Source: Hymenobacter sp. YIM 151858-1
GTDB lineage: Bacteria > Bacteroidota > Bacteroidia > Cytophagales > Hymenobacteraceae
DNA: 64,000 nt
Direction: 5' to 3'
Assembly (NCBI RefSeq): GCF_025979705.1
Contig: NZ_CP110136.1
Coordinates: 3,596,001-3,660,000, forward strand
In this document: positions 1 through 64,000 of the stretch, piece by piece
Layout of the letters: each line of letters starts with the position of its first letter
How positions within the stretch are numbered: the first letter of the stretch is position 1
Notes under the pieces: generated by a model
What the model was told of the DNA's origin: nothing
Database searches by the model: none
What the model saw: only the letters and a program-made list of their open reading frames with translations
Translations under genes and position numbers: made by a program

Positions 1-152
1 GGCACGTAGTAGTACTGGCGGCCGGCGGGCACGGCGGGGCCCCAGCTTGGCGGATTAATGTTGATATTGACCTGGGCGTTGGCTTCGGTGAAAGCGCCGG
101 CCGAGCTCAGCAGAAGCAGGGCGGCGAACAAGGTTTTGGAAAGGCGCTGCAT
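1..152 (-). CDS. Small secreted protein, partial (C-terminus beyond window)
   Basis: Read on the minus strand from an ATG at 152, the product starts MQRLSKTLFAALLLLSSAGA and has a Sec signal peptide that probably ends at an Ala-x-Ala site near residue 29. The mature part begins QVNININPPSWGP and continues to a run of tyrosines at the window edge. This Asn/Pro/Trp-rich start followed by YYY resembles short exported proteins of unknown role common in Bacteroidota. The gene is cut by the window, so length and function cannot be judged. It is divergent from uvrA. Confidence 0.6.
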   Translation of the reverse strand, partial: MQRLSKTLFAALLLLSSAGAFTEANAQVNININPPSWGPAVPAGRQYYYV

Positions 153-377
153 AACGCGAAAGTCTGGTGGTGAAGGGGAGGAGCCTTAGCAAGGCAAGAA
201 CGAGGCCAAACTGCCCGCCCGATTGTGCGTAGGCTAATCAGGAAGATAGAACCGTAGGCACCTAGGGCCCGAACGAAAAGCCTGGGTGCACGGTTTAGTA
301 CTATTGCGCGTGCCTACTGTGGCTAAAGCCGCTGGCAAATAAGCTATTCGGAGTAGCCGGTGGGCGGGCATTTCACG

Positions 378-385
378 TATTTTTG
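378..385 (+). promoter_or_regulatory. Candidate -7 promoter box for uvrA
   Basis: The octamer TATTTTTG matches the Bacteroidota primary sigma -7 consensus TAnnTTTG exactly and ends 23 bases before the uvrA ATG. No clear -33 TTG was found at the right distance, so this is a candidate only. The remaining divergent gap from 153 to 408 holds one CCTAGG (261-266) and no convincing gene. Confidence 0.4.
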
Positions 386-408
386 CGGGCTTATTTGCTA
401 CGCACTGC

Positions 409-3400
409 ATGGCTAAGAAAAAAACGGCGGCTGCGGCTGCTGCGGTTGCTCCGGCTTCGGCCCCCACGTCTGCCACGGCTTCGGCCGCTGCTGATGCTTC
501 TGTTGTAACGGTTGACGTACAGCCCGTGGGCTCCAACGGCTCGGTTTCGGCTTACCACTCGTCGGCGGCTACCATCGAGGCGCCTTTTATCGAGGTGTAC
601 GGCGCGCGCGAGCACAACCTCAAGAACGTATCCATTCAGATTCCGCGCGGCAAGCTGGTGGTGTTCACGGGTATTTCGGGCTCGGGCAAGTCGTCGTTGG
701 CGTTCGATACCATTTACGCCGAAGGCCAGCGCCGCTACATGGAGACGTTTTCGGCCTACGCCCGCTCGTTTATGGGCGGGCTGGAGCGGCCCGATGTCGA
801 CAAGATCGAAGGCCTGTCGCCGGTTATCAGCATCGAGCAGAAGACGACCTCGCGCAACCCGCGCTCCACGGTGGGCACCATCACCGAGATTTACGACTTT
901 CTGCGCCTGTTCTACGCCCGCACGGCCGAGGCTTTCAGCTACGTGACGGGCAAGAAGATGATCCGGCAGTCGGACGACCAGATCATCAACTACATCCTCA
1001 AGCACTTCGACGGCAAAAAGCTGGTGGTGCTGGCGCCGGTGGTAAAGGGCCGCAAAGGCCACTACCGCGAGCTGTTTCAGCAAGTGGCCAAGCTGGGCTT
1101 TACGAAGGTGCGGGTTGATGGCGAGCTGCTCGACATCACGCCCAAGATGCAGCTCGACCGCTACAAAATTCACGACATCGAAATCGTGATTGACCGGCTG
1201 GTGGTGAAGGAAGACGACCGGTTCCGCCTGTCGGGTTCGATGCAGAACGCCCTGACGCACGGCAAAGGCACCGCCTTAGTGCTCGACACCGACGCCAACA
1301 AAACGCAGTTCTTCTCGCGCTTTCTGATGGACCCGGCTACCGGCATTGCTTACGACGACCCGGCGCCCAACACCTTCTCCTTCAACTCGCCCTACGGTGC
1401 CTGCCCCACTTGCAACGGCCTAGGTGAGATTCAGCAGATTACGGAGGAGACCGTGATGCCCGACCCCAAGCTGAGCATCAGCCGCGGCGGCATTGCGCCC
1501 CTAGGTGAGTACCGCGACATCTGGATTTTTCAGCAGCTGAACCTGATTCTGAAGAAGAACAAGGCCTCACTGACCACGCCCATCGAGAAGCTGCCGCGCG
1601 AGCTGGTGGAGCGCCTGCTGAACGGCATGCCCGAAGAGGAGGACGATAAGAAAAAGGGCACCTACACCGAGCCGTTCGAAGGCATCATCCCGTTTCTGCA
1701 GCGGCAGATGGATTCCGAATCGGAGAACATCCGCGAGTGGATTCAGCAGTACACCCAGGCCATTGAGTGCCCCGAGTGCCAGGGCTTCCGCCTGAAAAAG
1801 GAGTCGCTGCACTTCAAAATCGACCAGAAGCACATTGGCGAGCTGTCGGTGATGGACATTGGCGAGCTGAGCCGCTGGTTTGAAGGGCTGGAAGAGCGCC
1901 TGTCGGAGCGCCAGAACCTGATTGCCCGCGAGCTGCTGAAGGAGATTCGCAAGCGCATCGGCTTCCTGCTCGAAGTGGGCTTGGAGTACCTGAACCTGCA
2001 CCGCTCGGTGCGCACGCTCTCGGGCGGCGAGTCGCAGCGCATTCGTTTGGCTACCCAAATCGGTACCCAGCTGGTGGGCGTGCTCTACATCATGGACGAG
2101 CCCAGCATCGGCCTGCACCAGCGCGACAACGAACGCCTCATCAACGCCCTCAAGCACCTGCGCGACCTAGGCAACTCCATCATTGTGGTGGAGCACGACA
2201 AGGACATGATTCTGCACGCCGACCACGTGCTGGACATCGGCCCCGGCGCCGGCATTCACGGCGGGCACGTGGTAGCCGAAGGCGAGCCCGACGCTTTCCT
2301 GCGCAGCGGCTCGCTTACGGCGCAGTACCTCAGCGGCGAAAAGCACATTGAGCTGCGCAAGAAAAAGCGCGTGGGCGAGGGCAACGAGCTGGTGCTGAAA
2401 GGCGCCAAAGGCCACAACCTGAAGAACGTAACCCTGAAGGTGCCCCTGGGTAAGCTGGTAGCCGTTACGGGCGTATCGGGCTCGGGCAAGTCGTCGCTCA
2501 TCCACGACACTTTGTACCCTATCCTCAACCGCCACTTCTTCAACGCCAAGCGCGAGCCGCTTGCCTTCCAAACCATTGAAGGCCTCGAGCACATCGACAA
2601 GGTAATTGAGGTGGATCAGTCGCCGATTGGGCGCACGCCGCGCTCCAACCCGGCTACGTACACGGGCGTGTTCACCGAAATCCGCCAGCTGTTCTCCAAC
2701 CTGCCCGAAGCCAAAATTCGCGGCTACGGCCCGGGGCGTTTCTCGTTCAACGTAAAGGGCGGCCGCTGCGAAACATGCGAGGGCGCGGGCCTGCGCACCA
2801 TCGAGATGAACTTCTTGCCCGACGTGCACGTGCAGTGCGAAACCTGCAAGGGCCGCCGCTACAACCGCGAAACCTTGGAGGTGCGCTTCAAGGGCAAGAG
2901 CATCACCGACGTGCTCGACATGACCATTGAGAAGGCGGTGGAGTTCTTCGAAAACCAGCCCCGCATTCTGCGCAAAATCAAGACCCTGGCTGACGTGGGC
3001 CTGGGCTACATCACCCTAGGTCAGCAGGCTACCACGCTGAGCGGGGGCGAGGCGCAGCGCGTGAAGCTGGCCACCGAGCTGAGCAAAAAGGACACTGGCA
3101 AGACCTTCTACATCCTCGACGAGCCTACCACCGGTTTGCACTTCGAGGACATTCGTCACCTATCGGATGTGTTGCAGAAGCTGGCCGACAAGGGCAACAC
3201 GGTGCTCATCATCGAGCACAACCTCGACCTGATTAAGGTAGCCGACCACATCATCGACCTAGGGCCCGAAGGCGGCGCTGGCGGCGGCACGATTGTGGCG
3301 CAAGGCACGCCCGAGCAGGTAGCCAAGGTGAAGAAGAGCCATACGGCGCGTTTTCTGGCCGAGGAGCTCAAGGTCAGCAAGTACGCCGAAGAGAAGCCCG

Positions 3401-3423
3401 GAAAAGCCGAAGAAGCTGCCTAA
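409..3423 (+). CDS. uvrA: Excinuclease ABC subunit A (UvrA)
   Basis: DNA damage recognition ATPase of nucleotide excision repair; it loads UvrB at lesions. The 1004-residue product has the duplicated ABC architecture. Walker A GISGSGKS is at 88-95, with a first zinc module (CPTC, CPEC), LSGGESQ near 538 and Walker B LYIMDEPSIGLH near 560. The second half has Walker A GVSGSGKS near 687, a zinc module of paired CETC motifs near 786-815, LSGGEAQ near 876 and Walker B ending LDEPTTGLH near 900. About 55 Ala/Ser-rich residues precede the conserved start, so the protein is slightly longer than typical UvrA (about 940-960); a later start cannot be excluded. Five of the six in-frame CTA codons found lie in CCTAGG. 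Monocistronic, closed by a strong terminator. Confidence 0.97.
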   Translation: MAKKKTAAAAAAVAPASAPTSATASAAADASVVTVDVQPVGSNGSVSAYHSSAATIEAPFIEVYGAREHNLKNVSIQIPRGKLVVFTGISGSGKSSLAFDTIYAEGQRRYMETFSAYARSFMGGLERPDVDKIEGLSPVISIEQKTTSRNPRSTVGTITEIYDFLRLFYARTAEAFSYVTGKKMIRQSDDQIINYILKHFDGKKLVVLAPVVKGRKGHYRELFQQVAKLGFTKVRVDGELLDITPKMQLDRYKIHDIEIVIDRLVVKEDDRFRLSGSMQNALTHGKGTALVLDTDANKTQFFSRFLMDPATGIAYDDPAPNTFSFNSPYGACPTCNGLGEIQQITEETVMPDPKLSISRGGIAPLGEYRDIWIFQQLNLILKKNKASLTTPIEKLPRELVERLLNGMPEEEDDKKKGTYTEPFEGIIPFLQRQMDSESENIREWIQQYTQAIECPECQGFRLKKESLHFKIDQKHIGELSVMDIGELSRWFEGLEERLSERQNLIARELLKEIRKRIGFLLEVGLEYLNLHRSVRTLSGGESQRIRLATQIGTQLVGVLYIMDEPSIGLHQRDNERLINALKHLRDLGNSIIVVEHDKDMILHADHVLDIGPGAGIHGGHVVAEGEPDAFLRSGSLTAQYLSGEKHIELRKKKRVGEGNELVLKGAKGHNLKNVTLKVPLGKLVAVTGVSGSGKSSLIHDTLYPILNRHFFNAKREPLAFQTIEGLEHIDKVIEVDQSPIGRTPRSNPATYTGVFTEIRQLFSNLPEAKIRGYGPGRFSFNVKGGRCETCEGAGLRTIEMNFLPDVHVQCETCKGRRYNRETLEVRFKGKSITDVLDMTIEKAVEFFENQPRILRKIKTLADVGLGYITLGQQATTLSGGEAQRVKLATELSKKDTGKTFYILDEPTTGLHFEDIRHLSDVLQKLADKGNTVLIIEHNLDLIKVADHIIDLGPEGGAGGGTIVAQGTPEQVAKVKKSHTARFLAEELKVSKYAEEKPGKAEEAA

Positions 3424-3464
3424 CTGCTGTTTAGCTCCTAGGTGCCCAATGCTCCCAGGCACTT

Positions 3465-3507
3465 GCCGCCCCGCCCAATGTTAAATTTTGGGCGGGGCGG
3501 CTTTTTT
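3465..3507 (+). terminator. Rho-independent terminator after uvrA
   Basis: A 14-bp GC-rich stem (3465-3478 with 3488-3501) has a nine-base AT-rich loop and is followed by six T residues. It lies 41 bases past the uvrA stop. Confidence 0.9.
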
Positions 3508-3577
3508 GTGTTGCCTGAATATTCGAGTAATCTTATTTTGGACACTTCCATTCTCACCCACCCACCGTTTGCCTATT

Positions 3578-4012
3578 GTGAAACATCTACTTTTCCCCTT
3601 GCTGCTGGCCATTGCCATCCTGAATGCCCCTGCCAAGGAGGCGCCGCCCAAAGGCACGAAATGGGAAGGCACCATTAGCAACGGCATGAAGGGCGACAAA
3701 ATCAGCTTCGTGGTGTCGCCCGACGGCAAGAAGCTTTCCGAGCTTACTTTTTCGGGCTACTGGCGCTGCAGCGGCAAGCTCGAGCAAACTACCGTGGGCC
3801 CCGATTCGGCCTTTAACATCGTAGGCGGCAAAGTAGCCGGCGTAGCCGTCGATCCGCCCAGCGGCGGCAGCACCGCCTGGCGCTTCGAGGTGCAGGGCGA
3901 GTTCAGCGGCAAAGCCGCGGCCAAAGGCACCTTCCGCATGAACATCAACAACTTGGGCTGCGACACCTACAAGCTGCAATGGGCGGCTGCCCCGGTGGGC
4001 GTGGCTAAGTAG
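3578..4012 (+). CDS. Secreted protein of unknown function
   Basis: The likely start is GTG at 3578, which puts a hydrophobic signal peptide (KHLLFPLLLAIAILNAPA) at the N-terminus. An upstream in-frame ATG at 3488 lies inside the uvrA terminator and is unlikely. The 144-residue product has a compact beta-rich mature domain with WEGTISN near the start and two cysteines (YWRCSG, LGCDTY) that may form a disulphide. I do not recognise the family. It probably acts in the periplasm or outside the cell. Monocistronic, convergent with the lipoprotein operon downstream. Confidence 0.7.
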   Translation: MKHLLFPLLLAIAILNAPAKEAPPKGTKWEGTISNGMKGDKISFVVSPDGKKLSELTFSGYWRCSGKLEQTTVGPDSAFNIVGGKVAGVAVDPPSGGSTAWRFEVQGEFSGKAAAKGTFRMNINNLGCDTYKLQWAAAPVGVAK

Positions 4013-4038
4013 GCGCATTGCCTGCCACTCATAAGCAG

Positions 4039-4072
4039 GAAGCCCGGCTAACCGTAATGGTAGCCGGGCTTC
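4039..4072. terminator. Hairpin between convergent genes
   Basis: A perfect 12-bp stem (GAAGCCCGGCTA paired with its complement at 4061-4072) lies between the secreted protein gene and the convergent DUF4142 gene. It lacks a long T run on either side, so terminator function is inferred from stem strength and position. Confidence 0.55.
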
Positions 4073-4110
4073 TGCGTTGCATGAGGTGCATGTTTGCCAC
4101 CTAGGGCAGC

Positions 4111-4806
4111 TTACATTTTCATGTTGCTGTGCTCCTTCGAGGTGTCGAGGTGCTTCTGAATCACGGGCGTGGTTTTGGTGATGAAGCCCTTAATATCCGC
4201 ATCCTGCGTCATCTGCAGGTGGGCCTGCATGGTGTTCAGGGTTTTCTGGTGGTCGGTTACCATCTGCTGCATAAAGCGTTGGGCCAGCTGTTCGCCGCCC
4301 AGCTTGCGCATCTCGTCGGCAATGGCTTTGTGCTCGGCGTCCATGTCGGTGGGCAAGGTTACGCCCTTTTTCTTGGCAATGGCCTTCAGTTCCGTTGTCG
4401 ACTTGGTGTGGTCGGTAATCATCATGTTGGCGTGGTCCTTGGCCATGCCCGTCACGCCTTTTTCCAGCACCAGGCGGCTCAACTGAATTTCGTTCTGGTC
4501 GCTGTGCGCCGCCGATTTCATGAAATCCGCGTCGTCTTTGTGCGGCATGGTTTCGCCCGAGTTGTTGGCGTTCATACCCATGGGGGCCGTGCGGCTGTCG
4601 GCCGACATGCCCGCGCCCTGGCCGGTGGTGTCGCCATCGTTCGAGGCGTTGGCCGTGCCATCGGTGCCGTTGCCCATGTAGTTATCGTCGGCGTTGTTGT
4701 TGGCCGTGGCGGTTTCGTCGGCCTGGCCGCCTTTGTTGTCGGTACAGGCGGCGGTGCTGGCCAGCAGCGCTGCGCTGAGCAGCGCCGGCAGAAATAGCTT
4801 TTTCAT
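4111..4806 (-). CDS. DUF4142 (ferritin-like) lipoprotein
   Basis: 231 residues. A lipoprotein signal ends at a lipobox with Cys21 (STAAC), followed by about 75 low-complexity residues rich in Asn, Asp, Gly and Thr, then a DUF4142 domain of about 135 residues that starts DADFMKSAAHSDQNEI and contains several helical His/Met positions (MMITDH, MVTDHQ). DUF4142 proteins are exported four-helix bundles of unknown activity, often linked to stress. Last gene of a three-lipoprotein operon with 5148-5720 and 4846-5109. The Met/His-rich tail (HSNMKM) might bind metal; that is inference. Confidence 0.88.
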   Translation of the reverse strand: MKKLFLPALLSAALLASTAACTDNKGGQADETATANNNADDNYMGNGTDGTANASNDGDTTGQGAGMSADSRTAPMGMNANNSGETMPHKDDADFMKSAAHSDQNEIQLSRLVLEKGVTGMAKDHANMMITDHTKSTTELKAIAKKKGVTLPTDMDAEHKAIADEMRKLGGEQLAQRFMQQMVTDHQKTLNTMQAHLQMTQDADIKGFITKTTPVIQKHLDTSKEHSNMKM

Positions 4807-4845
4807 GGCTGGGTATGGGTGTTGTGGTTGGGTAGGGAAAAACGA

Positions 4846-5109
4846 TTACTGGTTGTTGGCAGCCCCGGAGGTGTCGCCGGCCGCGCCGGCTTGTGCCGCG
4901 CTATCGGCATCGGCCGAAACGGTAGGGCCGGCGTTGTTATCAATCACCACCGCGTCGGACTGCACTCCGCCTTCATCGGCGGCTTTGTCCATGTCGGAAA
5001 CCGCCTCGCCGGCAGTGCCATCGGTACGTTGGTTGTCGTTGCCGGAGCAGGCGGTACCTAGGGTAAGCGAGCCAGCCAACAAGGCCAGCCACAGGGTTGA
5101 GCGTTTCAT
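4846..5109 (-). CDS. Small acidic lipoprotein
   Basis: 87 residues with signal and lipobox LGTAC (Cys21). The remainder is a disordered Asp/Ala/Gly-rich stretch without a recognisable domain. It sits between two DUF4142 genes with 38-39-base gaps on each side, which implies co-transcription. Its composition resembles the linker of the downstream DUF4142 protein, so it may be a remnant of such a protein without its domain or a surface spacer. CCTAGG encodes Leu-Gly just before the lipobox cysteine. Confidence 0.7.
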   Translation of the reverse strand: MKRSTLWLALLAGSLTLGTACSGNDNQRTDGTAGEAVSDMDKAADEGGVQSDAVVIDNNAGPTVSADADSAAQAGAAGDTSGAANNQ

Positions 5110-5147
5110 GAGGTACGAAGTGTAAGTGAAAGAAAGCCAGGGGCCAC

Positions 5148-5720
5148 CTAGGGCTTCAGCAGGTCTTCTACCTGCTCGGCCTGCTTGCGGTGCTCTTCGA
5201 GCACGGGCGCGTATTTGGCGGCAAACGCGCGGATGTCGCCATCGTACGCCTCGTCGGCCATGTCTTCAAAGGCGTCCTCGGCGTTGTTGTGCGCATCCAC
5301 AATTTCCTCTACGTATTGGCGGTCGAATTCGGCGCCCGTCAGCCCTGCCAACTCCTTGTACACATCCTGCTGATCACCACCTAGGGCATCGGGCACGGCA
5401 AGGTTCTTCTGGCCGGCTAGGCTGCGCAAGGAGGCGTTGATGCCCGTATGGCCGCGCATGAGCTGTTGGGCCAGGTTGCGAACCTCGGGGCGGGTGGCCT
5501 TCGACTGCGCCAGCTTGCTGAGCTCCACTTCCAGTAAGCCATTGGTAGCAGCTTCCACCAGAAACTCGGCGTCCTGCTCCTGGCGCTTGGTTATGTCCTC
5601 GTTGCCGATGCGTTGCTCGTTCTGAAACTTAGCATCGGCCACCGGGTCGCGGTTGCCGGAGTTGCAGGCTAACAGACTACCCAGGAGGCACAACGGCAGG
5701 TATCGTTTCAGCAGGGGCAT
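5148..5720 (-). CDS. DUF4142 lipoprotein, first gene of operon
   Basis: 190 residues from ATG 5720, starting MPLLKRYLPLCLLGSLLAC with the lipobox Cys at 19; an upstream in-frame ATG at 5804 would bury the signal. The domain begins at QEQDAEFLVEAATNGLLEVE and follows the DUF4142 helical pattern (LAQQLMRGHTGIN, DRQYVEEIVDAHNNAED). It is paralogous to 4111-4806 but more acidic and without the long linker. Its TAG stop codon lies inside a CCTAGG palindrome at 5147-5152. Confidence 0.85.
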   Translation of the reverse strand: MPLLKRYLPLCLLGSLLACNSGNRDPVADAKFQNEQRIGNEDITKRQEQDAEFLVEAATNGLLEVELSKLAQSKATRPEVRNLAQQLMRGHTGINASLRSLAGQKNLAVPDALGGDQQDVYKELAGLTGAEFDRQYVEEIVDAHNNAEDAFEDMADEAYDGDIRAFAAKYAPVLEEHRKQAEQVEDLLKP

Positions 5721-5915
5721 GATTTGGTGTATTGACGCCGGCCCACGTCCGGCATCTGGGCTATACGAACCCCTGCCAAAGCGGTTCGGCGCGATTAGTT
5801 CCACGTTCGATAAATTTTTTCGCTAAGCCGTTAAACCCCGGTGGTATAGTACCTTCTAAGCCGTTGCTAATCCACTCAACTGCTGGTATTTTACACCCCT
5901 CTCCACAACTCCGCC

Positions 5916-6761
5916 ATGAAACGTAACACCTACCGCGCCGCCCTCGCCGTGCTCCTGAGCGCCGGCCTGATGACGAGCCTCGCCAGCTGCTCCAAGGACG
6001 ACCTGGGCGTGGCCACCACCACCTCGGCCGAAGATCAGGCCGACGCCGAAGGCTCCGATGCCGCTACCCTGGAGTACATCGACGCCAACGCGCCGGCCGA
6101 CGTAAACCAAGCCGCTGCCGGCACCTATGCCTCCGCCGACGACTTGCGCTCGGTGTGCGGCACCTGCGTTACGCGCACCTACGATGCCGCCACCCGCACC
6201 CTCACGCTCACGTTCGATGCCAACGGCTGCGTGGGCCGCGACGGACGCGTGCGCCGCGGCCAAATTGTGGCCGTGTTCAGCGGGCAGCACCGGCAGGCCG
6301 GCTCATCGGTAGTGGTTACCCTCGTGAACTACTCCGTAAACGGCAACCCGCACAAAGGCACCCGCACCATTACCTACGCCGGCAACGGTACCTACACGCT
6401 TAAGGTGCAGGATGCCAGCATCACCACCCCCACCGGCACTGCCAGCTGGAACTCGGAGCGCACCTACACCCAAACCGCCGGCCTGGCCACCCGTAGCCTC
6501 CTCGACGACGAGTTTAGTGTTACGGGCGGGGTAAGCGGTACCAACCGCAAAGGCGTATCGTTTGTGGCCACCATTCAGCAACCGCTGAAAAAGGTATTCC
6601 AGCGCGGTTGCGCCCGGTTCTTCACGGCGGGTACAGTCGAAATCAAGACGAGCAAAGAGCAGACCCTGCTGCTCAACTACGACCCCGCCGGCACCGCCGC
6701 CTGCGACAACATTGCCTCCGTTACCATTAACGGCCGCACGCGCACTATTCAGTTGCGCTAA
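5916..6761 (+). CDS. Lipoprotein of unknown function
   Basis: 281 residues with signal peptide and lipobox SLASC (Cys25), then an acidic linker and a long beta-rich region. CGTC in the N-terminal third and single cysteines later (ANGCVG, QRGCAR, TAACDN) could form disulphides. The alternating Thr/Val pattern and polar turns (TYTLKVQDA) suggest an all-beta exported domain. Family not recognised. It is divergent from the DUF4142 operon, with AT-rich sequence upstream, and ends at a very strong bidirectional hairpin. Confidence 0.72.
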   Translation: MKRNTYRAALAVLLSAGLMTSLASCSKDDLGVATTTSAEDQADAEGSDAATLEYIDANAPADVNQAAAGTYASADDLRSVCGTCVTRTYDAATRTLTLTFDANGCVGRDGRVRRGQIVAVFSGQHRQAGSSVVVTLVNYSVNGNPHKGTRTITYAGNGTYTLKVQDASITTPTGTASWNSERTYTQTAGLATRSLLDDEFSVTGGVSGTNRKGVSFVATIQQPLKKVFQRGCARFFTAGTVEIKTSKEQTLLLNYDPAGTAACDNIASVTINGRTRTIQLR

Positions 6762-6773
6762 TGGCATCTGCAT

Positions 6774-6825
6774 CCTCAAAACGACGCAGGCCCCGGTAGT
6801 TACCGGGGCCTGCGTCGTTTTGAGG
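6774..6825. terminator. Bidirectional terminator, 25-bp perfect stem
   Basis: 6774-6798 is perfectly complementary to 6801-6825, with only two bases between the arms. The outer part is AAAACGACG/CGTCGTTTT, which gives T-rich exits on both strands. It lies between convergent lipoprotein genes. Confidence 0.88.
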
Positions 6826-6844
6826 TGCTACTGTGTAGGTTTTG

Positions 6845-7435
6845 TTACTGATCGTTGCTAGGCACGGTTCCCGACCCGGGATTCTGGCAGCTGGGGCCTT
6901 GCACTTGGCCTTCCTGGCAGTTGTTGCCAAACTTCACCCACGAGGGAGCCGTGCCCACGTAGTAAGTGCCGTTCAGGGTAAACGTGAAAGTGTGGGCCGC
7001 GCCATCCGACACGCCCGAGGGCAGATTGTCGAATTTCAGAATGTTAGCCCCCACAGCGTTGGTGCAGCCTGCGCCGCGGCCTTCGCTGCCAGCCAGGTTG
7101 GTGTAGGCTTTGCCATCGAGGGTGGCGCCCACTACGCTCCGGAAGGTAACGGCCTGTGTGCACCCGTTCGGGAGGGACACAATCCAGTGGCTGAGTCCGT
7201 TGGCTTTGGCCGGGCCGGTACGGCGGATAGAGTAAGTGTAGGTGGTGGTATTGTTGCCGTAGCTTACGCCCTGAAAAGCAACATCGTAAGCGCCAATGGT
7301 AACATTTTGTACCCCGCTGGCGCTGGCGCTCAGTGCCTCAGCGGTAGGGCGTACCGATTCGTCCTTGCTGCACGCAGCGGATAGTATCAGACCAAGCAGC
7401 AGGCTGCCCTGGCCAAGCAAAGTAGAGAACGTCAT
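6845..7435 (-). CDS. Lipoprotein of unknown function
   Basis: 196 residues; signal peptide with lipobox ILSAAC (Cys22). The mature region has a YTYSIRRTG beta segment, GLSHWIVSLPNGCTQ, and later AAHTFTFTLNGTYYVG and GNNCQEG, so it is probably a beta-sandwich stabilised by cysteines. Phrases such as LSHWIVSLP occur in exported Bacteroidota proteins of unknown role. An AT-rich stretch (about 7455-7520) directly upstream probably holds its promoter. Single gene, convergent with 5916-6761. Confidence 0.72.
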   Translation of the reverse strand: MTFSTLLGQGSLLLGLILSAACSKDESVRPTAEALSASASGVQNVTIGAYDVAFQGVSYGNNTTTYTYSIRRTGPAKANGLSHWIVSLPNGCTQAVTFRSVVGATLDGKAYTNLAGSEGRGAGCTNAVGANILKFDNLPSGVSDGAAHTFTFTLNGTYYVGTAPSWVKFGNNCQEGQVQGPSCQNPGSGTVPSNDQ

Positions 7436-7602
7436 CTGGTGGAGAGATATGTGGTGATGGATGTTGGCAGGTAAATATATCTCAAATTTTAATTGTAGTA
7501 AGTGGTTGTTAATTAATTATCTGGAGAGCGAAGCGCCTATGAATGTATAGTTCAGCTTGGCCTTAATATTGCTGCTGTCGAGGTTTCGCCAGCCGGGCTT
7601 AC

Positions 7603-8310
7603 CTAGGGCTTGGCGGTGAGCACCGTGGAGCCCATCAGTTTGTCTTTGCGGTAGGTTTCGGAGCGTACCGCGCCCACGCCGGGTGCGTACCACTCCACGG
7701 AGCGCATAGTTACCGGAATGCTCATGCCGCCAATGCCAGTTTCCATGCGCAAATCCTGCGACACCTTTACGCAACGAAAGGAGCCGGCGGGCGTGGTAAC
7801 CGGGGCATCAACCGCCTCCACCTTGCGGTTGCTTACCAACATGCGCATGTTGCCGAGGCGCGTGCCGCTTTTCTTGTCGCTCATCTGCAGGTTCAGGGTG
7901 CCATCGGGTAGGGTGCTGCCGGCTTTGGGCGCGGCGGGCAGCTCCAGAAAGTCGCCGGTGGCGGTTAGCTCCATGTCTTTGTAGCCCTGCATCTGCTCGG
8001 GGTTCAGCATCGAGCGCATATCAATGCGTACCAAGCCGGCTTGGCATTCAACGCCAAATTCGCTTTCGCTTACGGGTTGATTTTGCTTATCGAGCACTTG
8101 CTGGTGCACCGAGGCTTGTGTGCGGCCGCCGCTGGTTTTCACGTTGCGCACTTGCTGGCGCACGCGGCCGGTGAGCTGCTGCTTGGCATCGTAGGTGCTC
8201 AGCTCGTAAACACCGGTTTTGCGCAGGTCGCGGTACAGGCCGCAGTCCTGGGCGGCGGCAGGTAGGCCGAGGCTGGCCAGCAGGCCCAGCGCGAGTAGGG
8301 TTGTTTTCAT
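7603..8310 (-). CDS. Secreted TapB/DUF3108-like protein
   Basis: 235 residues from ATG 8310, with a signal peptide ending AAAQ; a longer in-frame reading from 8391 would put 27 residues before it. The mature protein begins DCGLYRDLRKTGVYELSTYD and contains GTRLGNMRMLV, TPAGSFRCVKVSQ and VEWYAPGVGAVRSE. The 'TPAG.f.c.k' and 'ew.apGvG.vr.e' signatures are characteristic of the DUF3108/TapB-like beta-barrel-like fold. Probably periplasmic, role unknown. The TAG stop codon lies within CCTAGG (7602-7607). Confidence 0.7.
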   Translation of the reverse strand: MKTTLLALGLLASLGLPAAAQDCGLYRDLRKTGVYELSTYDAKQQLTGRVRQQVRNVKTSGGRTQASVHQQVLDKQNQPVSESEFGVECQAGLVRIDMRSMLNPEQMQGYKDMELTATGDFLELPAAPKAGSTLPDGTLNLQMSDKKSGTRLGNMRMLVSNRKVEAVDAPVTTPAGSFRCVKVSQDLRMETGIGGMSIPVTMRSVEWYAPGVGAVRSETYRKDKLMGSTVLTAKP

Positions 8311-8400
8311 AGAAAAGTGGCTGATGATGAACGATGTATCAAGATAACCTTGACGCCCGCGGAATGCTACTGCCCATGTACACATCGGCAAAACCCGGCA

Positions 8401-8438
8401 ACAAAAAACGGCCCCGCCCTAGGTGGGCGGGGCCGTTT
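8401..8438 (-). terminator. Terminator of the protease gene, CCTAGG in the loop
   Basis: A 14-bp stem (8406-8419 with 8425-8438) has a loop TAGGT, so CCTAGG spans the stem-loop junction. Reading in the minus direction, the stem is followed by a T6 run, as expected for the gene ending at 8467. Confidence 0.88.
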
Positions 8439-8466
8439 ATACTCGGCAGTGTGAAACGGGCAAGGC

Positions 8467-9612
8467 TTATTCGAACACCTTCACCACGAACACGAAGTCC
8501 TGCAGCTTGCGCAGCTGTTGCGGGCGCGATTGGCCGGCCAGCTGGTTTTGGCGCGGCACGTTGTAGCCCGGCGCAGCGCCCGCGGCCGAAAGCGAGTCGA
8601 CCAGGCGCATGAGGTACGACGACTTGGTGGCAAACGCGGCGCTTTGCACGTCCATCTGCCGCCCGCTAATTACGCCGATTAGGTTGCCGCGGTCATCGAG
8701 CACGGGGCCGCCCGAGTTGCCGGGGTTCACCGGAATACTGATCTGGTAAAAGCCCGAGTCGCCCTCGAAGCCGCTGCGGGCGCTCAGCGAACCTTCGCCG
8801 TACACCACGTCTTCGCGCGGGTAGCCCAGGGTGTATACCCGCTCGCCTAGGTCGGCCTGGCGGCGCTTAAAGGCATAGGGCAGGCGGCCAAAGCCCGTGA
8901 AGCGTGCATCGGTGATGCGCAGGATGGCCAGGTCGTGGGCCACATCGGTAAACACGGGCTGGGCGCGGTAGCGCTGCCGGTCGCGGCTTTCGATCAGCAG
9001 CGAGTCGGCCCCCTGAATCACGTGGTAGCTCGTCACGAGGTAGCCATCCGAGGTAAGGGCGAAGCCCGTACCGCTGAACTTACCCAGGTTGGGCTGCTCC
9101 GAGCCGGAGCGGGCGCCAATTTGGGTAATAGCCTGGTTCATGGTGCGCTGGTTTTTCTTGATGCGGTCTACCTCGCGGCGCAAGGTAGCGTAACCGTACA
9201 CCGAGGGCTGCTGGCGGGCTTTCCACCATTCCAAACCTAGGAGCGTGCTGAACACGGCCAGCACCGCCACGGCCGCCGCTACAGCCATGGTAGCGCGGTG
9301 GCCGTGCCAAAAATCGCGCAGCCACTGCTCGGTGCGCGAAATGTGCAGCACGGGCATTTCGGGCTTGCCCATATCCAGGGTGGTTTCCTGCTCGGCGTCG
9401 ATTTCGGCCTGCAGCCCGCGCAGCCGCTCGCTTAGGTGCAGCCGCTGCCCGTAGGCCTGCAGCGTGCCCGTAAGCTGCCGGAACTCGGCCAGGCGGCCTG
9501 CCAGCACTGGGTCGGCCGCAAGGCGCTGCTCCAGCTCGGCACGCGCCGGGGCCGGGAGCTCATTGCTGAGGTAGCTCTCGAACAGGGCGTAATAATCTGC
9601 TTCGGTCTTCAT
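8467..9612 (-). CDS. Membrane-anchored trypsin-like (DegP-type) serine protease with anti-sigma-like N-terminus
   Basis: 381 residues. Residues 1-105 are cytoplasmic and helical and begin YYALFESYLSNELP, like the start of many Bacteroidota anti-sigma proteins. One membrane segment lies at about 108-127, followed by a coiled stretch and an S1-type protease domain: His197 (TSYHV), Asp227 (AHDLAIL) and Ser300 (NPGNSGGPV). No PDZ domain is visible. The gene lies directly downstream of an ECF sigma factor in the same direction. The layout suggests a transmembrane regulator of that sigma factor fused to an extracytoplasmic protease, or a stress protease in its regulon. The family assignment is firm; the anti-sigma role is inference. 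Confidence 0.85.
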   Translation of the reverse strand: MKTEADYYALFESYLSNELPAPARAELEQRLAADPVLAGRLAEFRQLTGTLQAYGQRLHLSERLRGLQAEIDAEQETTLDMGKPEMPVLHISRTEQWLRDFWHGHRATMAVAAAVAVLAVFSTLLGLEWWKARQQPSVYGYATLRREVDRIKKNQRTMNQAITQIGARSGSEQPNLGKFSGTGFALTSDGYLVTSYHVIQGADSLLIESRDRQRYRAQPVFTDVAHDLAILRITDARFTGFGRLPYAFKRRQADLGERVYTLGYPREDVVYGEGSLSARSGFEGDSGFYQISIPVNPGNSGGPVLDDRGNLIGVISGRQMDVQSAAFATKSSYLMRLVDSLSAAGAAPGYNVPRQNQLAGQSRPQQLRKLQDFVFVVKVFE

Positions 9613-9669
9613 AACGGTAGGGCGGGCGTTGCTCCCGCCAGGAGGGAGAGAAAGAGGAGGTGCGTTTGC

Positions 9670-10257
9670 TTAGGAGAGCGGTTCTTCTTTGTACTGCTGA
9701 AAAAACAACTTCTTCAAACGCACGAGGCATTTGTACTTCTGATTCTTGGCGTTGTCGGCGTTGGTGTAGCCGTGTTCTGCCGTGAGTTCCTGCATGGACT
9801 TGTCGAGGAGGTAAAAGCCCTCCAGCAACGAGCGGCACGGCTCACCTAGGCGCAGCAGCGCTTCGCTCATCACGGCGAATTGCTGATCGCGCTGTTCGGC
9901 TTCGGCCAAATCGGCCTCGGCCCCCGTTTCGAGGTACGGCTCGTGGTCGTCGAGGCGGCCGCCGTAGCGACCCTTCTCGGCCAACCGCTTCAGCCACAAC
10001 CGGCGGCACACGGCGTAGAGGTACGTCTTGATCTGGCAGCTCAGCTCGAGCGTGCCCTCGCGTACTTTCTCGTAAAACACCATCACGCCCTCCTGGTAAA
10101 TGTCCTTGGCCTCGTCCTCGGTTCCGCTGTTTTGCATCACCAGGTGAATGACCATCGGCAGGTAGAGGCGGTACAGGTGTGCCAGTGCCCGGTCGTCGCC
10201 GCGGCGGATACCCGCCACCAGCTCCTCGTCGGTAATAGAAGGCTGTGCCTTGCCCAT
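9670..10257 (-). CDS. RNA polymerase ECF-type sigma-70 factor
   Basis: 195 residues. Region 2 spans about 20-95 (YRLYLPMVIHLV, then EAKDIYQEGVMVFYEKV) and region 4 about 125-190 (EALLRLGEPCRSLLEGFYL, SMQELTAEHGYTNADNAKN, then a basic CLVRLKKLF end). These are hallmarks of ECF sigma factors, which redirect RNA polymerase to stress or envelope promoters. It is 57 bases upstream of the membrane protease gene and probably co-transcribed with it. No cognate promoter motif could be read from one locus. Confidence 0.9.
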   Translation of the reverse strand: MGKAQPSITDEELVAGIRRGDDRALAHLYRLYLPMVIHLVMQNSGTEDEAKDIYQEGVMVFYEKVREGTLELSCQIKTYLYAVCRRLWLKRLAEKGRYGGRLDDHEPYLETGAEADLAEAEQRDQQFAVMSEALLRLGEPCRSLLEGFYLLDKSMQELTAEHGYTNADNAKNQKYKCLVRLKKLFFQQYKEEPLS

Positions 10258-10396
10258 GCGCAGTTACTCGTTCTTAATACTTTGCCTCCGCTGCGGTAAC
10301 CCAACAAATAAATTTTTTCTACCGACGGGTTACCTCTCTTGATCTACGGTATGAAGGGCGTTTTTCAGACCCAACATTTTCAAACTTACCACACAG

Positions 10397-10675
10397 ATGA
10401 AAAATCTGCTCAAAGTTGCCGCTCTGTTCGCTGTAGTAAGCCTCGCTTCGTGCGGTGGCGAGAAGGCTGCTGAGACCACCGAAGCTACCACCACCACCGA
10501 AACCACCACGGCTGAGACCACGGCTCCGGCTGCTGACGCTACGGCTGCTCCGGCTGATTCGGCTGCTGCTACCACCGAGGCTGGCGCTGCTGCCACGACC
10601 GAAGCTGGTGCTGCTGGTGCTGCTGGTGCTACCACCACTACCACCGAAGCTACCACCACCACTACCCAGCAGTAG
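10397..10675 (+). CDS. Thr/Ala-rich small lipoprotein
   Basis: 92 residues: signal with lipobox SLASC (Cys19), then a low-complexity tail made only of Thr, Ala, Glu and Gly with a few Asp, Pro and Ser, built from imperfect repeats (ETTTAETTA, AATTEAGAA). No folded domain is expected. Such tails often act as extracellular spacers or glycosylation targets (inference). Encoded by imperfect short DNA repeats (GCTACCACC units), so copy number could vary between strains. Ends at a strong terminator. Confidence 0.75.
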   Translation: MKNLLKVAALFAVVSLASCGGEKAAETTEATTTTETTTAETTAPAADATAAPADSAAATTEAGAAATTEAGAAGAAGATTTTTEATTTTTQQ

Positions 10676-10714
10676 TGAGGCCGGCCAGCCTGGCGCTGGC
10701 CTTGTGGCTTTCGG

Positions 10715-10756
10715 GCGGCCCGAGTTTCTTCGCAAAGAAACTCGGGCCGCTTTTTT
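10715..10756 (+). terminator. Terminator of the Thr/Ala-rich lipoprotein gene
   Basis: A perfect 16-bp stem (10715-10730 with 10735-10750), loop CGCA, followed by six T residues. Confidence 0.9.
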
Positions 10757-10843
10757 AGTGAAAGTGCTCAGCCTCAATGGTCGAGCTTAGCATATCTCAA
10801 GTTGTTGTGTATCTTGCCGCCGAGCACACTGCAACGATTATTT

Positions 10844-11050
10844 ATGTCTGATCTGGTTAGAGTACCAACAGAGCCGAGCAATGCGCTGGCCAACCCACAC
10901 CACACCTGCTGCCCCATTTTGGCCGATGCCCCGGAGCACGCCGAAGAGCCACAAGTGCTGGCCACCGCCAACGTGCTGCAAATAGGCAGCTACCTGGTAG
11001 GCGAGGCCCACGACCCCAAACTGGGCGGGCACCCTTACATTAAGTACTAA
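10844..11050 (+). CDS. Small protein of unknown function
   Basis: 68 residues from ATG 10844, starting MSDLVRVPTEPSNALANPHH and ending HPYIKY. It has a CC pair and several His residues in the first third and no signal peptide or membrane segment. A possible promoter box TATCTTGC lies about 33 bases upstream (one mismatch to TAnnTTTG). It fits between the terminator of the previous gene and the convergent membrane protein gene. I do not recognise it; reality is suggested by its place and ordinary composition only. Confidence 0.42.
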   Translation: MSDLVRVPTEPSNALANPHHTCCPILADAPEHAEEPQVLATANVLQIGSYLVGEAHDPKLGGHPYIKY

Positions 11051-11066
11051 TACCGCTGCGGTACCC

Positions 11067-12848
11067 CTAGCGTTTTTCATCGAGCCACAGAAAAGCTGCG
11101 GCTACCAGAAACAAACCGAAGAACCAGCCCGCGGGCCAAGACTCGTGGCGCTCGAGTGGGAGAGAAGAAGACGCTGCACCGGCGCGCCATTGTTGCGCTG
11201 CCGCGTAGCGGTCGGCGGCTTGCGGCGCAAGCCAATCGTGCGAATTGTACACAAAAAATGCACCGGCGGCCTGCCCCTGTGCCTCCACGGTATGCCAGCC
11301 CGTGCCGCTGGGCCAGTAGCTGCCCTGCCACACGCCGGGCCGGCCGGGGTGCTGGCCTAGGGCCAGCTGCACTGCCTTGCCCTCGGCATCGAGCACGCGC
11401 GTGCGGGCGGGGCGAGGGGCTGCGTAAGTAGTTAGCTGAAGCTCGGCAGGGTGGTGCGGTTGCGGCCAGGGCGCTGCCGCCCATTCAGCCGACATTTCGG
11501 TGGGGCGGGCAGCGGCCGTTAGCAGGCGACTCCAGTACCCATCGTAGGTGGCAGGGGTGCCGGCGAGCTGCCAGCGGTAGGTGTTGGAGGCGGTGCTTAC
11601 TACCACGGTGCCCCAACCCACGCGCTGGGCCGCCGCTACTACCTCGGTGGGGCGGGCGGCTGTAACCAACGCCTGCAGGCGAGCCGAAGGGCGCAGCAAC
11701 GCGGGCAGCAGGGTTTGGCCGCTGCCCATGGGCCAATACAGCTGCTGAGGCCGCTCGGCCACGGCGGCCGGGCGGCTTTGCAAAGCAAACTGCGCCCGGC
11801 CCGGCAGGCTACGCGGCAACTCTGCCGGGGCCAGCAGCACAACCCCCAGGCCATTGCCAGCCGCCGCACCTAGGGCGCGCGCCTCGGCCCCCGACAACGC
11901 ATTGAGTGCATCGGCATCGGCTACCAGCACATCGTGCGCGGCGAGCAGCGGGCCGGTTAGCTGGCCTAAGGCTACCTGGGCATGGTTGATATAACCGGTT
12001 TGCTGCAGCCCGCGGCCAACATTTACGCGCATGGCAACCCGGTGGCCTTGCTCGCCCAGGCGGGTTTTCAGCAGGTTGAACTCAAACGAAGGCGAGCCGG
12101 CGAGCAGCAGCACGCGCAGCGGGCGGGCGGCTTCTACCTGCGTGGGTACCGGCTCGGCGGCCAGCATGCTGCCTCCCTGCCGGGCCGAAAGCCGGGCGAG
12201 GAGCCGGCCGGTGCCCCGCGGGGTGTAGCTAAGCGCAAAAGCCCCGCTGCCCGCCTTCAACTGCACGGAGTCGCGCACGGCGCCCGCGGCCTCCAGGCGT
12301 ACCCAAACAGGCCCACTGCCCAGGTGGCTGAAGCTGCCCTCGACGCGCAACGGCGTGCCCAGCACGAGCTTGTGTGGCCAATTGCCGGTTTTGAAACCTG
12401 AAGCGCGGTAAGCATGCGGTAGCAGTGTTACCGATGCCGGCAATGCCGGCAAATCGGCTGCGGGCAGCCCTACGCCCAGCACGTGCAGCTGCCGTACCTG
12501 CGGGTAAGCCTCGGGCAACGCCGCCAACGACGATAAGCTTGCGGTATCGGCAGCGGGGCTACCGGTGCCGTAGCGCAACACGGGCACCGGACCTAGGGCG
12601 CGCAGCAGGCGTTGCAGGCTATCGGGCTGGTAGCGCTCGGTAAGTACAATGGCCGCATCGGGGGCGGCTACCGTTACGGCGCGCTGCGGCGGAAATGCGC
12701 TAAACCACAGTGCTGCCGCGGCAACCAAACCCGCTGCCAACCGGGCAATGCGGCGCCACCCTGAGTAGCGCAACGCCTGCCATACCAGCAAGCCCGCCAG
12801 CAACAGGCAAAGCAAAAGGTGCGCGTACGAGAGAGGCGTCGACATCAT
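11067..12848 (-). CDS. Membrane protein of the MoxR/BatA cluster
   Basis: 593 residues. Two membrane segments lie near the N-terminus (about 5-27 and 33-52), followed by a large extracytoplasmic region and one C-terminal segment (about 571-588, GWFFGLFLVAAAFLWL). The central part contains RVLLLAGSPSFEFNLLK and GYINHAQ, typical of large membrane proteins that follow BatA-like genes and carry a class I glutamine amidotransferase-like fold without catalytic residues. Last gene of the operon, 14 bases after the DUF4175 gene. Function unknown, probably envelope-related. Confidence 0.72.
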   Translation of the reverse strand: MMSTPLSYAHLLLCLLLAGLLVWQALRYSGWRRIARLAAGLVAAAALWFSAFPPQRAVTVAAPDAAIVLTERYQPDSLQRLLRALGPVPVLRYGTGSPAADTASLSSLAALPEAYPQVRQLHVLGVGLPAADLPALPASVTLLPHAYRASGFKTGNWPHKLVLGTPLRVEGSFSHLGSGPVWVRLEAAGAVRDSVQLKAGSGAFALSYTPRGTGRLLARLSARQGGSMLAAEPVPTQVEAARPLRVLLLAGSPSFEFNLLKTRLGEQGHRVAMRVNVGRGLQQTGYINHAQVALGQLTGPLLAAHDVLVADADALNALSGAEARALGAAAGNGLGVVLLAPAELPRSLPGRAQFALQSRPAAVAERPQQLYWPMGSGQTLLPALLRPSARLQALVTAARPTEVVAAAQRVGWGTVVVSTASNTYRWQLAGTPATYDGYWSRLLTAAARPTEMSAEWAAAPWPQPHHPAELQLTTYAAPRPARTRVLDAEGKAVQLALGQHPGRPGVWQGSYWPSGTGWHTVEAQGQAAGAFFVYNSHDWLAPQAADRYAAAQQWRAGAASSSLPLERHESWPAGWFFGLFLVAAAFLWLDEKR

Positions 12849-12862
12849 GCGGGTAAAGCTGG

Positions 12863-15085
12863 CTAGCGGCTAAGCTCTTGAAAGTAACGGCGCGACATAG
12901 AGCCCGCAGCCGGCCGCACCGGCGGCGCGGTGGGCACGGGAAGTAAGTTCGTGAGGGCGCGCTCTACCGTTGCCAAATCGGCGGCGCCGGGCTGCTGGCC
13001 CGCCCGCACTTGCTGCAGCACCTGGCGCCAGGCGCGCAGCGTTGCCAGCGAGGCGCCGGGTTGGTTAAGCGCTGCCTGGCTCAGGAGCGTACCCGCTGGT
13101 TGCAAGCGGCCCAGGTCGGTGGGGGCGGGGCGCTGGCCGGCGCGGTAAGCGGCTATTTGCGCCAGTGCCGCGCGCACGGCGGGTTGCGTAGCCGGCGGCG
13201 TGCGTTGGGCCTGGCGCGTGGGCACCTGCACCGCGCTTACGTCGCCCGAAAGGCGCTTTTCGGCCTCGGGCAACGGCGGCAGATCGACGCCGGATTTGCG
13301 CACGTACAGGCGGGTTTGCTGCTGCACTTCCTTCAGCAAGCGCAAAGCGCGGTACTCAAACGGCAGCGCTTCGTTCAGCTTAGCCAAGCGCAGGCGTAGC
13401 TCGGCCTCCCACATTTGGTTGAGCACGGCGCGCAGCTTGCTTTTTACCTGTGGCTCCAAGAAATCGGCGGTTTCTTCGTCCTCGTGCAGGTGCATGTAGG
13501 GCTGCGTCAGGGCCTCGGTGCTGGGGGCGCCTTCGCCGGCAATGGGCAGGTGCTCGTGGCCGTGGTCGTGGCCGTCGTCGTCGCTGTGCTTTTCTTCCTC
13601 AGCGGCTTCGCCTTCTTCGGCAATGGGCGGGCGCGTGGAGGTTTCGGTAATGCCTTTCTCCGATTCTTCGCCCAAAAACTTGCCGTAGCGCAGGCGCAGC
13701 ATCTTCTGGTCGTCGCCTAGATTGTTGGCGCGGCTTTGCAGCTCGGCAGCGGGCAGCTTGCGGCGCAGGGCAATCAGCTTTTCGGTATCGATGATGATCT
13801 GGCGCTGGCTGCGGAAGTACGCGGGCATCTGGTTGACGCCCAGCGAAATGGCAGCCGGACCGCTGGTGGCGCTTGTGTCTTCCCACTGCACCAGGGCGGC
13901 ATCGGTGCGGGCGCGGTGGCCGGCGTTGTCCCAGGCCTCGGCGTACACGTACAGCTCGTCGCCGTAGGTGAGGCCCAAAGCGGGCAGGCGCAGCGTAACG
14001 CTGCCCGTGTGCTGCCGGGGCTTGCTCCCTAGGGCCGCGCTCAAGTCGCGGATGTGCTCCGCGAACTTCACGCCCTCGCCCGAGCCTTGCGCAGTAGTAA
14101 CCACCAACCGGGCCCGCGCCAGGCCGTAGTCATCCTGCAGGGCCACGCGCACCGCCACTTCGGGGCGGCGGCCATATTCCACCAAAGTGTACGGCTTGGG
14201 CGAAGTCATTTTGAGGGTAGGGGCGCGGTCGGGCATCACCTCAATGACGTAGTCCTCCGACTCCTGCCCTGCAAAACGCACGCGGTAAATCGTTGATTTG
14301 CTGACGCGGTACTCGGCCACGTACTGGTTGGGCTGATTAGCCGCCGCCCGAAACGCCAGCGGACGCTGCCCGGCAATCAGCAGCTCCGAAGCCTTAGCCG
14401 GCTTATCGGTGCGCAGCGTCCAGCGAATGGTAGAGCCCTCGGGGCAGCGGAACGACAGCGCTTCGGGAGCAAAAGCGGCCTGGCGCGTGTAAGCCGGCGG
14501 CAGCACCTGCACGGTGGTGGCGAGCAGGCGCGGCGCGGCCGGCGCTTGCGCTGCCTGGGCCGTAGTGGCCGGAAACTGCAGCTGCAACCTAGGCGCTGTT
14601 GGTTGCACTTGGGCTGCGGGCCACAACCACAGCGCTACACCTAGGGCAGCCAAGCCAATGGCCACGCCGGACCTAGGTGCCCACGGCACCCGCAGCGCCG
14701 TGGAGAGCGGCAAATGCAGCAGGCGCTCGGCAACGCGCTCCTGTTGCAGCTTGGCCAAAAAGCCATCGGGTTCGGATAGCAGCAGACCGGTGCTGTCTTC
14801 CAGCTCCGGAAAGTGCCGATCGAGGCGTTGCGCGAGGTGCTCGGTGCCAAAGCCTCGCAAATGCCACAGCGCCACCACCAGCAGGCCCAGTGCCGCCACG
14901 CCCACGCCCAGCCACAGCGCCCGGCTTTGCGGCCAATGGTGCGCCGCGCCTAGCAAAGCCAGCAATGCGCCCGCGCCAATCAGGCCAATCGAGAGGGCCA
15001 CACGCCCTAGGTGCTGGCGCCGCACGCGGGCCAAATGGGCTTGTGCCTCCGCTACGTGCGAATGGTGCTCCTGAACGTGGCTCAT
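12863..15085 (-). CDS. DUF4175 family protein
   Basis: 740 residues from ATG 15085, which overlaps the stop of the upstream BatA gene as ATGA. N-terminal MSHVQEHHSHVAEAQ leads to two membrane segments (about 30-50 and 55-75), then the large DUF4175 region with AQRLDRHFPELEDSTGLLL, EDYVIEVMPDRAPTLKM and RARLVVTTAQG, and a C-terminal helical part. A charged His/Asp/Glu linker (HSDDDGHDHGHEH, about 495-510) could bind metal; that is speculation. Such proteins recur next to MoxR/DUF58/BatA genes in Bacteroidota; biochemical role unknown. Confidence 0.85.
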   Translation of the reverse strand: MSHVQEHHSHVAEAQAHLARVRRQHLGRVALSIGLIGAGALLALLGAAHHWPQSRALWLGVGVAALGLLVVALWHLRGFGTEHLAQRLDRHFPELEDSTGLLLSEPDGFLAKLQQERVAERLLHLPLSTALRVPWAPRSGVAIGLAALGVALWLWPAAQVQPTAPRLQLQFPATTAQAAQAPAAPRLLATTVQVLPPAYTRQAAFAPEALSFRCPEGSTIRWTLRTDKPAKASELLIAGQRPLAFRAAANQPNQYVAEYRVSKSTIYRVRFAGQESEDYVIEVMPDRAPTLKMTSPKPYTLVEYGRRPEVAVRVALQDDYGLARARLVVTTAQGSGEGVKFAEHIRDLSAALGSKPRQHTGSVTLRLPALGLTYGDELYVYAEAWDNAGHRARTDAALVQWEDTSATSGPAAISLGVNQMPAYFRSQRQIIIDTEKLIALRRKLPAAELQSRANNLGDDQKMLRLRYGKFLGEESEKGITETSTRPPIAEEGEAAEEEKHSDDDGHDHGHEHLPIAGEGAPSTEALTQPYMHLHEDEETADFLEPQVKSKLRAVLNQMWEAELRLRLAKLNEALPFEYRALRLLKEVQQQTRLYVRKSGVDLPPLPEAEKRLSGDVSAVQVPTRQAQRTPPATQPAVRAALAQIAAYRAGQRPAPTDLGRLQPAGTLLSQAALNQPGASLATLRAWRQVLQQVRAGQQPGAADLATVERALTNLLPVPTAPPVRPAAGSMSRRYFQELSR

Positions 15086-16632
15086 GTGGCGGTGGCGGTT
15101 GAAGTTCGACGACGAGCCACCAGCCGCTCCAGGCCAAACAGCAGGCCGGCGGCCAGGGCTACCCACGGCTGCAAATCGGCGTGGCGGGTGGTAGGCCGCA
15201 GGCTTTTCGCGGGCGTATCGGCCGGGGCGGAGGCCAGTACCTGCGCGGCATCGAGCTGGCGGTAATCGGTAGCAGCGCCTAGGTGAGTATCCGGGGCCAG
15301 GAGGTTGAGCAGCACTTCGGGCAGTTGGCCATCGGTAGGCAGGCTGCTCCACTGCGGGTGCACGCGCGTGCGTAGGCTATACTCCGCCCCGCGGCCTATT
15401 GGCTGACGCACGAGTAACGGCTGCCCCGCGGCATCCTGCCACAGCACCTGGCTTTGGGCACCTAGGGAAGTAGTAGCCGCGCGGCGGAAGAGCTGAGCGG
15501 CGGTAGCGTAAGGACTCGGGCTGAAGCTGGTAGTTACTGCTTGTGCCTGTGGGCCGGCCGTTTTCAACAAGTTCAGGCCGTGTTTTACCTGCTCGCGCAC
15601 GGCGGCCGGGGCCGGCGAGTTGCTCAGCCAAATCAGCCAATCGAGCGAATCGGTTGGAGGTGTAGAGCTTACCTGCAGCTGCAAGCCCGCCGGGAAAGCC
15701 GAGGCGGCTGCACGCAACGCCGCGCGTACGTAGCGGGCGTCTTCGGCATGAGTTTTAGCATCGAAGTAAACAGCTACCCGAAGCGGCTGCTGTACCAATA
15801 CATTAGGCTGAGAGCTTGGTTTGGTCGAATCTGCTTGTTCCGGCTTCACAACAAGCTGCTTGCCCTGCTTCACCAACTGCAAGGCAGGCAGTTCGGGCAC
15901 CGTAAGCGTGTGCGGCAGCTGCGCGGGCCAAGCCTGGCGGTAGTTGCGGTAGGTGGTGCGCGCGCCGCTGCCGTAGCCAATTACCAGCCGGAGCGAATCG
16001 GGCGTAGGCCGCACGGCTGCTTGCAGCCACTCGCCGCTATCGGCAGCAGCGGGCACGGTTTGCCAGCGCACCCGCGCGGGCAGCAGCGGGCGAGTGCCCC
16101 GAAAGTGCCGGGTTTCGGCGGTGGTGTAGATGCGTAGCGGGCGGTTCGGAAAGCTATTGGCCGCTTGGGCAGCGCGTGCCCAGTACCATTCGGAAGAGGG
16201 TTGCTGATCAGTGACAGCTGTTGCGGCCTGAGGCAACGAATCGGGCAGTAGCCGGAACCCAGCGCCCAGGTAGCGCAGCTCGGCGCCGCTGCGGCGGAGC
16301 GAGTCGAGCGTGGGCAGCAGCACGGGCCACGCCGGCGAGGCCAGCACGCTTGGGCTTAGCAGTACTTGCGGGCGGAGCGGCGGGGCGGGTTGGCTCCACC
16401 TAGGGCCGGCCACGGCCAACGGCAGCAGCCCGAGCAAAGCCAGGCGTAGCAGCAGCAAAGGCCACTGCGTAAGGTGCAGCTGCCGCATGCGGCGGTTGGC
16501 GCCCGGTGTCAGCCAGCGCAATGCCCCAACCGGCACCACCCGGCCGGGGCGGCGGTTCCAGAGGTGGATGGCCAGCGGCACCAGCAACCCGGCAAGGGCA
16601 AGCAAGGCAGCAGGATGGGCGAAGGTGAGCAA
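15082..16632 (-). CDS. BatA N-terminal domain membrane protein
   Basis: 516 residues. Starts MLTFAHPAALLALAGLLVPL followed by AIHLWNRRPGRVVPVGALRW, the classic BatA N-terminal domain with two membrane helices (about 6-24 and 58-77). The middle is a von Willebrand/Rossmann-like extracytoplasmic region (LRVAVYFDAKTHAEDARYV), and a last helix lies near 488-506. No MIDAS motif is evident, so it differs from VWA-carrying BatA. Translationally coupled to the DUF4175 gene by a 4-base overlap. Thought to act with MoxR in envelope complex assembly or stress tolerance (family knowledge). Confidence 0.85.
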   Translation of the reverse strand: MLTFAHPAALLALAGLLVPLAIHLWNRRPGRVVPVGALRWLTPGANRRMRQLHLTQWPLLLLRLALLGLLPLAVAGPRWSQPAPPLRPQVLLSPSVLASPAWPVLLPTLDSLRRSGAELRYLGAGFRLLPDSLPQAATAVTDQQPSSEWYWARAAQAANSFPNRPLRIYTTAETRHFRGTRPLLPARVRWQTVPAAADSGEWLQAAVRPTPDSLRLVIGYGSGARTTYRNYRQAWPAQLPHTLTVPELPALQLVKQGKQLVVKPEQADSTKPSSQPNVLVQQPLRVAVYFDAKTHAEDARYVRAALRAAASAFPAGLQLQVSSTPPTDSLDWLIWLSNSPAPAAVREQVKHGLNLLKTAGPQAQAVTTSFSPSPYATAAQLFRRAATTSLGAQSQVLWQDAAGQPLLVRQPIGRGAEYSLRTRVHPQWSSLPTDGQLPEVLLNLLAPDTHLGAATDYRQLDAAQVLASAPADTPAKSLRPTTRHADLQPWVALAAGLLFGLERLVARRRTSTATAT

Positions 16633-16693
16633 AGCTGGCGGAATAAGCAGGTAACAGACGCGAGGGCCCTAGGTAAGGATGCGTGCCGCGGGG

Positions 16694-17575
16694 TTAAGCA
16701 GGGGCACCCTGGCGGCGGCGCAGCACCTGGCGTAGGGCCTGAGCGGGCGGCTCGTCGGTAAGCAGGCGGTAGTAATCGAGGCCGTGGCCGCGCACCGATT
16801 GCTCAGTGCGGCGCAGCCAATCCTCGAGCTGCCGCTGGTACTCGGGGCGCTGCGCGGGGTCGAGCTGCAGGCGCTGGCCGGTTTCGAGGTCTTCGAGGGT
16901 AGCGGCGGCGGGGTAATCCAGGGTCAGCTCGTTGGGCGCGAGCAGGTGCAGCACCATCACCTCGCCGCCGGCGGCGCGCAGGTGCGTGAGTATTTGCTCG
17001 AGCTGGGAGCCTTCCTCCAGGTCGTATAAGTCGCTCAGCACCACGGTTACCGTAGCGCCTTGCCGCCCAAACAGCGGCGCAAGGGTGGGCACTCCCGGCA
17101 ACGAGCCCGCGGCCTGCACGGCACCTAGGGCGTGGTACAAACGCTGCAGCTGGCCGGCATCGGAGCGGGGCGGCACGGTTTGCAAACCAGTGGCCTGCAC
17201 CGCGTACAAGCCCACGGCATCGCCTTGTTGCTGCGCCACGTAGGCCAGGCCGGCCAGCAGCAGGCGCGCGTAATCGAGCTTGCGCACGCCGGCGCTGTCG
17301 GGGTGGTTCATGGAGGCGCTGGCATCGAGTACCAGCCGCACGGTCAGGCGCGTATCCACATCCGACTCGCGGATGTAGTAGCGGTCGGAGCGGGCGGCCA
17401 GGCGCCAGTCGAGGCGGCGCAGGTCGTCGCCGGGTTGGTAGGGGCGGTACTGGCTGAACTCCATGCCCGCGCCGCGCCGGCGGCTGGGGTGCAGGCCGGC
17501 CTGCCCGCCCTCGGCAATCAGGCGGGCCACCAGGGGCAGGTTGCGCAGGGCAAGCAAATCGGCCGCACTCAGCAT
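16694..17575 (-). CDS. DUF58 domain protein (VWA-like)
   Basis: 293 residues. The DUF58 signature lies at 32-57 (RRRGAGMEFSQYRPY then GDDLRRLDW), followed by a VWA-like domain with a partial MIDAS DASAS at 84-88. Proteins of this type are standard partners of MoxR AAA+ ATPases, which remodel VWA proteins. It starts 16 bases after the MoxR stop. The 61-base gap to the BatA gene contains a CCTAGG. Confidence 0.9.
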   Translation of the reverse strand: MLSAADLLALRNLPLVARLIAEGGQAGLHPSRRRGAGMEFSQYRPYQPGDDLRRLDWRLAARSDRYYIRESDVDTRLTVRLVLDASASMNHPDSAGVRKLDYARLLLAGLAYVAQQQGDAVGLYAVQATGLQTVPPRSDAGQLQRLYHALGAVQAAGSLPGVPTLAPLFGRQGATVTVVLSDLYDLEEGSQLEQILTHLRAAGGEVMVLHLLAPNELTLDYPAAATLEDLETGQRLQLDPAQRPEYQRQLEDWLRRTEQSVRGHGLDYYRLLTDEPPAQALRQVLRRRQGAPA

Positions 17576-17576
17576 T

Positions 17577-17612
17577 TTTAATTGATAATTATTAATTATT
17601 AATTGATAATTC
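17577..17612. repeat. AT-rich repeat overlapping the end of the MoxR gene
   Basis: A tract made of ATAATT/ATTAATT units (near-palindromic AATTATTAATTATTAATT) in otherwise very GC-rich DNA. It supplies the last codons and stop of the MoxR gene and the gap to DUF58. A closely related tract lies at 55069-55102. Possibly a dispersed intergenic repeat or an RNA-processing or slippage site. Confidence 0.5.
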
Positions 17613-18575
17613 TTTCAGCATCGCGGCCACGGCGTCGTCGGGCGTCAGGCGGTCGGCTTCGGCCTGAAAGTTCAGCAGCAAGCGGTGGCGCAGCACCGGC
17701 GCGGCCAGCTGGCGGATATCCTCGGCGGTAGCCGCAAAGCGGCCGTGGAGCAGGGCGCGGGCTTTGGCGCACAGCACCAGGGCCTGGCCGGCGCGCGGCC
17801 CCGCGCCCCAGCGGCCGTACTCCTGAATAAACTTTACGGGCGAGCCAGCCGGGCGCGTGGCCCGCACCAGGCGCGTTACGTACAGCAGCAGCTCGGGGCT
17901 GATGCTTACCTCGCGCACCAGCTGCCGCAGCTGCCGCAGCTCAACGGCGCCAATTACCGGCTCGGGGTGCCCCACCGAGGTGCCCGTGGTGCCCTGCAAA
18001 ATGGCCAGCTCCTCTTGCTCCGAAGGGTAACCGATGCGGATGTACAGCAAAAAGCGGTCGAGCTGCGCCTCGGGCAAGGGGTAGGTGCCGGCCTGCTCAA
18101 TAGGGTTTTGCGTGGCCAGCAGAAAGAACGGGTCGGGCAGCGGGTGCGTTTGGCCCGCGTATGTTACCTCAAACTCCTGCATTACCTCGAGCAGCGCGGC
18201 CTGCGTTTTGGGCGGCGTGCGGTTGATTTCGTCGGCCAGCACCAGGTTGGCAAACACCGGCCCGCGCATAAACTGAAACGAGCGGTGCCCGGTGGCGTGG
18301 TCTTCTTCCAGAATCTCGGTGCCCAGAATGTCGGTGGGCATCAGGTCGGGCGTGAACTGAATGCGGCGGAACGACAAATCGGTGGCGGCGGCCAACGTGC
18401 GCACCAGCAGGGTTTTGGCCAGGCCCGGTACGCCTTCGAGCAGGGCATGGCCGCCGGCCAGCAGGGCTACCAGCACTTCGTCGAGCACCTCGTGCTGGCC
18501 CACGATTACCTTGCCGATTTCCTGGCGCAGGAGGGGCAGTTTATCAAGCAGGCGGTGGAGTTCTTGTTCGGTCAA
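17592..18575 (-). CDS. MoxR family AAA+ ATPase
   Basis: 327 residues. Walker A is GVPGLAKT (48-55), Walker B LVLADEIN (Asp115-Glu116) and sensor 1 LLATQNP (152-158), followed by the PLPEAQLDRFLL segment typical of MoxR. MoxR ATPases are chaperone-like and act on VWA proteins; here the first gene of moxR-DUF58-BatA-DUF4175-membrane protein. The last residues (LSINN) come from an AT-rich repeat, unlike the rest of the gene. Confidence 0.93.
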   Translation of the reverse strand: MTEQELHRLLDKLPLLRQEIGKVIVGQHEVLDEVLVALLAGGHALLEGVPGLAKTLLVRTLAAATDLSFRRIQFTPDLMPTDILGTEILEEDHATGHRSFQFMRGPVFANLVLADEINRTPPKTQAALLEVMQEFEVTYAGQTHPLPDPFFLLATQNPIEQAGTYPLPEAQLDRFLLYIRIGYPSEQEELAILQGTTGTSVGHPEPVIGAVELRQLRQLVREVSISPELLLYVTRLVRATRPAGSPVKFIQEYGRWGAGPRAGQALVLCAKARALLHGRFAATAEDIRQLAAPVLRHRLLLNFQAEADRLTPDDAVAAMLKELSINN

Positions 18576-18763
18576 GTGGGGGTCGGGGTGAGGGTGGCGT
18601 AAAGGTTCGGGGATAAAGTCAGCAATACTTGCCCAAAGCTGCTTAGCGCGGGCAGATTTGCTGATTTACCCGCGAATCCCAAAGTCTGATCAGGCGCACA
18701 CTTGGCTTGTGAAGCTAAGCAGGCGCCTCTACTTTGGCTTACCCTATTCCATAAAATATATCG

Positions 18764-19426
18764 ATGGTGTTCCCCAATGCATGGCGTGTGCGCTGCTGGC
18801 TGCTGCTGGCCGGTTTGCTGCCGTACGCTGCCGCCGCTGCCCCAACTGCGGCTTCGCCCGACTCGGCCACCGCGCCCAAACCCTGGCGTAACAGCCTGCG
18901 CCTCGATTTCGCGCAGCCCATTTATGCTACTGCCGCCAGCAGCATTATGGGCCCTTTTATGCCAATGTGGCCCCTGCGAATCGGTTACGAAAGGCATTTG
19001 GGGCGGCGGGCAAGCTTGCTGGTCGAAGGGTTGGCCGGCGGCGTGTACCTCCCGGCGCGGGCGTCGGGCGCAACCCTGCAGGGGCGCTTTTACTGGCCGT
19101 GGAAGCGGCCCGCTTCGCTGCTTAGGGGGCTGTACGCGGGCCCCACCATCCGCTACCAGGCCCTGCGCATCGAGGGCAGCTTTCCGGGCACCGAGCCCGA
19201 CCCGCTGCGCCGCTTTTTGGGCGGTGGCATGGTGGCAGGCATTCAGGCGCCTGTTTGCAAGCGCCTGCCCCGCTTGTTCGTGGATGCCTCCGTGGAGGTG
19301 TGTGCCTACACACGGATAAACGAACAACCTTATTTCGACCCGTGGCGCCAGTACAGCGAGGAAACCCAATATGAAATAAACGGACGCGCAGCCGACGCCC
19401 GGCTGGGCCTGGGTTTCTGGTTCTGA
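18764..19426 (+). CDS. Outer-membrane beta-barrel protein, unknown role
   Basis: 220 residues with a signal peptide ending AAAAAP, amphipathic strands throughout and a C-terminal GLGFWF, the aromatic ending expected for BAM-assembled barrels. An RIGYERHLGRRASLLVEG strand pair resembles DUF3575-like proteins. Shares the YER..(R)ASL motif with its neighbour 19577-20257 and with 32134-32817. Chosen over an overlapping antisense reading because it has the signal peptide and barrel ending. No CCTAGG occurs here. Confidence 0.7.
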   Translation: MVFPNAWRVRCWLLLAGLLPYAAAAAPTAASPDSATAPKPWRNSLRLDFAQPIYATAASSIMGPFMPMWPLRIGYERHLGRRASLLVEGLAGGVYLPARASGATLQGRFYWPWKRPASLLRGLYAGPTIRYQALRIEGSFPGTEPDPLRRFLGGGMVAGIQAPVCKRLPRLFVDASVEVCAYTRINEQPYFDPWRQYSEETQYEINGRAADARLGLGFWF

Positions 19427-19576
19427 TGGGCCCGCAGCGAGGCGTCCCGCGCAACAACTGGCGCATTGCCACTATCATTGCGTCTCGAACCCGTCGGGGT
19501 GAAGCGTTATTATTCTTTATCCGAAAGCGCTAAACAACAGCTCAATCGGCTTTCGTTTATTAATTAAGCAAGAAGC

Positions 19577-20257
19577 ATGAACCCAACTGTACTTCGTTTC
19601 CAGCTCAACATAGTCTCAGCAGGAGTTGCCATCAGCCTTGTTACCGCATCAGATGCCTTGGCAATGCAGGCGCAGTCCGACAGCACGGCCAAGCGCAGAC
19701 CGTTGCGCAATGTGGTGCGCACGGATTGGCTTGGCTGGGCAGCGCTGAATGCACACAACCAAGCTTTTGCAACGTCAGCAAGGTTTGCTTGGCCTCACCT
19801 CATAACCTACGAGCGTGCGGTGACCGAGCGTGCAAGCCTAAGTGCCGAGTTACTGTTCGACGCTTGGAGTGGGAAACAACACCGCAGCGGCGGCTCGGTC
19901 GGCTGGCGATATTATATCATGCCCTCAGAGCGGGCCGATAGGTTTATGTCGGGCATGTACGCAGAAACCGGCCTGAACTACCGCAAGCTGCGCGGGCAGG
20001 AATATTGGTTATCAGCGGATAGCGACTGGATTACGGCTTATCGTGCAGGCGCTACGCTGAGGCTTGGCTGGCAAATTTGCTTCGGCAAAGGGCGGGTGCG
20101 CTACGTAAGCGACAATGCACTAGGCTTGGGGCTGTGGCTGCCGCTGGGCGAACCGACCTCTTCGTCGGGACAACCTGTAGAGCTTGATCATTCAAGCGGC
20201 TTTATGAGCACCGGACCAAGTCTCAGCCTGCGCGGCGGAATAGGTTTGCAATTTTAG
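19577..20257 (+). CDS. Outer-membrane beta-barrel protein, paralogue of 18764-19426
   Basis: 226 residues; signal peptide (QLNIVSAGVAISLVTASDALA), then ITYERAVTERASLSAELLFD and a C-terminal GGIGLQF barrel ending. Same family as the preceding gene (YER motif followed by RASL) and of similar length, so an old duplication. Base composition is somewhat lower in GC than its neighbours. Role unknown. Confidence 0.7.
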   Translation: MNPTVLRFQLNIVSAGVAISLVTASDALAMQAQSDSTAKRRPLRNVVRTDWLGWAALNAHNQAFATSARFAWPHLITYERAVTERASLSAELLFDAWSGKQHRSGGSVGWRYYIMPSERADRFMSGMYAETGLNYRKLRGQEYWLSADSDWITAYRAGATLRLGWQICFGKGRVRYVSDNALGLGLWLPLGEPTSSSGQPVELDHSSGFMSTGPSLSLRGGIGLQF

Positions 20258-20281
20258 CCCGACTGCGCGTGCAACGCGCCC

Positions 20282-20905
20282 CTACGCCGTGAGGGCATAC
20301 AGCAAAATATTCACCCCAAACTTGGTGTTGTCTTCGGCCAGAAAGCGCTTGTTGCGGAAGTCGTAATCCCACTCGCAGCCGTAATCCTTGTTGGAATACA
20401 GCACCCCGATGCGGCCCTTGATTTCTACGGCCTTCAGGTAGTCGTGGATCAGGTCGTCGCCCCAGCCGTTCAGCTCGAAGGTGGTGGCCGGCGGGCCATC
20501 CTTAAACTTGAAAAACTGCGAGTAGATGGGGTGCGAGTTGGGCAGCTTCTTCAGCGCGCCCGCCCCGAAGCAGCTGCGCATTTGCTCCTCAAACGAGCGC
20601 GCAAACAGCCCGTCGATGTCGTGGTTGCAGTCGTCGACGAACACGAAGCCGCCGTTGCGCACGTACTGCGTGAAGTTCTTTTTCTCGGCCGCCGTGAACT
20701 GCACCAACCGGTGGCCCGAGAGGTAGCAAAACGGGTAGTTGAACAGCTCCGGCGAATCGAGGGCCACCACCTTCTCCTTGAGGTTCACCTTCACGGTGGT
20801 GTACTCAATCAGCGAGTGCAGCAGGTTGGCGGGCATGCGTTCGTCTACGGCATCCCAGTCGCCGGAGCGGTAGCTGAGACGCACGAAGGTGAAAGGAGTG
20901 GGCAC
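20282..20905 (-). CDS. DUF4159 domain protein
   Basis: 207 residues if the GTG at 20905 is used, giving VPTPFTFVRLSYRSGDWDAV at the start of homology; an ATG at 21073 would add 56 residues of unlikely sequence. The domain has FVFVDDCNHDIDGLF, an SHPIYSQFFKF segment and GRIGVLYSNKDYGCEWDYD, with a C-terminal FGVNILLYALTA, all typical of DUF4159. The fold is glutamine amidotransferase-like without a confirmed activity. DUF4159 genes often accompany MoxR/BatA clusters, and this one lies 1.7 kb from such a cluster. Confidence 0.82.
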   Translation of the reverse strand: MPTPFTFVRLSYRSGDWDAVDERMPANLLHSLIEYTTVKVNLKEKVVALDSPELFNYPFCYLSGHRLVQFTAAEKKNFTQYVRNGGFVFVDDCNHDIDGLFARSFEEQMRSCFGAGALKKLPNSHPIYSQFFKFKDGPPATTFELNGWGDDLIHDYLKAVEIKGRIGVLYSNKDYGCEWDYDFRNKRFLAEDNTKFGVNILLYALTA

Positions 20906-21169
20906 GGGAAGGAGGAACTCGGCGGGTATTGCCAACAGAGACACAAGCTGGCCCAGGCAGGACGTACGCCCAGGCCCAACATTCCGAAATTTAGCGTGGG
21001 CCTTCCAAAGTAGCCATCGGGTTTCGGGCCCGAGAACAAATTTGCCGCCGCGGCGCTGCGTCCCCTGCGGCATACTTCAACCAGCTACGTTTGGTGCTAC
21101 TGTTCAGCCGCTTGCGGCGGCGTTGCGTAAGTACACGGACTTTTCTCCGCTCTGCTTACGCCTAACGCT

Positions 21170-21793
21170 ATGAAACCAACTGCTTTGTTACTCCTGGGCG
21201 GCCTGCTTGCGGCCGGCTCGGCCCACGCCCAACTCGGCGTGAAAGCGGGCCTGAATGCCGCCCTGCTCGATGGCGACAACATTTCGGCCCGATCCGAATT
21301 TAAAACCACGCACCACGTAGGCGTTTTCTACGAAGCCAAAATCCTAGGTCCGATTTACATTCAGCCCGAGCTGCAGTACTCGCTGCAGGGCGGCAGCTTC
21401 AAATCGGCCGCTACCAACTTCGATACCAAGCTGCACTACCTCTACGCGCCGCTGGTGGCCAAAGTGCGCATTGCCCGGGCCTACGTAGAGGCCGGCCCGC
21501 AATTCGGCTTTTTGCTGAAGGCCCGCGAAGAAGGCGAAGTGATGGTGGGCCAGGACGAAAACGGCGCCGCCGTGGTGGCCTCGCGCGCCCGCGACGCCTG
21601 GAGCCGCTACGAGAAAACCGACATGAGCCTGTGCGTAGGGGCAGGCTTTAAGCTGATCGGGGGGCTGTCGGTAGGCGCGCGGTTTGTGGCCGGCCTGAGC
21701 GATGTAAACGATGTGAAGAGCATCACGGGCCTCAACGACGAGCGGCTGCGCAACCGCGTGGTGCAGGGCTTCGTGGCCTTTCAGCTGCCCTAG
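21170..21793 (+). CDS. Porin family outer-membrane protein (OMP_b-brl_2 type)
   Basis: 207 residues; signal peptide ending HAQ, then LGVKAGLNAALLDGDN, IYIQPELQYSLQGG, LHYLYAPLVAKV and LSVGARFVAGLSD, the repeated strand motifs of the outer-membrane barrel family PF13568. Paralogous to the next gene in all these motifs, so a tandem duplicate. Its TAG stop codon is part of CCTAGG (21789-21794) and of the downstream hairpin. Confidence 0.88.
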   Translation: MKPTALLLLGGLLAAGSAHAQLGVKAGLNAALLDGDNISARSEFKTTHHVGVFYEAKILGPIYIQPELQYSLQGGSFKSAATNFDTKLHYLYAPLVAKVRIARAYVEAGPQFGFLLKAREEGEVMVGQDENGAAVVASRARDAWSRYEKTDMSLCVGAGFKLIGGLSVGARFVAGLSDVNDVKSITGLNDERLRNRVVQGFVAFQLP

Positions 21794-21836
21794 GTACCGG
21801 GCAATAGGTGAGCACCTGGGGCAGCTGCCCGGTACC
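21793..21836. terminator. Hairpin between tandem porin genes
   Basis: GGTACCGGGCA (21793-21803) pairs perfectly with 21826-21836; inside it AGGTG/CACCT can pair again. No T run follows, so it could be an attenuator or mRNA-stability hairpin rather than a full terminator. Confidence 0.5.
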
Positions 21837-21913
21837 ACCCAAATATGCTATTGGAAAGGCGGCGGCAGCGCCGGAACTTGCGCAGCTTTTTTACCTCTCG
21901 CGTCGTTTTCGCC

Positions 21914-22546
21914 ATGAAAAAACTCCTGCTGTTGTTGCTGCTGAGCGTGTTTACGGGTGCCGCCGCCCAAGCTCAGTATTTCGGCGTGAAGGGCGGGGCC
22001 AACGCCGCCGTGCTCGACGGCGAACGGATATCGGCCAAGTCGGATTACAAAATCACCTACCACGCCGGCATCTTCTACAACTACAACATCATTGGTCCGC
22101 TCTCCCTCCGGCCCGAGCTGCTGTACTCGCTGCAAGGCGGCGAGTTTAAGGGCGGGCAAGAGGACTACGAAACCAAGCTGCACTACCTCAACCTGCCCCT
22201 GCTGCTCGATGTAAAAATCGGGCCTGTGCACCTGCAGGGCGGCCCGCAGTTCGGGGTGCTGCTCACGGCCAAAGAAACCGGCGTGCTCCTGACGGGCTAC
22301 TCCGCCTCGGGCCAGCCGCAGTACAGCAACGTGAGCGGGCAAGTAACCGACCAGTACAAGAAGCAGGACTACAGCCTGTGCGCCGGCCTCGAGCTGGAAG
22401 TGACCAAGAACCTCTCCCTAGGTGGCCGCTTCAACTCGGGCCTGAGCAACATCGAGGACTTCGACGACATCCGCAGCGCCAACGACCCGCGCCTGAAAAA
22501 CCGCGTGTTCCAGGGCTACCTCGCCATCCGGATGAGCAACAAGTAG
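21914..22546 (+). CDS. Porin family outer-membrane protein, second copy
   Basis: 210 residues from ATG 21914 (MKKLLLLLLLSVFTGAAAQA); a 23-residue upstream extension is rejected because it would precede the signal peptide. Strand motifs FGVKGGANAAVLDGE, SLRPELLYSLQGGEF, LHYLNLPLLLDVKIG and SLGGRFNSGLS match those of 21170-21793 in order. Typical PF13568 barrel of about 200 residues. Ends at a strong bidirectional terminator. Confidence 0.88.
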   Translation: MKKLLLLLLLSVFTGAAAQAQYFGVKGGANAAVLDGERISAKSDYKITYHAGIFYNYNIIGPLSLRPELLYSLQGGEFKGGQEDYETKLHYLNLPLLLDVKIGPVHLQGGPQFGVLLTAKETGVLLTGYSASGQPQYSNVSGQVTDQYKKQDYSLCAGLELEVTKNLSLGGRFNSGLSNIEDFDDIRSANDPRLKNRVFQGYLAIRMSNK

Positions 22547-22562
22547 TGCTGCCAACTCCACA

Positions 22563-22595
22563 AAAAAGCCCGGCCACCTAGGCCGGGCTTTTTTG
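22563..22595. terminator. Bidirectional terminator with CCTAGG in the loop
   Basis: AAGCCCGGCC pairs with GGCCGGGCTT across ACCTA, with A6 before and T run after. It serves the porin gene and the convergent TldE-type gene. The CCTAGG at 22577-22582 straddles the loop. Confidence 0.88.
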
Positions 22596-22612
22596 TTGGC
22601 GTTGATGGAAGC

Positions 22613-23938
22613 CTACACCGCGTCGGAGAGCGAGGTGAAGGTGAAGTCGCGGATCTTGAGCGGGGGCACCAGGTTGCCACCTAGGCGCTGCGCCCGGCCC
22701 ACGGCCTCAATGTTGTTCAGCATAATCACCGGCGACTCGTTGAAGCGCATGTTCTTGATCGGGTGCTTGATTTTGCCGTTCTCGATGTAGAACGTCCCGT
22801 CGCGCGTCAGGCCCGTTACCAGCAACGTCTGCGGGTCCACGTCGCGGATGTACCACAGGCGCGTTACCAGGATGCCTTTTTGGGTGCTCTTGATGAGGTC
22901 GGCCGTGGAGGCGGTGCCGCCTTCCATGATGAAGTTGCCCGCGAAGCCGGTGGGCGCCACCTTGTTCTTCTCGGCCCAGTAGCGCGAGTAGTACAGGTTC
23001 TTCACCACGCCCTTCTCGATGATGGGCAGCTTTTGCACCGGCAGGCCTTCGTTGTCGAACACGCCGCTGGGTGCCAGCGGGTTGGTTGGGTCAATGCTGA
23101 TGCTCACGCGCGAGTCGAACAGCTTTTCGCCTTTGCGCGTGCCGCCGCCTTTCTTGCTCAGGAACGAGCGTCCCTCGTCGGCCTCACGCGCGTCGAATGC
23201 ATACACCAAGCGGTTAATCAGGCCTTCGTCGGATACCAGCGCGGCGGGTTCCAGAATTACGGTGTACTTGCCCGGTTCAATGGCCTTGGCGCTGACGGAA
23301 GCCGAGGCCTTATCGGCGGCTACCTTGGTCAGGGCTTTGGCATCGAGCTTGGCGGCATCGGTATAGTCGGCCACGGCGTAGCCCGAGCCGAGGCCGTCGG
23401 GGGTGCGCACCGTCACCGAAAAGTCGAGGTTGGTAAACTGCTGGTAAGCCTCCAGGCCTTTGCTGTTCCGGATGGCCGCAAAGCTGGCGCCGTCCTCGAG
23501 GTAGCCAGCGGCCGTAAGCTTGCGCGCTTCGCAGAGGGCAATGCTGTCGCCGGCGGCCTGGGCCCGAAAATCGGGCGTGATGCTGGCGGTGCTTTGGGCA
23601 AACGAGTTGGCCGTGAGGTACTGCTGCGGACTGAGGCGCGGCATGTAGTCGGGGTCTTCGGGCGCGAGGCGGGCAATTTCCTCGGCGCGCTGCACGCAGC
23701 GGCGCAGCGTCTCGTCGTCGAACTGGTTGCAGGTGGCCACGCCCGAGCGGCGCCCAAACCAGCACTGCACCACCAACGACACGTTATCGGCCGCGCCGGC
23801 CGTGGTTACCGTGTTGCGGGCGTAGCGCACGTTGCCCGAGGTGCGCCCGTTTAGGTTCGCCTCGCACTCGTCGGCTTTCGTGAAGCTCATGACCTTCTTC
23901 AGAATGGCCTGGGCATCATCTTTTGATAGGATAGGCAT
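22613..23938 (-). CDS. TldE/PmbA-type protein, copy A
   Basis: 441 residues from ATG 23938 (MPILSKDDAQAILKKV). Contains FGRRSGVATCNQFDD, SVTVRTPDGLGSGYAVADY, EPGKYTVILEPAALVSDEG, FIMEGGTASTADLIKST and RDGTFYIENGKIKHPIKN, the order expected for the modulator-of-gyrase family. It lacks HExxxH, so it is the non-metal partner (TldE/PmbA-like) of the protease formed with TldD. Last gene of a four-gene tandem array; very similar to 25805-27136. Confidence 0.9.
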   Translation of the reverse strand: MPILSKDDAQAILKKVMSFTKADECEANLNGRTSGNVRYARNTVTTAGAADNVSLVVQCWFGRRSGVATCNQFDDETLRRCVQRAEEIARLAPEDPDYMPRLSPQQYLTANSFAQSTASITPDFRAQAAGDSIALCEARKLTAAGYLEDGASFAAIRNSKGLEAYQQFTNLDFSVTVRTPDGLGSGYAVADYTDAAKLDAKALTKVAADKASASVSAKAIEPGKYTVILEPAALVSDEGLINRLVYAFDAREADEGRSFLSKKGGGTRKGEKLFDSRVSISIDPTNPLAPSGVFDNEGLPVQKLPIIEKGVVKNLYYSRYWAEKNKVAPTGFAGNFIMEGGTASTADLIKSTQKGILVTRLWYIRDVDPQTLLVTGLTRDGTFYIENGKIKHPIKNMRFNESPVIMLNNIEAVGRAQRLGGNLVPPLKIRDFTFTSLSDAV

Positions 23939-23968
23939 TGGTTGCTGTTGAGAGAGGAGAGAAGAACC

Positions 23969-24006
23969 CAAAAGCGCCCCTCCTCAGCTGAGGAGGGGCG
24001 CTTTTG
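23969..24006. repeat. 38-base perfect palindrome (REP-like or terminator)
   Basis: CAAAAGCGCCCCTCCTCAG is followed at once by its exact complement. The core CCCCTCCTCA/TGAGGAGGGG is the same as the ends of the 27172-27334 element. It lies just past the stop of TldD copy A, where it may act as terminator in both directions. Confidence 0.75.
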
Positions 24007-24013
24007 TGCTGCG

Positions 24014-25663
24014 CTAGATTTTCCGGGCGGTGTTAATCACGTTCACGCCGTTGAAGCGCGTGGTGGCCGAGCCGTGGCTCACGGCCGAGCTCTGCGAGGG
24101 CTGGCCTTTGCCGTCGTTGAAAAAGCCCACGAGGCGGTAGTCCGACTGGTCGCAGGTGGCGGCGCAGGAGTTCCAGAATTCCAGCGTGTTGGCCTGGTAG
24201 GCCACGTCCTCCAGCATACCCGTGATTTTGCCGTTCTCGATGGCGTAGAATACCTGCCCACCAAACTGGAAGTTGTAGCGCTGCTGGTCGATGGAGAAGG
24301 AGCCATTGCCGGCGATGTAGATGCCTTTCTCCACGTTCTTCACCATGTCATCAACCGAGAGCTTGGTTTTGCTCGGCTGCAGGCTCACGTTGGGCATGCG
24401 CTGGAACTGCACATCCTGCCACGATTGCGCGTAGCAGCAGCCGTCCGACTCGTTTTGGCCCACGATGTGCGCCTGGTCGCGGATCTTCTGGTAGTCCACT
24501 AATTTGCCCTCCTTAATCAGGTCCCACTCCTTGGTTTGCACCCCTTCGTCGTCGTAGCCCACGGCACCTAGGGAGCCGGGCTGGCGTTTGTCGGCCACAA
24601 TGTTGACGAGCTTCGAGCCGTAGGGCTTGCCTTGTTTTTTCCAGTCCAACGTGGCGAACGAGGTGCCCGCAAAGTTGGCTTCGTAGCCCAGCACGCGGTC
24701 GAGCTCGAGGGGGTGGCCCACCGATTCGTGGATGGTCAGACCTAGGTGATGCGGATCGAGCACGAGGTCGTACTTGCCCGGCGTAACCGATTTTGCCGTG
24801 AGCTTTTGCTTGGTTTGCTTGGCGGCCAAAGCGGCGTCCTCCAGAATGTCGTACGAGTTCCGGTAGCCGATAACATCGGAGCCAGCCGGGCCGGCAATCT
24901 TGTCCTGGGCTTTAGGCGTGAGGTACTCGTAGCCCAGGCCCATGGAGGCACTCAGGGCCTGCCGCGTCCGGAACTTGCCCGTGCTGCGGTCGACCACGGT
25001 AATGCCGAACGTGGGCCAGATGCGGTGAATGTCCTGATCGATGTACGAGCCGTCGGTAGAGGCGAAGTACTTCTGCTCGTTCACCTGAAACAGGGCCGAA
25101 TTCACGAACGACGCGCCGTTCTCCATAGCCTTGGCGTTGGCGGCCAGCAGCAAGTCAACCTTTTGGGCAATCGGCACCTCAAACGCGTTTTGCTGAATGG
25201 GTGCTTTCCACGACACCTCGCCGTAGCCTTTCTGCGGGGCCAGCTTCACGGGCTCTTTCTGGGCTTTGGCGTTGGCTTTGGCAATTTGCACAGCCAGCTG
25301 GGCGGCTTTGGCCAAGCCCGCTTCCGATACGTTGTTGGTAGCCGCAAAGCCCCAGGTACCGTTGACAATTACGCGCACCCCGGCGCCGTAGCTTTCGGTG
25401 TTGGCAATGTTCTGCACCTGCTTTTCGCGGGTAAACAGCGCCTGGTTGAGGTAGCGGCCGATGCGCACATCAGCATAGGTAGCGCCCGCCGATTTGGCCG
25501 CGTTCAGGGCTGCATCGGCTAAGCGTTTGTTGATGGCGGCATCCATTACCGGATCGAGCAGGCGGGCCAGCTCTACCGGCTCGCCGGCCAGGCTCGGGAA
25601 CGAAGGCAGGAACAGGGCACCGGCAGCCAGGCTGGTAAGGCCCACAAAGTCGCGACGTTTCAA
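24014..25663 (-). CDS. TldD family metalloprotease, copy A (Tat-exported)
   Basis: 549 residues if TTG 25663 is the start, giving (M)KRRDFVGLTSLAAGALFLPS, a twin-arginine signal; the duplicate gene has TTG at the same place with different upstream sequence, which supports it over an in-frame ATG at 25747. The metal site HESVGH is at 312-317 and is followed by PLELDRVLGYEAN; GSLGAVGYDDEGV and DGCCYAQSW follow. TldD with TldE forms a zinc protease that cleaves unfolded or modified peptides. The Tat signal places this one outside the cytoplasm, unlike E. coli TldD. Confidence 0.9.
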   Translation of the reverse strand: MKRRDFVGLTSLAAGALFLPSFPSLAGEPVELARLLDPVMDAAINKRLADAALNAAKSAGATYADVRIGRYLNQALFTREKQVQNIANTESYGAGVRVIVNGTWGFAATNNVSEAGLAKAAQLAVQIAKANAKAQKEPVKLAPQKGYGEVSWKAPIQQNAFEVPIAQKVDLLLAANAKAMENGASFVNSALFQVNEQKYFASTDGSYIDQDIHRIWPTFGITVVDRSTGKFRTRQALSASMGLGYEYLTPKAQDKIAGPAGSDVIGYRNSYDILEDAALAAKQTKQKLTAKSVTPGKYDLVLDPHHLGLTIHESVGHPLELDRVLGYEANFAGTSFATLDWKKQGKPYGSKLVNIVADKRQPGSLGAVGYDDEGVQTKEWDLIKEGKLVDYQKIRDQAHIVGQNESDGCCYAQSWQDVQFQRMPNVSLQPSKTKLSVDDMVKNVEKGIYIAGNGSFSIDQQRYNFQFGGQVFYAIENGKITGMLEDVAYQANTLEFWNSCAATCDQSDYRLVGFFNDGKGQPSQSSAVSHGSATTRFNGVNVINTARKI

Positions 25664-25745
25664 GGTATTAAGGGTAAGGCAGTGAGAGGAGGAGAGAACC
25701 AGGTGCCTGACCCCAAGTGCCGGGCAGGCACCTAGGGCACAGTGC

Positions 25746-25779
25746 AAAAAGACCCCGCCCGGCCGGGCCGAACGGGGTC
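25746..25779 (-). terminator. Terminator after TldE copy B
   Basis: GACCCCG (25751-25757) pairs with CGGGGTC (25773-25779), with an inner CCCGGCCGGG that can also pair. In the minus direction the stem is followed by a T5 run. It separates the two TldD/TldE pairs transcriptionally. Confidence 0.75.
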
Positions 25780-25804
25780 CGCTGCACGCGGCAGCGCTGC
25801 GGGC

Positions 25805-27136
25805 TTAAACAGCGTCGGAAAGCGAGGTGAAGGTAAAGTCGCGGATCTTCAGCGGGGGCACGAAGTTGCCGCCCAGGCGCACCGGGCGACCAATGGCCTC
25901 TAGGTTGTTGAGCATGATGATGGGCGACTCGTTGAAGCGAAAGTTCTTCACCGGGTGCTTGATTTTGCCGTTCTCGATGTAGAACGTACCGTCGCGGGTG
26001 AGGCCCGTGTACAGCAGCGTTTGCGGGTCAACCGGGCGGATGTACCACAGGCGCGTTACCAGGATGCCCTTTTGGGTGCTCTTGATCAGGTCGGCGGTGG
26101 AGGCGGTGCCGCCCGCCATGATGAAACCGCTGGGGCCGGGAATGTCCGGAATACCAGCTTTTTGGGCCCAGAAGCGCGACGAGTACAGGTTCTTCACCAC
26201 GCCCTTCTCAATCCAGGTCGTCTTCTGGCGCGGGCGGCCGTCGCCGGCAAACACCAGGCCCGGAATGTCGGCCGACGTGGGGTCGGAGTAAATGGTAACG
26301 CGCTCGTCGAACAGCTTTTCGCCCTTCTTGTTGCCGCCACCTTTCTTGCTCAGGAACGAGCGGCCCTCGTCGGCCGAGCGGGCATCGAAGGCGCTCATCA
26401 GCGCGCCCAGCAGCGAGGCATCGGTGTTCGATACCAAGGCGGCGGGCTCCAGAATTACGGTGTACTTGCCCGGCTCAATGGCCTTGGCGCCCACCGAAGC
26501 AGCGGCTTTGTCGGCCGCAATCTGCGTCATGCGGCCCGCGTCGAACTTGCTGATGTCGGTGAAGTCGCCGGCGGCGTAGCCCGAGCCGAGGCCGTCGGGC
26601 GTGCGCACCGTTACCGAGAAATCGAGGTTGGTGAACTGCTGGTAAGCCTCGAGGCCTTTGTTGTTGCGCTTGGCAATAAAGCCCGATTCGTCTTCGAGGA
26701 AGCTAGCCGAGCTGAGCTTCTTCTGGTCGCACAGCTTAATGCCGGCCAGGGCTTGCGAGGCGCGGTAATCGGGCGTGATGCCGGCCGTGCTTTGCGCAAA
26801 CGAGTTGGCCGTGAGGTACTGCTGCGCACCCAGCAGGGGCACGTACTCGGGGCTTTCGGGCGCCAGGCGGGCCACCTCTTCGGCGCGCTGCACGCAGCGG
26901 CGCAGGGTAGCATCGTCGAACTGGTTGCAGGTGGCCACACCCGAGCGTTTGCCAAAGCGGGCCTCTACGGCCAGCGAAATGTTGTCGACGGCACCGGCGG
27001 TGCTCACCGTGTTGCGGGCCGTGCGAATGTTGCCGCCGTTGGTGCCGTTGAGCGTGGCTTCGCACTCGTCGGCGGTGGTGAAGCTCAGCACCTTTTTCAG
27101 GATGCTCTGGGCTTCGTCACGGGAAAGAATAGCCAT
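25805..27136 (-). CDS. TldE/PmbA-type protein, copy B
   Basis: 443 residues from ATG 27136 (MAILSRDEAQSILKKVLSFT); an upstream in-frame ATG would read through the palindromic element. Motif order is the same as copy A (FGKRSGVATCNQFDD, TVRTPDGLGSGYAAGDF, AGGTASTADLIKST, and an identical C-terminus VPPLKIRDFTFTSLSDAV). No HExxxH. The most divergent part from copy A is the segment before KNLYSSRFWAQK. Probably pairs with TldD copy B immediately upstream. Confidence 0.9.
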   Translation of the reverse strand: MAILSRDEAQSILKKVLSFTTADECEATLNGTNGGNIRTARNTVSTAGAVDNISLAVEARFGKRSGVATCNQFDDATLRRCVQRAEEVARLAPESPEYVPLLGAQQYLTANSFAQSTAGITPDYRASQALAGIKLCDQKKLSSASFLEDESGFIAKRNNKGLEAYQQFTNLDFSVTVRTPDGLGSGYAAGDFTDISKFDAGRMTQIAADKAAASVGAKAIEPGKYTVILEPAALVSNTDASLLGALMSAFDARSADEGRSFLSKKGGGNKKGEKLFDERVTIYSDPTSADIPGLVFAGDGRPRQKTTWIEKGVVKNLYSSRFWAQKAGIPDIPGPSGFIMAGGTASTADLIKSTQKGILVTRLWYIRPVDPQTLLYTGLTRDGTFYIENGKIKHPVKNFRFNESPIIMLNNLEAIGRPVRLGGNFVPPLKIRDFTFTSLSDAV

Positions 27137-27171
27137 TGTAAAGGAAAGATCTTGAGGAGAGAGGAGGAAAG

Positions 27172-27334
27172 CTCCCCTCCTCAGATGAGGAGGGGATGCG
27201 GCCACGCAGTGGACGCTGGGGTGGTTGACGGGCGTTAGGTAGTAACTACCTAGAAAAACATCGTCAGCAACGACGTTCAACCACGCCAGCGGCGAGTAAA
27301 CTCGCCGCGTCCCCTCCTCATCTGAGGAGGGGAG
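27172..27334. repeat. Palindromic intergenic element with 25-bp terminal inverted repeats
   Basis: The ends 27172-27196 and 27310-27334 are exact reverse complements, and each end is itself a hairpin (CCCCTCCTCA-GA-TGAGGAGGGG). Inside, CGCTGGGGTGGTTGA at about 27214-27228 is complementary with few mismatches to TTCAACCACGCCAGCG near 27276-27291. The whole 163-base unit can fold into a long branched hairpin. It has no coding capacity and looks like a non-autonomous REP/MITE-type element inserted between the TldD and TldE genes of copy B. No transposase is visible in the window. Confidence 0.7.
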
Positions 27335-27342
27335 TTTGGGGC

Positions 27343-28989
27343 TTACACCTTGCGGGCCGTGTTGATGACGTTGACGCCGTTGAAGCGCGTGGTGGCCGAG
27401 CCGTGGCTCACGGCCGATACCTGTGAGGGCTGGCCCTTGCCGTCGAAGAACGAGCCGAACAGGCGGTAGTCCGACTGGTCGCAGATGGCGGCGCAGGAAT
27501 TCCAGAATTCCAGCGTGTTGGCCTGGTAGGCCACGTCTTCAATCTGGCCGGTGATTTTGCCCTTTTCGATGGCGTAGTACACCGTGCCGCCAAACTGGAA
27601 GTTGTAGCGCTGCTGGTCGATGGAGTACGAACCGCGGCCGGCGATGTAAATGCCCTTGTCCACGTTCCGCACCATGTCGTCGACGCTCATTTTCTGGGTG
27701 CCGGGGCGCAGGCTCACGTTGGGCATGCGCTGGAACTGTACCGAGTCCCAGGAGTCGGCGTAGCAGCAACCATCCGATTCGTTCTGGCCCACGATGTGCG
27801 CCTGGTCGCGGATCTTCTGGTAGTCCACCAGCTTGCCGTCCTTGATCAAATCCCACTCCTTGGTTTTTACGCCCTCGTCGTCGTAGCCCACGGCACCTAG
27901 GGAGCCGGGCTGCAGCTTATCGGCCACGATGTTGACGAGCTTCGAGCCGTAGGGTTTGCCCTGCTTGCGCCAATCGAGCGTAGCGAACGAGGTGCCGGCG
28001 TAGTTGGCCTCGTAGCCCAGCACGCGGTCGAGCTCGAGGGGGTGGCCCACCGATTCGTGGATGGTGAGACCTAGGTGGTTGGGGTCGAGCACGAGGTCGT
28101 ACTTACCCGGCGTAACCGACGGGGCCGTCAGCTTGCCTTTGGCTTGCTTAGCGGCCAAAGCGGCGTCTTCCAGAATGTCGTACGAATTTTTGTAGCCAAT
28201 CAGGCCGGTGTCGGCGGGGCCGGCAATCTTGTCCTGCGCCTTCGGCACCAGGTACTCGTAGCCCAGGCCCATGGGCGCGCTCAGGGCTTCGCGGGTTTTA
28301 AACTTGCCTGTGCCGCGGTCGACGGCCGTTACGCTGAAGTTCGGCCAGATGCGGTGAATATCCTGGTTGATGTACGAGCCGTCGGTGCTGGCGAAGTACT
28401 TCTGCTCGTTCACCTGGAACAGGGCCGAGTTCACGAAGTTGGCGCCGTTGTCGAGGGCTTTGGCGTTGGCGGCCAGCAGCAGCTCTACTTTCTGGGCTAC
28501 GGGTACCTCAAACGCGTTTTGCTGAATGGGGGTCTTCCAGGTAACCTCGCCGAAACCCTTTTGCGGAGCCAATTTCACCGGCTCCTTCTGCACCTTGGAG
28601 TTGGCTTTGGCAATTTGCACGGCCAGCTGCGCGGCTTTGGCAAGGCCCTGCTCGTTCAGCTGGTTGGTGGCGGCAAAACCCCACGTACCGTTGGCCAGTA
28701 CCCGCACGCCCGCACCCAGGCTTTCGCCGTTGGCAATGTTCTGCACCTGCTTTTCGCGGGTGAAAACGCTTTGGTTGAGGTAGCGGCCAATACGCACGTC
28801 GGCGTAGGTAGCGCCGGCCGATTTAGCCGCGTTCAGCGCCGAGTCGGCCAGGCGTTTGTTCATCGCCGCATCGAAGGGCTCGAGCAGGCGCGCCGCATCA
28901 ACGGGCGTGCCGCCAAAGCCCGGAAAGCTCGGCAAGAACAGGGCGCCGACCCCTAGGCCGGTAAGCCCGACAAAATCACGTCGTTTCAA
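27343..28989 (-). CDS. TldD family metalloprotease, copy B (Tat-exported)
   Basis: 548 residues from TTG 28989, starting (M)KRRDFVGLTGLGVGALFLPS, a twin-arginine signal. The zinc site HESVGH is at 311-316. Most of the sequence is identical or nearly so to copy A (YADVRIGRYLNQ, HIVGQNESDGCCYA, GSATTRFNGVNVINTARKV), so the duplication is recent or under strong selection. First gene of the four-gene array and separated from its TldE partner by the palindromic element. Confidence 0.9.
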   Translation of the reverse strand: MKRRDFVGLTGLGVGALFLPSFPGFGGTPVDAARLLEPFDAAMNKRLADSALNAAKSAGATYADVRIGRYLNQSVFTREKQVQNIANGESLGAGVRVLANGTWGFAATNQLNEQGLAKAAQLAVQIAKANSKVQKEPVKLAPQKGFGEVTWKTPIQQNAFEVPVAQKVELLLAANAKALDNGANFVNSALFQVNEQKYFASTDGSYINQDIHRIWPNFSVTAVDRGTGKFKTREALSAPMGLGYEYLVPKAQDKIAGPADTGLIGYKNSYDILEDAALAAKQAKGKLTAPSVTPGKYDLVLDPNHLGLTIHESVGHPLELDRVLGYEANYAGTSFATLDWRKQGKPYGSKLVNIVADKLQPGSLGAVGYDDEGVKTKEWDLIKDGKLVDYQKIRDQAHIVGQNESDGCCYADSWDSVQFQRMPNVSLRPGTQKMSVDDMVRNVDKGIYIAGRGSYSIDQQRYNFQFGGTVYYAIEKGKITGQIEDVAYQANTLEFWNSCAAICDQSDYRLFGSFFDGKGQPSQVSAVSHGSATTRFNGVNVINTARKV

Positions 28990-29106
28990 GTGGGTACTGG
29001 TTAGTGAATACGGTGAGGGAAGTTTAGCGGGAAAAGCCCGGAGTTGCAAAAAGAAGGACGAAATGACTTTGCCAAGGCTGCATGATTTTCAGCAGATGCC
29101 CGCAGA

Positions 29107-29143
29107 AAACCCAACAGCCCCTCCGCGGCGGCAGAGGGGCTGT
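29107..29143 (-). terminator. Terminator of the McrC gene
   Basis: ACAGCCCCTC (29114-29123) pairs with GAGGGGCTGT (29134-29143); the minus-strand exit has four T residues. It lies just past the mcrC stop. Confidence 0.65.
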
Positions 29144-29165
29144 CGGTTGCAGCAAGCGTAACAGG

Positions 29166-30197
29166 CTAAGCTACCAAGCCGAGCAAATCGGCGGCTATGC
29201 CGGGCCACGGCTGGTTCAGGTCGATGGTGACGACGCGCACCGGAAAACCACCTAGGGTATAGCGCAGGTCGGCCTCGTGGGTGGCGGCTGGGTACAGCAG
29301 CACGCCTTCGAGCTGCTGCCCGGCCCTAGGTACCTGGTTTTGCAAATAGGCGAAGAGCTGGTAGAGGTGCGGCGCAATGAGGCGTTGCCGGTCGTAATGG
29401 GGTTTTAGGGCCGCGGCGTAGTACTTGGTATCGAGGATGATCTTCCGCTCCGCCGACTCCAGGCTGGTGTCGGTAATCATATTGGGTAGCAGCCCCAGGT
29501 CCTCGGGGCGCTCGGCTTCGGCCTGCCAGCCAATGGTTTCCGATAGCACGCGGTAGCGGCGCTGCTCGAGCCGGTAGAAGTTGCGCACAAACCGCTCAAA
29601 GATGCCGGCCATCAATGCTTCGTCGCGGCGAAAATCGTGGAAACGGGTGCGGCCTTCGGCATCGGTATCGGGCAGGGCGGTGCGGTAAATCAGGTCGCAG
29701 ATGTTCAGCAAAAAGCCCTCTTGCCCCGGCAGGCGCAGGCGGCGCACCGCGCGCAGCTCATGGCGGGTAAACGGGGCGGCCTCCAGCTCTTCCGGAAAGC
29801 GCGCCCGCAGGCGGCGCACCTCCTGGCGCAGCGCGGCCGGCAAATGCCGGGTGCGGCCGAGCACCTCCAAGGTGCCGGCCAGCAGGCGGTTGAACGGGGT
29901 GTTCGGCCCTAGGTCGTCGTAGGCACAAACGGCGCGGCCCTGCCGCAGCAGGTCGCGCGACAGGGTAGGCGCGAGCAGTACGCGGCCGCGCAGCTCGGTT
30001 AGCTCTTCCTCGCGCTCGGCGTAGCCCAGGGGCAAGCCCTGCTGCAACAGCCGCCGCGTGCCGGCCAGCAGCATGTGCGTGAGCAGCTCCAGCGGCCGAT
30101 GAAACGTGCTGGCCTCCAGGTGCTGCCACTCGCCCTGGCCGGGCAGCCGGTTCCAGGCGTAGCAGAGCAGGTAGTGCAGGTTTTGTATCGGGACCAC
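29166..30197 (-). CDS. mcrC: McrC-type nuclease subunit of a McrBC restriction system
   Basis: 343 residues. Starts at GTG 30197 with VPIQNLHYLLCYAWNRL, the conserved McrC N-terminus (usually M-I-P-I-x-N). The PD-(D/E)xK nuclease core is visible as Asp243 (ITDTSL) and Asp256-Thr-Lys258 (IILDTKYYA). McrC associates with the McrB GTPase and cleaves DNA with modified cytosine. Length is typical for stand-alone McrC. It follows mcrB with a 117-base gap made of repeat-like sequence, unusual for a pair that normally overlaps. Confidence 0.92.
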   Translation of the reverse strand: MVPIQNLHYLLCYAWNRLPGQGEWQHLEASTFHRPLELLTHMLLAGTRRLLQQGLPLGYAEREEELTELRGRVLLAPTLSRDLLRQGRAVCAYDDLGPNTPFNRLLAGTLEVLGRTRHLPAALRQEVRRLRARFPEELEAAPFTRHELRAVRRLRLPGQEGFLLNICDLIYRTALPDTDAEGRTRFHDFRRDEALMAGIFERFVRNFYRLEQRRYRVLSETIGWQAEAERPEDLGLLPNMITDTSLESAERKIILDTKYYAAALKPHYDRQRLIAPHLYQLFAYLQNQVPRAGQQLEGVLLYPAATHEADLRYTLGGFPVRVVTIDLNQPWPGIAADLLGLVA

Positions 30198-30297
30198 GGA
30201 TTAAGACGGATTTTTCGGATTTAGCGGATTTTGTGAACGGCGCCATCAGGCCGGCCTCTGCGGCTTCTGCGCAAGCCTCCGCGCCCTCTGCGGGCTA
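30184..30297. repeat. Repeat-like spacer between mcrB and mcrC
   Basis: Two simple repeat blocks fill the gap: CGGATTTTTCGGATTTAGCGGATTTT (period about 9-10, near 30205-30232) and CCTCTGCGGCTTCTGCGCAAGCCTCCGCGCCCTCTGCGG (period about 12, near 30252-30291). Both resemble short intergenic repeats common in Bacteroidota. No gene fits. Confidence 0.45.
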
Positions 30298-30314
30298 AGT
30301 CGTCAGCGTCTGAT

Positions 30315-31655
30315 TCAGGCCGACAACAACCGCTGCTTGTGCGCGGCGGCCTGGGCCGGTTGGTCGAACCAGTAATCATCGAGCAAGGGCGCTATTTCCT
30401 GCTCCAGTACCAGCGTGAGCCAGTTGGCGGCAGCCGCAGCATCGGCGGGCGGTTGGCAGAAGTAGCTGTGGCCGAGCTGGAAATCGGGGCCGAGCTCGGG
30501 GTCGTCGGCAATGGCTTGGTTGAGCTCGTTGAGGCGCAGCAGCAGGCGCTCGGTTACCAGGGCCGGCACCCCGCGGCGCGAGAGCAGCTGGCGCAGCGGC
30601 TCGCCAAACTCGGGCTGCATTGGCACGAAGGCAAAGCGGCGGCGCAGGGCGTAATCGAGCGGGGCCAACGAGCGGTCGGCGGTGTTCATGGTGCCGATCA
30701 GGTACAGGTTGTCGGGCACGAAAAACCTAGGGGCATCGGCCGGCGCGTAGGGCAGCCGCACGGCGTGGCGCGGCCCGCGCTTATCGGCCTCGAGCAACAC
30801 CAGCAGCTCGCCGAAAATGCGGTTCAGGTGCCCGCGGTTTATTTCATCAATCAGCAGCACAAAAGGGCGTTGCGGCTCCTGGGCGGCGCGGCGGCATACG
30901 TCGGGCAGCACGCCATCGGCCAGCCGAAAACCGCCCTGCCCATCGGGCCGGAAGCCCTGCACGAAATCCTCGTAGCTGTAGCTCGGATGAAACTGCACCA
31001 GCTCGATGCGCGACTCGTCGGTAGTACCGAGCAGCAGCCAGGCCAGCCGCCGGGCCAGAAAGGTTTTGCCTGTGCCGGGTGGCCCCTGCAAAATCAGGTT
31101 CTTCTTCCGACCTAGGCCCGCCAAGGCATCATCCAGCTTTTCGGCCGAAACAAACAGCTCCTGCAAAGCCATGCTGCGGTCGTAGGCTTCGGCCGGGGCG
31201 GCGCCGTAAGCTGTTGGGGGCTCTTGCGCTTGCGGAGCGGCAGCGGGCAGAGCGGCGGGCGCCGGGGCCTTTTTGCTGGTGGGCTGCGGCACTTCGTCGG
31301 CGGCCAGGCCGGTGTAAAGCTGCTGCAAGGCCTCCTGCGCGGCCACGTCGCCATCAAGCGGCGAGTTGGCCAGCGTCGGGCGCTTGGTGGTTACGGTAAA
31401 GCTCAGGCCTTCGAGCACTTGGTTGGTGGGCGCGCCGGCGGGCAGCGGCCACTCGGCATCGGTGTGGCCGGTAGCCAGGCGGTAGGCCAGCTGCGCCACC
31501 GGGCGCGGCGGGTAGCGCCGACCCCGAAACACCAAATCGTACACCGTGCTGGGCGTCAGCTCCGTGCCTTCGCGGTCGATCTGGCGCAGGGCACGCAGCA
31601 CGTGCTCGCGGGTAAGCAACGACAGTTCGGAAGGGGCGGTAGGAGTAGCGGCCAT
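30315..31655 (-). CDS. mcrB: McrB-type AAA+ GTPase of a McrBC restriction system
   Basis: 446 residues from ATG 31655 (MAATPTAPSEL); an in-frame ATG ten codons upstream is possible. The N-terminal 65 residues (LTREHVLRALRQIDREG, then TVYDLVFRGRRYPPRPVAQL) resemble the DNA-binding head domain of ScoMcrA-like type IV restriction enzymes. After a Pro/Ala-rich linker comes the AAA+ domain with Walker A GPPGTGKT (191-198), Walker B LLIDEINR and the McrB-specific MNTADRS (323-329). It would sense modified cytosines through the head domain and power McrC cleavage. The head-domain match is from memory of the pattern. Confidence 0.9.
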   Translation of the reverse strand: MAATPTAPSELSLLTREHVLRALRQIDREGTELTPSTVYDLVFRGRRYPPRPVAQLAYRLATGHTDAEWPLPAGAPTNQVLEGLSFTVTTKRPTLANSPLDGDVAAQEALQQLYTGLAADEVPQPTSKKAPAPAALPAAAPQAQEPPTAYGAAPAEAYDRSMALQELFVSAEKLDDALAGLGRKKNLILQGPPGTGKTFLARRLAWLLLGTTDESRIELVQFHPSYSYEDFVQGFRPDGQGGFRLADGVLPDVCRRAAQEPQRPFVLLIDEINRGHLNRIFGELLVLLEADKRGPRHAVRLPYAPADAPRFFVPDNLYLIGTMNTADRSLAPLDYALRRRFAFVPMQPEFGEPLRQLLSRRGVPALVTERLLLRLNELNQAIADDPELGPDFQLGHSYFCQPPADAAAAANWLTLVLEQEIAPLLDDYWFDQPAQAAAHKQRLLSA

Positions 31656-31723
31656 GCAAACGGGAAGGTACAGGCAAAACGCCAACTGGGCGGTAGTAGT
31701 TCGGAAACCCGGGTGCCCGCAAA

Positions 31724-31764
31724 AGCCGCGCCCCGCGCCGGCCCCAGTGGCCGGCGCGGGGCGC
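31724..31764 (-). terminator. Terminator of the small hydrophilic gene
   Basis: A perfect 16-bp GC stem (31728-31743 with 31749-31764), loop CCAGT, exits in the minus direction through TTTT. It supports 31785-31970 as a transcribed gene. Confidence 0.8.
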
Positions 31765-31784
31765 GCTAGTTGGGTATTAAAGGC

Positions 31785-31970
31785 TTAGCGCTTGTTGCGC
31801 TGGTTGCTCTTCAGGCCCGGATCGGCGTGGCGCTCCGGGTCGTGGGCTTTGTCGGGCGTGGGGTGCCGGTTGCTGGTTTTCATCGTGTCGGGCCGCTGGT
31901 CCTCCTGCTTTTTGCGGTTGGGGTCGTCGTGCGAGGGCGTAGCGGGCACGTTGGTTCGGTTCTTAGTCAT
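31785..31970 (-). CDS. Small highly charged disordered protein
   Basis: 61 residues, MTKNRTNVPATPSHDDPNRK to the end KSNQRNKR; rich in Lys, Arg, Asp, Pro, Asn and His, without hydrophobic segments. Likely unstructured. A strong terminator follows its stop. I do not recognise the family; such peptides occur widely in Hymenobacter-like genomes as hypothetical proteins. Confidence 0.55.
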   Translation of the reverse strand: MTKNRTNVPATPSHDDPNRKKQEDQRPDTMKTSNRHPTPDKAHDPERHADPGLKSNQRNKR

Positions 31971-32133
31971 GGCTGTGGGTGGTTTTGGGTGAAACCATGC
32001 CTAGGTGTACGCGGCTCGGAGTAGGGTGTTTGGCTTCGCAACAAATTGACCATCAGTACCGACGAGCTGTGATAGCTGCGCCCCGTGGCTGCCCGTGCTC
32101 CGGCAGCTGCTACCGCTGCCTGCCACCTAGGGC

Positions 32134-32817
32134 CTAAAAAGCCCAGCCCACGTTCAGCCCCGACGACACTTTCAGCGGGGTTTCCCGCTCGCGCGTGCCG
32201 GTGTAGTTGTCGTTCTGGTCGTAGGTTTTCTCGGTTTTGTCGCGGTAGCCGAGGCCGGTAAACAGCTCCACTGCCAGGTGGCGGCCCAGTACGGCCTGGT
32301 AGCCAAACAGCACGTTGTAGTTGCGGTTGACGGTGCGGCTGCCCACTTTGTAGGCAAAATCGGGCGCCTCGAAGGTGTAGTGCGCTTTGGTGTAGGAGAA
32401 GTGCGGCGACACGTAAAAGCCCTCCGGCGCCTGCCGCCGCTGCCCCAGGTAGTACTTGTACTGCAGCTGGTAGCGGTGGCCCGTGGTACGCGTTTTCACA
32501 TCCGTCCAGACGACGCGCGCGTGCCCGGCGGCCGCAAACGCCGTCATGATGGTGGCGCTCAGGGCTGCCTCGCCGATGAACGTAAACGGATAGTTGGTGC
32601 CCAAATAAGAGTAGCTGCCCATTACGCTGCCGTGCGGGCTTATCACGCGTTCGTAGCCCAGGCGGGTTTCCACCGAAAACGGCTCCTGCCCGTGTATCCA
32701 GCCCAAGGGGGCAATCTTGATAATGTTGCGGGGTGCGGTTGGCGCCGGGCCCGATTCCGTGGGATTGGGCCACAGTAACCCGCCGCCCAACGTGGCGGCC
32801 CAAAGAAGCACAGACAT
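32134..32817 (-). CDS. Outer-membrane beta-barrel protein (DUF3575-like)
   Basis: 227 residues from ATG 32817 (MSVLLWAATLGGGLLW as signal); an ATG at 32958 would add 47 unlikely residues. Strands include IKIAPLGWIHGQEPFSVETR, LGYERVISPHGSV, YKYYLGQRRQAPEGFYVSPH and NYNVLFGYQAVLGRHLAVEL, ending LNVGWAF, all typical of DUF3575-type barrels. Divergent from the Roadblock-like genes, with an AT-rich shared control region (32818-33005). Confidence 0.75.
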   Translation of the reverse strand: MSVLLWAATLGGGLLWPNPTESGPAPTAPRNIIKIAPLGWIHGQEPFSVETRLGYERVISPHGSVMGSYSYLGTNYPFTFIGEAALSATIMTAFAAAGHARVVWTDVKTRTTGHRYQLQYKYYLGQRRQAPEGFYVSPHFSYTKAHYTFEAPDFAYKVGSRTVNRNYNVLFGYQAVLGRHLAVELFTGLGYRDKTEKTYDQNDNYTGTRERETPLKVSSGLNVGWAF

Positions 32818-33005
32818 TCTTAGTACAATAAATATAGCTAAAGTTAGATGCTGGCGGCGACATCCACAAAGCAGCGGGTTGGGTTGAGTGGGGCCGGAAT
32901 TGGATGCTATCGATAAAATACTGTATTGTTTAATTTTATACCTATAAACGTTAAACAAAATTGAAAGCTCCTCAGTATACGACCCGCCACCGGCACCAGT
33001 TCAAC

Positions 33006-33431
33006 ATGAAAATACCGCTACTCAACCGTATCGTTCGTCTAGGTTTGCCGGGTACTGCCCCCGCCCCCGTAGCCGATGCAGCGGCCGAAGCAGCGGTGAG
33101 CAACCTGCGCGACGCGTTGCCCGAACTGCTGGCCGCGGCCGTGGTAGAGCTGCAAACCGGCCGCTTGTTGGCCAGCCACGCCGCGCACCGCGGCCCCGAT
33201 CTGGCACGTGCCGCCCAGCACCACGCGGCCGTGGTGCGGCAAAAGCAGCAAGCCGTGGCGGCGCTGCGCCTCGAGGGCGAACAAATTGCCGATATACTCA
33301 TCAGCACCCGCGAGCAACTGCACCTGCTGCGGCTGCTGCCCGGCGGGCAGCGCCTGCTGTACCTGGCCGTGAGCACCCACGATACCAACCTGGCCGTGGC
33401 CCGCAGCGTGCTGCACCACGTGGCCGGATAA
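33006..33431 (+). CDS. Roadblock/LC7-like protein, first copy
   Basis: 141 residues from ATG 33006. After about 30 Ala-rich residues, the fold follows a helix (NLRDALPELLAAAVVE), a beta segment (TGRLLASH), a central helix and the terminal pattern LLYLAVSTHDTNLAVARSVL. This is the arrangement of Roadblock/LC7 proteins such as MglB, which control small GTPases. Paralogue of the next gene, with which it forms an operon (32-base gap). No GTPase is encoded nearby. Family call is by pattern. Confidence 0.6.
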   Translation: MKIPLLNRIVRLGLPGTAPAPVADAAAEAAVSNLRDALPELLAAAVVELQTGRLLASHAAHRGPDLARAAQHHAAVVRQKQQAVAALRLEGEQIADILISTREQLHLLRLLPGGQRLLYLAVSTHDTNLAVARSVLHHVAG

Positions 33432-33463
33432 CCCGTTTTTTCAACCCCCTTTTCCTTTAACGT

Positions 33464-33844
33464 ATGGCGTACTCTTCTACTAACCCGGCCGGCAAGGCCA
33501 TCGAAAATATCATCAACGAGTTGCCCCAGCTGATAGCTGTTGCCGTTGTCGATACCCAATCGGGCATGACGCTGGCTTCGCACAGCAACTCGCCCTCGCT
33601 CAACCCCGAAACCGCCGCCGCCTACAATACCGAGGTGGTAAAGCAAAAGCAGAAAGCCATGGCGGCGCTGAAGCTGCAGGGCGAAACCATCGACGACATC
33701 CTCATTTCGCTGACCAACCAGCTGCACCTCATCAACCTCGTCGACGGCGGCAAGAAGTTCATTTACCTGGCCGTAAACGCCCGCGATACCAACCTGGCCA
33801 TTGCCCGCGACGTGCTGCGCCAGCAAAGCGAGCTGCTGAAGTAA
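33464..33844 (+). CDS. Roadblock/LC7-like protein, second copy
   Basis: 126 residues: KAIENIINELPQLIAVAVVD, TQSGMTLASHSN, a central helix (VVKQKQKAMAALKLQGE), DDILISLTNQLHLINLVDGG and KFIYLAVNARDTNLAIARDV. The elements align one for one with 33006-33431. It lacks the Ala-rich N-terminal extension. The two may form homo- or heterodimers, as Roadblock proteins do. Confidence 0.65.
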   Translation: MAYSSTNPAGKAIENIINELPQLIAVAVVDTQSGMTLASHSNSPSLNPETAAAYNTEVVKQKQKAMAALKLQGETIDDILISLTNQLHLINLVDGGKKFIYLAVNARDTNLAIARDVLRQQSELLK

Positions 33845-34050
33845 CCCCTGCTTGTTTGGGGCCGCGGCCCCGTTTCCTAGGTGCCCGGGCGCGTTGCGGC
33901 GGCTCGGGCCAGCTGCCCTATTGCCTTTCTCTCAGCTGTTCGCGAATTCTTCGCTTCGCAATAAGGCGGTCGTTTGTCTGTGCTTTTCCGGGCGGGGCGC
34001 CCAGGTGTCCCGCCGGGGTTTATTCATCCACCACTTTTTCAGTACAGCTG

Positions 34051-34731
34051 ATGAAACTAACAGCTTCCCCCTTCCACCCACACACCGGCGCGCTGCTGCC
34101 GGTGTACCGCGACGCCTACCTGCGCGGCGATTTATCGCGCCAGCACACCGCCGCCGTTGATGCTTACCTGAAAGCCAACCGTGCCCTGGCCGACGAAACC
34201 CTAGGTCGGTTCTACGATTTGCGCCAGCAGGGCGAGGCCGTACGGCCCCGGGGCTGGGTGCAGCGGCAGCTCGAGCTTATTCGCACCGAGCCCGAGCGCC
34301 TGCGCCGCCGCGCCGCCGTGCTGGTAACCGGGGCAGCGCTGGCCGGCGGGGCCGTAATGGCCAACGCCAACCTGCCGAACCGCAACCTGCCCGTACCCGA
34401 CGCCACCGAAGCTACCTTACCGGCCGCGGCCGCAGGTAGCAGCGCCGCCATGCGCTACGTAACGGTGAAGGGCCGCATTTTGGGCGAAAACGGCCAGCCC
34501 CTGGTAGGCGCCACCGTGCTCGACAAAGCCACTGGCTTGGGGGCCGGCACCGATGCTCAGGGCAACTACGCCCTGCGCCTGCCCGCCGGCGAGGCGGCCC
34601 GGTTGCAGTTTGGCTACGCCGGCTACACCGAAGAGGAACTGCCCCTTGATGCCCGCTTTACCCGCACCGTAACCCTGCTACCCCGCGAAGAAACACCCGG
34701 GCGCAAAGCCCGCCGCTGGTGGATTTTCTAA
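34051..34731 (+). CDS. Membrane protein with carboxypeptidase-like regulatory domain
   Basis: 226 residues from ATG 34051. The N-terminal 85 residues are cytoplasmic and resemble a zinc-less anti-sigma/zf-HC2-like helical region (HTAAVDAYLKANRALADE). A membrane segment at about 88-105 (RAAVLVTGAALAGGAVM) is followed by a CarboxypepD_reg-like beta-sandwich (VKGRILGENGQPLVGATV, TDAQGNYALRLPAGE, LQFGYAGYTEEEL). Such a layout occurs in envelope sensors and in anti-sigma factors of Bacteroidota; no sigma gene is adjacent. Ends at a perfect bidirectional terminator. Confidence 0.75.
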   Translation: MKLTASPFHPHTGALLPVYRDAYLRGDLSRQHTAAVDAYLKANRALADETLGRFYDLRQQGEAVRPRGWVQRQLELIRTEPERLRRRAAVLVTGAALAGGAVMANANLPNRNLPVPDATEATLPAAAAGSSAAMRYVTVKGRILGENGQPLVGATVLDKATGLGAGTDAQGNYALRLPAGEAARLQFGYAGYTEEELPLDARFTRTVTLLPREETPGRKARRWWIF

Positions 34732-34773
34732 CACCCGCAAACTCGCCGCTTGCTCCTGCACGGAGCGTGGCCA

Positions 34774-34822
34774 GCCAACAAAAAACCCGCAGCGCCCTAG
34801 GTGCTGCGGGTTTTTTGTTGGC
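34774..34822. terminator. Bidirectional terminator with CCTAGG in the loop
   Basis: A perfect 20-bp stem (34774-34793 with 34803-34822) includes A6/T6 blocks, so it has T-rich exits on both strands. The nine-base loop GCCCTAGGT holds a complete CCTAGG. Confidence 0.92.
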
Positions 34823-34837
34823 CTGGGGCCTAAACAC

Positions 34838-35878
34838 TTATTGGTACTGAATGTACAAGGGCTTGGGGTCGAGCTCGGCCAGCACCTCCTTGGGCGTCAT
34901 CATGTGGTGAGGCGCCGGGCGCGGGTCGTACTCGTAAAACAGCTTGAAGCCGGTGAACTGCACGGGCTCCTTCACGATGTAGTCGCGGTACGAGTCCTTC
35001 TTCAGGATGGGGTTGCCCCAGCCGTCCATGTGCATTACCACCTGCACGCGCGGGTCGAGCTTGATGTTTTTGTAGTTGGTAATCATGCCCTGCGTGAAGC
35101 GGTGCACGATGAGCACCTTCGGGGGCAGCTTGTTTTCCGAAACGATGCGGGCCAGGAAGTTGATGGCGTAGTTAACGTCCTTCGCGTCGTAGGTACCGAT
35201 TTTGCGGTTGGGCTTAACCTTCTTGGTTTTCAGGGCAAACTCCGGGTCGATGCCCAGGTGAATGTCGGGCGACTTCAGGTACTGCTCCAGCTTGGGCAGC
35301 TCGCTTTCCAGGTCGCTCCAGCCCACCTGCACGTCCAGAAACAGGATGCAGTTGTTTTCGCGGGCCCACTTGATAACCTCCTCGATGGTAGCCTTGGAGT
35401 TCATCAGGCGGTACTTGCCGTCCTTGCCCGGGCTGCCCTGGGCCGTGATGGTTACGTTGTGCAAAGCGGGCTGAACCGGGATGCTCGGGTCGGCTTCCTG
35501 CCACTCCTTCTGCACCTTCCGGAACTTGGCCAGCATCTGCTCTTTGGGCTCGCGGCCCAAAATGCCCATGCCCTTCGAGCGGATGTTGCCATAGAAAGCA
35601 ATAATGCGCTTGCCCGGCAGAATGGAGCCCGGCAACTGCCCGCTGGCGCGCACAATGGAGTCGGCCTTAAGCGAGTCGCGGCGCATGGCCTCGCGCTTCA
35701 GCTGCACCGAGTCGATAACGACGGGTTTGGCCGCAGCGGCCTCGGCGGTGGTGGCAGCGTTGCCCTCGGCATCGGTGCGGGTGCCGCAGCCGGGGAGCAG
35801 GGTGGTAAGAAACAGGCCCAGTGCGGGAAGCACGACGGCCTTTAAGCGGGAAGCGTAAGCGAAATCAGTCACTAGCAA
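34838..35878 (-). CDS. Lipoprotein, TIM-barrel-like, unknown function
   Basis: 346 residues. Signal peptide with lipobox LLPGC (Cys31), an Ala/Thr linker, then a large alpha/beta domain with RIIAFYGNIRSKGMGILG, NNCILFLDVQVGWSDLESEL, DIHLGIDPEFALK, KVLIVHRFTQGMI and VQVVMHMDGWGNP. The succession of beta strands ending in acidic or His residues (FLDVQVG, GIDPEF, VHRFT, MHMDG) suggests a (beta/alpha)8 hydrolase-like fold. Family name not recalled. Outer-membrane or periplasmic lipoprotein. Confidence 0.75.
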   Translation of the reverse strand: MLVTDFAYASRLKAVVLPALGLFLTTLLPGCGTRTDAEGNAATTAEAAAAKPVVIDSVQLKREAMRRDSLKADSIVRASGQLPGSILPGKRIIAFYGNIRSKGMGILGREPKEQMLAKFRKVQKEWQEADPSIPVQPALHNVTITAQGSPGKDGKYRLMNSKATIEEVIKWARENNCILFLDVQVGWSDLESELPKLEQYLKSPDIHLGIDPEFALKTKKVKPNRKIGTYDAKDVNYAINFLARIVSENKLPPKVLIVHRFTQGMITNYKNIKLDPRVQVVMHMDGWGNPILKKDSYRDYIVKEPVQFTGFKLFYEYDPRPAPHHMMTPKEVLAELDPKPLYIQYQ

Positions 35879-35967
35879 GCGGTTGATGGGCAGAAGACTG
35901 TCTCAAAGTTAGGGCCTTTTTCAGGAACCCTTAGCCCGAAAGCGCTTAGGCGTAGTTAAATCGGTGT

Positions 35968-36007
35968 TAAAAAAGCAGGCCCGCCCCGGCGAGGGAGCGG
36001 GCCTGCT
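35968..36007 (-). terminator. Terminator of the BlaR1-like gene
   Basis: AGCAGGCCCGC (35974-35984) pairs with 35997-36007. The minus-strand exit is a T6 run. Located 13 bases past the stop of the 36021 gene. Confidence 0.85.
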
Positions 36008-36020
36008 GGTGCCATCAGGA

Positions 36021-37340
36021 CTACAAGGCAAACGAAATGGGGATGGTGTAGGCAACCCGCACCGGCCTCCCGTTTTGCTCGCCGGGTATCCAGCGGCCTG
36101 GCAACTGCTGCACCGCGCGCACCGCAGCCTGGTTCAGGGCGTCGGCCAGGGGCTGCTGGGCCTTGTCGGCTACCTCGATGCCTTTGAGCACTTCGGCGCC
36201 GCTGATCCGGCCATCGGGCTCAACCACAAAATGCACAAACACCTTGCCCGCAAGCTTTGCCGCGGCCGCCTCGGCGGGGTACTTCACGGTAGTGCCTAGG
36301 TCGTGCATCAGGTGCGACATGCCGCCCTGGTATTCCGGCATCTTATCGACGCGGCTGTGTACCTGCTCGGTGCCCCGGTACATCGGCGGGGCAGGTGGCG
36401 GAGGCGGGGCCACCGGTGCCTCGGGTGCTGCGGGCGGCGGGGGCGGGGGCGTGCCAAGCGAGTTCATCTTCTCGCAGGCCACCAGCATCAGCACGGTGGC
36501 GGCCATGGGCAGCACGGCCCATTTGCGCCAGGCCGCGGTGCTTTGGAGGTGGTGTAACATACGAATGCGGTTGAGGGTGTTGGAAGTGGCAAACGTGTGG
36601 GCAAGTGCAGGCGCCGATTGCCAGGCAGCGGTGGCCTGTTGGGCGAGCAAACGGGCGTAGCTGCCCGGCTCTTTAGCGCCCGGCTCACCTAGGGCAGCGG
36701 CATCGGCGAGGTATTCGTGGGTAAGCGCCAGGGCGCGCGGGTAGCAGTACATAAGCGGGCTGAACCACAAGGCCGCGCGGCAGAGCTCCAGCCACAGGCG
36801 GTCGGCGCTGTGGCCTTGGCGCACGTGGGCCAGCTCGTGCATCAGCACCTGCTCGGCCTCAGCGGCGGAAAGCGGGGCGGTGTCATCCCAATACACGGTG
36901 CGGCCAAACGAGCTTACCGGCAGCTGCCCACCCGTGAGGCGCAGCGTGTAGCCGGGCCGGGCTATAGCAGGCAGGCGGCGGGTGAGCAGCCACAGCCTAC
37001 CTAGGCGCAGGCCCAGCAGCAGCAGGCTTGCTGCCGCGCCGCTTATGTAAAGCACCAATAGCCAATCAGTTGTGCGGGCAATGGCTTGCGGGCCGGCGCC
37101 TACGTGCAGCACCGGCAGCACCACCGTGGGCATGCCCAGTTTGCGCACGGCCGCCGCTACGGGCCACCATTGCTCCCAGGGTAGCAGCGGGGCCAGGGCA
37201 GCAAGCAAGGGCGTGAGCAGCAGGTAGGCGCGGTTGTAGCCGAAGCATGCCTCGCGCCGGAGCACCGCCCAGTACAGCAGCCAGCAAGCACCCAGGCACA
37301 GGGTGCTTTGCCACATCCAGTTAAGCAGGCTTGGCATCAT
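36021..37340 (-). CDS. BlaR1-type M56 peptidase fused to a TonB C-terminal domain
   Basis: 439 residues. Three N-terminal membrane helices (about 5-27, 37-55, 92-115), then the zinc peptidase core MHELAHVRQGH (His168, Glu169, His172), a further membrane helix near 272-288, a Pro-rich linker, and a TonB_C domain (about 345-439: VKYPAEAAAAKLAGKVFVHF, VEPDGRISGAEVLKGI). M56 sensors cleave BlaI-family repressors; the TonB domain replaces the penicillin-sensor domain of classical BlaR1. Overlaps blaI by 20 bases, so the two are translationally coupled. Confidence 0.9.
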   Translation of the reverse strand: MMPSLLNWMWQSTLCLGACWLLYWAVLRREACFGYNRAYLLLTPLLAALAPLLPWEQWWPVAAAVRKLGMPTVVLPVLHVGAGPQAIARTTDWLLVLYISGAAASLLLLGLRLGRLWLLTRRLPAIARPGYTLRLTGGQLPVSSFGRTVYWDDTAPLSAAEAEQVLMHELAHVRQGHSADRLWLELCRAALWFSPLMYCYPRALALTHEYLADAAALGEPGAKEPGSYARLLAQQATAAWQSAPALAHTFATSNTLNRIRMLHHLQSTAAWRKWAVLPMAATVLMLVACEKMNSLGTPPPPPPAAPEAPVAPPPPPAPPMYRGTEQVHSRVDKMPEYQGGMSHLMHDLGTTVKYPAEAAAAKLAGKVFVHFVVEPDGRISGAEVLKGIEVADKAQQPLADALNQAAVRAVQQLPGRWIPGEQNGRPVRVAYTIPISFAL

Positions 37341-37740
37341 CGTCGGCGGGGTGGGGTGGTTGGTTGAGGTCGTGCTGGGCGTGGCGCAGCAGCTCGTCGA
37401 GCTCTTGCGCGGTCAGGTTTTCTTCCTTCGCGAAAAAGGAAACTAGGCGGCCGAAGGAGTTGCCGAAGTACCCGCCCAACAGCTTGCGCAAGGAGTGGCG
37501 GCGGTAATCATCCTGCACTACCAGGGCGTGGTAGCGGTAGGTGCGCCCGAAGGCCTCGTGGCCCACGTAGCCCTTTTGCTCCAGAATGCGGATGATGGTG
37601 GATACTGTGTTGTAGGCGGGTTGCGGGCTGGGCATTTCGGCCAGCACCTCCTTCACGAAGGCCGGACCCAGGCGCCAGAGCACCTGCATTACCTGCTCTT
37701 CGGCGCGGGTTAGTTCGGGTAGTTTTTCCATGGGCGACAT
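37321..37740 (-). CDS. BlaI/MecI/CopY-family repressor
   Basis: 139 residues (or 136 from the internal ATG at 37731). Winged-helix start LPELTRAEEQVMQVLWRLG, then PSPQPAYNTVSTIIRILEQK with the recognition helix, and a dimerisation tail. Such repressors are inactivated by proteolysis from the partner M56 sensor, which is encoded downstream. The upstream AACTAA/TTAGTT repeats are a probable autoregulatory operator. Confidence 0.92.
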   Translation of the reverse strand: MSPMEKLPELTRAEEQVMQVLWRLGPAFVKEVLAEMPSPQPAYNTVSTIIRILEQKGYVGHEAFGRTYRYHALVVQDDYRRHSLRKLLGGYFGNSFGRLVSFFAKEENLTAQELDELLRHAQHDLNQPPHPADDDAKPA

Positions 37741-37754
37741 CAGTGAGCTAAACG

Positions 37755-37796
37755 TACAACTAATTATTTAGTTATGAAACTAATCTTGTAGTTGTA
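37755..37796. promoter_or_regulatory. Probable BlaI-family operator
   Basis: TACAACTA (37755-37762) and TAGTTGTA (37789-37796) are exact inverted copies. Inside, AACTAA (37758-37763) with TTAGTT (37768-37773) forms another dyad and AACTAA recurs at 37778-37783. This cluster begins 15 bases upstream of the repressor start codon, matching the usual TACA...TGTA-like BlaI sites. Confidence 0.65.
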
Positions 37797-37968
37797 TGGG
37801 TGTGTCGCCCGATTTCAGCCAACAATGGCACCTTTTAAATCCCTGGGTGGGTGCGGCCTAACGGTGCGTGGCACCGCCCCGCCGCGCGATACGGCTCTTT
37901 TTGGCTGCGCCGCGAAATCTTTTGCCTGCTGAGGTGTTGAGGGAAGACCAATCAGAACTAACTCCTCC

Positions 37969-39198
37969 GTGATACAGAACAAGCTTTTTCAGCGGTTTGC
38001 GCGCTACGCCTGGCTGCTCTCCACGGCCCTGCTGCTGGTGCCTACGCCCAGTTGCCAGAAAGAATCGGCCGCTAAGCCGGCACCGCCCACAACGCCGCAA
38101 GCCCCTGAGCCCACCGGCGGCCGGCTTATCAGCAGCACGCTTATCGGCGAGTACGACCAACGCACGCTGGCGGGCCGCGTGGCCTCGGTGCCGCTGGTAG
38201 GTGCCCTGGCCCAACATCCCATTAAGGTGTACAAGCTGACCTACAGCACGCGCAACACCGATGGGCAGGATATTACCGCCTCGGGGGCGCTGCTGGTGCC
38301 GGTTACCACCAAGGCTTTGCCGCTGCTAAGCTACCAGCACGGCACCATCTCGCCATCATCCGAAAGCATGGCGCCATCTTACTACAGCTCGAGCAGCGAG
38401 GTATGGTCGGCGGTATCGGTGCTGGCTTCCACGGGCTACATCGTATCGGCTCCCGATTACATCGGCTACGGTGCCTCCAAGGCCCTGCCGCACCCCTACG
38501 AGCACGCGCCGTCGCTGGCGTCGGCTTCGCTGGATATGCTGCGGGCGGCGCGCGAGTTCTGCCAAAAGCAGCAGGTACAGCTCAACAAGAAGAACTTCCT
38601 GCTGGGCTACTCCGAAGGCGGCTTTGCTACCATGGCCCTGCACAAGCTGATTGAGGAGCAGGCCAGCAACGAGTTTACCGTTACGGCCAGCGCGCCGGGC
38701 GCCGGGGCTTACCACAAAACGGCCTTTGCCAAGTATATCCTCAACTCCACGCAGCCGCTCAATTTCCTGAACTCCTACGTGTGGGTGCTGAACACCTACA
38801 ACCGCGTGTACGATATCCGGCGGCCGCTTACGCACTACTACAACCAGCCCTACGCCACGCAGCTGCAGAGCAACCCCTTTACTGCGGTGCCGAAACAGGT
38901 GCAGCAGCTCTTTACCGAGAGCTTCCGGACGAGCGTGCTCAACAACAACGACGCGCCGATGAGCACCGCCTTCCGCAACAACGACGTGTACGACTGGAAG
39001 CCCAAAGCCCCGCTGGCCCTCTTCCACGGCACCGCCGACGACTACGTGCCGTTCTTCAACTCGCAGGATGCTTACGATGCCATGCGCGCCAAAGGAGCCA
39101 CGCAGGTGCAGCTGCGGCCCATTCAGGGCGGCAACCACTTCAGCGCGGCAGGAGCCTATACGTTGGAGGCGTTTGGCTTCATTTCGCAGTATTACTAG
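37969..39198 (+). CDS. Secreted alpha/beta hydrolase (lipase-like) lipoprotein
   Basis: 409 residues from GTG 37969. Signal with lipobox PTPSC (Cys29). The alpha/beta hydrolase core shows YQHGTISPS near 123-131, the nucleophile elbow GYSEGG with Ser215, an acid at Asp357/358 (HGTADDYVP) and the catalytic His390 (GGNHF). The domain resembles secretory lipases and prolyl-oligopeptidase-like esterases. It hydrolyses an unknown ester, probably at the cell surface. Ends at a very strong hairpin. Confidence 0.85.
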   Translation: MIQNKLFQRFARYAWLLSTALLLVPTPSCQKESAAKPAPPTTPQAPEPTGGRLISSTLIGEYDQRTLAGRVASVPLVGALAQHPIKVYKLTYSTRNTDGQDITASGALLVPVTTKALPLLSYQHGTISPSSESMAPSYYSSSSEVWSAVSVLASTGYIVSAPDYIGYGASKALPHPYEHAPSLASASLDMLRAAREFCQKQQVQLNKKNFLLGYSEGGFATMALHKLIEEQASNEFTVTASAPGAGAYHKTAFAKYILNSTQPLNFLNSYVWVLNTYNRVYDIRRPLTHYYNQPYATQLQSNPFTAVPKQVQQLFTESFRTSVLNNNDAPMSTAFRNNDVYDWKPKAPLALFHGTADDYVPFFNSQDAYDAMRAKGATQVQLRPIQGGNHFSAAGAYTLEAFGFISQYY

Positions 39199-39219
39199 CA
39201 CCTAGGCAGCTTCCGGATC

Positions 39220-39270
39220 AAAAACGCGGCCCCGGCTCCTGCTGTTTGCAGGAGCCGGGGCCGCGTTTTT
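39220..39270. terminator. Bidirectional terminator, 23-bp perfect stem
   Basis: 39220-39242 pairs without mismatch with 39248-39270 across loop TGTTT. A5 and T6 tracts border the stem on both strands. It sits between the hydrolase gene and the convergent outer-membrane protein gene. Confidence 0.92.
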
Positions 39271-39288
39271 TGGGCAGTATGCATGCTA

Positions 39289-40092
39289 CTACCGCGTGCC
39301 GGGCGGCGGGGTAGGCTCGAAGGTTTTCAGCCGGATGGGCACGCCCAGCATCAGCCCCACGCTTGAGCCGCGCACCCGGAACTGCTCGGTGCCGTGGCCG
39401 CGGTTGTAGCGGTAATCAAGGTCTACTTTAAGCATGTCCGTCAGGCCTTGGTTCAGGAAGAGCGTCAGGTTCAGCTTTTCCTTGCCCAGGCGGTAAAAGC
39501 GCGCCGTAACGCCGCCTGTTACGAATGCGCCCACCTTGTTTACCAGCCGGGCACGTTGCACTTCCGTAATCGTATCGGCCATAAAGCTGATGGATGATAC
39601 AGCCGTTCCGTCGTTGATTTGCCGCCTGTAGTTCAGTCCGCCGCCACCGTACACCGACAGTCCCACGCTGTAATTGTAGAGGGTTTGTTCGGGGTTGATG
39701 GGCGTGAAATTGAACCGTTTGACCTCGTGGTGCAGCAGCACGGGTAGCCGGTGCACTTCGTCGCCCGAGGTCGAAAAGCTGTATACGGTGCCGTACGTGT
39801 TGTTGCTGTACGCTTGCGGCATAAAAATGCGGTGGCCCCGACCCATCATGCCCGACGAGTACCCCACCGATACGGCCGTTTTTTGGTTCAGCTGCAAGCG
39901 CAACATAGGCGAAACCAGCCAATGAAGCCGGAACTGATGCCCCGTGAGCGGGCCATTGCCCAGGCCGAAATGCGCCCCTTCAGCGTAGCTGTAGTGCGGC
40001 CCGCCTTGCAAATCAAGATAAAGCTTGCGCTGGGCGTGGGCGACTATGCCAAGAAAAAATAGGCAGCAAAAGATAATTAAATGAAAGCGCAT
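39289..40092 (-). CDS. Secreted/outer-membrane protein of unknown function
   Basis: 267 residues from ATG 40092 (MRFHLIIFCCLFFLGIVAHA), a clear signal peptide. Alternating hydrophobic segments (LRLQLNQKTAVSVGYSSG, LYNYSVGLSVYGGGGLNY, GAFVTGGVTARFYRLGKEKL, SSVGLMLGVPIRL) indicate a beta-barrel of about 10-12 strands. The C-terminus (PPPGTR) has no aromatic ending. GC is lower than in most neighbours, and there is no CCTAGG. Confidence 0.72.
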   Translation of the reverse strand: MRFHLIIFCCLFFLGIVAHAQRKLYLDLQGGPHYSYAEGAHFGLGNGPLTGHQFRLHWLVSPMLRLQLNQKTAVSVGYSSGMMGRGHRIFMPQAYSNNTYGTVYSFSTSGDEVHRLPVLLHHEVKRFNFTPINPEQTLYNYSVGLSVYGGGGLNYRRQINDGTAVSSISFMADTITEVQRARLVNKVGAFVTGGVTARFYRLGKEKLNLTLFLNQGLTDMLKVDLDYRYNRGHGTEQFRVRGSSVGLMLGVPIRLKTFEPTPPPGTR

Positions 40093-40100
40093 AATAGGCA

Positions 40101-40135
40101 AAAAAGCCTGGCAACTCTGGGTAAGAGTTGCCAGG
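40101..40135 (-). terminator. Terminator of the 40145 lipoprotein gene
   Basis: CCTGGCAACTCT (40107-40118) pairs perfectly with 40124-40135; minus-strand exit through T5-T6. Confidence 0.85.
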
Positions 40136-40144
40136 TAATTTGTA

Positions 40145-41296
40145 TTACAAATGAGTTATTTGCAGTGCTGGTCCTACAATCCTGCCATCCAAATCTGAAA
40201 ATTGTACTTTGCAATCATAGCTCTTTAACCCGCGGCTTGATTCGTAATAACGTTTGGTTACCTTGCTCCTATTGGACTCGTTAGGAGTTGGGATTTTGAA
40301 ATTATAATAGGTCGTAGCGTCAGCGCTCCAGCTTGTTTCGCACATTGGCAACCATTTTACCGTCGGCTGTGGTGTCAAAGTAACCGCTGGATTCTGTGCC
40401 CACCATATTCCGAATGATTTGACTTGGCTTTCTCCTTTGGCAACAATTGAAAAATAAATACCTACGCTTTGATATACAAGCTTGCAATCCAGTCGTTGAC
40501 TACGGCTATATTGTATCCCCTTCTCGTCCTTATTTGCAGGGGCATTGCTGCCGCAACCGATGCCTGATCCGGCGCCGATGGTGAAGCTACTGCTGCTCGA
40601 CGGTGCGCCTTCTACGCCTGCGTCTTGAAGCTCAAAAACATTTTGGGTAGTAGGATACCAAAAAATCTCCGGCGAATTGGGTTGCTCGCTGATTAGCTCG
40701 TCGTAGATTTCGCCATTGTCCACCGCAGTGTAATACAAGTGGTTGGTGGCGGGATCGAGGCGGTAAATGTCGTCACCAATTTGGATCGTCATGTCAGGCG
40801 ATAAGATGGTGGCGAGGTATTCGTCCTCGATGTAGTTTTGTTCGTCAACGGGCGTATTATACACAATAGGCGTGTAGTCGCCTTCCAGAGTGGGTTGATC
40901 CACAATGTTTTGAGCGGGGTTAGCCGCTGATTCGGAGCCACTGGCCGCTATGTTCTTTTTTTGCTTGGCTTTGGCTGCGCGCAACGAGAAAAAGTTGTGG
41001 TCTTTTTCCCACTTTTCCAGGTGCGCTTCCAACGACATGCCTACCGGTACGTTACCGATTTGGTGAATCGTTCGCTCGAAGTCCTTGCGCGTATCAAATT
41101 TCAGGAACTTGCCATTACGAACCGGTTTTGGTTCTTTGGCAAGCTTGGCATCGGTTTGCGCAGCCGAAGCCTTAACTCCCGAGGGCAAGGTTTCTTCGTG
41201 TTGGCAAGCAGTTGTAGATAGCAGCAAGCCCAGGCTTATAACTGCAGAAGCTTTGCCCAGAAAGGCAAAAGAGGGGGGGGGTAAACGTAGACACAA
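40145..41296 (-). CDS. Orphan lipoprotein in low-GC DNA; start unclear
   Basis: About 383 residues if a TTG at 41296 starts it. There is no in-frame ATG near the signal: the next one lies well inside, and the reading extends upstream to 41410 without a good start. The N-terminal part runs through three Pro codons made by a nine-base C tract, then SAVISLGLLLSTTAC (lipobox). The mature part has an acidic helix region (FERTIHQIGNVPVGM) and a C-terminal beta region with two Cys pairs (GIGCGS, RLDCKLVYQS, PMCETSW, SYDCKVQF). No family recognised. GC is clearly below that of the window, and codon use differs (TTT, AAA, ATT common). Confidence 0.65.
   Translation of the reverse strand: MCLRLPPPSFAFLGKASAVISLGLLLSTTACQHEETLPSGVKASAAQTDAKLAKEPKPVRNGKFLKFDTRKDFERTIHQIGNVPVGMSLEAHLEKWEKDHNFFSLRAAKAKQKKNIAASGSESAANPAQNIVDQPTLEGDYTPIVYNTPVDEQNYIEDEYLATILSPDMTIQIGDDIYRLDPATNHLYYTAVDNGEIYDELISEQPNSPEIFWYPTTQNVFELQDAGVEGAPSSSSSFTIGAGSGIGCGSNAPANKDEKGIQYSRSQRLDCKLVYQSVGIYFSIVAKGESQVKSFGIWWAQNPAVTLTPQPTVKWLPMCETSWSADATTYYNFKIPTPNESNRSKVTKRYYESSRGLKSYDCKVQFSDLDGRIVGPALQITHL
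41273..41281. repeat. Nine-base G tract at the start of the lipoprotein gene
   Basis: Nine consecutive G on the plus strand (C on the coding strand) lie 16 bases into the proposed coding region. Upstream of the tract a GTG (GTGTCTACG) is one frame away. With eight C it would be in frame with the signal peptide. A simple slippage target. Confidence 0.8.
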
Positions 41297-41623
41297 TAAA
41301 AATGTGAGTGGATTAAAGATCGGCTCGTTTCTACTGATCAGGATGAATACTAAAGCCGTAATAATTACTTGCAAGTAATAGGTGCAGTGATTTACTGTTA
41401 ATATGAACAAATAATCACTGCGGCAAATATCAGGAACGTTTACTTAAAACAAATAGGCGAGTATAAATATTTTTCCTTAAATATGTATATACATTATAAG
41501 ATCGTGCATTGATTGGAGTGATGGTATCTTGTTGTTTTGATAATTAAGAAGTTGAATGGATTAATTTTAATTTTGAGTAATTAGGATGTTGCTTGGAGAG
41601 CAAGCTAAAAGGAGGCCTAGATA
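41297..41623. other. AT-rich non-coding stretch
   Basis: About 330 bases with low GC (TAAATATGTATATACATTAT near 41475-41495). It probably carries the promoter of the 40145 gene on the minus strand at its left end. The rest shows no gene or strong hairpin. The AT content contrasts with both flanks and suggests foreign or decaying DNA. Confidence 0.5.
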
Positions 41624-41998
41624 TCACTGCCTCAATTCGTTAAGTTGATGAGCTGGCGCGGGACTGATGGCCTGCCGCAGCCAGCAGCCCGTTAGTGCAG
41701 CCAGGCCGCCCACCAAACCGGCAAGTACCGCCGCTACCAGCACCACCGCCCAGCCCTGCCCACCTAGGGGCAACAGCTCGGCTACACGGTTGGCTAGGTG
41801 GCCGCCGTTGCGTACGTATAAGTAAGCCGCGGGCAGCAGCCAACCCAGGGCCGCTCCGCCAAAGCCGGCACCAAAAGCCTGGCCGCCGCGACGGGCCAGC
41901 AAGGCACCTAGGAGCAAGGCTACCGCGGCCTGCGCCCACCAGGGCAAAAAGAGTTGGGGTACGGCCGCCAGCACCAGTATTGCCAGGAAGAGTTTCAT
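41624..41998 (-). CDS. Small polytopic membrane protein
   Basis: 124 residues with about four membrane segments (LFLAILVLAAVPQLFL, QAAVALLLGALLA, GAGFGGAALGWLLPAAYLYV, AVVLVAAVLAGLVGGLAAL). The tail is short and polar. No family recognised. It ends the possible operon that starts with the penicillin acylase gene (20-base gap). Two CCTAGG copies encode Leu-Gly. Confidence 0.68.
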   Translation of the reverse strand: MKLFLAILVLAAVPQLFLPWWAQAAVALLLGALLARRGGQAFGAGFGGAALGWLLPAAYLYVRNGGHLANRVAELLPLGGQGWAVVLVAAVLAGLVGGLAALTGCWLRQAISPAPAHQLNELRQ

Positions 41999-42017
41999 AC
42001 CAGAAAAGGCTAGGTGG

Positions 42018-44471
42018 TTAGCGGCGTTGCAGCGTCCAGGCGGCGTGCACGCGCGGGTGTTGTTGGGTGGGCGAGGTCAGGTAAATCAGCTCGTTGAGCT
42101 GGCCCGTGCGCCAGGTTTCGATCATGTTGTCGTAGTAGCGGGAGCCGGGGTTGCCGCTTTGCCCGCCGGGGAACACGCCGTAGGCTTTCGGCTCGGCACC
42201 TAGGGCTACCACCATACGCCACGAGGGGCCGTTGCGCTCGGTGGTGGCGTTTACGATGGCCGCGCCGCCGCCGCAATCCAGATCCAGGCGGCCGAAACCG
42301 GGCAGGCGGGCCAGGTGCAGGATGTCGGTACTCTTGTGGTTGGCCCAGCGCCACTTGGGCCCTAAGTCGCCGTACTTGCGGGTAAGCGAATCGGTGGCAA
42401 GCTGGAACGACTGCAAGGCCAGTTGCGGCAGGGTTTCGCGCTGCGGCGTGCGGCGGTCGTCGATCCAGCGCGAGGTGTCTTCGCGCATGATGAGGTTAAC
42501 CGTCCGGTCGCGGGTTGGGTAGCGCATTTCCAGGCCGGTGGCTTTCAGGCCGAAGTCGTCGTCCCAGATGCGCTTGGCCAACTCGGGGTACCACATTTCA
42601 AAAATACTTGGGGCAATAAGCTGCGCATCGTGCAGGTAGTTCCAGCGGCTGAGCTCGTTGTAGGCGCGGCGCTGGGCGGCGGTTAGCTGCTCGGGCTGCA
42701 CCAAGGCCAGCATGCGCGGCAGTATCAGTTGGGCGTGCAGGTTCAGGTTGTCGTTCTGTAGCACGCGCAGCGAGTCGGGCGTGGCTTTGCGCATGCGCGC
42801 CAGCTGCTCGTTGATGCGGTGGCCGCGCTCGTAGCTGGCAAAGCTCCAGCCTAGGTAATAGGGGTAATCGGGCCCGGCCGGAAACTGGTTGGCCGACGAC
42901 ACAAAGCCGCGCGCCGGGTTCTTCACGTGCGGGTTCTGTGCCTGTGGAATCCAGCCCTGCCAATCGTGCTGCGGGTTGGCGCCATCGAGCACAAACTTGC
43001 CCTGGTTTTTCCACTTCAACGGAAACTTGCCGTTGGGCCAAATGGCCACGTCGTTCTGCTGGCTGGCAAAGATGAAGTTTTGGGCCGGCGAGGCGTAGGT
43101 GCCCAGGGCCGCGGCGTAGTCCTGGTAGTTGCGGGCGCGGTTGAGGCCGTAGAACGTGAGCACCTCGTTGCCGCCCTCGTGGGCCGTCCAGCGCAGGGCG
43201 TGCCGAATGGGCGTTTGCTCGTTGAAAACCTTCTCGGCGCGGTCGTAGGTGATGGGGCCGTGGTGGGTGTAGAGCACCGTATCGAGCCGCTCGGGCAGGC
43301 CGCGCACTTTAATGCGCTCCACCACGCGCCGGATGGGTTTCCACTGCCCGTCGTGCCAGTACTCGCGCTTGGTCTTGTCTTTGAACTTCAGCTGGTACCA
43401 GTCGAGCACGTCGGCGCCCACGTTCGTCACGCCCCAGGCTACCTCCTGGTTGAAGCCGATGATGATGGTGGGCGCCCCCGGAATGGTAACGCCGTACACG
43501 TTTACGCCGGGCGCCACCAGCTGCATCTGGTACCAAATGCTGGGCAGGTTGAGCTGCAGGTGGGGGTCGTTGGCCAGAATGGGCAAGCCCGAAGCTGAGC
43601 GCGCGCCGCTCACGGCAAAGTTGTTCGAGCCTAGGTCGGCGTCGGGCTCCAGGGCAGGTACCTTATCGGAAGCCGCGGCGGCAAACACCTCCGGCACCGG
43701 CGGCGTTTTCACGGGCGTGTAATCGAGCGGCGTGCCTACGGGCACAATCGGGTCTTCGCGCGTGGGATAGTCCGGGAACAAGTCGCGCACCACCGCGGGG
43801 CCGTACTTGTGCAGGGCGTTGGAGAGGCGCAAATCGTCGGAGCGGCCGCTTAGGTCCCAGGCCATCAGCTTCAGCAGCAGGGCGCACTTGAGCGGCGTCC
43901 AAGCTTCGGGGGCGTAGTTCAGCAGTTTGTACTCGAGCGGGTAGTCGCGCGGCGCTAGGCTGTTGATGTGGGCATTTACCCCGGCCGTGTAGGCCTCCAG
44001 CACCGTGCGCGTGGTGGGGTTGGCTAGCATCACCTCGAGCGACTTTTCGGCCCCGTAGGGCAAGCCCATGCGGCGCTGAAACCGGTCGTACTCCAAGGCC
44101 CTAGGTCCGACAATCTCCGAAATGCGTCCGGCCGCTACGTGCGTCTGAAACTCCATCTGCCAGAGCCGGTCGCGGGCCGTAAAGTAGCCCTGGGCGAAGT
44201 AAAGGTCGTGGTCGTTCTGGGCGAAGATGTGCGGCACGCGCTGGTCGTCGAAGCGCACCGTTACGGGCTGCTGCAGGCCGGGCAGCTCTAGGGTTTGCTC
44301 GGCGGCAAAGTCGCTGGGGGCTTCGCCGTTGCGCCAAAAGCCCTCGTACGGGCTCAGGAACTTGCCGAAGGCCGGCACCTCGCCGTGGTTGGTGTTGAGG
44401 GCCCACACCAGGGTACCCGTAGTCAGAAGAGCCAAACCGGCCCGGATGTAGCGCAGCATAAGAGCGAGCAA
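42018..44471 (-). CDS. Penicillin acylase family protein (Ntn hydrolase)
   Basis: 817 residues. N-terminal membrane or signal segment (RYIRAGLALLTTGTLVW), then the alpha chain region (RFDDQRVPHIFAQNDHDLYF, GYFTARDRLWQMEF), a linker, and the autocleavage site with nucleophile Ser282 in DLGSNNFAVSG. The beta chain follows with LPILANDPHL, WGVTNVGADVLDWY and a C-terminal GGQSGNPGSRYYDNM. Such enzymes hydrolyse amides, often acyl-homoserine lactones or penicillin-like compounds; the substrate is unknown here. Probably exported. An alternative ATG five codons later (44456) is possible. Confidence 0.92.
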   Translation of the reverse strand: MLALMLRYIRAGLALLTTGTLVWALNTNHGEVPAFGKFLSPYEGFWRNGEAPSDFAAEQTLELPGLQQPVTVRFDDQRVPHIFAQNDHDLYFAQGYFTARDRLWQMEFQTHVAAGRISEIVGPRALEYDRFQRRMGLPYGAEKSLEVMLANPTTRTVLEAYTAGVNAHINSLAPRDYPLEYKLLNYAPEAWTPLKCALLLKLMAWDLSGRSDDLRLSNALHKYGPAVVRDLFPDYPTREDPIVPVGTPLDYTPVKTPPVPEVFAAAASDKVPALEPDADLGSNNFAVSGARSASGLPILANDPHLQLNLPSIWYQMQLVAPGVNVYGVTIPGAPTIIIGFNQEVAWGVTNVGADVLDWYQLKFKDKTKREYWHDGQWKPIRRVVERIKVRGLPERLDTVLYTHHGPITYDRAEKVFNEQTPIRHALRWTAHEGGNEVLTFYGLNRARNYQDYAAALGTYASPAQNFIFASQQNDVAIWPNGKFPLKWKNQGKFVLDGANPQHDWQGWIPQAQNPHVKNPARGFVSSANQFPAGPDYPYYLGWSFASYERGHRINEQLARMRKATPDSLRVLQNDNLNLHAQLILPRMLALVQPEQLTAAQRRAYNELSRWNYLHDAQLIAPSIFEMWYPELAKRIWDDDFGLKATGLEMRYPTRDRTVNLIMREDTSRWIDDRRTPQRETLPQLALQSFQLATDSLTRKYGDLGPKWRWANHKSTDILHLARLPGFGRLDLDCGGGAAIVNATTERNGPSWRMVVALGAEPKAYGVFPGGQSGNPGSRYYDNMIETWRTGQLNELIYLTSPTQQHPRVHAAWTLQRR

Positions 44472-44523
44472 TAGCTGCCCTCAACATCCGACAAAAAAAC
44501 GCGCCGCGCAAACCTAGAGGTGT

Positions 44524-44611
44524 TTCTCGCAGAGGTTCGCCGAGGTTCGCTGAGTCGTTCAACGGCCTCTGCGTACCTCGGCGCCGACCTCCGCGAACCT
44601 CAGCGAGAAAG
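44524..44611. repeat. GAGGTTCGC repeat forming a long imperfect hairpin
   Basis: TTCTCGCAGAGGTTCGCCGAG at the left is almost the reverse complement of CTCCGCGAACCTCAGCGAGAA at the right (two mismatches in 21). Both arms consist of CGAGGTTCGCTGAG-type units. It resembles short interspersed intergenic repeats; no coding function. Confidence 0.6.
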
Positions 44612-44641
44612 AAAAACCCCGGCTGCGCAGTGCAACCGGGG
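44612..44641 (-). terminator. Terminator of the RlpA gene
   Basis: CCCCGGCTGC (44617-44626) pairs with GCAACCGGGG (44632-44641), with one mismatch; minus-strand exit T5. Confidence 0.72.
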
Positions 44642-44666
44642 CCGTTGGGCTTGCTGAGTAGGAGTG

Positions 44667-45419
44667 CTACAGATTTTCGGCCTGACGCACGAGCCCACTA
44701 ATACCGCGGCTCTGCAGGCGCTGCCACAGCTCGTCGGCCTGGGGGCGGGGCAGCCGCTCGCCCACAATCACGCGGTTGAGCGGGCGGCCGTTCACGTTGT
44801 CCTGGCGCACGGCCACGGGCAGCTGCGCGTCGAGGGCTTTGATTTGGGCGGCCAGGGCCTCGGCGTTGCGCAGCTCGCCGAAGGTGCCGGCCTGCACCAC
44901 GTAGGTTTCGGCGGGCTCGGGCGAGGTTTCCGTCACCACAATGTCGGTTTCCTGTTCGGCGGGCACGCTGGCCACGCCCTGTACCGGGCCCAGGGGGGTG
45001 TCGGCGGGTACGATTTGGGCCACCACGCCAGCCGAGCCCAGCTGCACGATGCCCAGCGGGCGGGCCGCTACTTCCGACAAATCCAGGATGCGCTGGTGGC
45101 GGTAGGGGCCGCGGTCGGTTACGCGCACCACCACGGCTTTGCCGTTCTGGGGGTTGGTTACGCGCAGGCGGGTGCCGAAGGGCAGGGTTTTGTGCGCGCA
45201 GGTGTATTGGTTGCGGTCGAAACGCTCGCCGTTGCTGGTGCGTTTGCCTTGGTGCTCGCGTCCGTACCACGAGGCCCGGCCGCGCAGCACAGCGCTTTTC
45301 GAGGCGGTAGCGGTGGGGGTATCGTCGGCCAGAGTTGGGAATGAGCCGGCCAGTAGCAGCAGGGCTACCAGCCAAGTCATCAGCAAGCCCGAGAGGTTCT
45401 GTCGTTGGGTCAACTTCAT
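44667..45419 (-). CDS. rlpA: RlpA-like septal lytic transglycosylase with SPOR-like domain
   Basis: 250 residues with an N-terminal signal/anchor (MTWLVALLLLAGSFPTLA). The double-psi beta-barrel begins at GRASWYGREHQGKRTSNGE and continues with LPFGTRLRVTNPQNGK and VRVTDRGPY, which hold the conserved residues. A C-terminal SPOR-like domain (about 172-245: TYVVQAGTFGELRNAEALAA, LNRVIVGERLP) binds denuded peptidoglycan. RlpA cleaves peptidoglycan at division sites in other bacteria. Single gene. Confidence 0.9.
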   Translation of the reverse strand: MKLTQRQNLSGLLMTWLVALLLLAGSFPTLADDTPTATASKSAVLRGRASWYGREHQGKRTSNGERFDRNQYTCAHKTLPFGTRLRVTNPQNGKAVVVRVTDRGPYRHQRILDLSEVAARPLGIVQLGSAGVVAQIVPADTPLGPVQGVASVPAEQETDIVVTETSPEPAETYVVQAGTFGELRNAEALAAQIKALDAQLPVAVRQDNVNGRPLNRVIVGERLPRPQADELWQRLQSRGISGLVRQAENL

Positions 45420-45766
45420 TGATTCTCTGCTTTGGTGAACAGGCCAAAACTATTGGCCTCGCCGGAATACAATCCAAATACCCCAGCGGCGTAACCTAAG
45501 CAGAATAGTTGAAAATTGTGCTATATCCGGAAAATTTGCATTTAAGATTATTTCTGATCGGCTGAAAAATGGCTGATTGTGTTTCCTTGAGGGCGATTTA
45601 GGATTCTGTGTGGATAATTGGCCACCTCGGCAAGAAATAAGATTATCTGCCGCTGAAAAAAGTTACGGTCGAGCCTCCGGGTTTTGTTCAAAAGCCGTTT
45701 GGTAATTACCAAAATTTTGTGTAAGGGAGTATCGCCTGCTGCGGTGGGCATTGCGTAGGTTTGAAC
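45420..45766. other. AT-rich intergenic region with palindrome upstream of DUF72 gene
   Basis: About 350 bases between divergent genes. A perfect 16-base palindrome TTTGGTAATTACCAAA lies at 45698-45713, followed by AATTTTG; it is a possible operator for the downstream gene, whose ATG lies 53 bases on. A short antisense reading (45548-45751) lacks support. No hairpin terminator is needed here because both genes start in this gap. Confidence 0.45.
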
Positions 45767-46678
45767 ATGGATTTTGGCCGCTTACCCGATGTGCGCGGGC
45801 TCGACTTTACCCTGCCGCCCGACCACCCCGACACCGCCACGCTGCTGGCCCGCACCGCCCCGCTTGCCGAGCCGGCCGGTATCTGGGTGGGCTGCCCCAC
45901 CTGGACAAACCGCTCGTGGCTAGGCCAATGGTACCCCTTGGGCCTGCGCGAGGCCGATCAGCTGATGTGGTACGGCCGGCAGTTCAACTCCTTGGAGGTG
46001 AACGTAACGCACTACCGCATTCCCGATGCCGACATGGTGCGGCGCTGGCGCCAGGCCGTGCCCGAGCACTTCCGCTTTTGCCCCAAAGTGCCGCAAAGCA
46101 TCAGCCACGACCGGGAGCTGTTTCGGGCCGAAGACCTGACCAACTCGTTTTGCCGCGCCCTCGAAGGGTTGGGCGAGCAGCTGGGCATGGCCTTTTTGCA
46201 GCTGCCGCCCCACTTTGCGCCCCAGCAGCTGCCGCGCCTCGAGCGATACCTGCTCGACTGGCCCCAGCACCTGCCCTTGGCCGTGGAGCTGCGCCACCCC
46301 GCCTGGTACCACGACAAAGCGCTGCTGGCCGAAACCGCGGCCCTGCTCGAAGCCCTAGGTAAAACCTGGGTTATCAGCGACGTGGCCGGCCGCCGCGACG
46401 TGCTGCACCAGCGCCTCACCACGCCCGCAGCGTTTATCCGCTTCAACGGCCACGCCCTGCACCGCTCCGATTACCTCCGCGCCGATGCCTGGGCCGAGCG
46501 CCTCGCTGCGTGGCTGCAAAGCGGCCTGCAGCAGGTGTATTTCTTTATCCATCAGCGCGAAGTGAACGACGCCCCCGTGTGGGCACAGTACTTTTTGCAG
46601 CGCCTGGGCAAGCTTACCGGCCGCGAGCTGCCCGCTCCCAAGCTGGTGGTGCAGCCCGTGCAGGGCAAGCTGTTTTAG
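45767..46678 (+). CDS. DUF72 (YecE-like) protein
   Basis: 303 residues from ATG 45767. Contains GIWVGCPTWTNRSWLGQWYP, EVNVTHYRIPDADMVRRWRQ, FRFCPKVPQSISHDR, GMAFLQLPPHF, LAVELRHPAWY and AFIRFNGHAL, in the order of the DUF72 TIM-barrel family (about 240-300 residues). The biochemical role is not established; some members have been linked to nucleic-acid or iron-sulphur functions. Ends at a 42-base perfect palindrome shared with the convergent gene. Confidence 0.9.
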   Translation: MDFGRLPDVRGLDFTLPPDHPDTATLLARTAPLAEPAGIWVGCPTWTNRSWLGQWYPLGLREADQLMWYGRQFNSLEVNVTHYRIPDADMVRRWRQAVPEHFRFCPKVPQSISHDRELFRAEDLTNSFCRALEGLGEQLGMAFLQLPPHFAPQQLPRLERYLLDWPQHLPLAVELRHPAWYHDKALLAETAALLEALGKTWVISDVAGRRDVLHQRLTTPAAFIRFNGHALHRSDYLRADAWAERLAAWLQSGLQQVYFFIHQREVNDAPVWAQYFLQRLGKLTGRELPAPKLVVQPVQGKLF

Positions 46679-46691
46679 CGCCAAAGCAGTT

Positions 46692-46733
46692 CGGGCACCT
46701 AGGGCGCGGCCATGGCCGCGCCCTAGGTGCCCG
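46692..46733. terminator. 42-base perfect palindrome with two CCTAGG copies
   Basis: 46692-46712 is exactly complementary to 46713-46733, with no spacer (centre GGCCATGGCC). Each arm holds GGGCACCTAGGGCG. Between convergent genes it probably acts as a bidirectional hairpin terminator but lacks T runs. A perfect palindrome of this size is prone to deletion, so its survival is notable. Confidence 0.75.
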
Positions 46734-46757
46734 GGCAACGGAGGCTTGCCTGCAGCC

Positions 46758-47396
46758 TCAGAAACGCACGCCGGTACGCAGGCGGATGTAAGGCTCGAGC
46801 TGTAGGTTACGCGACCAGCCCGGCAGGGTGTAGTAGCTCTGGCGCTGCAAGCGCAGGCCAGCACCCGCATCGAAGAAGCCGTACTTGCCGAAAGTGCGCT
46901 GCCAGCCCCACATCAGCTCGGCGCTGGGCTGGTAGTTGAAGCACACGGGCCTGTCGGACCAATACGGGGAGCCCGCGCGGGTGAGGTTGTTACTGATTTG
47001 CAGCTGCAGATAGGTGCCATTGAACGGCGCAATTGGCTTGCCCAACCGTTGGCGCCGCGCTTGGCCGTAGTAGTACCGCACCCCGAGCGAGGCGCGAATT
47101 TCGGCGAGCTGCAGCCGGCCCTGCGAAACGCCAAAACCCTGGCGCACGTCGCCGCTGAGCGCAAAGTTGCGGCCCAGTTGGCGCTCTACGCCCGCGTACA
47201 CCGGCACCTGAAAGCCAAACCAACTGCCCCAGGCATCGGCGGCATCGAGCCCCAGCTTAAAAATGGTTTGGGCCGGGGCCGGCGCCAGGGCGGCCGCTGC
47301 CGAGTCGGGGAGGGCGGGGGCCTGACCTAGGGCCTGGCTGACGGATAGCGGCAGGGCCAGCAGCAGACTAGCGGCGGGTGCAAATAGCTTGGGCAC
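46758..47396 (-). CDS. Outer-membrane beta-barrel protein (DUF3575-like)
   Basis: 212 residues if GTG 47396 is used, giving VPKLFAPAASLLLALPLSVS as signal; an ATG at 47477 would precede it by 27 residues. Strands include VPVYAGVERQLGRNFALSG, IRASLGVRYYYGQARRQR, GTYLQLQISNNL and NLQLEPYIRLRTGVRF with the aromatic C-terminus. Same superfamily as 18764, 19577 and 32134. Divergent from the TIG/metzincin gene. Confidence 0.72.
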   Translation of the reverse strand: MPKLFAPAASLLLALPLSVSQALGQAPALPDSAAAALAPAPAQTIFKLGLDAADAWGSWFGFQVPVYAGVERQLGRNFALSGDVRQGFGVSQGRLQLAEIRASLGVRYYYGQARRQRLGKPIAPFNGTYLQLQISNNLTRAGSPYWSDRPVCFNYQPSAELMWGWQRTFGKYGFFDAGAGLRLQRQSYYTLPGWSRNLQLEPYIRLRTGVRF

Positions 47397-47536
47397 AAAC
47401 AATGGGGTTGAGGGTTGTAGGTTAAACCCAGGAGGCCGGCACCAGCCGCCTGGGTTGCATGCGGGCCGGCAAGCCAACCAGGCCTTTTTGTTCGTATGTT
47501 GTTGTCTTACCCCTCAACCCGACCACGTTTCCGGCT

Positions 47537-49660
47537 ATGCATACACTGTTTACTCTGCGGCGCGCGGCCTTGGCAATAGCTGTGGCGGCGGCCCTGGCCG
47601 GCCCCGCGGCGGCGCAGCAACCCCTGGCCGCAGCACCCGCTACCTCGTGCCTGCTGCTGCCCCTCGACCCCGCCGAGCGCGCCCAACGGGCCACGCTGGT
47701 GGTAGAGGCCGAAGTGGTGGCCCAACGCAGCTTCTGGGACCGGGAGCACCGCCATATTTACACCGCCAACACCTTGCGCGTGTACAAGCTGCTGAAAGGC
47801 CAGTGGGCAGCCGGGCAACCCCTGACGGTAATAACCGAGGGCGGCACCGTGGAGCTGGCGCGCGAAAGCATCACCAATACCCTTGCCCTGAAGGTGGGCG
47901 AGCAGGGCCTGCTGTTTCTGCAGCCGGCGGGCTTTCGGGGCGTCAGCGAGCCGCAGGCTTTCATGCCCTACGGCAGCCTGCAAGGGTTTATTCGCTACGA
48001 TGTAGCCGCGGCCACGGCCGCCGAGCCTTTTCGGCGCTACCCGCTGCTCGACGAGGATTTTTACCGGCAGCAGCTGACTTTCACGGGGCAGGAGTTGCGC
48101 CTGCTCGACGCCAACCCCGCGCTTACGGCAGCCGTAGCCAGGCGCCTGCGCCCCGCCACGGCGCAGCGGGTAACGGCGCCCGTAATTACCACGCTCGCGC
48201 CGCTTAGCGTAACGGCGGGTACCGGCACGGTACTTACCATTAGCGGCAGCGGTTTCGGCGCTACCCCCGGCAGCGTCGATTTCCGCAACGCCGACGACGG
48301 CGGCGCTTCGTTTACGCGCACACCCAGCTCCGAAATCGTGTCGTGGTCGGATACGCGCATTCAAGTGCGGGTGCCCTCGTTCACGGAGCAGGGGCGCCCG
48401 GCCGGCACGGGCAACATCCGCGTGAATACGGCCGACAACCAAAGCACCATCAGCGCCCTCAGCATTACGGTGGTGTATGCCGTTTCCAACGTGCAGGAAA
48501 CTACCAGCCTGGCCTTGTTCCCGACGGAGCACTTCAACCAAAACCGGCGCGGGGGCTACTCGTTTCAGCCCGATGCGGGGTTTGCGCAAAACGCGGCGGC
48601 CATGCAGGCCTTCGGCCGCGCCCTGGCCAGCTGGCGTTGCCAAACGGCCATCAACTGGGAGCTGGGTGCCACGCGCACCAGCCGCGGCATTGCTTCCGAC
48701 GACGTGAATGCCCTGGAGTTCGACCAAGGCAGCGAGCTGCCCGCGCAAGTGCTGGGCCGCACCACCAGCTATTTTCTGGGCTGCCGCGATGCCAACGGCC
48801 AGATTCGGTTTTGGGTGAAGGAGATTGACATGCTCTACGACGACGGCACGCCCTGGCAATTCGGGCCCTCGCTGCCCACCGCGCTGCAAATCGATTTTGA
48901 ATCGGTGGCGGTGCACGAGCTGGGCCACGGCCACCAACTCTCGCACATAATTGCGCCGGCCGCCGCCGGCCGACCGGGCGCCGTAATGCACTACGCCATC
49001 GGGCGGGGGCAGCTGAACCGTACGCTCGATTTCGACCGCGACATTCAGGGCGGCTATATCGTGCTGCAGCGCAGCTTCGCGCCCGATAAGTGCGGCGCCG
49101 CGCCCATGATACCCGCGCCGCTTACGGGCACGCTCTCGGCTCAAACGGCCGGCCCGCGCGTGCTGCTTACCTGGCCCGTGCGCGACGAATGCAACGTGCG
49201 AAACTACGTGGTAGAGCGCAGCACCGATAACCAGCAAACCTGGGCGCGCGCCGGGCAGGTTTCGCCCACGGGCGCTGCTTCGTACACCTTCACCGACAAC
49301 AACCCCGGCGCCGAGCTGGTGCACTACCGCGTGCTGGTGCAGCTCAGCAACGGGCTCAGCCTCACGGTAGCACCCGTTTCGGTGCGCACCATACCCGGGC
49401 CCGAGTTTGCGCTGTATCCCAACCCGCGGCGCGGCTCCGAGGTGTATGTGGCCCTGAACGCGGCCTCTACCGATAACCTCATCATCCGGCTGTACGATGC
49501 CGTGGGGCGCTACTACGGCGGCACGGCCTACCCCGTGCCGCAGGCCGGCTTCAACCCCCAGATTCAGGTGGAGCTGCCCGTGCTGCGCGCCGGTTGGTAC
49601 CTGATTCGGTGGGAGGCCGGCAGCCAGAAGGGCACGGTGCCGTTTATTCAGGTGGAATAG
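47537..49660 (+). CDS. Secreted TIG/metzincin-like protease with T9SS sorting domain
   Basis: 707 residues from ATG 47537, with signal peptide ending AAAQ. Residues about 20-200: unique domain. Next an IPT/TIG beta-sandwich (APVITTLAPLSVTAGTGTVL, ISGSGFG). The protease domain has His460-Glu461-His464...His470 in VAVHELGHGHQLSH, the metzincin HExxHxxxxxH zinc site (with Gln where Gly is usual). A fibronectin type III domain (NYVVERSTDNQQTW) and a C-terminal type IX sorting domain (ALYPNPRRGSEVYV, ending RAGWYLIRWEAGSQK) follow. Probably secreted through the type IX system and cell-attached. Confidence 0.85.
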   Translation: MHTLFTLRRAALAIAVAAALAGPAAAQQPLAAAPATSCLLLPLDPAERAQRATLVVEAEVVAQRSFWDREHRHIYTANTLRVYKLLKGQWAAGQPLTVITEGGTVELARESITNTLALKVGEQGLLFLQPAGFRGVSEPQAFMPYGSLQGFIRYDVAAATAAEPFRRYPLLDEDFYRQQLTFTGQELRLLDANPALTAAVARRLRPATAQRVTAPVITTLAPLSVTAGTGTVLTISGSGFGATPGSVDFRNADDGGASFTRTPSSEIVSWSDTRIQVRVPSFTEQGRPAGTGNIRVNTADNQSTISALSITVVYAVSNVQETTSLALFPTEHFNQNRRGGYSFQPDAGFAQNAAAMQAFGRALASWRCQTAINWELGATRTSRGIASDDVNALEFDQGSELPAQVLGRTTSYFLGCRDANGQIRFWVKEIDMLYDDGTPWQFGPSLPTALQIDFESVAVHELGHGHQLSHIIAPAAAGRPGAVMHYAIGRGQLNRTLDFDRDIQGGYIVLQRSFAPDKCGAAPMIPAPLTGTLSAQTAGPRVLLTWPVRDECNVRNYVVERSTDNQQTWARAGQVSPTGAASYTFTDNNPGAELVHYRVLVQLSNGLSLTVAPVSVRTIPGPEFALYPNPRRGSEVYVALNAASTDNLIIRLYDAVGRYYGGTAYPVPQAGFNPQIQVELPVLRAGWYLIRWEAGSQKGTVPFIQVE

Positions 49661-49729
49661 CCATTGCGCCACGGTGCCGCAGCGCGACAACGCCGTCGGG
49701 CGGCGGCGCACATTCCTTATTTTCGGCCC

Positions 49730-50179
49730 ATGAGGAAATACCTGATGGTTACGCTGCTGCTCGTATTCGCCGCTTTCAAGCTGAAAGCGCAATCGGTAGC
49801 CGAGCTGGATGCCAAAAACGGCTTTGGCAACGATGTATTCGGCACGAGCATCATCGCTTATCCGGGAATGGTTTGCATCAGCAAGCAGAAGTCGGAATAC
49901 CAGTTGTATACGCGCCCCACCGACGAGCTTTCGTACGGGGGCGGTAAGCTGAAAGGCATCGTGTACGGCTTTTACAACGGGCAGCTGCGGGAGGTGATTC
50001 TGACCATCGACGGCGCCAGCCACGCCGCCCCGGTGCTGAAAGCCCTGACGGCCGCCTACGGGCCCGGCACGCCGGGCAACAAGCCCAACTCCACGTTGTG
50101 GCAGGGGCAAAAAGTGAAAATGGAGTGCGTTACCGACAGCCCGTTCGGCTCGTTCGTGTTCGTCGGCCAAGCCAGGTAG
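49730..50179 (+). CDS. Small secreted protein
   Basis: 149 residues from ATG 49730 (MRKYLMVTLLLVFAAFKLKA), a clear signal peptide. The mature part is alpha/beta: NGFGNDVFGTSIIAY, LSYGGGKLKGIVYGFYNG, QLREVILTIDGASHAAPVLK, ALTAAYGPGTPG, with a final KVKMECVTD. No family recognised, but the layout is that of small domains that bind a ligand in a cleft. Possibly co-transcribed with the upstream protease gene (69-base gap), ends in its own terminator. Confidence 0.72.
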   Translation: MRKYLMVTLLLVFAAFKLKAQSVAELDAKNGFGNDVFGTSIIAYPGMVCISKQKSEYQLYTRPTDELSYGGGKLKGIVYGFYNGQLREVILTIDGASHAAPVLKALTAAYGPGTPGNKPNSTLWQGQKVKMECVTDSPFGSFVFVGQAR

Positions 50180-50220
50180 CACGCGGGCCCGCCGCTGGTG
50201 CCCTGCGCCCGCAAGGCAAG

Positions 50221-50250
50221 GCCGAGCGCCGGAAACGGGCTCGGCTTTTT
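50221..50250 (+). terminator. Terminator of the 49730 gene
   Basis: GCCGAGC (50221-50227) pairs with GCTCGGC (50239-50245), with inner GCC/GGC pairing possible, followed by five T residues. Confidence 0.75.
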
Positions 50251-50326
50251 GCCGCAAAGCTGCGGCCGGGCCGTACTTTTGCCGCCCGCTCTGCGTTTAA
50301 GAGCCTCCGCCTAGCCCCCGTTGTAC

Positions 50327-50911
50327 ATGCGTTTTGCTTTTCTGCGCCTCGTTTTGCCTGTTGCCCTAGGAGTTGTAGCGCTGCCCGCGGCAGCCCAGAA
50401 GTACCGCACCGCCGCCGGCGCGCGCATTGGGGCCGGCAACTACGGCCTCACGGTGCAGCAGCGCATCTTCGAGAAAACCACCCTGGAAGGCCTGGGCCTG
50501 CTGAACCCGCGCGAGGTAACCGGTACCATTCTGGCCGAGCAGCACTTTCCGCTGCTGGGCCGCAGCCTCAACTACTACCTGGGGGCCGGGGCGCACATTG
50601 GTCGGCACAAAGACAACGGCACCATCGGCGGCTTCGATGGCATTGTGGGCGTGGAGTGGAAGCTGCCCATTACCCCGCTGCTGGTGTCGTTCGACCTGAA
50701 GCCGACCTACGAAATCAACAACGACGACTGGTTCCGCTTTCCGACGGCCGTATCGGTGCGCTACGTGCTGGTGAAGGAAAAAGAAAAGCCCTTTATGGGC
50801 GGCCTGTTTGGCGGCGGCAACGATGACGGGGACGGCAAGCGCAAGTCGAAAACCAAAACGAAGCGCAAAAACGATTCGGGCGGCTTCTTCGACGGGTTGT
50901 TTGGCAACTAA
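50327..50911 (+). CDS. Outer-membrane protein with charged tail
   Basis: 194 residues from ATG 50327. Signal peptide ending AAAQ, then about 140 residues of barrel-like strands (AAGARIGAGNYGLTVQQRIF, LNYYLGAGAHIGRHKDNG, LVSFDLKPTYEINNDD) and a last strand VSVRYVLVKEKE. An unusual tail follows with a Gly/Phe-rich segment, a basic stretch (KRKSKTKTKRKN) and GGFFDGLFGN at the end. The tail might bind peptidoglycan or nucleic acid (inference). Family not recognised. Confidence 0.72.
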   Translation: MRFAFLRLVLPVALGVVALPAAAQKYRTAAGARIGAGNYGLTVQQRIFEKTTLEGLGLLNPREVTGTILAEQHFPLLGRSLNYYLGAGAHIGRHKDNGTIGGFDGIVGVEWKLPITPLLVSFDLKPTYEINNDDWFRFPTAVSVRYVLVKEKEKPFMGGLFGGGNDDGDGKRKSKTKTKRKNDSGGFFDGLFGN

Positions 50912-50923
50912 GCCCTAGGTGCC

Positions 50924-51946
50924 CTACAGCAGCGCCAGGCTGAGCAGTAGCACCGATACCAGCACAAAGCCAATAATGAGCAGGTAAGCCACCGATACCA
51001 GCAGGGCTTTGGCAATGGTTTTGGGCCAGCCCTGCTCGTACACGTGGTGCAAGGCCACCACCAGGTACATAGGCGGGGCCAGTGTAAGCACCCAATCAAA
51101 CCAGTCGTTCTTCAGGAACTTCGTCCAGAGCATGCCCGCCAGCACCAGCACAAACAAAAAGCAGTGCAGGTGCAGCGAAAACACCAGGTGGTTGATGTAG
51201 AGCCGCTTTCGTCGCACGTACAAGCCCTTGAGCAGCAGGGCAAACAGCGGCATCAGCACGAACATCGAGATGGACGCGTTTTTGGTGAGGCGCTGCCGGA
51301 TCTGGTCCACCGTCGACTCGCGCACGCGCGCCCACTGGCGCAGGGCCAGGCGGTTGAGGAAGGTGGGCGCCACGCCCTTGCTGCGAATCAGCGAATCGGT
51401 GCGTGCGGGGCTGGGGTTGCGGGCGTAGCGCTCCAGCTCGGCCGTGCCAAAGCGCACGCGCCCCACCTCAATCGAATCGACGCGGCTGGGCACCTGCGCC
51501 AGAATGTTGGCCTCGAGGTCGGGGCGGGCCTGGGCTACCGCGGCGCGGGTGCTGTCGAGGGCGGCGCTGGCGGCTTGCTGAGCTTGGGCGGTGGTATCGG
51601 CGAGGCGGCGCTCGTCGTGGCCCATTAGCAGGCCCACCAGCAAAAAGAAAACAAAGCTGATGAATACGTACAGCCGGATGGGCGGCACGTAGGCCACGCG
51701 GTGCCCTAGGTTGAACAGGCGCGTAAGCCGCCCGGGCCGAAACAGCAGCAGGCCCAGCGTGCGGAAGAACTTGCTGTCGAAGTGAAACAGGCCTTCGAGG
51801 GTTTCCTCTACCAGGTGCCCGAACGAGAGGTTCAGATCGTGGTTTTCCTGGCCGCAATTGGGGCAAAAGCTGTTGGGGCCGCCGGCAGCCACAAAATCGT
51901 AGCCGCAGTTGGCACAAGCAGGCAACCGGTGCGGGGTGTGCGCCAT
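50924..51946 (-). CDS. DUF3667 membrane protein with zinc ribbon
   Basis: 340 residues. N-terminal zinc ribbon from Cys11, Cys14, Cys28 and Cys31 (CANC ... CPNC), then the DUF3667 signature LEGLFHFDSKFFRTLGLLLF, RPGRLTRLFNLGHRVAYVPP with IRLYVFISFVFFLLVG, a cytoplasmic or loop region of about 100 residues, and four C-terminal membrane segments. Function of the family unknown. Single gene, divergent from nothing; the preceding gene ends at a long palindrome. Confidence 0.9.
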   Translation of the reverse strand: MAHTPHRLPACANCGYDFVAAGGPNSFCPNCGQENHDLNLSFGHLVEETLEGLFHFDSKFFRTLGLLLFRPGRLTRLFNLGHRVAYVPPIRLYVFISFVFFLLVGLLMGHDERRLADTTAQAQQAASAALDSTRAAVAQARPDLEANILAQVPSRVDSIEVGRVRFGTAELERYARNPSPARTDSLIRSKGVAPTFLNRLALRQWARVRESTVDQIRQRLTKNASISMFVLMPLFALLLKGLYVRRKRLYINHLVFSLHLHCFLFVLVLAGMLWTKFLKNDWFDWVLTLAPPMYLVVALHHVYEQGWPKTIAKALLVSVAYLLIIGFVLVSVLLLSLALL

Positions 51947-52027
51947 AGGAGCTTGGGGTCAGCGGCTCGCCGGCCGCGGCCGCAAGTAAGCATTTCCGTG
52001 GCTACGGTTGTGCTTTTTTGCGCACGG

Positions 52028-52077
52028 GCCTAGCCCCTAGGTGCCCGGCCCGGCCCGGGCGCCTAGGGGCTAGGCCT
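52028..52077. repeat. 50-base near-perfect palindrome with two CCTAGG copies
   Basis: GGCCTAGCCCCTAGG at the left is complementary to CCTAGGGGCTAGGCC at the right, and the inner part (GTGCCCGGCCCGG..CCCGGGCGC) pairs with one mismatch, leaving almost no loop. It overlaps the stop codon of the DUF2807 gene and acts as its likely terminator. Second giant palindrome built on CCTAGG arms. Confidence 0.72.
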
Positions 52078-52813
52078 TGCTGACGCGGCCACTGCCCGAA
52101 ATGCGCGAGGTAACGCGCGGCGAGCCGGTGTAGTACACGCTGCCCGAGCCGCTGATGCGGGCATCGAGCGTTTGGGCCACCCCAATGCGGCAATTGCCCG
52201 AGCCGCTGATGTGCGCCGAGCAGCTGTTGGTTTGCAGCCCGGCGGCCTCGATGCGCCCCGAGCCGCTGATGTGCACCTCGGCCGTGGGGCTGGTGCCGCT
52301 CAGGCGCATGCTGCCCGAGCCCGATATGCTGGCTTTGAGGCGCTCGGCCGCTACCGGCACGCGCAAGGCCCCCGAGCCGCTTACCGACAAATCGAGCGCG
52401 GCGGCGCGCAGCGGCTGCTCGGCCTGTATGCTGCCCGAGCCGCTCACGCCCAGGGCCTCCACCTGCGGCATGGTTACGTACACCTTCACGGGCGACTTAA
52501 ACCCGCGCCAGCTTTTCCAGGTGCCTTCGGGTAGGCCGATGCGCAGGCGGCCGTCTTTCACAGTGGTTTGCAGGGTGCGCAGGTCGTCGGGGTTGCCTGC
52601 CAGCTCCACCTTTTGCGTAGCGCCTTGCACCAGTACTACCTCGGCCGCAGTAGCCAACGACAAACGCGTGAAGGCCGGCACCTGGCGTACCTCGCGGGTT
52701 TGCTGGGGGCGGCCGATGGTGCGGGCGGCCGGTGCCGCGTCGGGCCGGGACACCGGCTGGGCGGCGAGCAGCGCCATGGGTAATGCAAGCAGGGGGAGGA
52801 GGGGCGTTTTCAT
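52070..52813 (-). CDS. DUF2807 (head GIN) secreted protein
   Basis: 247 residues; N-terminal hydrophobic signal (LLPLLALPMALLAAQP). The DUF2807 domain starts at VPAFTRLSLATAAEVVLVQG and is built of a beta-helix with regularly spaced SGSG motifs (VSGSGSIQA, VSGSGALRV, ISGSGSMRL, ISGSGRIEA, ISGSGNCRI, ISGSGSVYY, ISGSGRVSK) at turns every 16-20 residues. Such proteins are exported and form short right-handed beta solenoids; role unknown. The regular DNA units around AGCCGCTGATG reflect the repeats. Confidence 0.9.
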   Translation of the reverse strand: MKTPLLPLLALPMALLAAQPVSRPDAAPAARTIGRPQQTREVRQVPAFTRLSLATAAEVVLVQGATQKVELAGNPDDLRTLQTTVKDGRLRIGLPEGTWKSWRGFKSPVKVYVTMPQVEALGVSGSGSIQAEQPLRAAALDLSVSGSGALRVPVAAERLKASISGSGSMRLSGTSPTAEVHISGSGRIEAAGLQTNSCSAHISGSGNCRIGVAQTLDARISGSGSVYYTGSPRVTSRISGSGRVSKA

Positions 52814-52927
52814 GGCCTGGGCTGTTAGCGGTTGGAGTATTCAAGATAGCAGATGTACTGAAACCCCGTACCGTTGCCTCGCCACCGGAAAATGCACGCA
52901 ATCAGTCCCTGATAACCCCAGGCGGCC

Positions 52928-53317
52928 CTAGGTGGCAAGCGCCGGCTCGCGCTGCAGGTAGCTCTGGCCCCAGCCGATCAGCGCATCAAACAACGGCTGC
53001 ACGCGGCGGCCGTGCTCGGTAAGGTGGTACTCCACTTTGGGCGGCACCTGCTGGTACACCGTGCGCTGCACCACGGCATCGAGCTCCAGCTCCCGTAACT
53101 CCTGAATCAGCATCTTTTCGGTGATTTCGGGCATCAGGCGCTTTAGCTCGCCGTAGCGGCGCGGGCCCGCCAGCAAGTAGGAAAGGATGAGCAGCTTCCA
53201 TTTGCCGCCCAGCACGTTGAGGGTGGTGCGCACCGGGCAAAAGGCGTTGGGCGGCGGGGCCTCGCCGCAGGTTTTCCATTCGGTTTCGGCTTGCTGCTGC
53301 TTGGTTAGCTTTACCAT
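52928..53317 (-). CDS. HxlR-family transcriptional regulator
   Basis: 129 residues. Winged-helix region CPVRTTLNVLGGKWKLLILS, LLAGPRRYGELKRLMPEITE and KMLIQELRELELDAVVQRTV, then PPKVEYHLTEHGRRV, all signature HxlR. Cys27 at the conserved CPV position may be redox-active. Divergently transcribed from the NmrA-type gene, which it probably regulates. The TAG stop codon lies in CCTAGG (52927-52932). Confidence 0.93.
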   Translation of the reverse strand: MVKLTKQQQAETEWKTCGEAPPPNAFCPVRTTLNVLGGKWKLLILSYLLAGPRRYGELKRLMPEITEKMLIQELRELELDAVVQRTVYQQVPPKVEYHLTEHGRRVQPLFDALIGWGQSYLQREPALAT

Positions 53318-53354
53318 GGAAAAAAATAAAGTGCCTGATTATCAACAAAACTAC

Positions 53355-53381
53355 CCAAAAGGTAAGTAGCCTACTTTTTGG
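53355..53381. promoter_or_regulatory. Candidate HxlR operator
   Basis: CCAAAAGGTAAG (53355-53366) and CCTACTTTTTGG (53370-53381) form an inverted repeat with 10 of 12 matches and a 3-base spacer, centred in the gap between the divergent regulator and NmrA genes. Confidence 0.5.
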
Positions 53382-53487
53382 TTGGTACTTGCCCGAAACG
53401 AAGGTAAGCAGCGTCCTTTGAACAGCCAACGCGGCCCAGGTGGCCAGCGTGGTTTTCCGCAAGTTCAACCCTCACGTACCCATTGTT

Positions 53488-54414
53488 ATGTCGAAGCACA
53501 TTGTAGTTACGGGCGCCACCGGCAACATCGGCGGCCGCCTTGCCCACGAGCTATTGCGCCTCGGGCACCGTGTAACAGCCGTTGCCCGCTCCGCCGAGCG
53601 CCTCGATGCCCTGCGCCAGGCCGGGGCCGAAGTACGGCCCGGCCAACTCAGCGACGTAGCCTTCCTGACCGACGTGTTGCGCGGAGCCGATGCCGCTTTT
53701 CTGATGCTGCCGCCCCACGTAACCGCCCCCGACAACCTGGCTTACCAGGACGACCTAGGGCAGGCCATTGCCGGGGCGGTGCGCGCTTCGGGGCTGAAGC
53801 AGGCCGTGAACCTGAGCAGCATTGCCGCCGATTTGCCTGCCGGTACCGGGCCCATTGTGGGCGTGCACCGGCAGGAGCAGCGCCTCAACGCCATCGAAGG
53901 GTTGAGCGTGGTGCACCTGCGCCCGGCCTACTTCATGGAAAACTTCCTGCCCAACATCGGCCTGATACTGGGCATGGGCATCAACGGCTCGGCCACGCGC
54001 CCCGAGCTGGCCTTCCCGATGATTGCCACCCAGGACATTGCCGCCCGCGCCGCCGCGCTGCTCGCCGAATCGGTTTTGCCCGCGGGCCACTCGGCGCAGC
54101 TGCTGCTGGGGCCGCGCAACTACTCCATGCAGGAGGCTACCGCCGTGCTGGGCGCCGCCATTGGCCGCCCCGAGCTGCCCTATGTGCAGTTTCCGTACGA
54201 GCAGGCCAAACAAGGGATGATAGGCGCCGGCTTGTCGGAGTCGATGGCTGATTTGTACATCGAAATGACGCAAACCCTGAACGCCGAAAAAGCCATGGTG
54301 CACGAGGTGCGCACCCCCGACAATACCACGCCTACCACCTTGGAGCATTTTGCCCAGCAGGTGTTTGCGCCCGCGTACCGGGCCGCTGCGGGTGCCGCGC
54401 AGCCGGTGGCCTAG
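53488..54414 (+). CDS. NmrA-family NAD(P)-binding protein
   Basis: 308 residues from ATG 53488. Rossmann motif GATGNIGGR at 9-17 follows a VV beta strand. Later LRGADAAFLMLPPHVTAPDN, FPMIATQDIAARAAAL and LGPRNYSMQEATAVLG are standard for NmrA/QorB-like quinone reductase relatives. NAD(P)H-dependent oxidoreductase or redox sensor. The divergent HxlR regulator suggests induction by an electrophile or quinone. Confidence 0.9.
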   Translation: MSKHIVVTGATGNIGGRLAHELLRLGHRVTAVARSAERLDALRQAGAEVRPGQLSDVAFLTDVLRGADAAFLMLPPHVTAPDNLAYQDDLGQAIAGAVRASGLKQAVNLSSIAADLPAGTGPIVGVHRQEQRLNAIEGLSVVHLRPAYFMENFLPNIGLILGMGINGSATRPELAFPMIATQDIAARAAALLAESVLPAGHSAQLLLGPRNYSMQEATAVLGAAIGRPELPYVQFPYEQAKQGMIGAGLSESMADLYIEMTQTLNAEKAMVHEVRTPDNTTPTTLEHFAQQVFAPAYRAAAGAAQPVA

Positions 54415-54442
54415 TTTTGCCCCACCTACAGCCGTGTTGCAC

Positions 54443-54477
54443 AGCCCCCGCCGGCAATCCGCCGGCAGGGGCTTTTT
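54443..54477 (+). terminator. Terminator of the NmrA gene
   Basis: AGCCCC and GCCGGC pair with GCCGGC and GGGGCT (54443-54472, one mismatch, loop AATCC), followed by five T residues. Confidence 0.82.
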
Positions 54478-54516
54478 GTTAAGGCTTGCGTATGCATTCG
54501 CAACCCTTGCCCCGCC

Positions 54517-54948
54517 ATGCCCGATAAGCTGCTGCTTCTGCTGAATTTTGCCCTGGCCGCCTACCTAACCGGCGTTATCTGGACGGTGCAGCTCGTGCAC
54601 TACCCCGGCTTTGCCCTGGTGTCGGCCGAGGCCTTTCGGGCCTACCACCAGGCGCACCTAGGGCGCATGGGCTGGGTGGTGATGGCGCCCATGGTAGCCG
54701 AACTGCTGGCGGCCGCGTGGTGGGCCTGGGCGGCGCGCTCGGCCGCCAGCTGGTGGAGCCTGGGCCTGGTGGCATTTGTGTGGGCCGTTACGTTCTTTGT
54801 GTCGGTGCCGCTGCACAACCGCCTGGCTACCACCCACGGCCCCGAAACCCAACTGGCCGTATACGCCCTGGTGCGCACCAACTGGCTCCGCACCCTGGCC
54901 TGGAGCGCCCGCCTGGGCCTGCTGGGCTGGGTGTTGGTTAGGACTTAG
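54517..54948 (+). CDS. Small membrane protein (DUF1772-like)
   Basis: 143 residues with four membrane segments (LLLLLNFALAAYLTGVIW, MAPMVAELLAAAWWAWAA, LGLVAFVWAVTFFVSVPL, LAWSARLGLLGWVLV). The FVSVPLHNRLAT segment and RTNWLRTLAWSARLGLL near the end are typical of small integral proteins in the DUF1772-like group; others of the same size are uncharacterised. No enzymatic signature. Confidence 0.7.
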   Translation: MPDKLLLLLNFALAAYLTGVIWTVQLVHYPGFALVSAEAFRAYHQAHLGRMGWVVMAPMVAELLAAAWWAWAARSAASWWSLGLVAFVWAVTFFVSVPLHNRLATTHGPETQLAVYALVRTNWLRTLAWSARLGLLGWVLVRT

Positions 54949-55068
54949 GTTTTAGGGGTCAGAACTGAGAGCTTAGCCTTCAGAGCTTAGTCTTAAAGCC
55001 AGCCCCCTAGGTGCCGAAACCAAGCCCGGCCCCGCGGGGCTAGCAAGGGCATAACATGCCCACGCCCA

Positions 55069-55102
55069 ATTCATAATTATTAATTCATAATTCAGAATTA
55101 AC
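55069..55102. repeat. AT-rich repeat upstream of arfB
   Basis: ATTCATAATTATTAATTCAT and related units in otherwise GC-rich DNA. Nearly the same sequence as 17577-17612. It may contain the promoter for arfB but no box could be fixed. A direct repeat of GAGCTTAG lies near 54969-54990, and CCTAGG is at 55006. Confidence 0.5.
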
Positions 55103-55106
55103 AGAA

Positions 55107-55511
55107 ATGCTGCCTCCGCCCGATGCTTTTTTGCCTGAGCTCCAATTCCAGACTGCTCGCAGCAGCGGGCCGGGCGGGCAAAACGTGAACAAGGTTGAAA
55201 CCAAGGTGGAGCTGCGCTTTCAACCCGGGGCCTCAGCCGTGCTCACGGAGGAGCAAAAGCAGCGGCTGCTCGAAAAGCTGGCCTCGCGCCTCACGGCCGA
55301 GGGCGTGCTCATCGTTACGGCGCAGGAGTCGCGGAGCCAGCAGCGCAACAAGGAGCTGGCCGTGCAAAAGTTTTACGAGCTGCTGCAGCGCAGCCTGCAT
55401 CGGCCGAAGGCCCGCAAGGCTACCAAGCCCGGCGCGGGCGCCGTGCGCAAGCGCCTCGAAGGCAAGCGGCGCCAATCCGAAAAGAAAGCCAACCGCCGCG
55501 GCGACTACTAG
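55107..55511 (+). CDS. arfB: Alternative ribosome-rescue factor B (ArfB)
   Basis: 134 residues. RF-1-like domain SSGPGGQNVNKVETKVELRF with the catalytic GGQ at 23-25, then VLIVTAQESRSQQRNKELA and a basic disordered tail (KRLEGKRRQSEKKANRRGDY) that enters the mRNA channel of stalled ribosomes. Size fits the ICT1/YaeJ family (about 130-140). It hydrolyses peptidyl-tRNA on non-stop ribosomes. Convergent with the gene ending at 55518, with only a few bases between the stops. Confidence 0.93.
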   Translation: MLPPPDAFLPELQFQTARSSGPGGQNVNKVETKVELRFQPGASAVLTEEQKQRLLEKLASRLTAEGVLIVTAQESRSQQRNKELAVQKFYELLQRSLHRPKARKATKPGAGAVRKRLEGKRRQSEKKANRRGDY

Positions 55512-55517
55512 CGGGGT

Positions 55518-56234
55518 TTAGTTAAGATCCAGGCCGAACAGCACGCCAACCCAGGGCTTGTGCTGGTAAATCCAGTGGCGTCCATCGGGGCCGAACAGGT
55601 GGTCGGCACCTAGGGCCAGGCCAATGTTGAACACGCGCGCATCGTAAATAAAAGCCGCGCCGGCGTGGGCCACCATGCCCTCGTACTCGGCCACGGCGGC
55701 GCGCTGGTTGGTTACGTCGGGGTTGATGACGGCGGCGCCCAGCCCGGCAAACAAGCCGTAGCCAAAGCCTAGGTCGCGCACGGCAGGCGGGCGGCCGGGG
55801 CGGCGGCCGGGCGAGCTGAGGTGATAAAAATCGAGGCGCCGGCCCAGGTACAGTGCCGCGTTAAATTGCGTGTTCAGCTGCAAGGGCAGCGGCGCCCGCG
55901 CCGGCCTGATTTTGAAGGGCAGCGTGAAGACATCCACATCGAAGCGGCGCGCCAGCACGGTGGTGTGCTGCCCGGGCGGCAGCGCCACAGCCTGCGCGGG
56001 CGGGGCCTCGTCGGTGGGGGCAAGCAGCAGCGTATCGGTGGCCTGGTGCAGGTAGGCCGATTGCAAGCGGCGGGCATGCAGGGCGGGTACCGTGCTGCGC
56101 AGCACGCGGTAGCGGCCGTCGGGTAGCGTTTCTACTTTGCCCACCACAGTGCAGCCGGCCAGTCCGGCCACGGCCCAGGCGGCCAGGGCCCGGTTGCCAA
56201 GGCTCTTGCGCCAAGCTGCTTGCCTAGGTACCAT
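55518..56234 (-). CDS. Lipoprotein with outer-membrane beta-barrel
   Basis: 238 residues from ATG 56234 (MVPRQAAWRKSLGNRALAAW), with a signal and lipobox VAGLAGC (Cys29); a longer reading from 56579 would overlap mgtE by over 300 bases in another frame. The middle region carries an 'HQATDTLLLAPTD' linker followed by barrel strands (FKIRPARAPLPLQLNTQF, AALYLGRRLDFYHLS, FGYGLFAGLGAAVI, AHAGAAFIYDARVFNIGLAL) and the end PWVGVLFGLDLN. Starts 14 bases after mgtE, so co-transcribed. Family not recognised. Confidence 0.72.
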   Translation of the reverse strand: MVPRQAAWRKSLGNRALAAWAVAGLAGCTVVGKVETLPDGRYRVLRSTVPALHARRLQSAYLHQATDTLLLAPTDEAPPAQAVALPPGQHTTVLARRFDVDVFTLPFKIRPARAPLPLQLNTQFNAALYLGRRLDFYHLSSPGRRPGRPPAVRDLGFGYGLFAGLGAAVINPDVTNQRAAVAEYEGMVAHAGAAFIYDARVFNIGLALGADHLFGPDGRHWIYQHKPWVGVLFGLDLN

Positions 56235-56248
56235 GGCCACGGGCGCGG

Positions 56249-57634
<1,386 letters not shown>

Positions 57635-58042
57635 GAGGCGGCAAAAAGAGTTGTTTCGCTAGGCAAAACGGGGTTAGGTGAAAGGGCGCGCAAAAGTACC
57701 CGAAGGGGCGCAGAAATCCTTCCCTGAGAACGGTTCTGCTTGCAAGAAAATTTCTCGGCCCTAGGTCCGCCGCTGGCGGCCCGGTGGCGGGCAGCCGGAG
57801 CGGGCTGTTTGGGGCTAGCAATCAGCTGGTTACTGCTGGCGCGTGGCCCGTGCCCGGCCGGCGCCTGCACCGCGTACGCCGCCCCGCTGCCCAGGTGCCT
57901 GCCGGCGTACGCGGTGCAGGCAGCCAAGCCACCCGGCGGCGGCAATAGCGGCGGTTGGCAGCGCATTTCGTAGCTTTTTCGGCGGGGCCACGTAGCAGAA
58001 GCCTGGTGCCCGTATCCATCAGTGCCTTTTTACGCATCCGTT
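57635..58042. other. Intergenic region with a 19-bp perfect inverted repeat
   Basis: A 408-base gap between divergent mgtE and cyanophycinase genes. 57863-57881 (GCCTGCACCGCGTACGCCG) is exactly complementary to 57903-57921, with a 21-base spacer. Neither gene ends here, so a terminator is not needed. It may be a transcribed regulatory hairpin, an operator or a small-RNA terminator; T residues do not follow on either strand. A CCTAGG is at 57760-57765. No gene was found. Confidence 0.55.
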
Positions 58043-58876
58043 ATGCCCAATCCTACGATTCCGCGCGGTACGCTTATCGCCCTAGGTGGTGGCAACGACG
58101 ACCCGCTCCTGGACCTTGTCAGCCAGCTGGTGCCCACGCCCGATACGCCCGTGGAGGTAATAACCACGGCCGTGCCGCGCTACCCCGTAAAAACCGGCAA
58201 AGCCTACGTGCAGGCGCTCAACGAAATGGGCTGCACCAACGTGCGCCACTTGCGCATCGATGCCAAACACCCCGCCTCCAACCCGGCTACGCTGCGCCGC
58301 CTCGAGCAGGCCGGGGCCGTGTTCTTTACCGGCGGCGACCAGGAGAACATCACCGACTACTGGCTTGATACCCCGGCCGTGGAGCTGCTCTGCGAGCGGT
58401 ACCACCACGACCCGAACTTCATCGTGTCGGGCACCAGCGCCGGCGCCTCCGTAATGCCCGCGCACATGATCGTATCGGGCTACGGCTACCGCTCGCTTAC
58501 CAAAGGCGGCATCGAAATGGCCCGCGGGCTGGGGCTGATTTCGTACGTGTACATCGATCAGCACTTCGTGGAGCGCGGGCGCTTCAACCGCCTCTCGCAC
58601 GCCGTGCTCAAACACCCCACCACCCTGGGCATTGGCCTGGCCGAGCAAACGGGCATCATCATCCGGCACGGCCGCGAAATGGAGGTGTTCGGCGACGGCG
58701 TGGTAACCATCGTCGACGGCAACGAAATGCGCCACGACAACCTAGGGCGCGTGGGGCGCGGCGAGGCCGTTGGCGGGCAAAACCTGCGCGTGCACCTGCT
58801 GGTAGCCGGCCAACGCCTCGACCTGCGCACGCGCCGCATACTGGAGCTTGCCCCTGCCGAAGGGGAGGCTTCCTAG
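58043..58876 (+). CDS. Cyanophycinase-like peptidase (S51 family)
   Basis: 277 residues from ATG 58043; a GTG seven codons upstream (58022) is the alternative. Motifs: GTLIALGGGNDD, VFFTGGDQENITDYW, IVSGTSAGASVMPAHMI with nucleophile Ser132, and YVYIDQHFVERGRFNRLSHA. Cyanophycinases release beta-Asp-Arg dipeptides from cyanophycin. No cyanophycin synthetase (cphA) is in the window, so another peptide substrate is possible. The TAG stop codon lies within CCTAGG (58872-58877). Confidence 0.88.
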   Translation: MPNPTIPRGTLIALGGGNDDPLLDLVSQLVPTPDTPVEVITTAVPRYPVKTGKAYVQALNEMGCTNVRHLRIDAKHPASNPATLRRLEQAGAVFFTGGDQENITDYWLDTPAVELLCERYHHDPNFIVSGTSAGASVMPAHMIVSGYGYRSLTKGGIEMARGLGLISYVYIDQHFVERGRFNRLSHAVLKHPTTLGIGLAEQTGIIIRHGREMEVFGDGVVTIVDGNEMRHDNLGRVGRGEAVGGQNLRVHLLVAGQRLDLRTRRILELAPAEGEAS

Positions 58877-59061
58877 GTGCCGGCCGCGCCAAATAACAAG
58901 GCAGCACGGCACGGGCCTATTCACTAGTTGAATAATCCTTCTAATATTGGCTTCGGATGGCATCTTGAATGACGTCTCAAATAGTAGGCATGCCGCATTG
59001 TAGGATGCCTGCAACCCCATACATTTAGCTCCCACAACCCTTTTTCCCTTTTCCTTTGGGT

Positions 59062-60312
59062 ATGAACCTAAAACATCTACTATTTGCCGGCGGAGCCCTG
59101 CTGGGCGCCACGGCCGCGCAGGCGGGTGGCTTCCAGCTCACGCTGGCCGGGCAGAAAAACAACGGCATGGGTGGCGTAGGTACGGGCCTGGCCCTCGATC
59201 AGGCCGCCATGTTCTACAACCCCGGCGCGCTGGCTATGGTGCGTGAGCGGGGCGTGCAAATCGGCGTAAATGCTACGCTGGCACGGCAGGCATTTCGGGC
59301 GCAGTACGGCGGAGCCGAGCGGCAGCTCGACAACACCGTGAGCACGCCCTTCAACTTCTACGCTGGTTTTGGGCCGGCCGAAGGCAAATGGAAAGCGGGC
59401 ATCGGCGTGTACACGCCCTTTGGCTCGCGCCTCGATTACGCCGACAACTGGGAAGGCCGCACCGCCCTCACCAGCATCGATCTGAAATCGATTTTTGTGC
59501 AGCCCACCGTAAGCTACGCCCTCACCGACCAACTGAGCGTGGGTGCCGGCCTGGTGGTGTTTGCGGCCGGTTCGGTAAACCTGCAACGCGACATTCAGGA
59601 CCCCGCCCAAGGCAGCATCGAGCTCGACGGCAAAGCCGACACCAAGTTCGGGTGGAACGCGGGCGTGTACTTCAAGCCTTCGGATAAATTCAGCCTCGGC
59701 ATCAGCCACCGCTCCAAAATGGATGCCGTGGTGTCGGGTGGCGACGTGATTATTTCGGGCGTGAACGCCTCGCTGGCCGACCGCTTTGCCGCCCGCAAGT
59801 TCGACGTAACGCTGCCCCTGCCGGCTACCACCACTATTGGTTTGGGCGTGATGCCCACCGAAAAGCTCACCCTGGGCTTCGACGTGAACTACGCCACCTG
59901 GAGCCGCTACCAGGAGCTGGTGTTCAACTTTGATGCGCCCATCAACGGCCAGACGGTGTCGCGCTCGCGCCGCGAGTACCAGGATGCCCTCACGTTCCGC
60001 CTCGGCGGCCAGTACCAGGTTACCGATGCCCTGACCGTACGCCTGGGCGGTGCCTACGACGAAACGCCGGTGAAAGACGGCTTTGTAACGCCCGAGACCC
60101 CCGACAACGACCGCCTGACGGCTACCGCCGGCGTGAGCTACAAGTTTGGCGAGCGGTTCGGGATTGACGTTTCGGCGCAGTACGTGAACATCGCCAAGCG
60201 CACCCAAACCCAAGAACAGCTGCAGAACAACGGCGTGGCTACCGACCGCGTGGCCGGTACCTACAAAACCGTTGCCGTAGTACCGGGCTTTGGCCTGAAC
60301 TACAACTTCTAA
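59062..60312 (+). CDS. OmpP1/FadL-type outer-membrane transporter
   Basis: 416 residues from ATG 59062. Signal peptide ending QA, then the plug-like start GGFQLTLAGQKNNGMGGVGT, GLALDQAAMFYNPGALAMV typical of FadL, and long beta strands (KFGWNAGVYFKPSDKFSLGI, TTTIGLGVMPTEKLTLGFDV, DALTVRLGGAYDETPVKDGF), C-terminal LNYNF. FadL-type proteins import hydrophobic molecules. Followed at 24 bases by a GDSL lipase gene, a pairing that suggests uptake of acyl chains freed by that enzyme. Confidence 0.92.
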   Translation: MNLKHLLFAGGALLGATAAQAGGFQLTLAGQKNNGMGGVGTGLALDQAAMFYNPGALAMVRERGVQIGVNATLARQAFRAQYGGAERQLDNTVSTPFNFYAGFGPAEGKWKAGIGVYTPFGSRLDYADNWEGRTALTSIDLKSIFVQPTVSYALTDQLSVGAGLVVFAAGSVNLQRDIQDPAQGSIELDGKADTKFGWNAGVYFKPSDKFSLGISHRSKMDAVVSGGDVIISGVNASLADRFAARKFDVTLPLPATTTIGLGVMPTEKLTLGFDVNYATWSRYQELVFNFDAPINGQTVSRSRREYQDALTFRLGGQYQVTDALTVRLGGAYDETPVKDGFVTPETPDNDRLTATAGVSYKFGERFGIDVSAQYVNIAKRTQTQEQLQNNGVATDRVAGTYKTVAVVPGFGLNYNF

Positions 60313-60336
60313 TCACTTGCATTGCCACCCCTCACC

Positions 60337-61749
60337 ATGTATACGTTTCTGAAAAAAGGAGCTCCGGCGCTGGCTTTGCTAGGCTTGGCGCTCGGCAGCT
60401 GCCAGCCCGAGCTGGAAGAGCCCAAGGCTGATGCCGGCTCGTTGGATTTCACCAGCTACGTTGCCATTGGCAACTCCCTGACGGCCGGTTTCCAGGACGG
60501 CGGCTTGTACAACGAAGGCATCCGCAGCTCGTACCCGGCGCTGCTGGCCGAGCAGTTCGGCAAAACCGGCCGCGGCCCCGCCAACTTCGTGCAGCCGCTG
60601 TTTGCCGACAACTTCTCCGACGGCTCGGGCTACGCCAAGCTGGCCAGCTTCGCCAACGGCACGCCGGTTATTCAGCAACCCAGCCAGGCCAACAACTTCC
60701 TGGGCCAGAAGGTAGCCTACACGGGCCGCACCCTGCCCGCGCCGCCGCTGGGCTCGGGCGCCCCCGAGCTGCAGGCCTTTACCGGCAACCAGCCCGATAA
60801 CCTGGGCGTGCCCGGCATTTCGGTGCTGAGCGCCGACCGCACGGCCTCCGCCAACCCGCTGGTGGCCGGCGCGGCCCAGGCCTACGGCAACCTGAACAAC
60901 TACTACCAGCGCATTTTGCCCGCCGCCGACCGCGGCACCACCGACTACGTGTCGTTTATCGGCCGTAAGAGCGCCACGTTCTTCACCTGCTGGATGGGCA
61001 ACAACGACGTGCTGACCTACGCCACCAACGGCGGCGTGGTGGATGCGGGCAACCCCTTCAGCAACCTCACCGACACCACCAGCTTTGGCCGGGGCTACCG
61101 CAACATCGTGCGCACCATCTCCAAAAACGGTACGGTAGCCGGCGTGGTGGCCAACATCCCCAACGTAACCAACGTGCCGTACTTCACCACGGTGCGCGTG
61201 GCCGATATCAAAGCCCGCTTCCGGGCCGCCAACCCCAACCTGAGCCTGTACATCCAGACGACGGGCACGGGCGGCACCACGGTAGTGCGCGAAGCCACCG
61301 ACAACGACCTGCTGACGCTGCCCTCGCTGGCCGTTATCGGCACGGCCACCACGGGCAACCCGTTCCCGGTGGGTGCCGGTTTGTCGGCCACGGCGGCCAA
61401 CCCGCTGCCCAACCGCTTCGTGCTCGATAACACGGAGGCGGCCAGCGTGCAAACCCGCACCACCCAGCTGAACGGTATTATCGCCAAAACGGCCCGCCAG
61501 TACAAGGTGGCCCTGGCCGACATGAACACGTTCTTCGGCTCGGTAGCCCTGAGCGGCTTTGCCATCAACGGCACCGTTAACTCGGCCAGCTTCTTGTCGG
61601 GCAACCTGTTCTCGCTCGATGGCGTGCACCCCACGCCGCGCGGCTACGCGGTGGTTGCCAACGAGTTCATCCGGACCATCAACACGTACTACGGCACGAG
61701 CATCCCGTTCACGAACCCGAACGAATACCGCGGCGTGGTTTTCCCGTAA
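60337..61749 (+). CDS. SGNH/GDSL-type lipase lipoprotein
   Basis: 470 residues from ATG 60337. Lipobox LGSC (Cys22). Block I is AIGNSLTAG with Ser47, block III MGNNDVLTY near 222, and block V DGVHPTPRG with Asp428 and His431. The large insert between blocks (FNNYYQRILP...TTSFGRGYRN) has beta-hairpin character. A lipase or esterase at the cell surface; probably in one operon with the FadL gene. Ends with a strong terminator. Confidence 0.9.
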   Translation: MYTFLKKGAPALALLGLALGSCQPELEEPKADAGSLDFTSYVAIGNSLTAGFQDGGLYNEGIRSSYPALLAEQFGKTGRGPANFVQPLFADNFSDGSGYAKLASFANGTPVIQQPSQANNFLGQKVAYTGRTLPAPPLGSGAPELQAFTGNQPDNLGVPGISVLSADRTASANPLVAGAAQAYGNLNNYYQRILPAADRGTTDYVSFIGRKSATFFTCWMGNNDVLTYATNGGVVDAGNPFSNLTDTTSFGRGYRNIVRTISKNGTVAGVVANIPNVTNVPYFTTVRVADIKARFRAANPNLSLYIQTTGTGGTTVVREATDNDLLTLPSLAVIGTATTGNPFPVGAGLSATAANPLPNRFVLDNTEAASVQTRTTQLNGIIAKTARQYKVALADMNTFFGSVALSGFAINGTVNSASFLSGNLFSLDGVHPTPRGYAVVANEFIRTINTYYGTSIPFTNPNEYRGVVFP

Positions 61750-61773
61750 TCGCGCTTAATACCGTACCTAAAG

Positions 61774-61806
61774 CGGCCAGCAGGAACCCTTCCTGCTGGC
61801 CGTTTT
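61774..61806 (+). terminator. Terminator of the FadL/GDSL operon
   Basis: A perfect 13-bp stem (CGGCCAGCAGGAA at 61774-61786 with 61790-61802), loop CCC, followed by TTTT. Confidence 0.88.
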
Positions 61807-62017
61807 GCGTTTGTGCTTCCTGGTGTTGCCCTTGGTTTTTGCAGCTGATATAAGCTCGTTTTTGGCATGAAGATGTGATGCATCGAGCGGGTAATTTCTT
61901 ACGGGCGGCCCCAGGTCAATGGGGATATAGCACAATCGTGTCGGGGTAAAATTCTGTTTGCGGTGCTTGGCGGGTGTAGAATTGCATCATCATTCACGAC
62001 CACTCAATACAACCGCT

Positions 62018-62506
62018 ATGAAAACCCTGCGCTTCCCCCTGTACCTGGCCCTAGGTGCCGCCACCCTGCTTACCGCCGCCTGCAAAAAGGACAAGGACAA
62101 AGACGAGCCGAAGCCCAAAACCAAAACCGAGCTGCTGACCGACAAAAACTGGATGATGACGGCCCAGACGGTGAGCCCGGCCATGCGCACCAACACGGGG
62201 CGCGTCATCACGGATTTGTACGCCGAAATGGACCCCTGCGACCAGGACGACCTGCTGCAGTTTGCCAAACCCGACGCCTACACCCTGAACGAAGGCGCCA
62301 CCAAGTGCAACCCCAGCGGCCCGCAGTCTTACCCCGGCACGTGGTCGTTTGGCAGCAACGAAAGCACCCTTACGCTGAAACTGGGCAACCAGGACCCGAA
62401 CACCTACACCGTGCAGGAAATCAGCGACAACACCATGCGCCTCACCGAAAGCGGCACTTCGGGCGGCACCTCGTACACCATCACCTACACGTTCAGCAAG
62501 CGCTAA
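62018..62506 (+). CDS. Lipocalin-like lipoprotein
   Basis: 162 residues from ATG 62018. Lipobox LTAAC (Cys22), a Lys/Asp-rich linker (KKDKDKDEPKPKTKT), then a beta-barrel with TELLTDKNWMMTAQTVSP, DDLLQFAKPDAYTLNEGAT, WSFGSNESTLTL and NTYTVQEISDNTMRLTESG. This is the pattern of small lipocalin-like exported proteins of Bacteroidota (Lipocalin_4-like). The gap before it (61750-62017) shows no gene apart from the terminator. Paralogue of the partial gene at 63749. Confidence 0.8.
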   Translation: MKTLRFPLYLALGAATLLTAACKKDKDKDEPKPKTKTELLTDKNWMMTAQTVSPAMRTNTGRVITDLYAEMDPCDQDDLLQFAKPDAYTLNEGATKCNPSGPQSYPGTWSFGSNESTLTLKLGNQDPNTYTVQEISDNTMRLTESGTSGGTSYTITYTFSKR

Positions 62507-62519
62507 ACACGCAGCAACG

Positions 62520-62557
62520 GCAACGGCCGCTGCCCTAGGTGGGGCAGCGGCCGTTGC
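62520..62557. terminator. Terminator with CCTAGG across the loop
   Basis: 16-bp perfect stem (62520-62535 with 62542-62557), loop TAGGTG, so CCTAGG (62534-62539) spans stem and loop. Between convergent genes. Confidence 0.88.
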
Positions 62558-62579
62558 AGCTTTGGGCAGACTGCGGCAC

Positions 62580-63584
62580 CTAGGGCATGGGCGTAACGGA
62601 CTGCAGCTGCGCGGCCAGGTGGCGGGCAATCACCTGCGCGTGGTGCCGGCCGTTCTCGATAAACCAGCGGCTGGTATTGAGGCCGCCGCACACGGTGCCG
62701 GCCAGGTACACCCCGGCGCGGTTCGTCTCGAAGGTTTCGTCGTGGTAAGTGGGGGTGCAGGCGCCGTCGTTTTGGGTGCTGATACCTAGGGCCGCGAGCA
62801 GGGCGTAATCGGGGCGGTAGCCGGTGAGGGCGTACACGAAGTCGGCGGGCAGGGTGCGGGGGCCTTCGGGCGTAAGCACATCCACCTCGCCGGGCCGGAT
62901 GGCCCGCACCGTGGTGTGGTAGTAACAGCCGATGCGGCCTTCGGCAATGCGGTTAAGCAAATCGGGCCGCAGCCAGTACTTCACCGACTGCGATATTTCG
63001 GCGCCGCGCACCACCAAAGTGGCCTGGGCGCCCGAACGGTTGAGCGCCAACGCGGCCTTGGCTGCCGAGTTTTTAGCCCCCACCACCACTACGCGCTGGC
63101 CCGCGTGGGCGTAGGGCTCTTTGTAGTAATAGCTTACGTGCGGCAAATCGGCCCCCGGCACGCTCAGGCGGTTGGGTACGTCGAAAAAGCCCGTGGCCAC
63201 AATTACGCGGCCGGCCTGCAGCTGCCCGCGCCCGGTGTGCAGGGTAAAGTTGCCGGCTTCGCCCGCGAGGCGCAGCACGCGCTCGTAGAGGCGCAGGGTA
63301 AGGCGCTCGGCTTCGGCCACGCGGCGGTAGTAGTCGAGGGCTTCTTCGCGCAGGGGTTTGTAGTTGCCCGTCACGAAGGGGTAGCCGCCGATTTCGAGCA
63401 GCTCGGGCGTCGAGAAGAACTCCATGTTGGTAGGGTAGCCCACTACCGAGTTCACGAGGGCGCCTTTATCCACCACGCAGGTGCGCAGCCCCAGGCGCTG
63501 GGTTTCGATGGCGCAGGCCAGGCCTACCGGGCCGGCGCCCACTACCACCACGTCGAAAAGGCTATCAGCAACAGTATTTTCCAT
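62580..63584 (-). CDS. ypdA: YpdA-type (bacillithiol disulphide) reductase
   Basis: 334 residues. FAD-binding GAGPVGLACAIETQRLGLRT (16-35), GYPTNMEFFSTPELLEIGGY typical of YpdA, a second Rossmann motif VVVVGAKNSAAKAALAL, and YALTGYRPDY and VYLAGTVCGG near the end. Reduces bacillithiol disulphide with NADPH in Firmicutes and is also found in Bacteroidota. No CxxC is visible, as expected. TAG stop lies within CCTAGG (62579-62584). Flanked by two lipocalin-like lipoprotein genes. Confidence 0.88.
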   Translation of the reverse strand: MENTVADSLFDVVVVGAGPVGLACAIETQRLGLRTCVVDKGALVNSVVGYPTNMEFFSTPELLEIGGYPFVTGNYKPLREEALDYYRRVAEAERLTLRLYERVLRLAGEAGNFTLHTGRGQLQAGRVIVATGFFDVPNRLSVPGADLPHVSYYYKEPYAHAGQRVVVVGAKNSAAKAALALNRSGAQATLVVRGAEISQSVKYWLRPDLLNRIAEGRIGCYYHTTVRAIRPGEVDVLTPEGPRTLPADFVYALTGYRPDYALLAALGISTQNDGACTPTYHDETFETNRAGVYLAGTVCGGLNTSRWFIENGRHHAQVIARHLAAQLQSVTPMP

Positions 63585-63748
63585 AAGCGAATTGGATACA
63601 GCGGCGCGGGCAAAGATGTTCGCTGGAAGCGCCGTTTTCGCCAGCCCCAGGCCAGCCCTTTCGGGCGCAATAGTTGAGCTAACAGTGCTTTAACAGGGCT
63701 CAATAACGCTTATACTTGTAGGTATTTCCCTGGCCTCACCTGTTGCAT

Positions 63749-64000
63749 ATGAAAAAAGCTCGACTCCTTTATTACTCTACCTTGTTGGTTGCCGGCTGCA
63801 CCTTTACGGCCTGCGAAGACGATGCGGAACTGCCCAACAAAACCGACCTGCTGACCGGCAAAGACTGGAAAATGACGGCCGCTTCGGTAGCGCCCGGCAT
63901 CCCCGATGGCAACGGCGGCACCATCCGCGACGTGTACGCCCGCTACCCCTCGTGCCGCCAGGACGACCTGCTGCGCTTCGAAACGCCCAGTACGCTAAAG
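63749..64000 (+). CDS. Lipocalin-like lipoprotein, partial (cut by window end)
   Basis: Starts ATG 63749 with MKKARLLYYSTLLVAGCTFT and lipobox FTAC, then NKTDLLTGKDWKMTAASVAP, VYARYPSCRQDDLLRFETPS. These align in order with 62018-62506 (TELLTDKNW, DLYAEMDPCDQDDLLQF), so the two are paralogues that flank ypdA. A box TATACTTG at about 63711-63718 resembles a -7 promoter element with one mismatch. The C-terminus lies outside. Confidence 0.8.
   Translation, partial: MKKARLLYYSTLLVAGCTFTACEDDAELPNKTDLLTGKDWKMTAASVAPGIPDGNGGTIRDVYARYPSCRQDDLLRFETPSTLK

What the first reader, a model, noticed from the sequence alone, without database searches (positions are those of the whole stretch)
261..62790. 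CCTAGG is a highly iterated palindrome in this genome
I count about 84 CCTAGG in 64 kb. With GC near 63 % the composition-based expectation is about 20. CTAG is usually under-represented in bacteria, and here other CTAG contexts (GCTAGG, CCTAGA, ACTAGC and so on) are clearly fewer than CCTAGG. The extended octamer ACCTAGGG/CCCTAGGT dominates. This resembles cyanobacterial HIP1 (GCGATCGC), whose function is debated and linked to methylation and repair. I know of no description for this lineage.
Basis: partly seen in the sequence, partly recalled or inferred. Interest (0 to 1): 0.85.

Follow-up and report, generated by a model that had tools for sequence, protein, structure and literature searches.

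The report
Iterated ACCTAGG motif, uptake-signal-like
A few bacteria of the Hymenobacter family carry thousands of copies of a short oriented DNA word across their chromosomes, in a pattern that looks like the self-recognition tags some bacteria use when taking up DNA, although the usual uptake machinery was not found in them.

Summary
The count is right and is not a window effect: 84 CCTAGG in 64 kb, 5,325 in the 4.62-Mb genome. In this genome the unit is not a palindrome. It is oriented, ACCTAGG[G/C] (516 of 552 sites have the outer A on one side only), with a second element, GCTGCC, 22±1 bp upstream of the A, found again in G005. G058 prefers CCCTAGGG and G079 ACCTAGGT. Sites arose by substitution (0 of 51 are CCTAGG in unenriched congeners), are retained between enriched relatives, are 2-3 times denser between genes, are mostly inverted when under 60 bp apart, show no replication-strand bias, and are scarce on the two smaller contigs and in islands. 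No methyltransferase family tested is in all five, so the methylation reading is disfavoured. Best explanation: molecular drive by sequence-biased DNA uptake or transfer, like neisserial or Haemophilus uptake sequences; the pilus ATPase was not found and no receptor was identified. Confidence 0.5.

The parts
261..62790 (.). All 84 CCTAGG cores of the window, by first base: 261, 1419, 1500, 2166, 3015, 3258, 3437, 4100, 5057, 5147, 5380, 7602, 8418, 8846, 9236, 9845, 11356, 11869, 12592, 14028, 14588, 14640, 14672, 15006, 15278, 15461, 16399, 16668, 17124, 21343, 21789, 22417, 22577, 22680, 24567, 24741, 25731, 27896, 28070, 28952, 29251, 29325, 29908, 30726, 31111, 32000, 32126, 33876, 34200, 34796, 36295, 36688, 37000, 39201, 41763, 41907, 42199, 42850, 43630, 44100, 46354, 46698, 46722, 47326, 50365, 50914, 51705, 52036, 52062, 52927, 53754, 54657, 55006, 55609, 55768, 56223, 57760, 58081, 58741, 58872, 62050, 62534, 62579, 62785
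   Evidence: By flank: 40 oriented + (ACCTAGG, no T after), 36 oriented - (CCTAGGT, no A before), 8 not oriented.
1419..3263 (+). Five cores (1419, 1500, 2166, 3015, 3258) inside uvrA (409-3423)
   Evidence: Sites; gene by Pfam UvrA_inter 1e-33 and UvrA_DNA-bind 2e-23
8418..8423 (-). Core in the loop of a terminator-like hairpin (GGCCCCGC ... GCGGGGCC)
   Evidence: Sequence printed
22577..22582 (+). Core in a terminator-like hairpin (AAAAAAGCCCGGCC-ACCTA-GGCCGGGCTTTTTT)
   Evidence: Sequence printed
22548..22553 (+). Upstream element GCTGCC, exact, of the site at 22577
34796..34801 (-). Core in the loop of a terminator-like hairpin (AAAAAACCCGCAGC ... GCTGCGGGTTTTTT)
   Evidence: Sequence printed
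36660..36665 (+). Upstream element GCTGCC, exact, of the site at 36688
46698..46727 (.). Inverted pair of cores 24 bp apart, ACCTAGGGC...GCCCTAGGT
47296..47301 (+). Upstream element GCTGCC, exact, of the site at 47326
52036..52067 (.). Two cores 26 bp apart in an inverted repeat (the second has no flanking A or T)
57790..57795 (-). Upstream element GCTGCC, exact, of the minus-oriented site at 57760
58900..58905 (-). Upstream element GCTGCC, exact, of the minus-oriented site at 58872
62534..62539 (-). Core in the loop of a long inverted repeat (GCAACGGCCGCTGC ... GCAGCGGCCGTTGC)
   Evidence: Sequence printed

Best explanation
CCTAGG is the core of a bipartite, oriented chromosomal motif, 5'-GCTGCC-N(22±1)-ACCTAGG[G/C]-3', that accumulates by molecular drive: some DNA uptake or transfer system prefers fragments that carry it, so homologous replacement by relatives' DNA slowly enriches the genome in matching sequence. 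It would work like the DNA uptake sequences (DUS/USS) of Neisseriaceae and Pasteurellaceae, with its own dialect in each enriched lineage. Shown here: enrichment, orientation, second element, gain by substitution, ongoing retention, scarcity on smaller contigs and islands, dialects. Inferred: that the driver is DNA uptake or transfer, and that one receptor reads both elements. Not identified: the receptor. It must be independent of a PilB/PilT-type ATPase, as natural transformation in Riemerella (also Bacteroidota) appears to be.
For: Oriented unit, 516 of 552 sites; second element at -29±1 by unsupervised EM in G000 (515 sites, 0.78 nats/site vs 0.31 far upstream, 0.36 downstream, 0.51 at a control core) and again in G005 (557 sites, 0.77 vs 0.30, 0.36, 0.49); in the window alone 14 of 76 oriented sites match GCTGCC with at most 1 mismatch against 16 of 304 control placements. 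Gain: 0 of 51 window sites are CCTAGG in an unenriched congener; the Leu codon there is CTG 16, CTC 6, TTG 4, CTT 3 of 37, close to general usage (0.56, 0.23, 0.11, 0.05), so no single mutation type explains it. Ongoing drive: CTA at a site is identical in G005/G007 in 70%/79%, CTA elsewhere 26%/39%; would-be sites C-CTG-GG keep CTG in only 39%/38% against 69%/66% elsewhere. CTA in 48-71% of xxC-Leu-Gly against 3-7% of other Leu. Intergenic density 2.0-3.4/kb vs coding 0.9-1.25. Pairs under 60 bp inverted 39 of 51, at 60-240 bp 106 of 193 (G000+G005 pooled); no replication-strand bias (Fisher p 0.54, 0.80); exponential spacing (KS p 0.65). Contigs C2+C3: 21 sites in 240 kb, 6 of them one-sided. 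Dialects. DUS traits for comparison: passages of PMC2397512, PMC3630211, PMC1939737. T4P-free competence in Bacteroidota: PMC8459023 sections 19-20, PMC7965970 section 16.
Against: No type IV pilus or type II secretion ATPase in any of the five enriched genomes (PF00437). No receptor candidate: nothing beside comEC is specific to the enriched genomes, and a DUF5689 lipoprotein-like candidate taken from Riemerella genetics is in all eight members of the genus and absent from G058 and G079. ComEC is in 16 of 16 genomes, enriched or not. Flanks of conserved sites are no more or less diverged than control flanks (0.889 vs 0.888 at 7-30 bp), so no trace of local recombination; in Neisseria DUS flanks are more diverged. 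Two of the three dialects are palindromic, unlike known DUS; G079 shows no distal element and that of G058 is weak (EM below its control core). Only 5 scattered genomes have it. C2, C3 and islands may lack it just because they are recent arrivals.
Confidence: 0.5

Rival explanations
1. Intracellular function under selection: a sequence-specific chromosomal protein (nucleoid organiser, recombination or repair factor, or a defence system that reads the motif as 'self') binds the bipartite site, and each site carries a small benefit.
For: Bipartite oriented site looks like a protein footprint; retention between species; chromosome but not C2/C3 marked; palindromic variants in G058 and G079 suit a dimeric protein.
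Against: Random spacing and no strand or arm bias do not suit replication, segregation or Chi-like roles; thousands of sites each under selection is demanding; relatives in the same genus do without it; no shared protein was found, though few were tested.
Confidence: 0.25
2. HIP1-like: a DNA methyltransferase for the motif, with methylation-directed mismatch repair, creates and keeps the sites (the model of Elhai 2015).
For: Sporadic distribution with alternate motifs in single genomes, and densities of about 1 per kb, are what PMC4390886 reports for alternate HIPs (sections 7, 12, 18 read). Four of five enriched genomes have a PF02384 match.
Against: None of PF00145, PF01555, PF02384, PF07669 is found in all five; G005 and G007, same clade and same dialect, share none over the cut-off. 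Several of the enzymes sit in site-poor DNA (L110, L112, L114). Orientation and a distal element 22 bp away are not expected from a palindromic-site enzyme. Against this rebuttal: PF02086 and other families were not tested, and PF01555 in G000 (L111) and G058 (L116) lies in site-rich DNA.
Confidence: 0.12
3. Mutation bias or composition: the word is frequent because of codon usage, GC content or a mutational hotspot.
For: Most coding sites fall in one phase, xxC-CTA-GGx, Leu-Gly.
Against: CTA is rare elsewhere (3-7%); congeners of similar GC have 0.02-0.07 sites/kb; precursors include transversions in proportion to codon usage; intergenic density is higher than coding.
Confidence: 0.03

Closest known systems
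DNA uptake sequences of Neisseriaceae (DUS) and uptake signal sequences of Pasteurellaceae (USS)
   Same: About one oriented copy per kb; gained by point substitution; denser in non-coding DNA; scarce in recently acquired DNA; conserved between relatives; close copies as inverted repeats; no orientation bias; dialects with a shared core; for USS a core plus further elements in an extended motif (passages of PMC2397512, PMC3630211, PMC1939737, PMC7811141).
   Different: Bacteroidota; no PF00437 ATPase found; shorter core; GC-rich second element about 2 turns away; palindromic dialects in G058 and G079; scattered over 3 lineages of one family instead of a clade-wide trait; uptake not tested.
HIP1 and alternate HIPs of cyanobacteria
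   Same: Short palindromic core, extreme over-representation, about 1 per kb, sporadic alternate forms (PMC4390886).
   Different: Here oriented and bipartite; no common methyltransferase among the families tested; smaller contigs not enriched.
Chi and other replication-polarised motifs (KOPS; recalled, not from a call)
   Same: Oriented, thousands of copies for some.
   Different: No leading/lagging bias in G000 or G005.

Membership tests
DNA uptake sequence (DUS/USS) | Extreme over-representation of an oriented short motif at about 1 per kb | tested here: met
DNA uptake sequence (DUS/USS) | No orientation bias with replication | tested here: met
   G000 p 0.54, G005 p 0.80
DNA uptake sequence (DUS/USS) | Depleted in recently acquired DNA | tested here: met
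   C2+C3 21 in 240 kb; L006, L110, L112 one per 20 kb. Recency itself was not dated.
DNA uptake sequence (DUS/USS) | Close copies as inverted repeats, some in terminators | tested here: met
   39 of 51 pairs under 60 bp; hairpins. The folding control (MFE -16.3 vs -11.7) was not matched for composition. Pair frequency itself was not tested against chance.
DNA uptake sequence (DUS/USS) | Lineage dialects with a shared core | tested here: met
   ACCTAGG[GC], CCCTAGGG (154 of 322 sites in G058), ACCTAGGT (156 of 275 in G079)
DNA uptake sequence (DUS/USS) | Type IV pilus uptake machinery | tested here: not met
   PF00437 in 0 of 5 enriched genomes; so it is not filed as a member
DNA uptake sequence (DUS/USS) | Motif raises DNA uptake or transformation | not testable with these tools
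   Needs an uptake assay
DNA uptake sequence (DUS/USS) | Motif-specific receptor (such as ComP) | tested here: inconclusive
   No candidate among the few genes examined
Highly iterated palindrome (HIP) | Palindromic unit | tested here: not met
   In G000 and G005; the units of G058 and G079 are palindromic
Highly iterated palindrome (HIP) | Cognate DNA methyltransferase present wherever the motif abounds | tested here: not met
   Four Pfam families, none in all five; other families untested
Highly iterated palindrome (HIP) | Methylation at the site | not testable with these tools
   Needs long-read methylomes
Chi-like motif | Polarised with replication | tested here: not met

The most novel reading that the evidence does not exclude
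Some Hymenobacteraceae run sequence-selective genetic exchange without a type IV pilus: an unknown surface or transfer machine reads a roughly 36-bp bipartite tag (GCTGCC-N22-ACCTAGG), with at least three independently evolved dialects around CCTAGG. It would be the first self-DNA tag in Bacteroidota and a third, mechanistically separate, origin of uptake signals after Neisseriaceae and Pasteurellaceae.
Probability: 0.35. Interest if true: 0.92.

Novelty: new variant of a known kind. Interest (0 to 1): 0.78.

Why it matters
Whether uptake signals spread by pure molecular drive or by selection is an old question, so far studied in two families that both use type IV pili. Here the trait is switched on in a few species and off in close congeners, with near-saturated codon choice and new dialects, which makes gain, spread and specificity testable by comparison. 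If it is not uptake, a genome-wide oriented 36-bp mark without a known reader is stranger still.

Tried and rejected
Composition or codon bias: rejected by codon choice and congeners. Deamination or Dcm/Vsr-type mutation as sole source: precursors include transversions (CCGAGG 4, CCAAGG 2, CCTTGG 1, CCTCGG 1, ACTAGG 1, CCTAGT 1 of 18 one-off precursors; CCCAGG 4, CCTGGG 3, CCTAAG 1 are transitions). Vsr itself was not searched. Chi/KOPS-like role: no strand bias. Methyltransferase as driver: no common family among four tested. Asymmetry as a coding effect: the one-sided flank holds for 161 of 174 intergenic sites. Distal element as a terminator or repeat-family effect: it is present at coding sites too and its flanks look diverse (60 sites printed, read by eye). 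Evenly spaced architecture: spacing is exponential. Locally raised recombination: no trace. Receptor search by comEC neighbourhood and by DUF5689: no candidate. Unenriched congeners with another iterated motif of their own: none seen in 40-60 kb each of five genomes, too little to exclude weak ones. Relic or incipient states (G130 1,349, G102 807, G052 661, G067 574 sites): not examined.

Limits: gene calls are from a simple codon-usage ORF model of mine. Samples: G000 464 kb for most statistics, G005 460 kb, G007 60 kb, G058 and G079 220 kb or 420 kb. C2 and C3 were not verified as plasmids; 140 of 158 kb and 100 of 101 kb were read. Some inverted-pair counts in G000 and G005 may be the same orthologous pair.
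Full report
Observation. The window holds 84 CCTAGG (expected 21.5 from base composition), 84 of its 121 CTAG. The genome holds 5,325 in 4.62 Mb, against 75 of the reversed word. In a 464-kb sample CCTAGG ranks first among hexamers by order-1 (5.3x) and order-2 (6.5x) Markov ratio, while GCTAGC, ACTAGT and TCTAGA stay depleted.

Distribution. In 148 relatives (90 of the family), five genomes have 5,325-7,530 copies: G000, G005, G007 of one genus, G058 and G079 of another; five congeners of G000 have 123-249. An even draw of 395 genomes of the phylum, 385 of them new, gave no further case above 734 besides G000; over the 533 distinct genomes the next highest is G130 with 1,349. Of 80 named uvrA loci from GTDB genomes only that one is dense (1.48/kb); the next 19 have 0-0.20/kb and the last 60 together 18 sites in 1.21 Mb.

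The unit. Flanks are not symmetrical. Of 552 sites in the sample, 516 have the A (or complementary T) on exactly one side, 9 on both, 27 on neither; among intergenic sites 161 of 174 are one-sided. Oriented on ACCTAGG, a second block of information appears at -29 to -24 from the first C, on the A side only. Expectation maximisation without a preset word gives GCTGCC starting at -29±1 (log-likelihood 399 vs 162 and 185 in two control regions), and the same word at the same place in 557 sites of G005 (0.77 nats/site vs 0.30 and 0.36; control core 0.49). Part of the control score reflects codon periodicity; unlike the motif it is not concentrated at one place. In the window alone, 14 of 76 oriented sites match GCTGCC with at most one mismatch, against 16 of 304 control placements. 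G058 prefers CCCTAGGG (154 of 322 sites) with a weak T-rich signal at -18 to -16 that EM did not separate from its control; G079 prefers ACCTAGGT (156 of 275) with no distal element.

How sites arise. Of 51 window sites with an aligned unenriched congener, none is CCTAGG there; 18 differ by one base, at position 3 or 4 in 15. Aligned hexamers of similar composition are conserved at 30-37% in the same congeners. The Leu codon at those positions is CTG 16, CTC 6, TTG 4, CTT 3 of 37, near general usage. So the end product, not one mutation type, is favoured. Between enriched relatives the drive still works: 48 of 64 (G007) and 53 of 74 (G005) window sites are kept against 53% of control hexamers; CTA is kept in 70-79% at sites and 26-39% elsewhere, while would-be sites with CTG keep it in 38-39% against 66-69% elsewhere. 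In Leu-Gly after a C, CTA makes up 49% (of 636), 56% (198), 48% (382) and 71% (236) in G000, G005/7, G058 and G079, against 3-7% of other Leu codons.

Where sites lie. Density between genes is 2.0-3.4/kb and in genes 0.9-1.25/kb. In the window, coding DNA aligned to no relative has 0 sites in 2.1 kb (little DNA). Contigs C2 and C3 have 21 sites in 240 kb, 6 of them one-sided; three 20-kb chromosomal stretches, two of them adjacent, have 1 each. Divergent intergenic DNA has 1.33/kb, tandem 2.54, convergent 2.19. Close pairs are mostly inverted (39 of 51 under 60 bp; 106 of 193 at 60-240 bp), spacing is exponential (p 0.65), and orientation is independent of GC-skew arm (p 0.54 and 0.80). The comEC loci of the five enriched genomes hold 9, 8, 6, 9 and 7 sites in about 3.9 kb each, above the average; not tested for significance.

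Who could drive it. PF00145 is found in G000 and G079 only; PF01555 in G000, G007 and G058; PF02384 in all but G007; PF07669 in all but G007, below the cut-off in G005. So no tested methyltransferase family is common to the five, and G005 and G007 share none over the cut-off. PF00437 is found in 0 of 5 (2 of 28 overall, one below the cut-off). ComEC is in 16 of 16 genomes examined. Riemerella transforms with ComEC, DprA, ComF and proteins unlike known uptake systems (PMC8459023 sections 19-20), and R. columbina prefers its own DNA though no convincing motif was found there (PMC7965970 section 16). A DUF5689 gene like one of the Riemerella genes is in all eight genus members and absent from G058 and G079, so it does not track the motif.

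Reading. The traits match passages on DUS/USS: core genome over-representation, absence from recent genes, inverted pairs (PMC2397512), dialects with a common core (PMC3630211), no orientation bias and more copies in non-coding DNA (PMC1939737), extended motif beyond a core (PMC7811141). I therefore take biased uptake or transfer as the most likely driver (0.5), an intracellular reader as next (0.25), and HIP-like methylation as less likely (0.12). It is not filed as a DUS: the pilus ATPase was not found and uptake is untested. Against it stand the lack of a receptor, the neutral flank divergence, the palindromic dialects and the scattered distribution. PMC1939737 lists GCCTAGGC as an under-represented word in another genome (passage only); no paper of my searches was seen to describe this motif in Bacteroidota.

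Noticed in passing
window 24014-25747 and 27343-29049: Two paralogous PmbA/TldD metallopeptidase genes; CCTAGG lies at matching positions in both (24567/27896 and 24741/28070) in near-identical context.
   Followed up: partly
L002:14083-14180 and 14987-15070: Near-identical inverted repeats (CGAAACGCCCGCCCGGCAGCTGCCGGGCGGGCGTTTCG type) ending in CCTAGGT...ACCTAGG, like a small REP or terminator family.
   Followed up: no
G058 sample (L039, L041-L050): Another over-represented word around AGCATCTCTAC/AGAGATGC (CATCTCTA 45 vs 0.8 expected, both strands counted), perhaps a repeat family.
   Followed up: no
G000 genome: CGATCG (0.06x), GGATCC (0.16x) and TCGCGA (0.21x of order-2 expectation) are strongly depleted in the 464-kb sample; GGATCC counts vary from 1 to 645 among family genomes, which may mark restriction history.
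   Followed up: no
G130, G102, G116: Order members with 1,349 and 807 CCTAGG or 1,805 GGATCC: possible further iterated words or relics.
   Followed up: no
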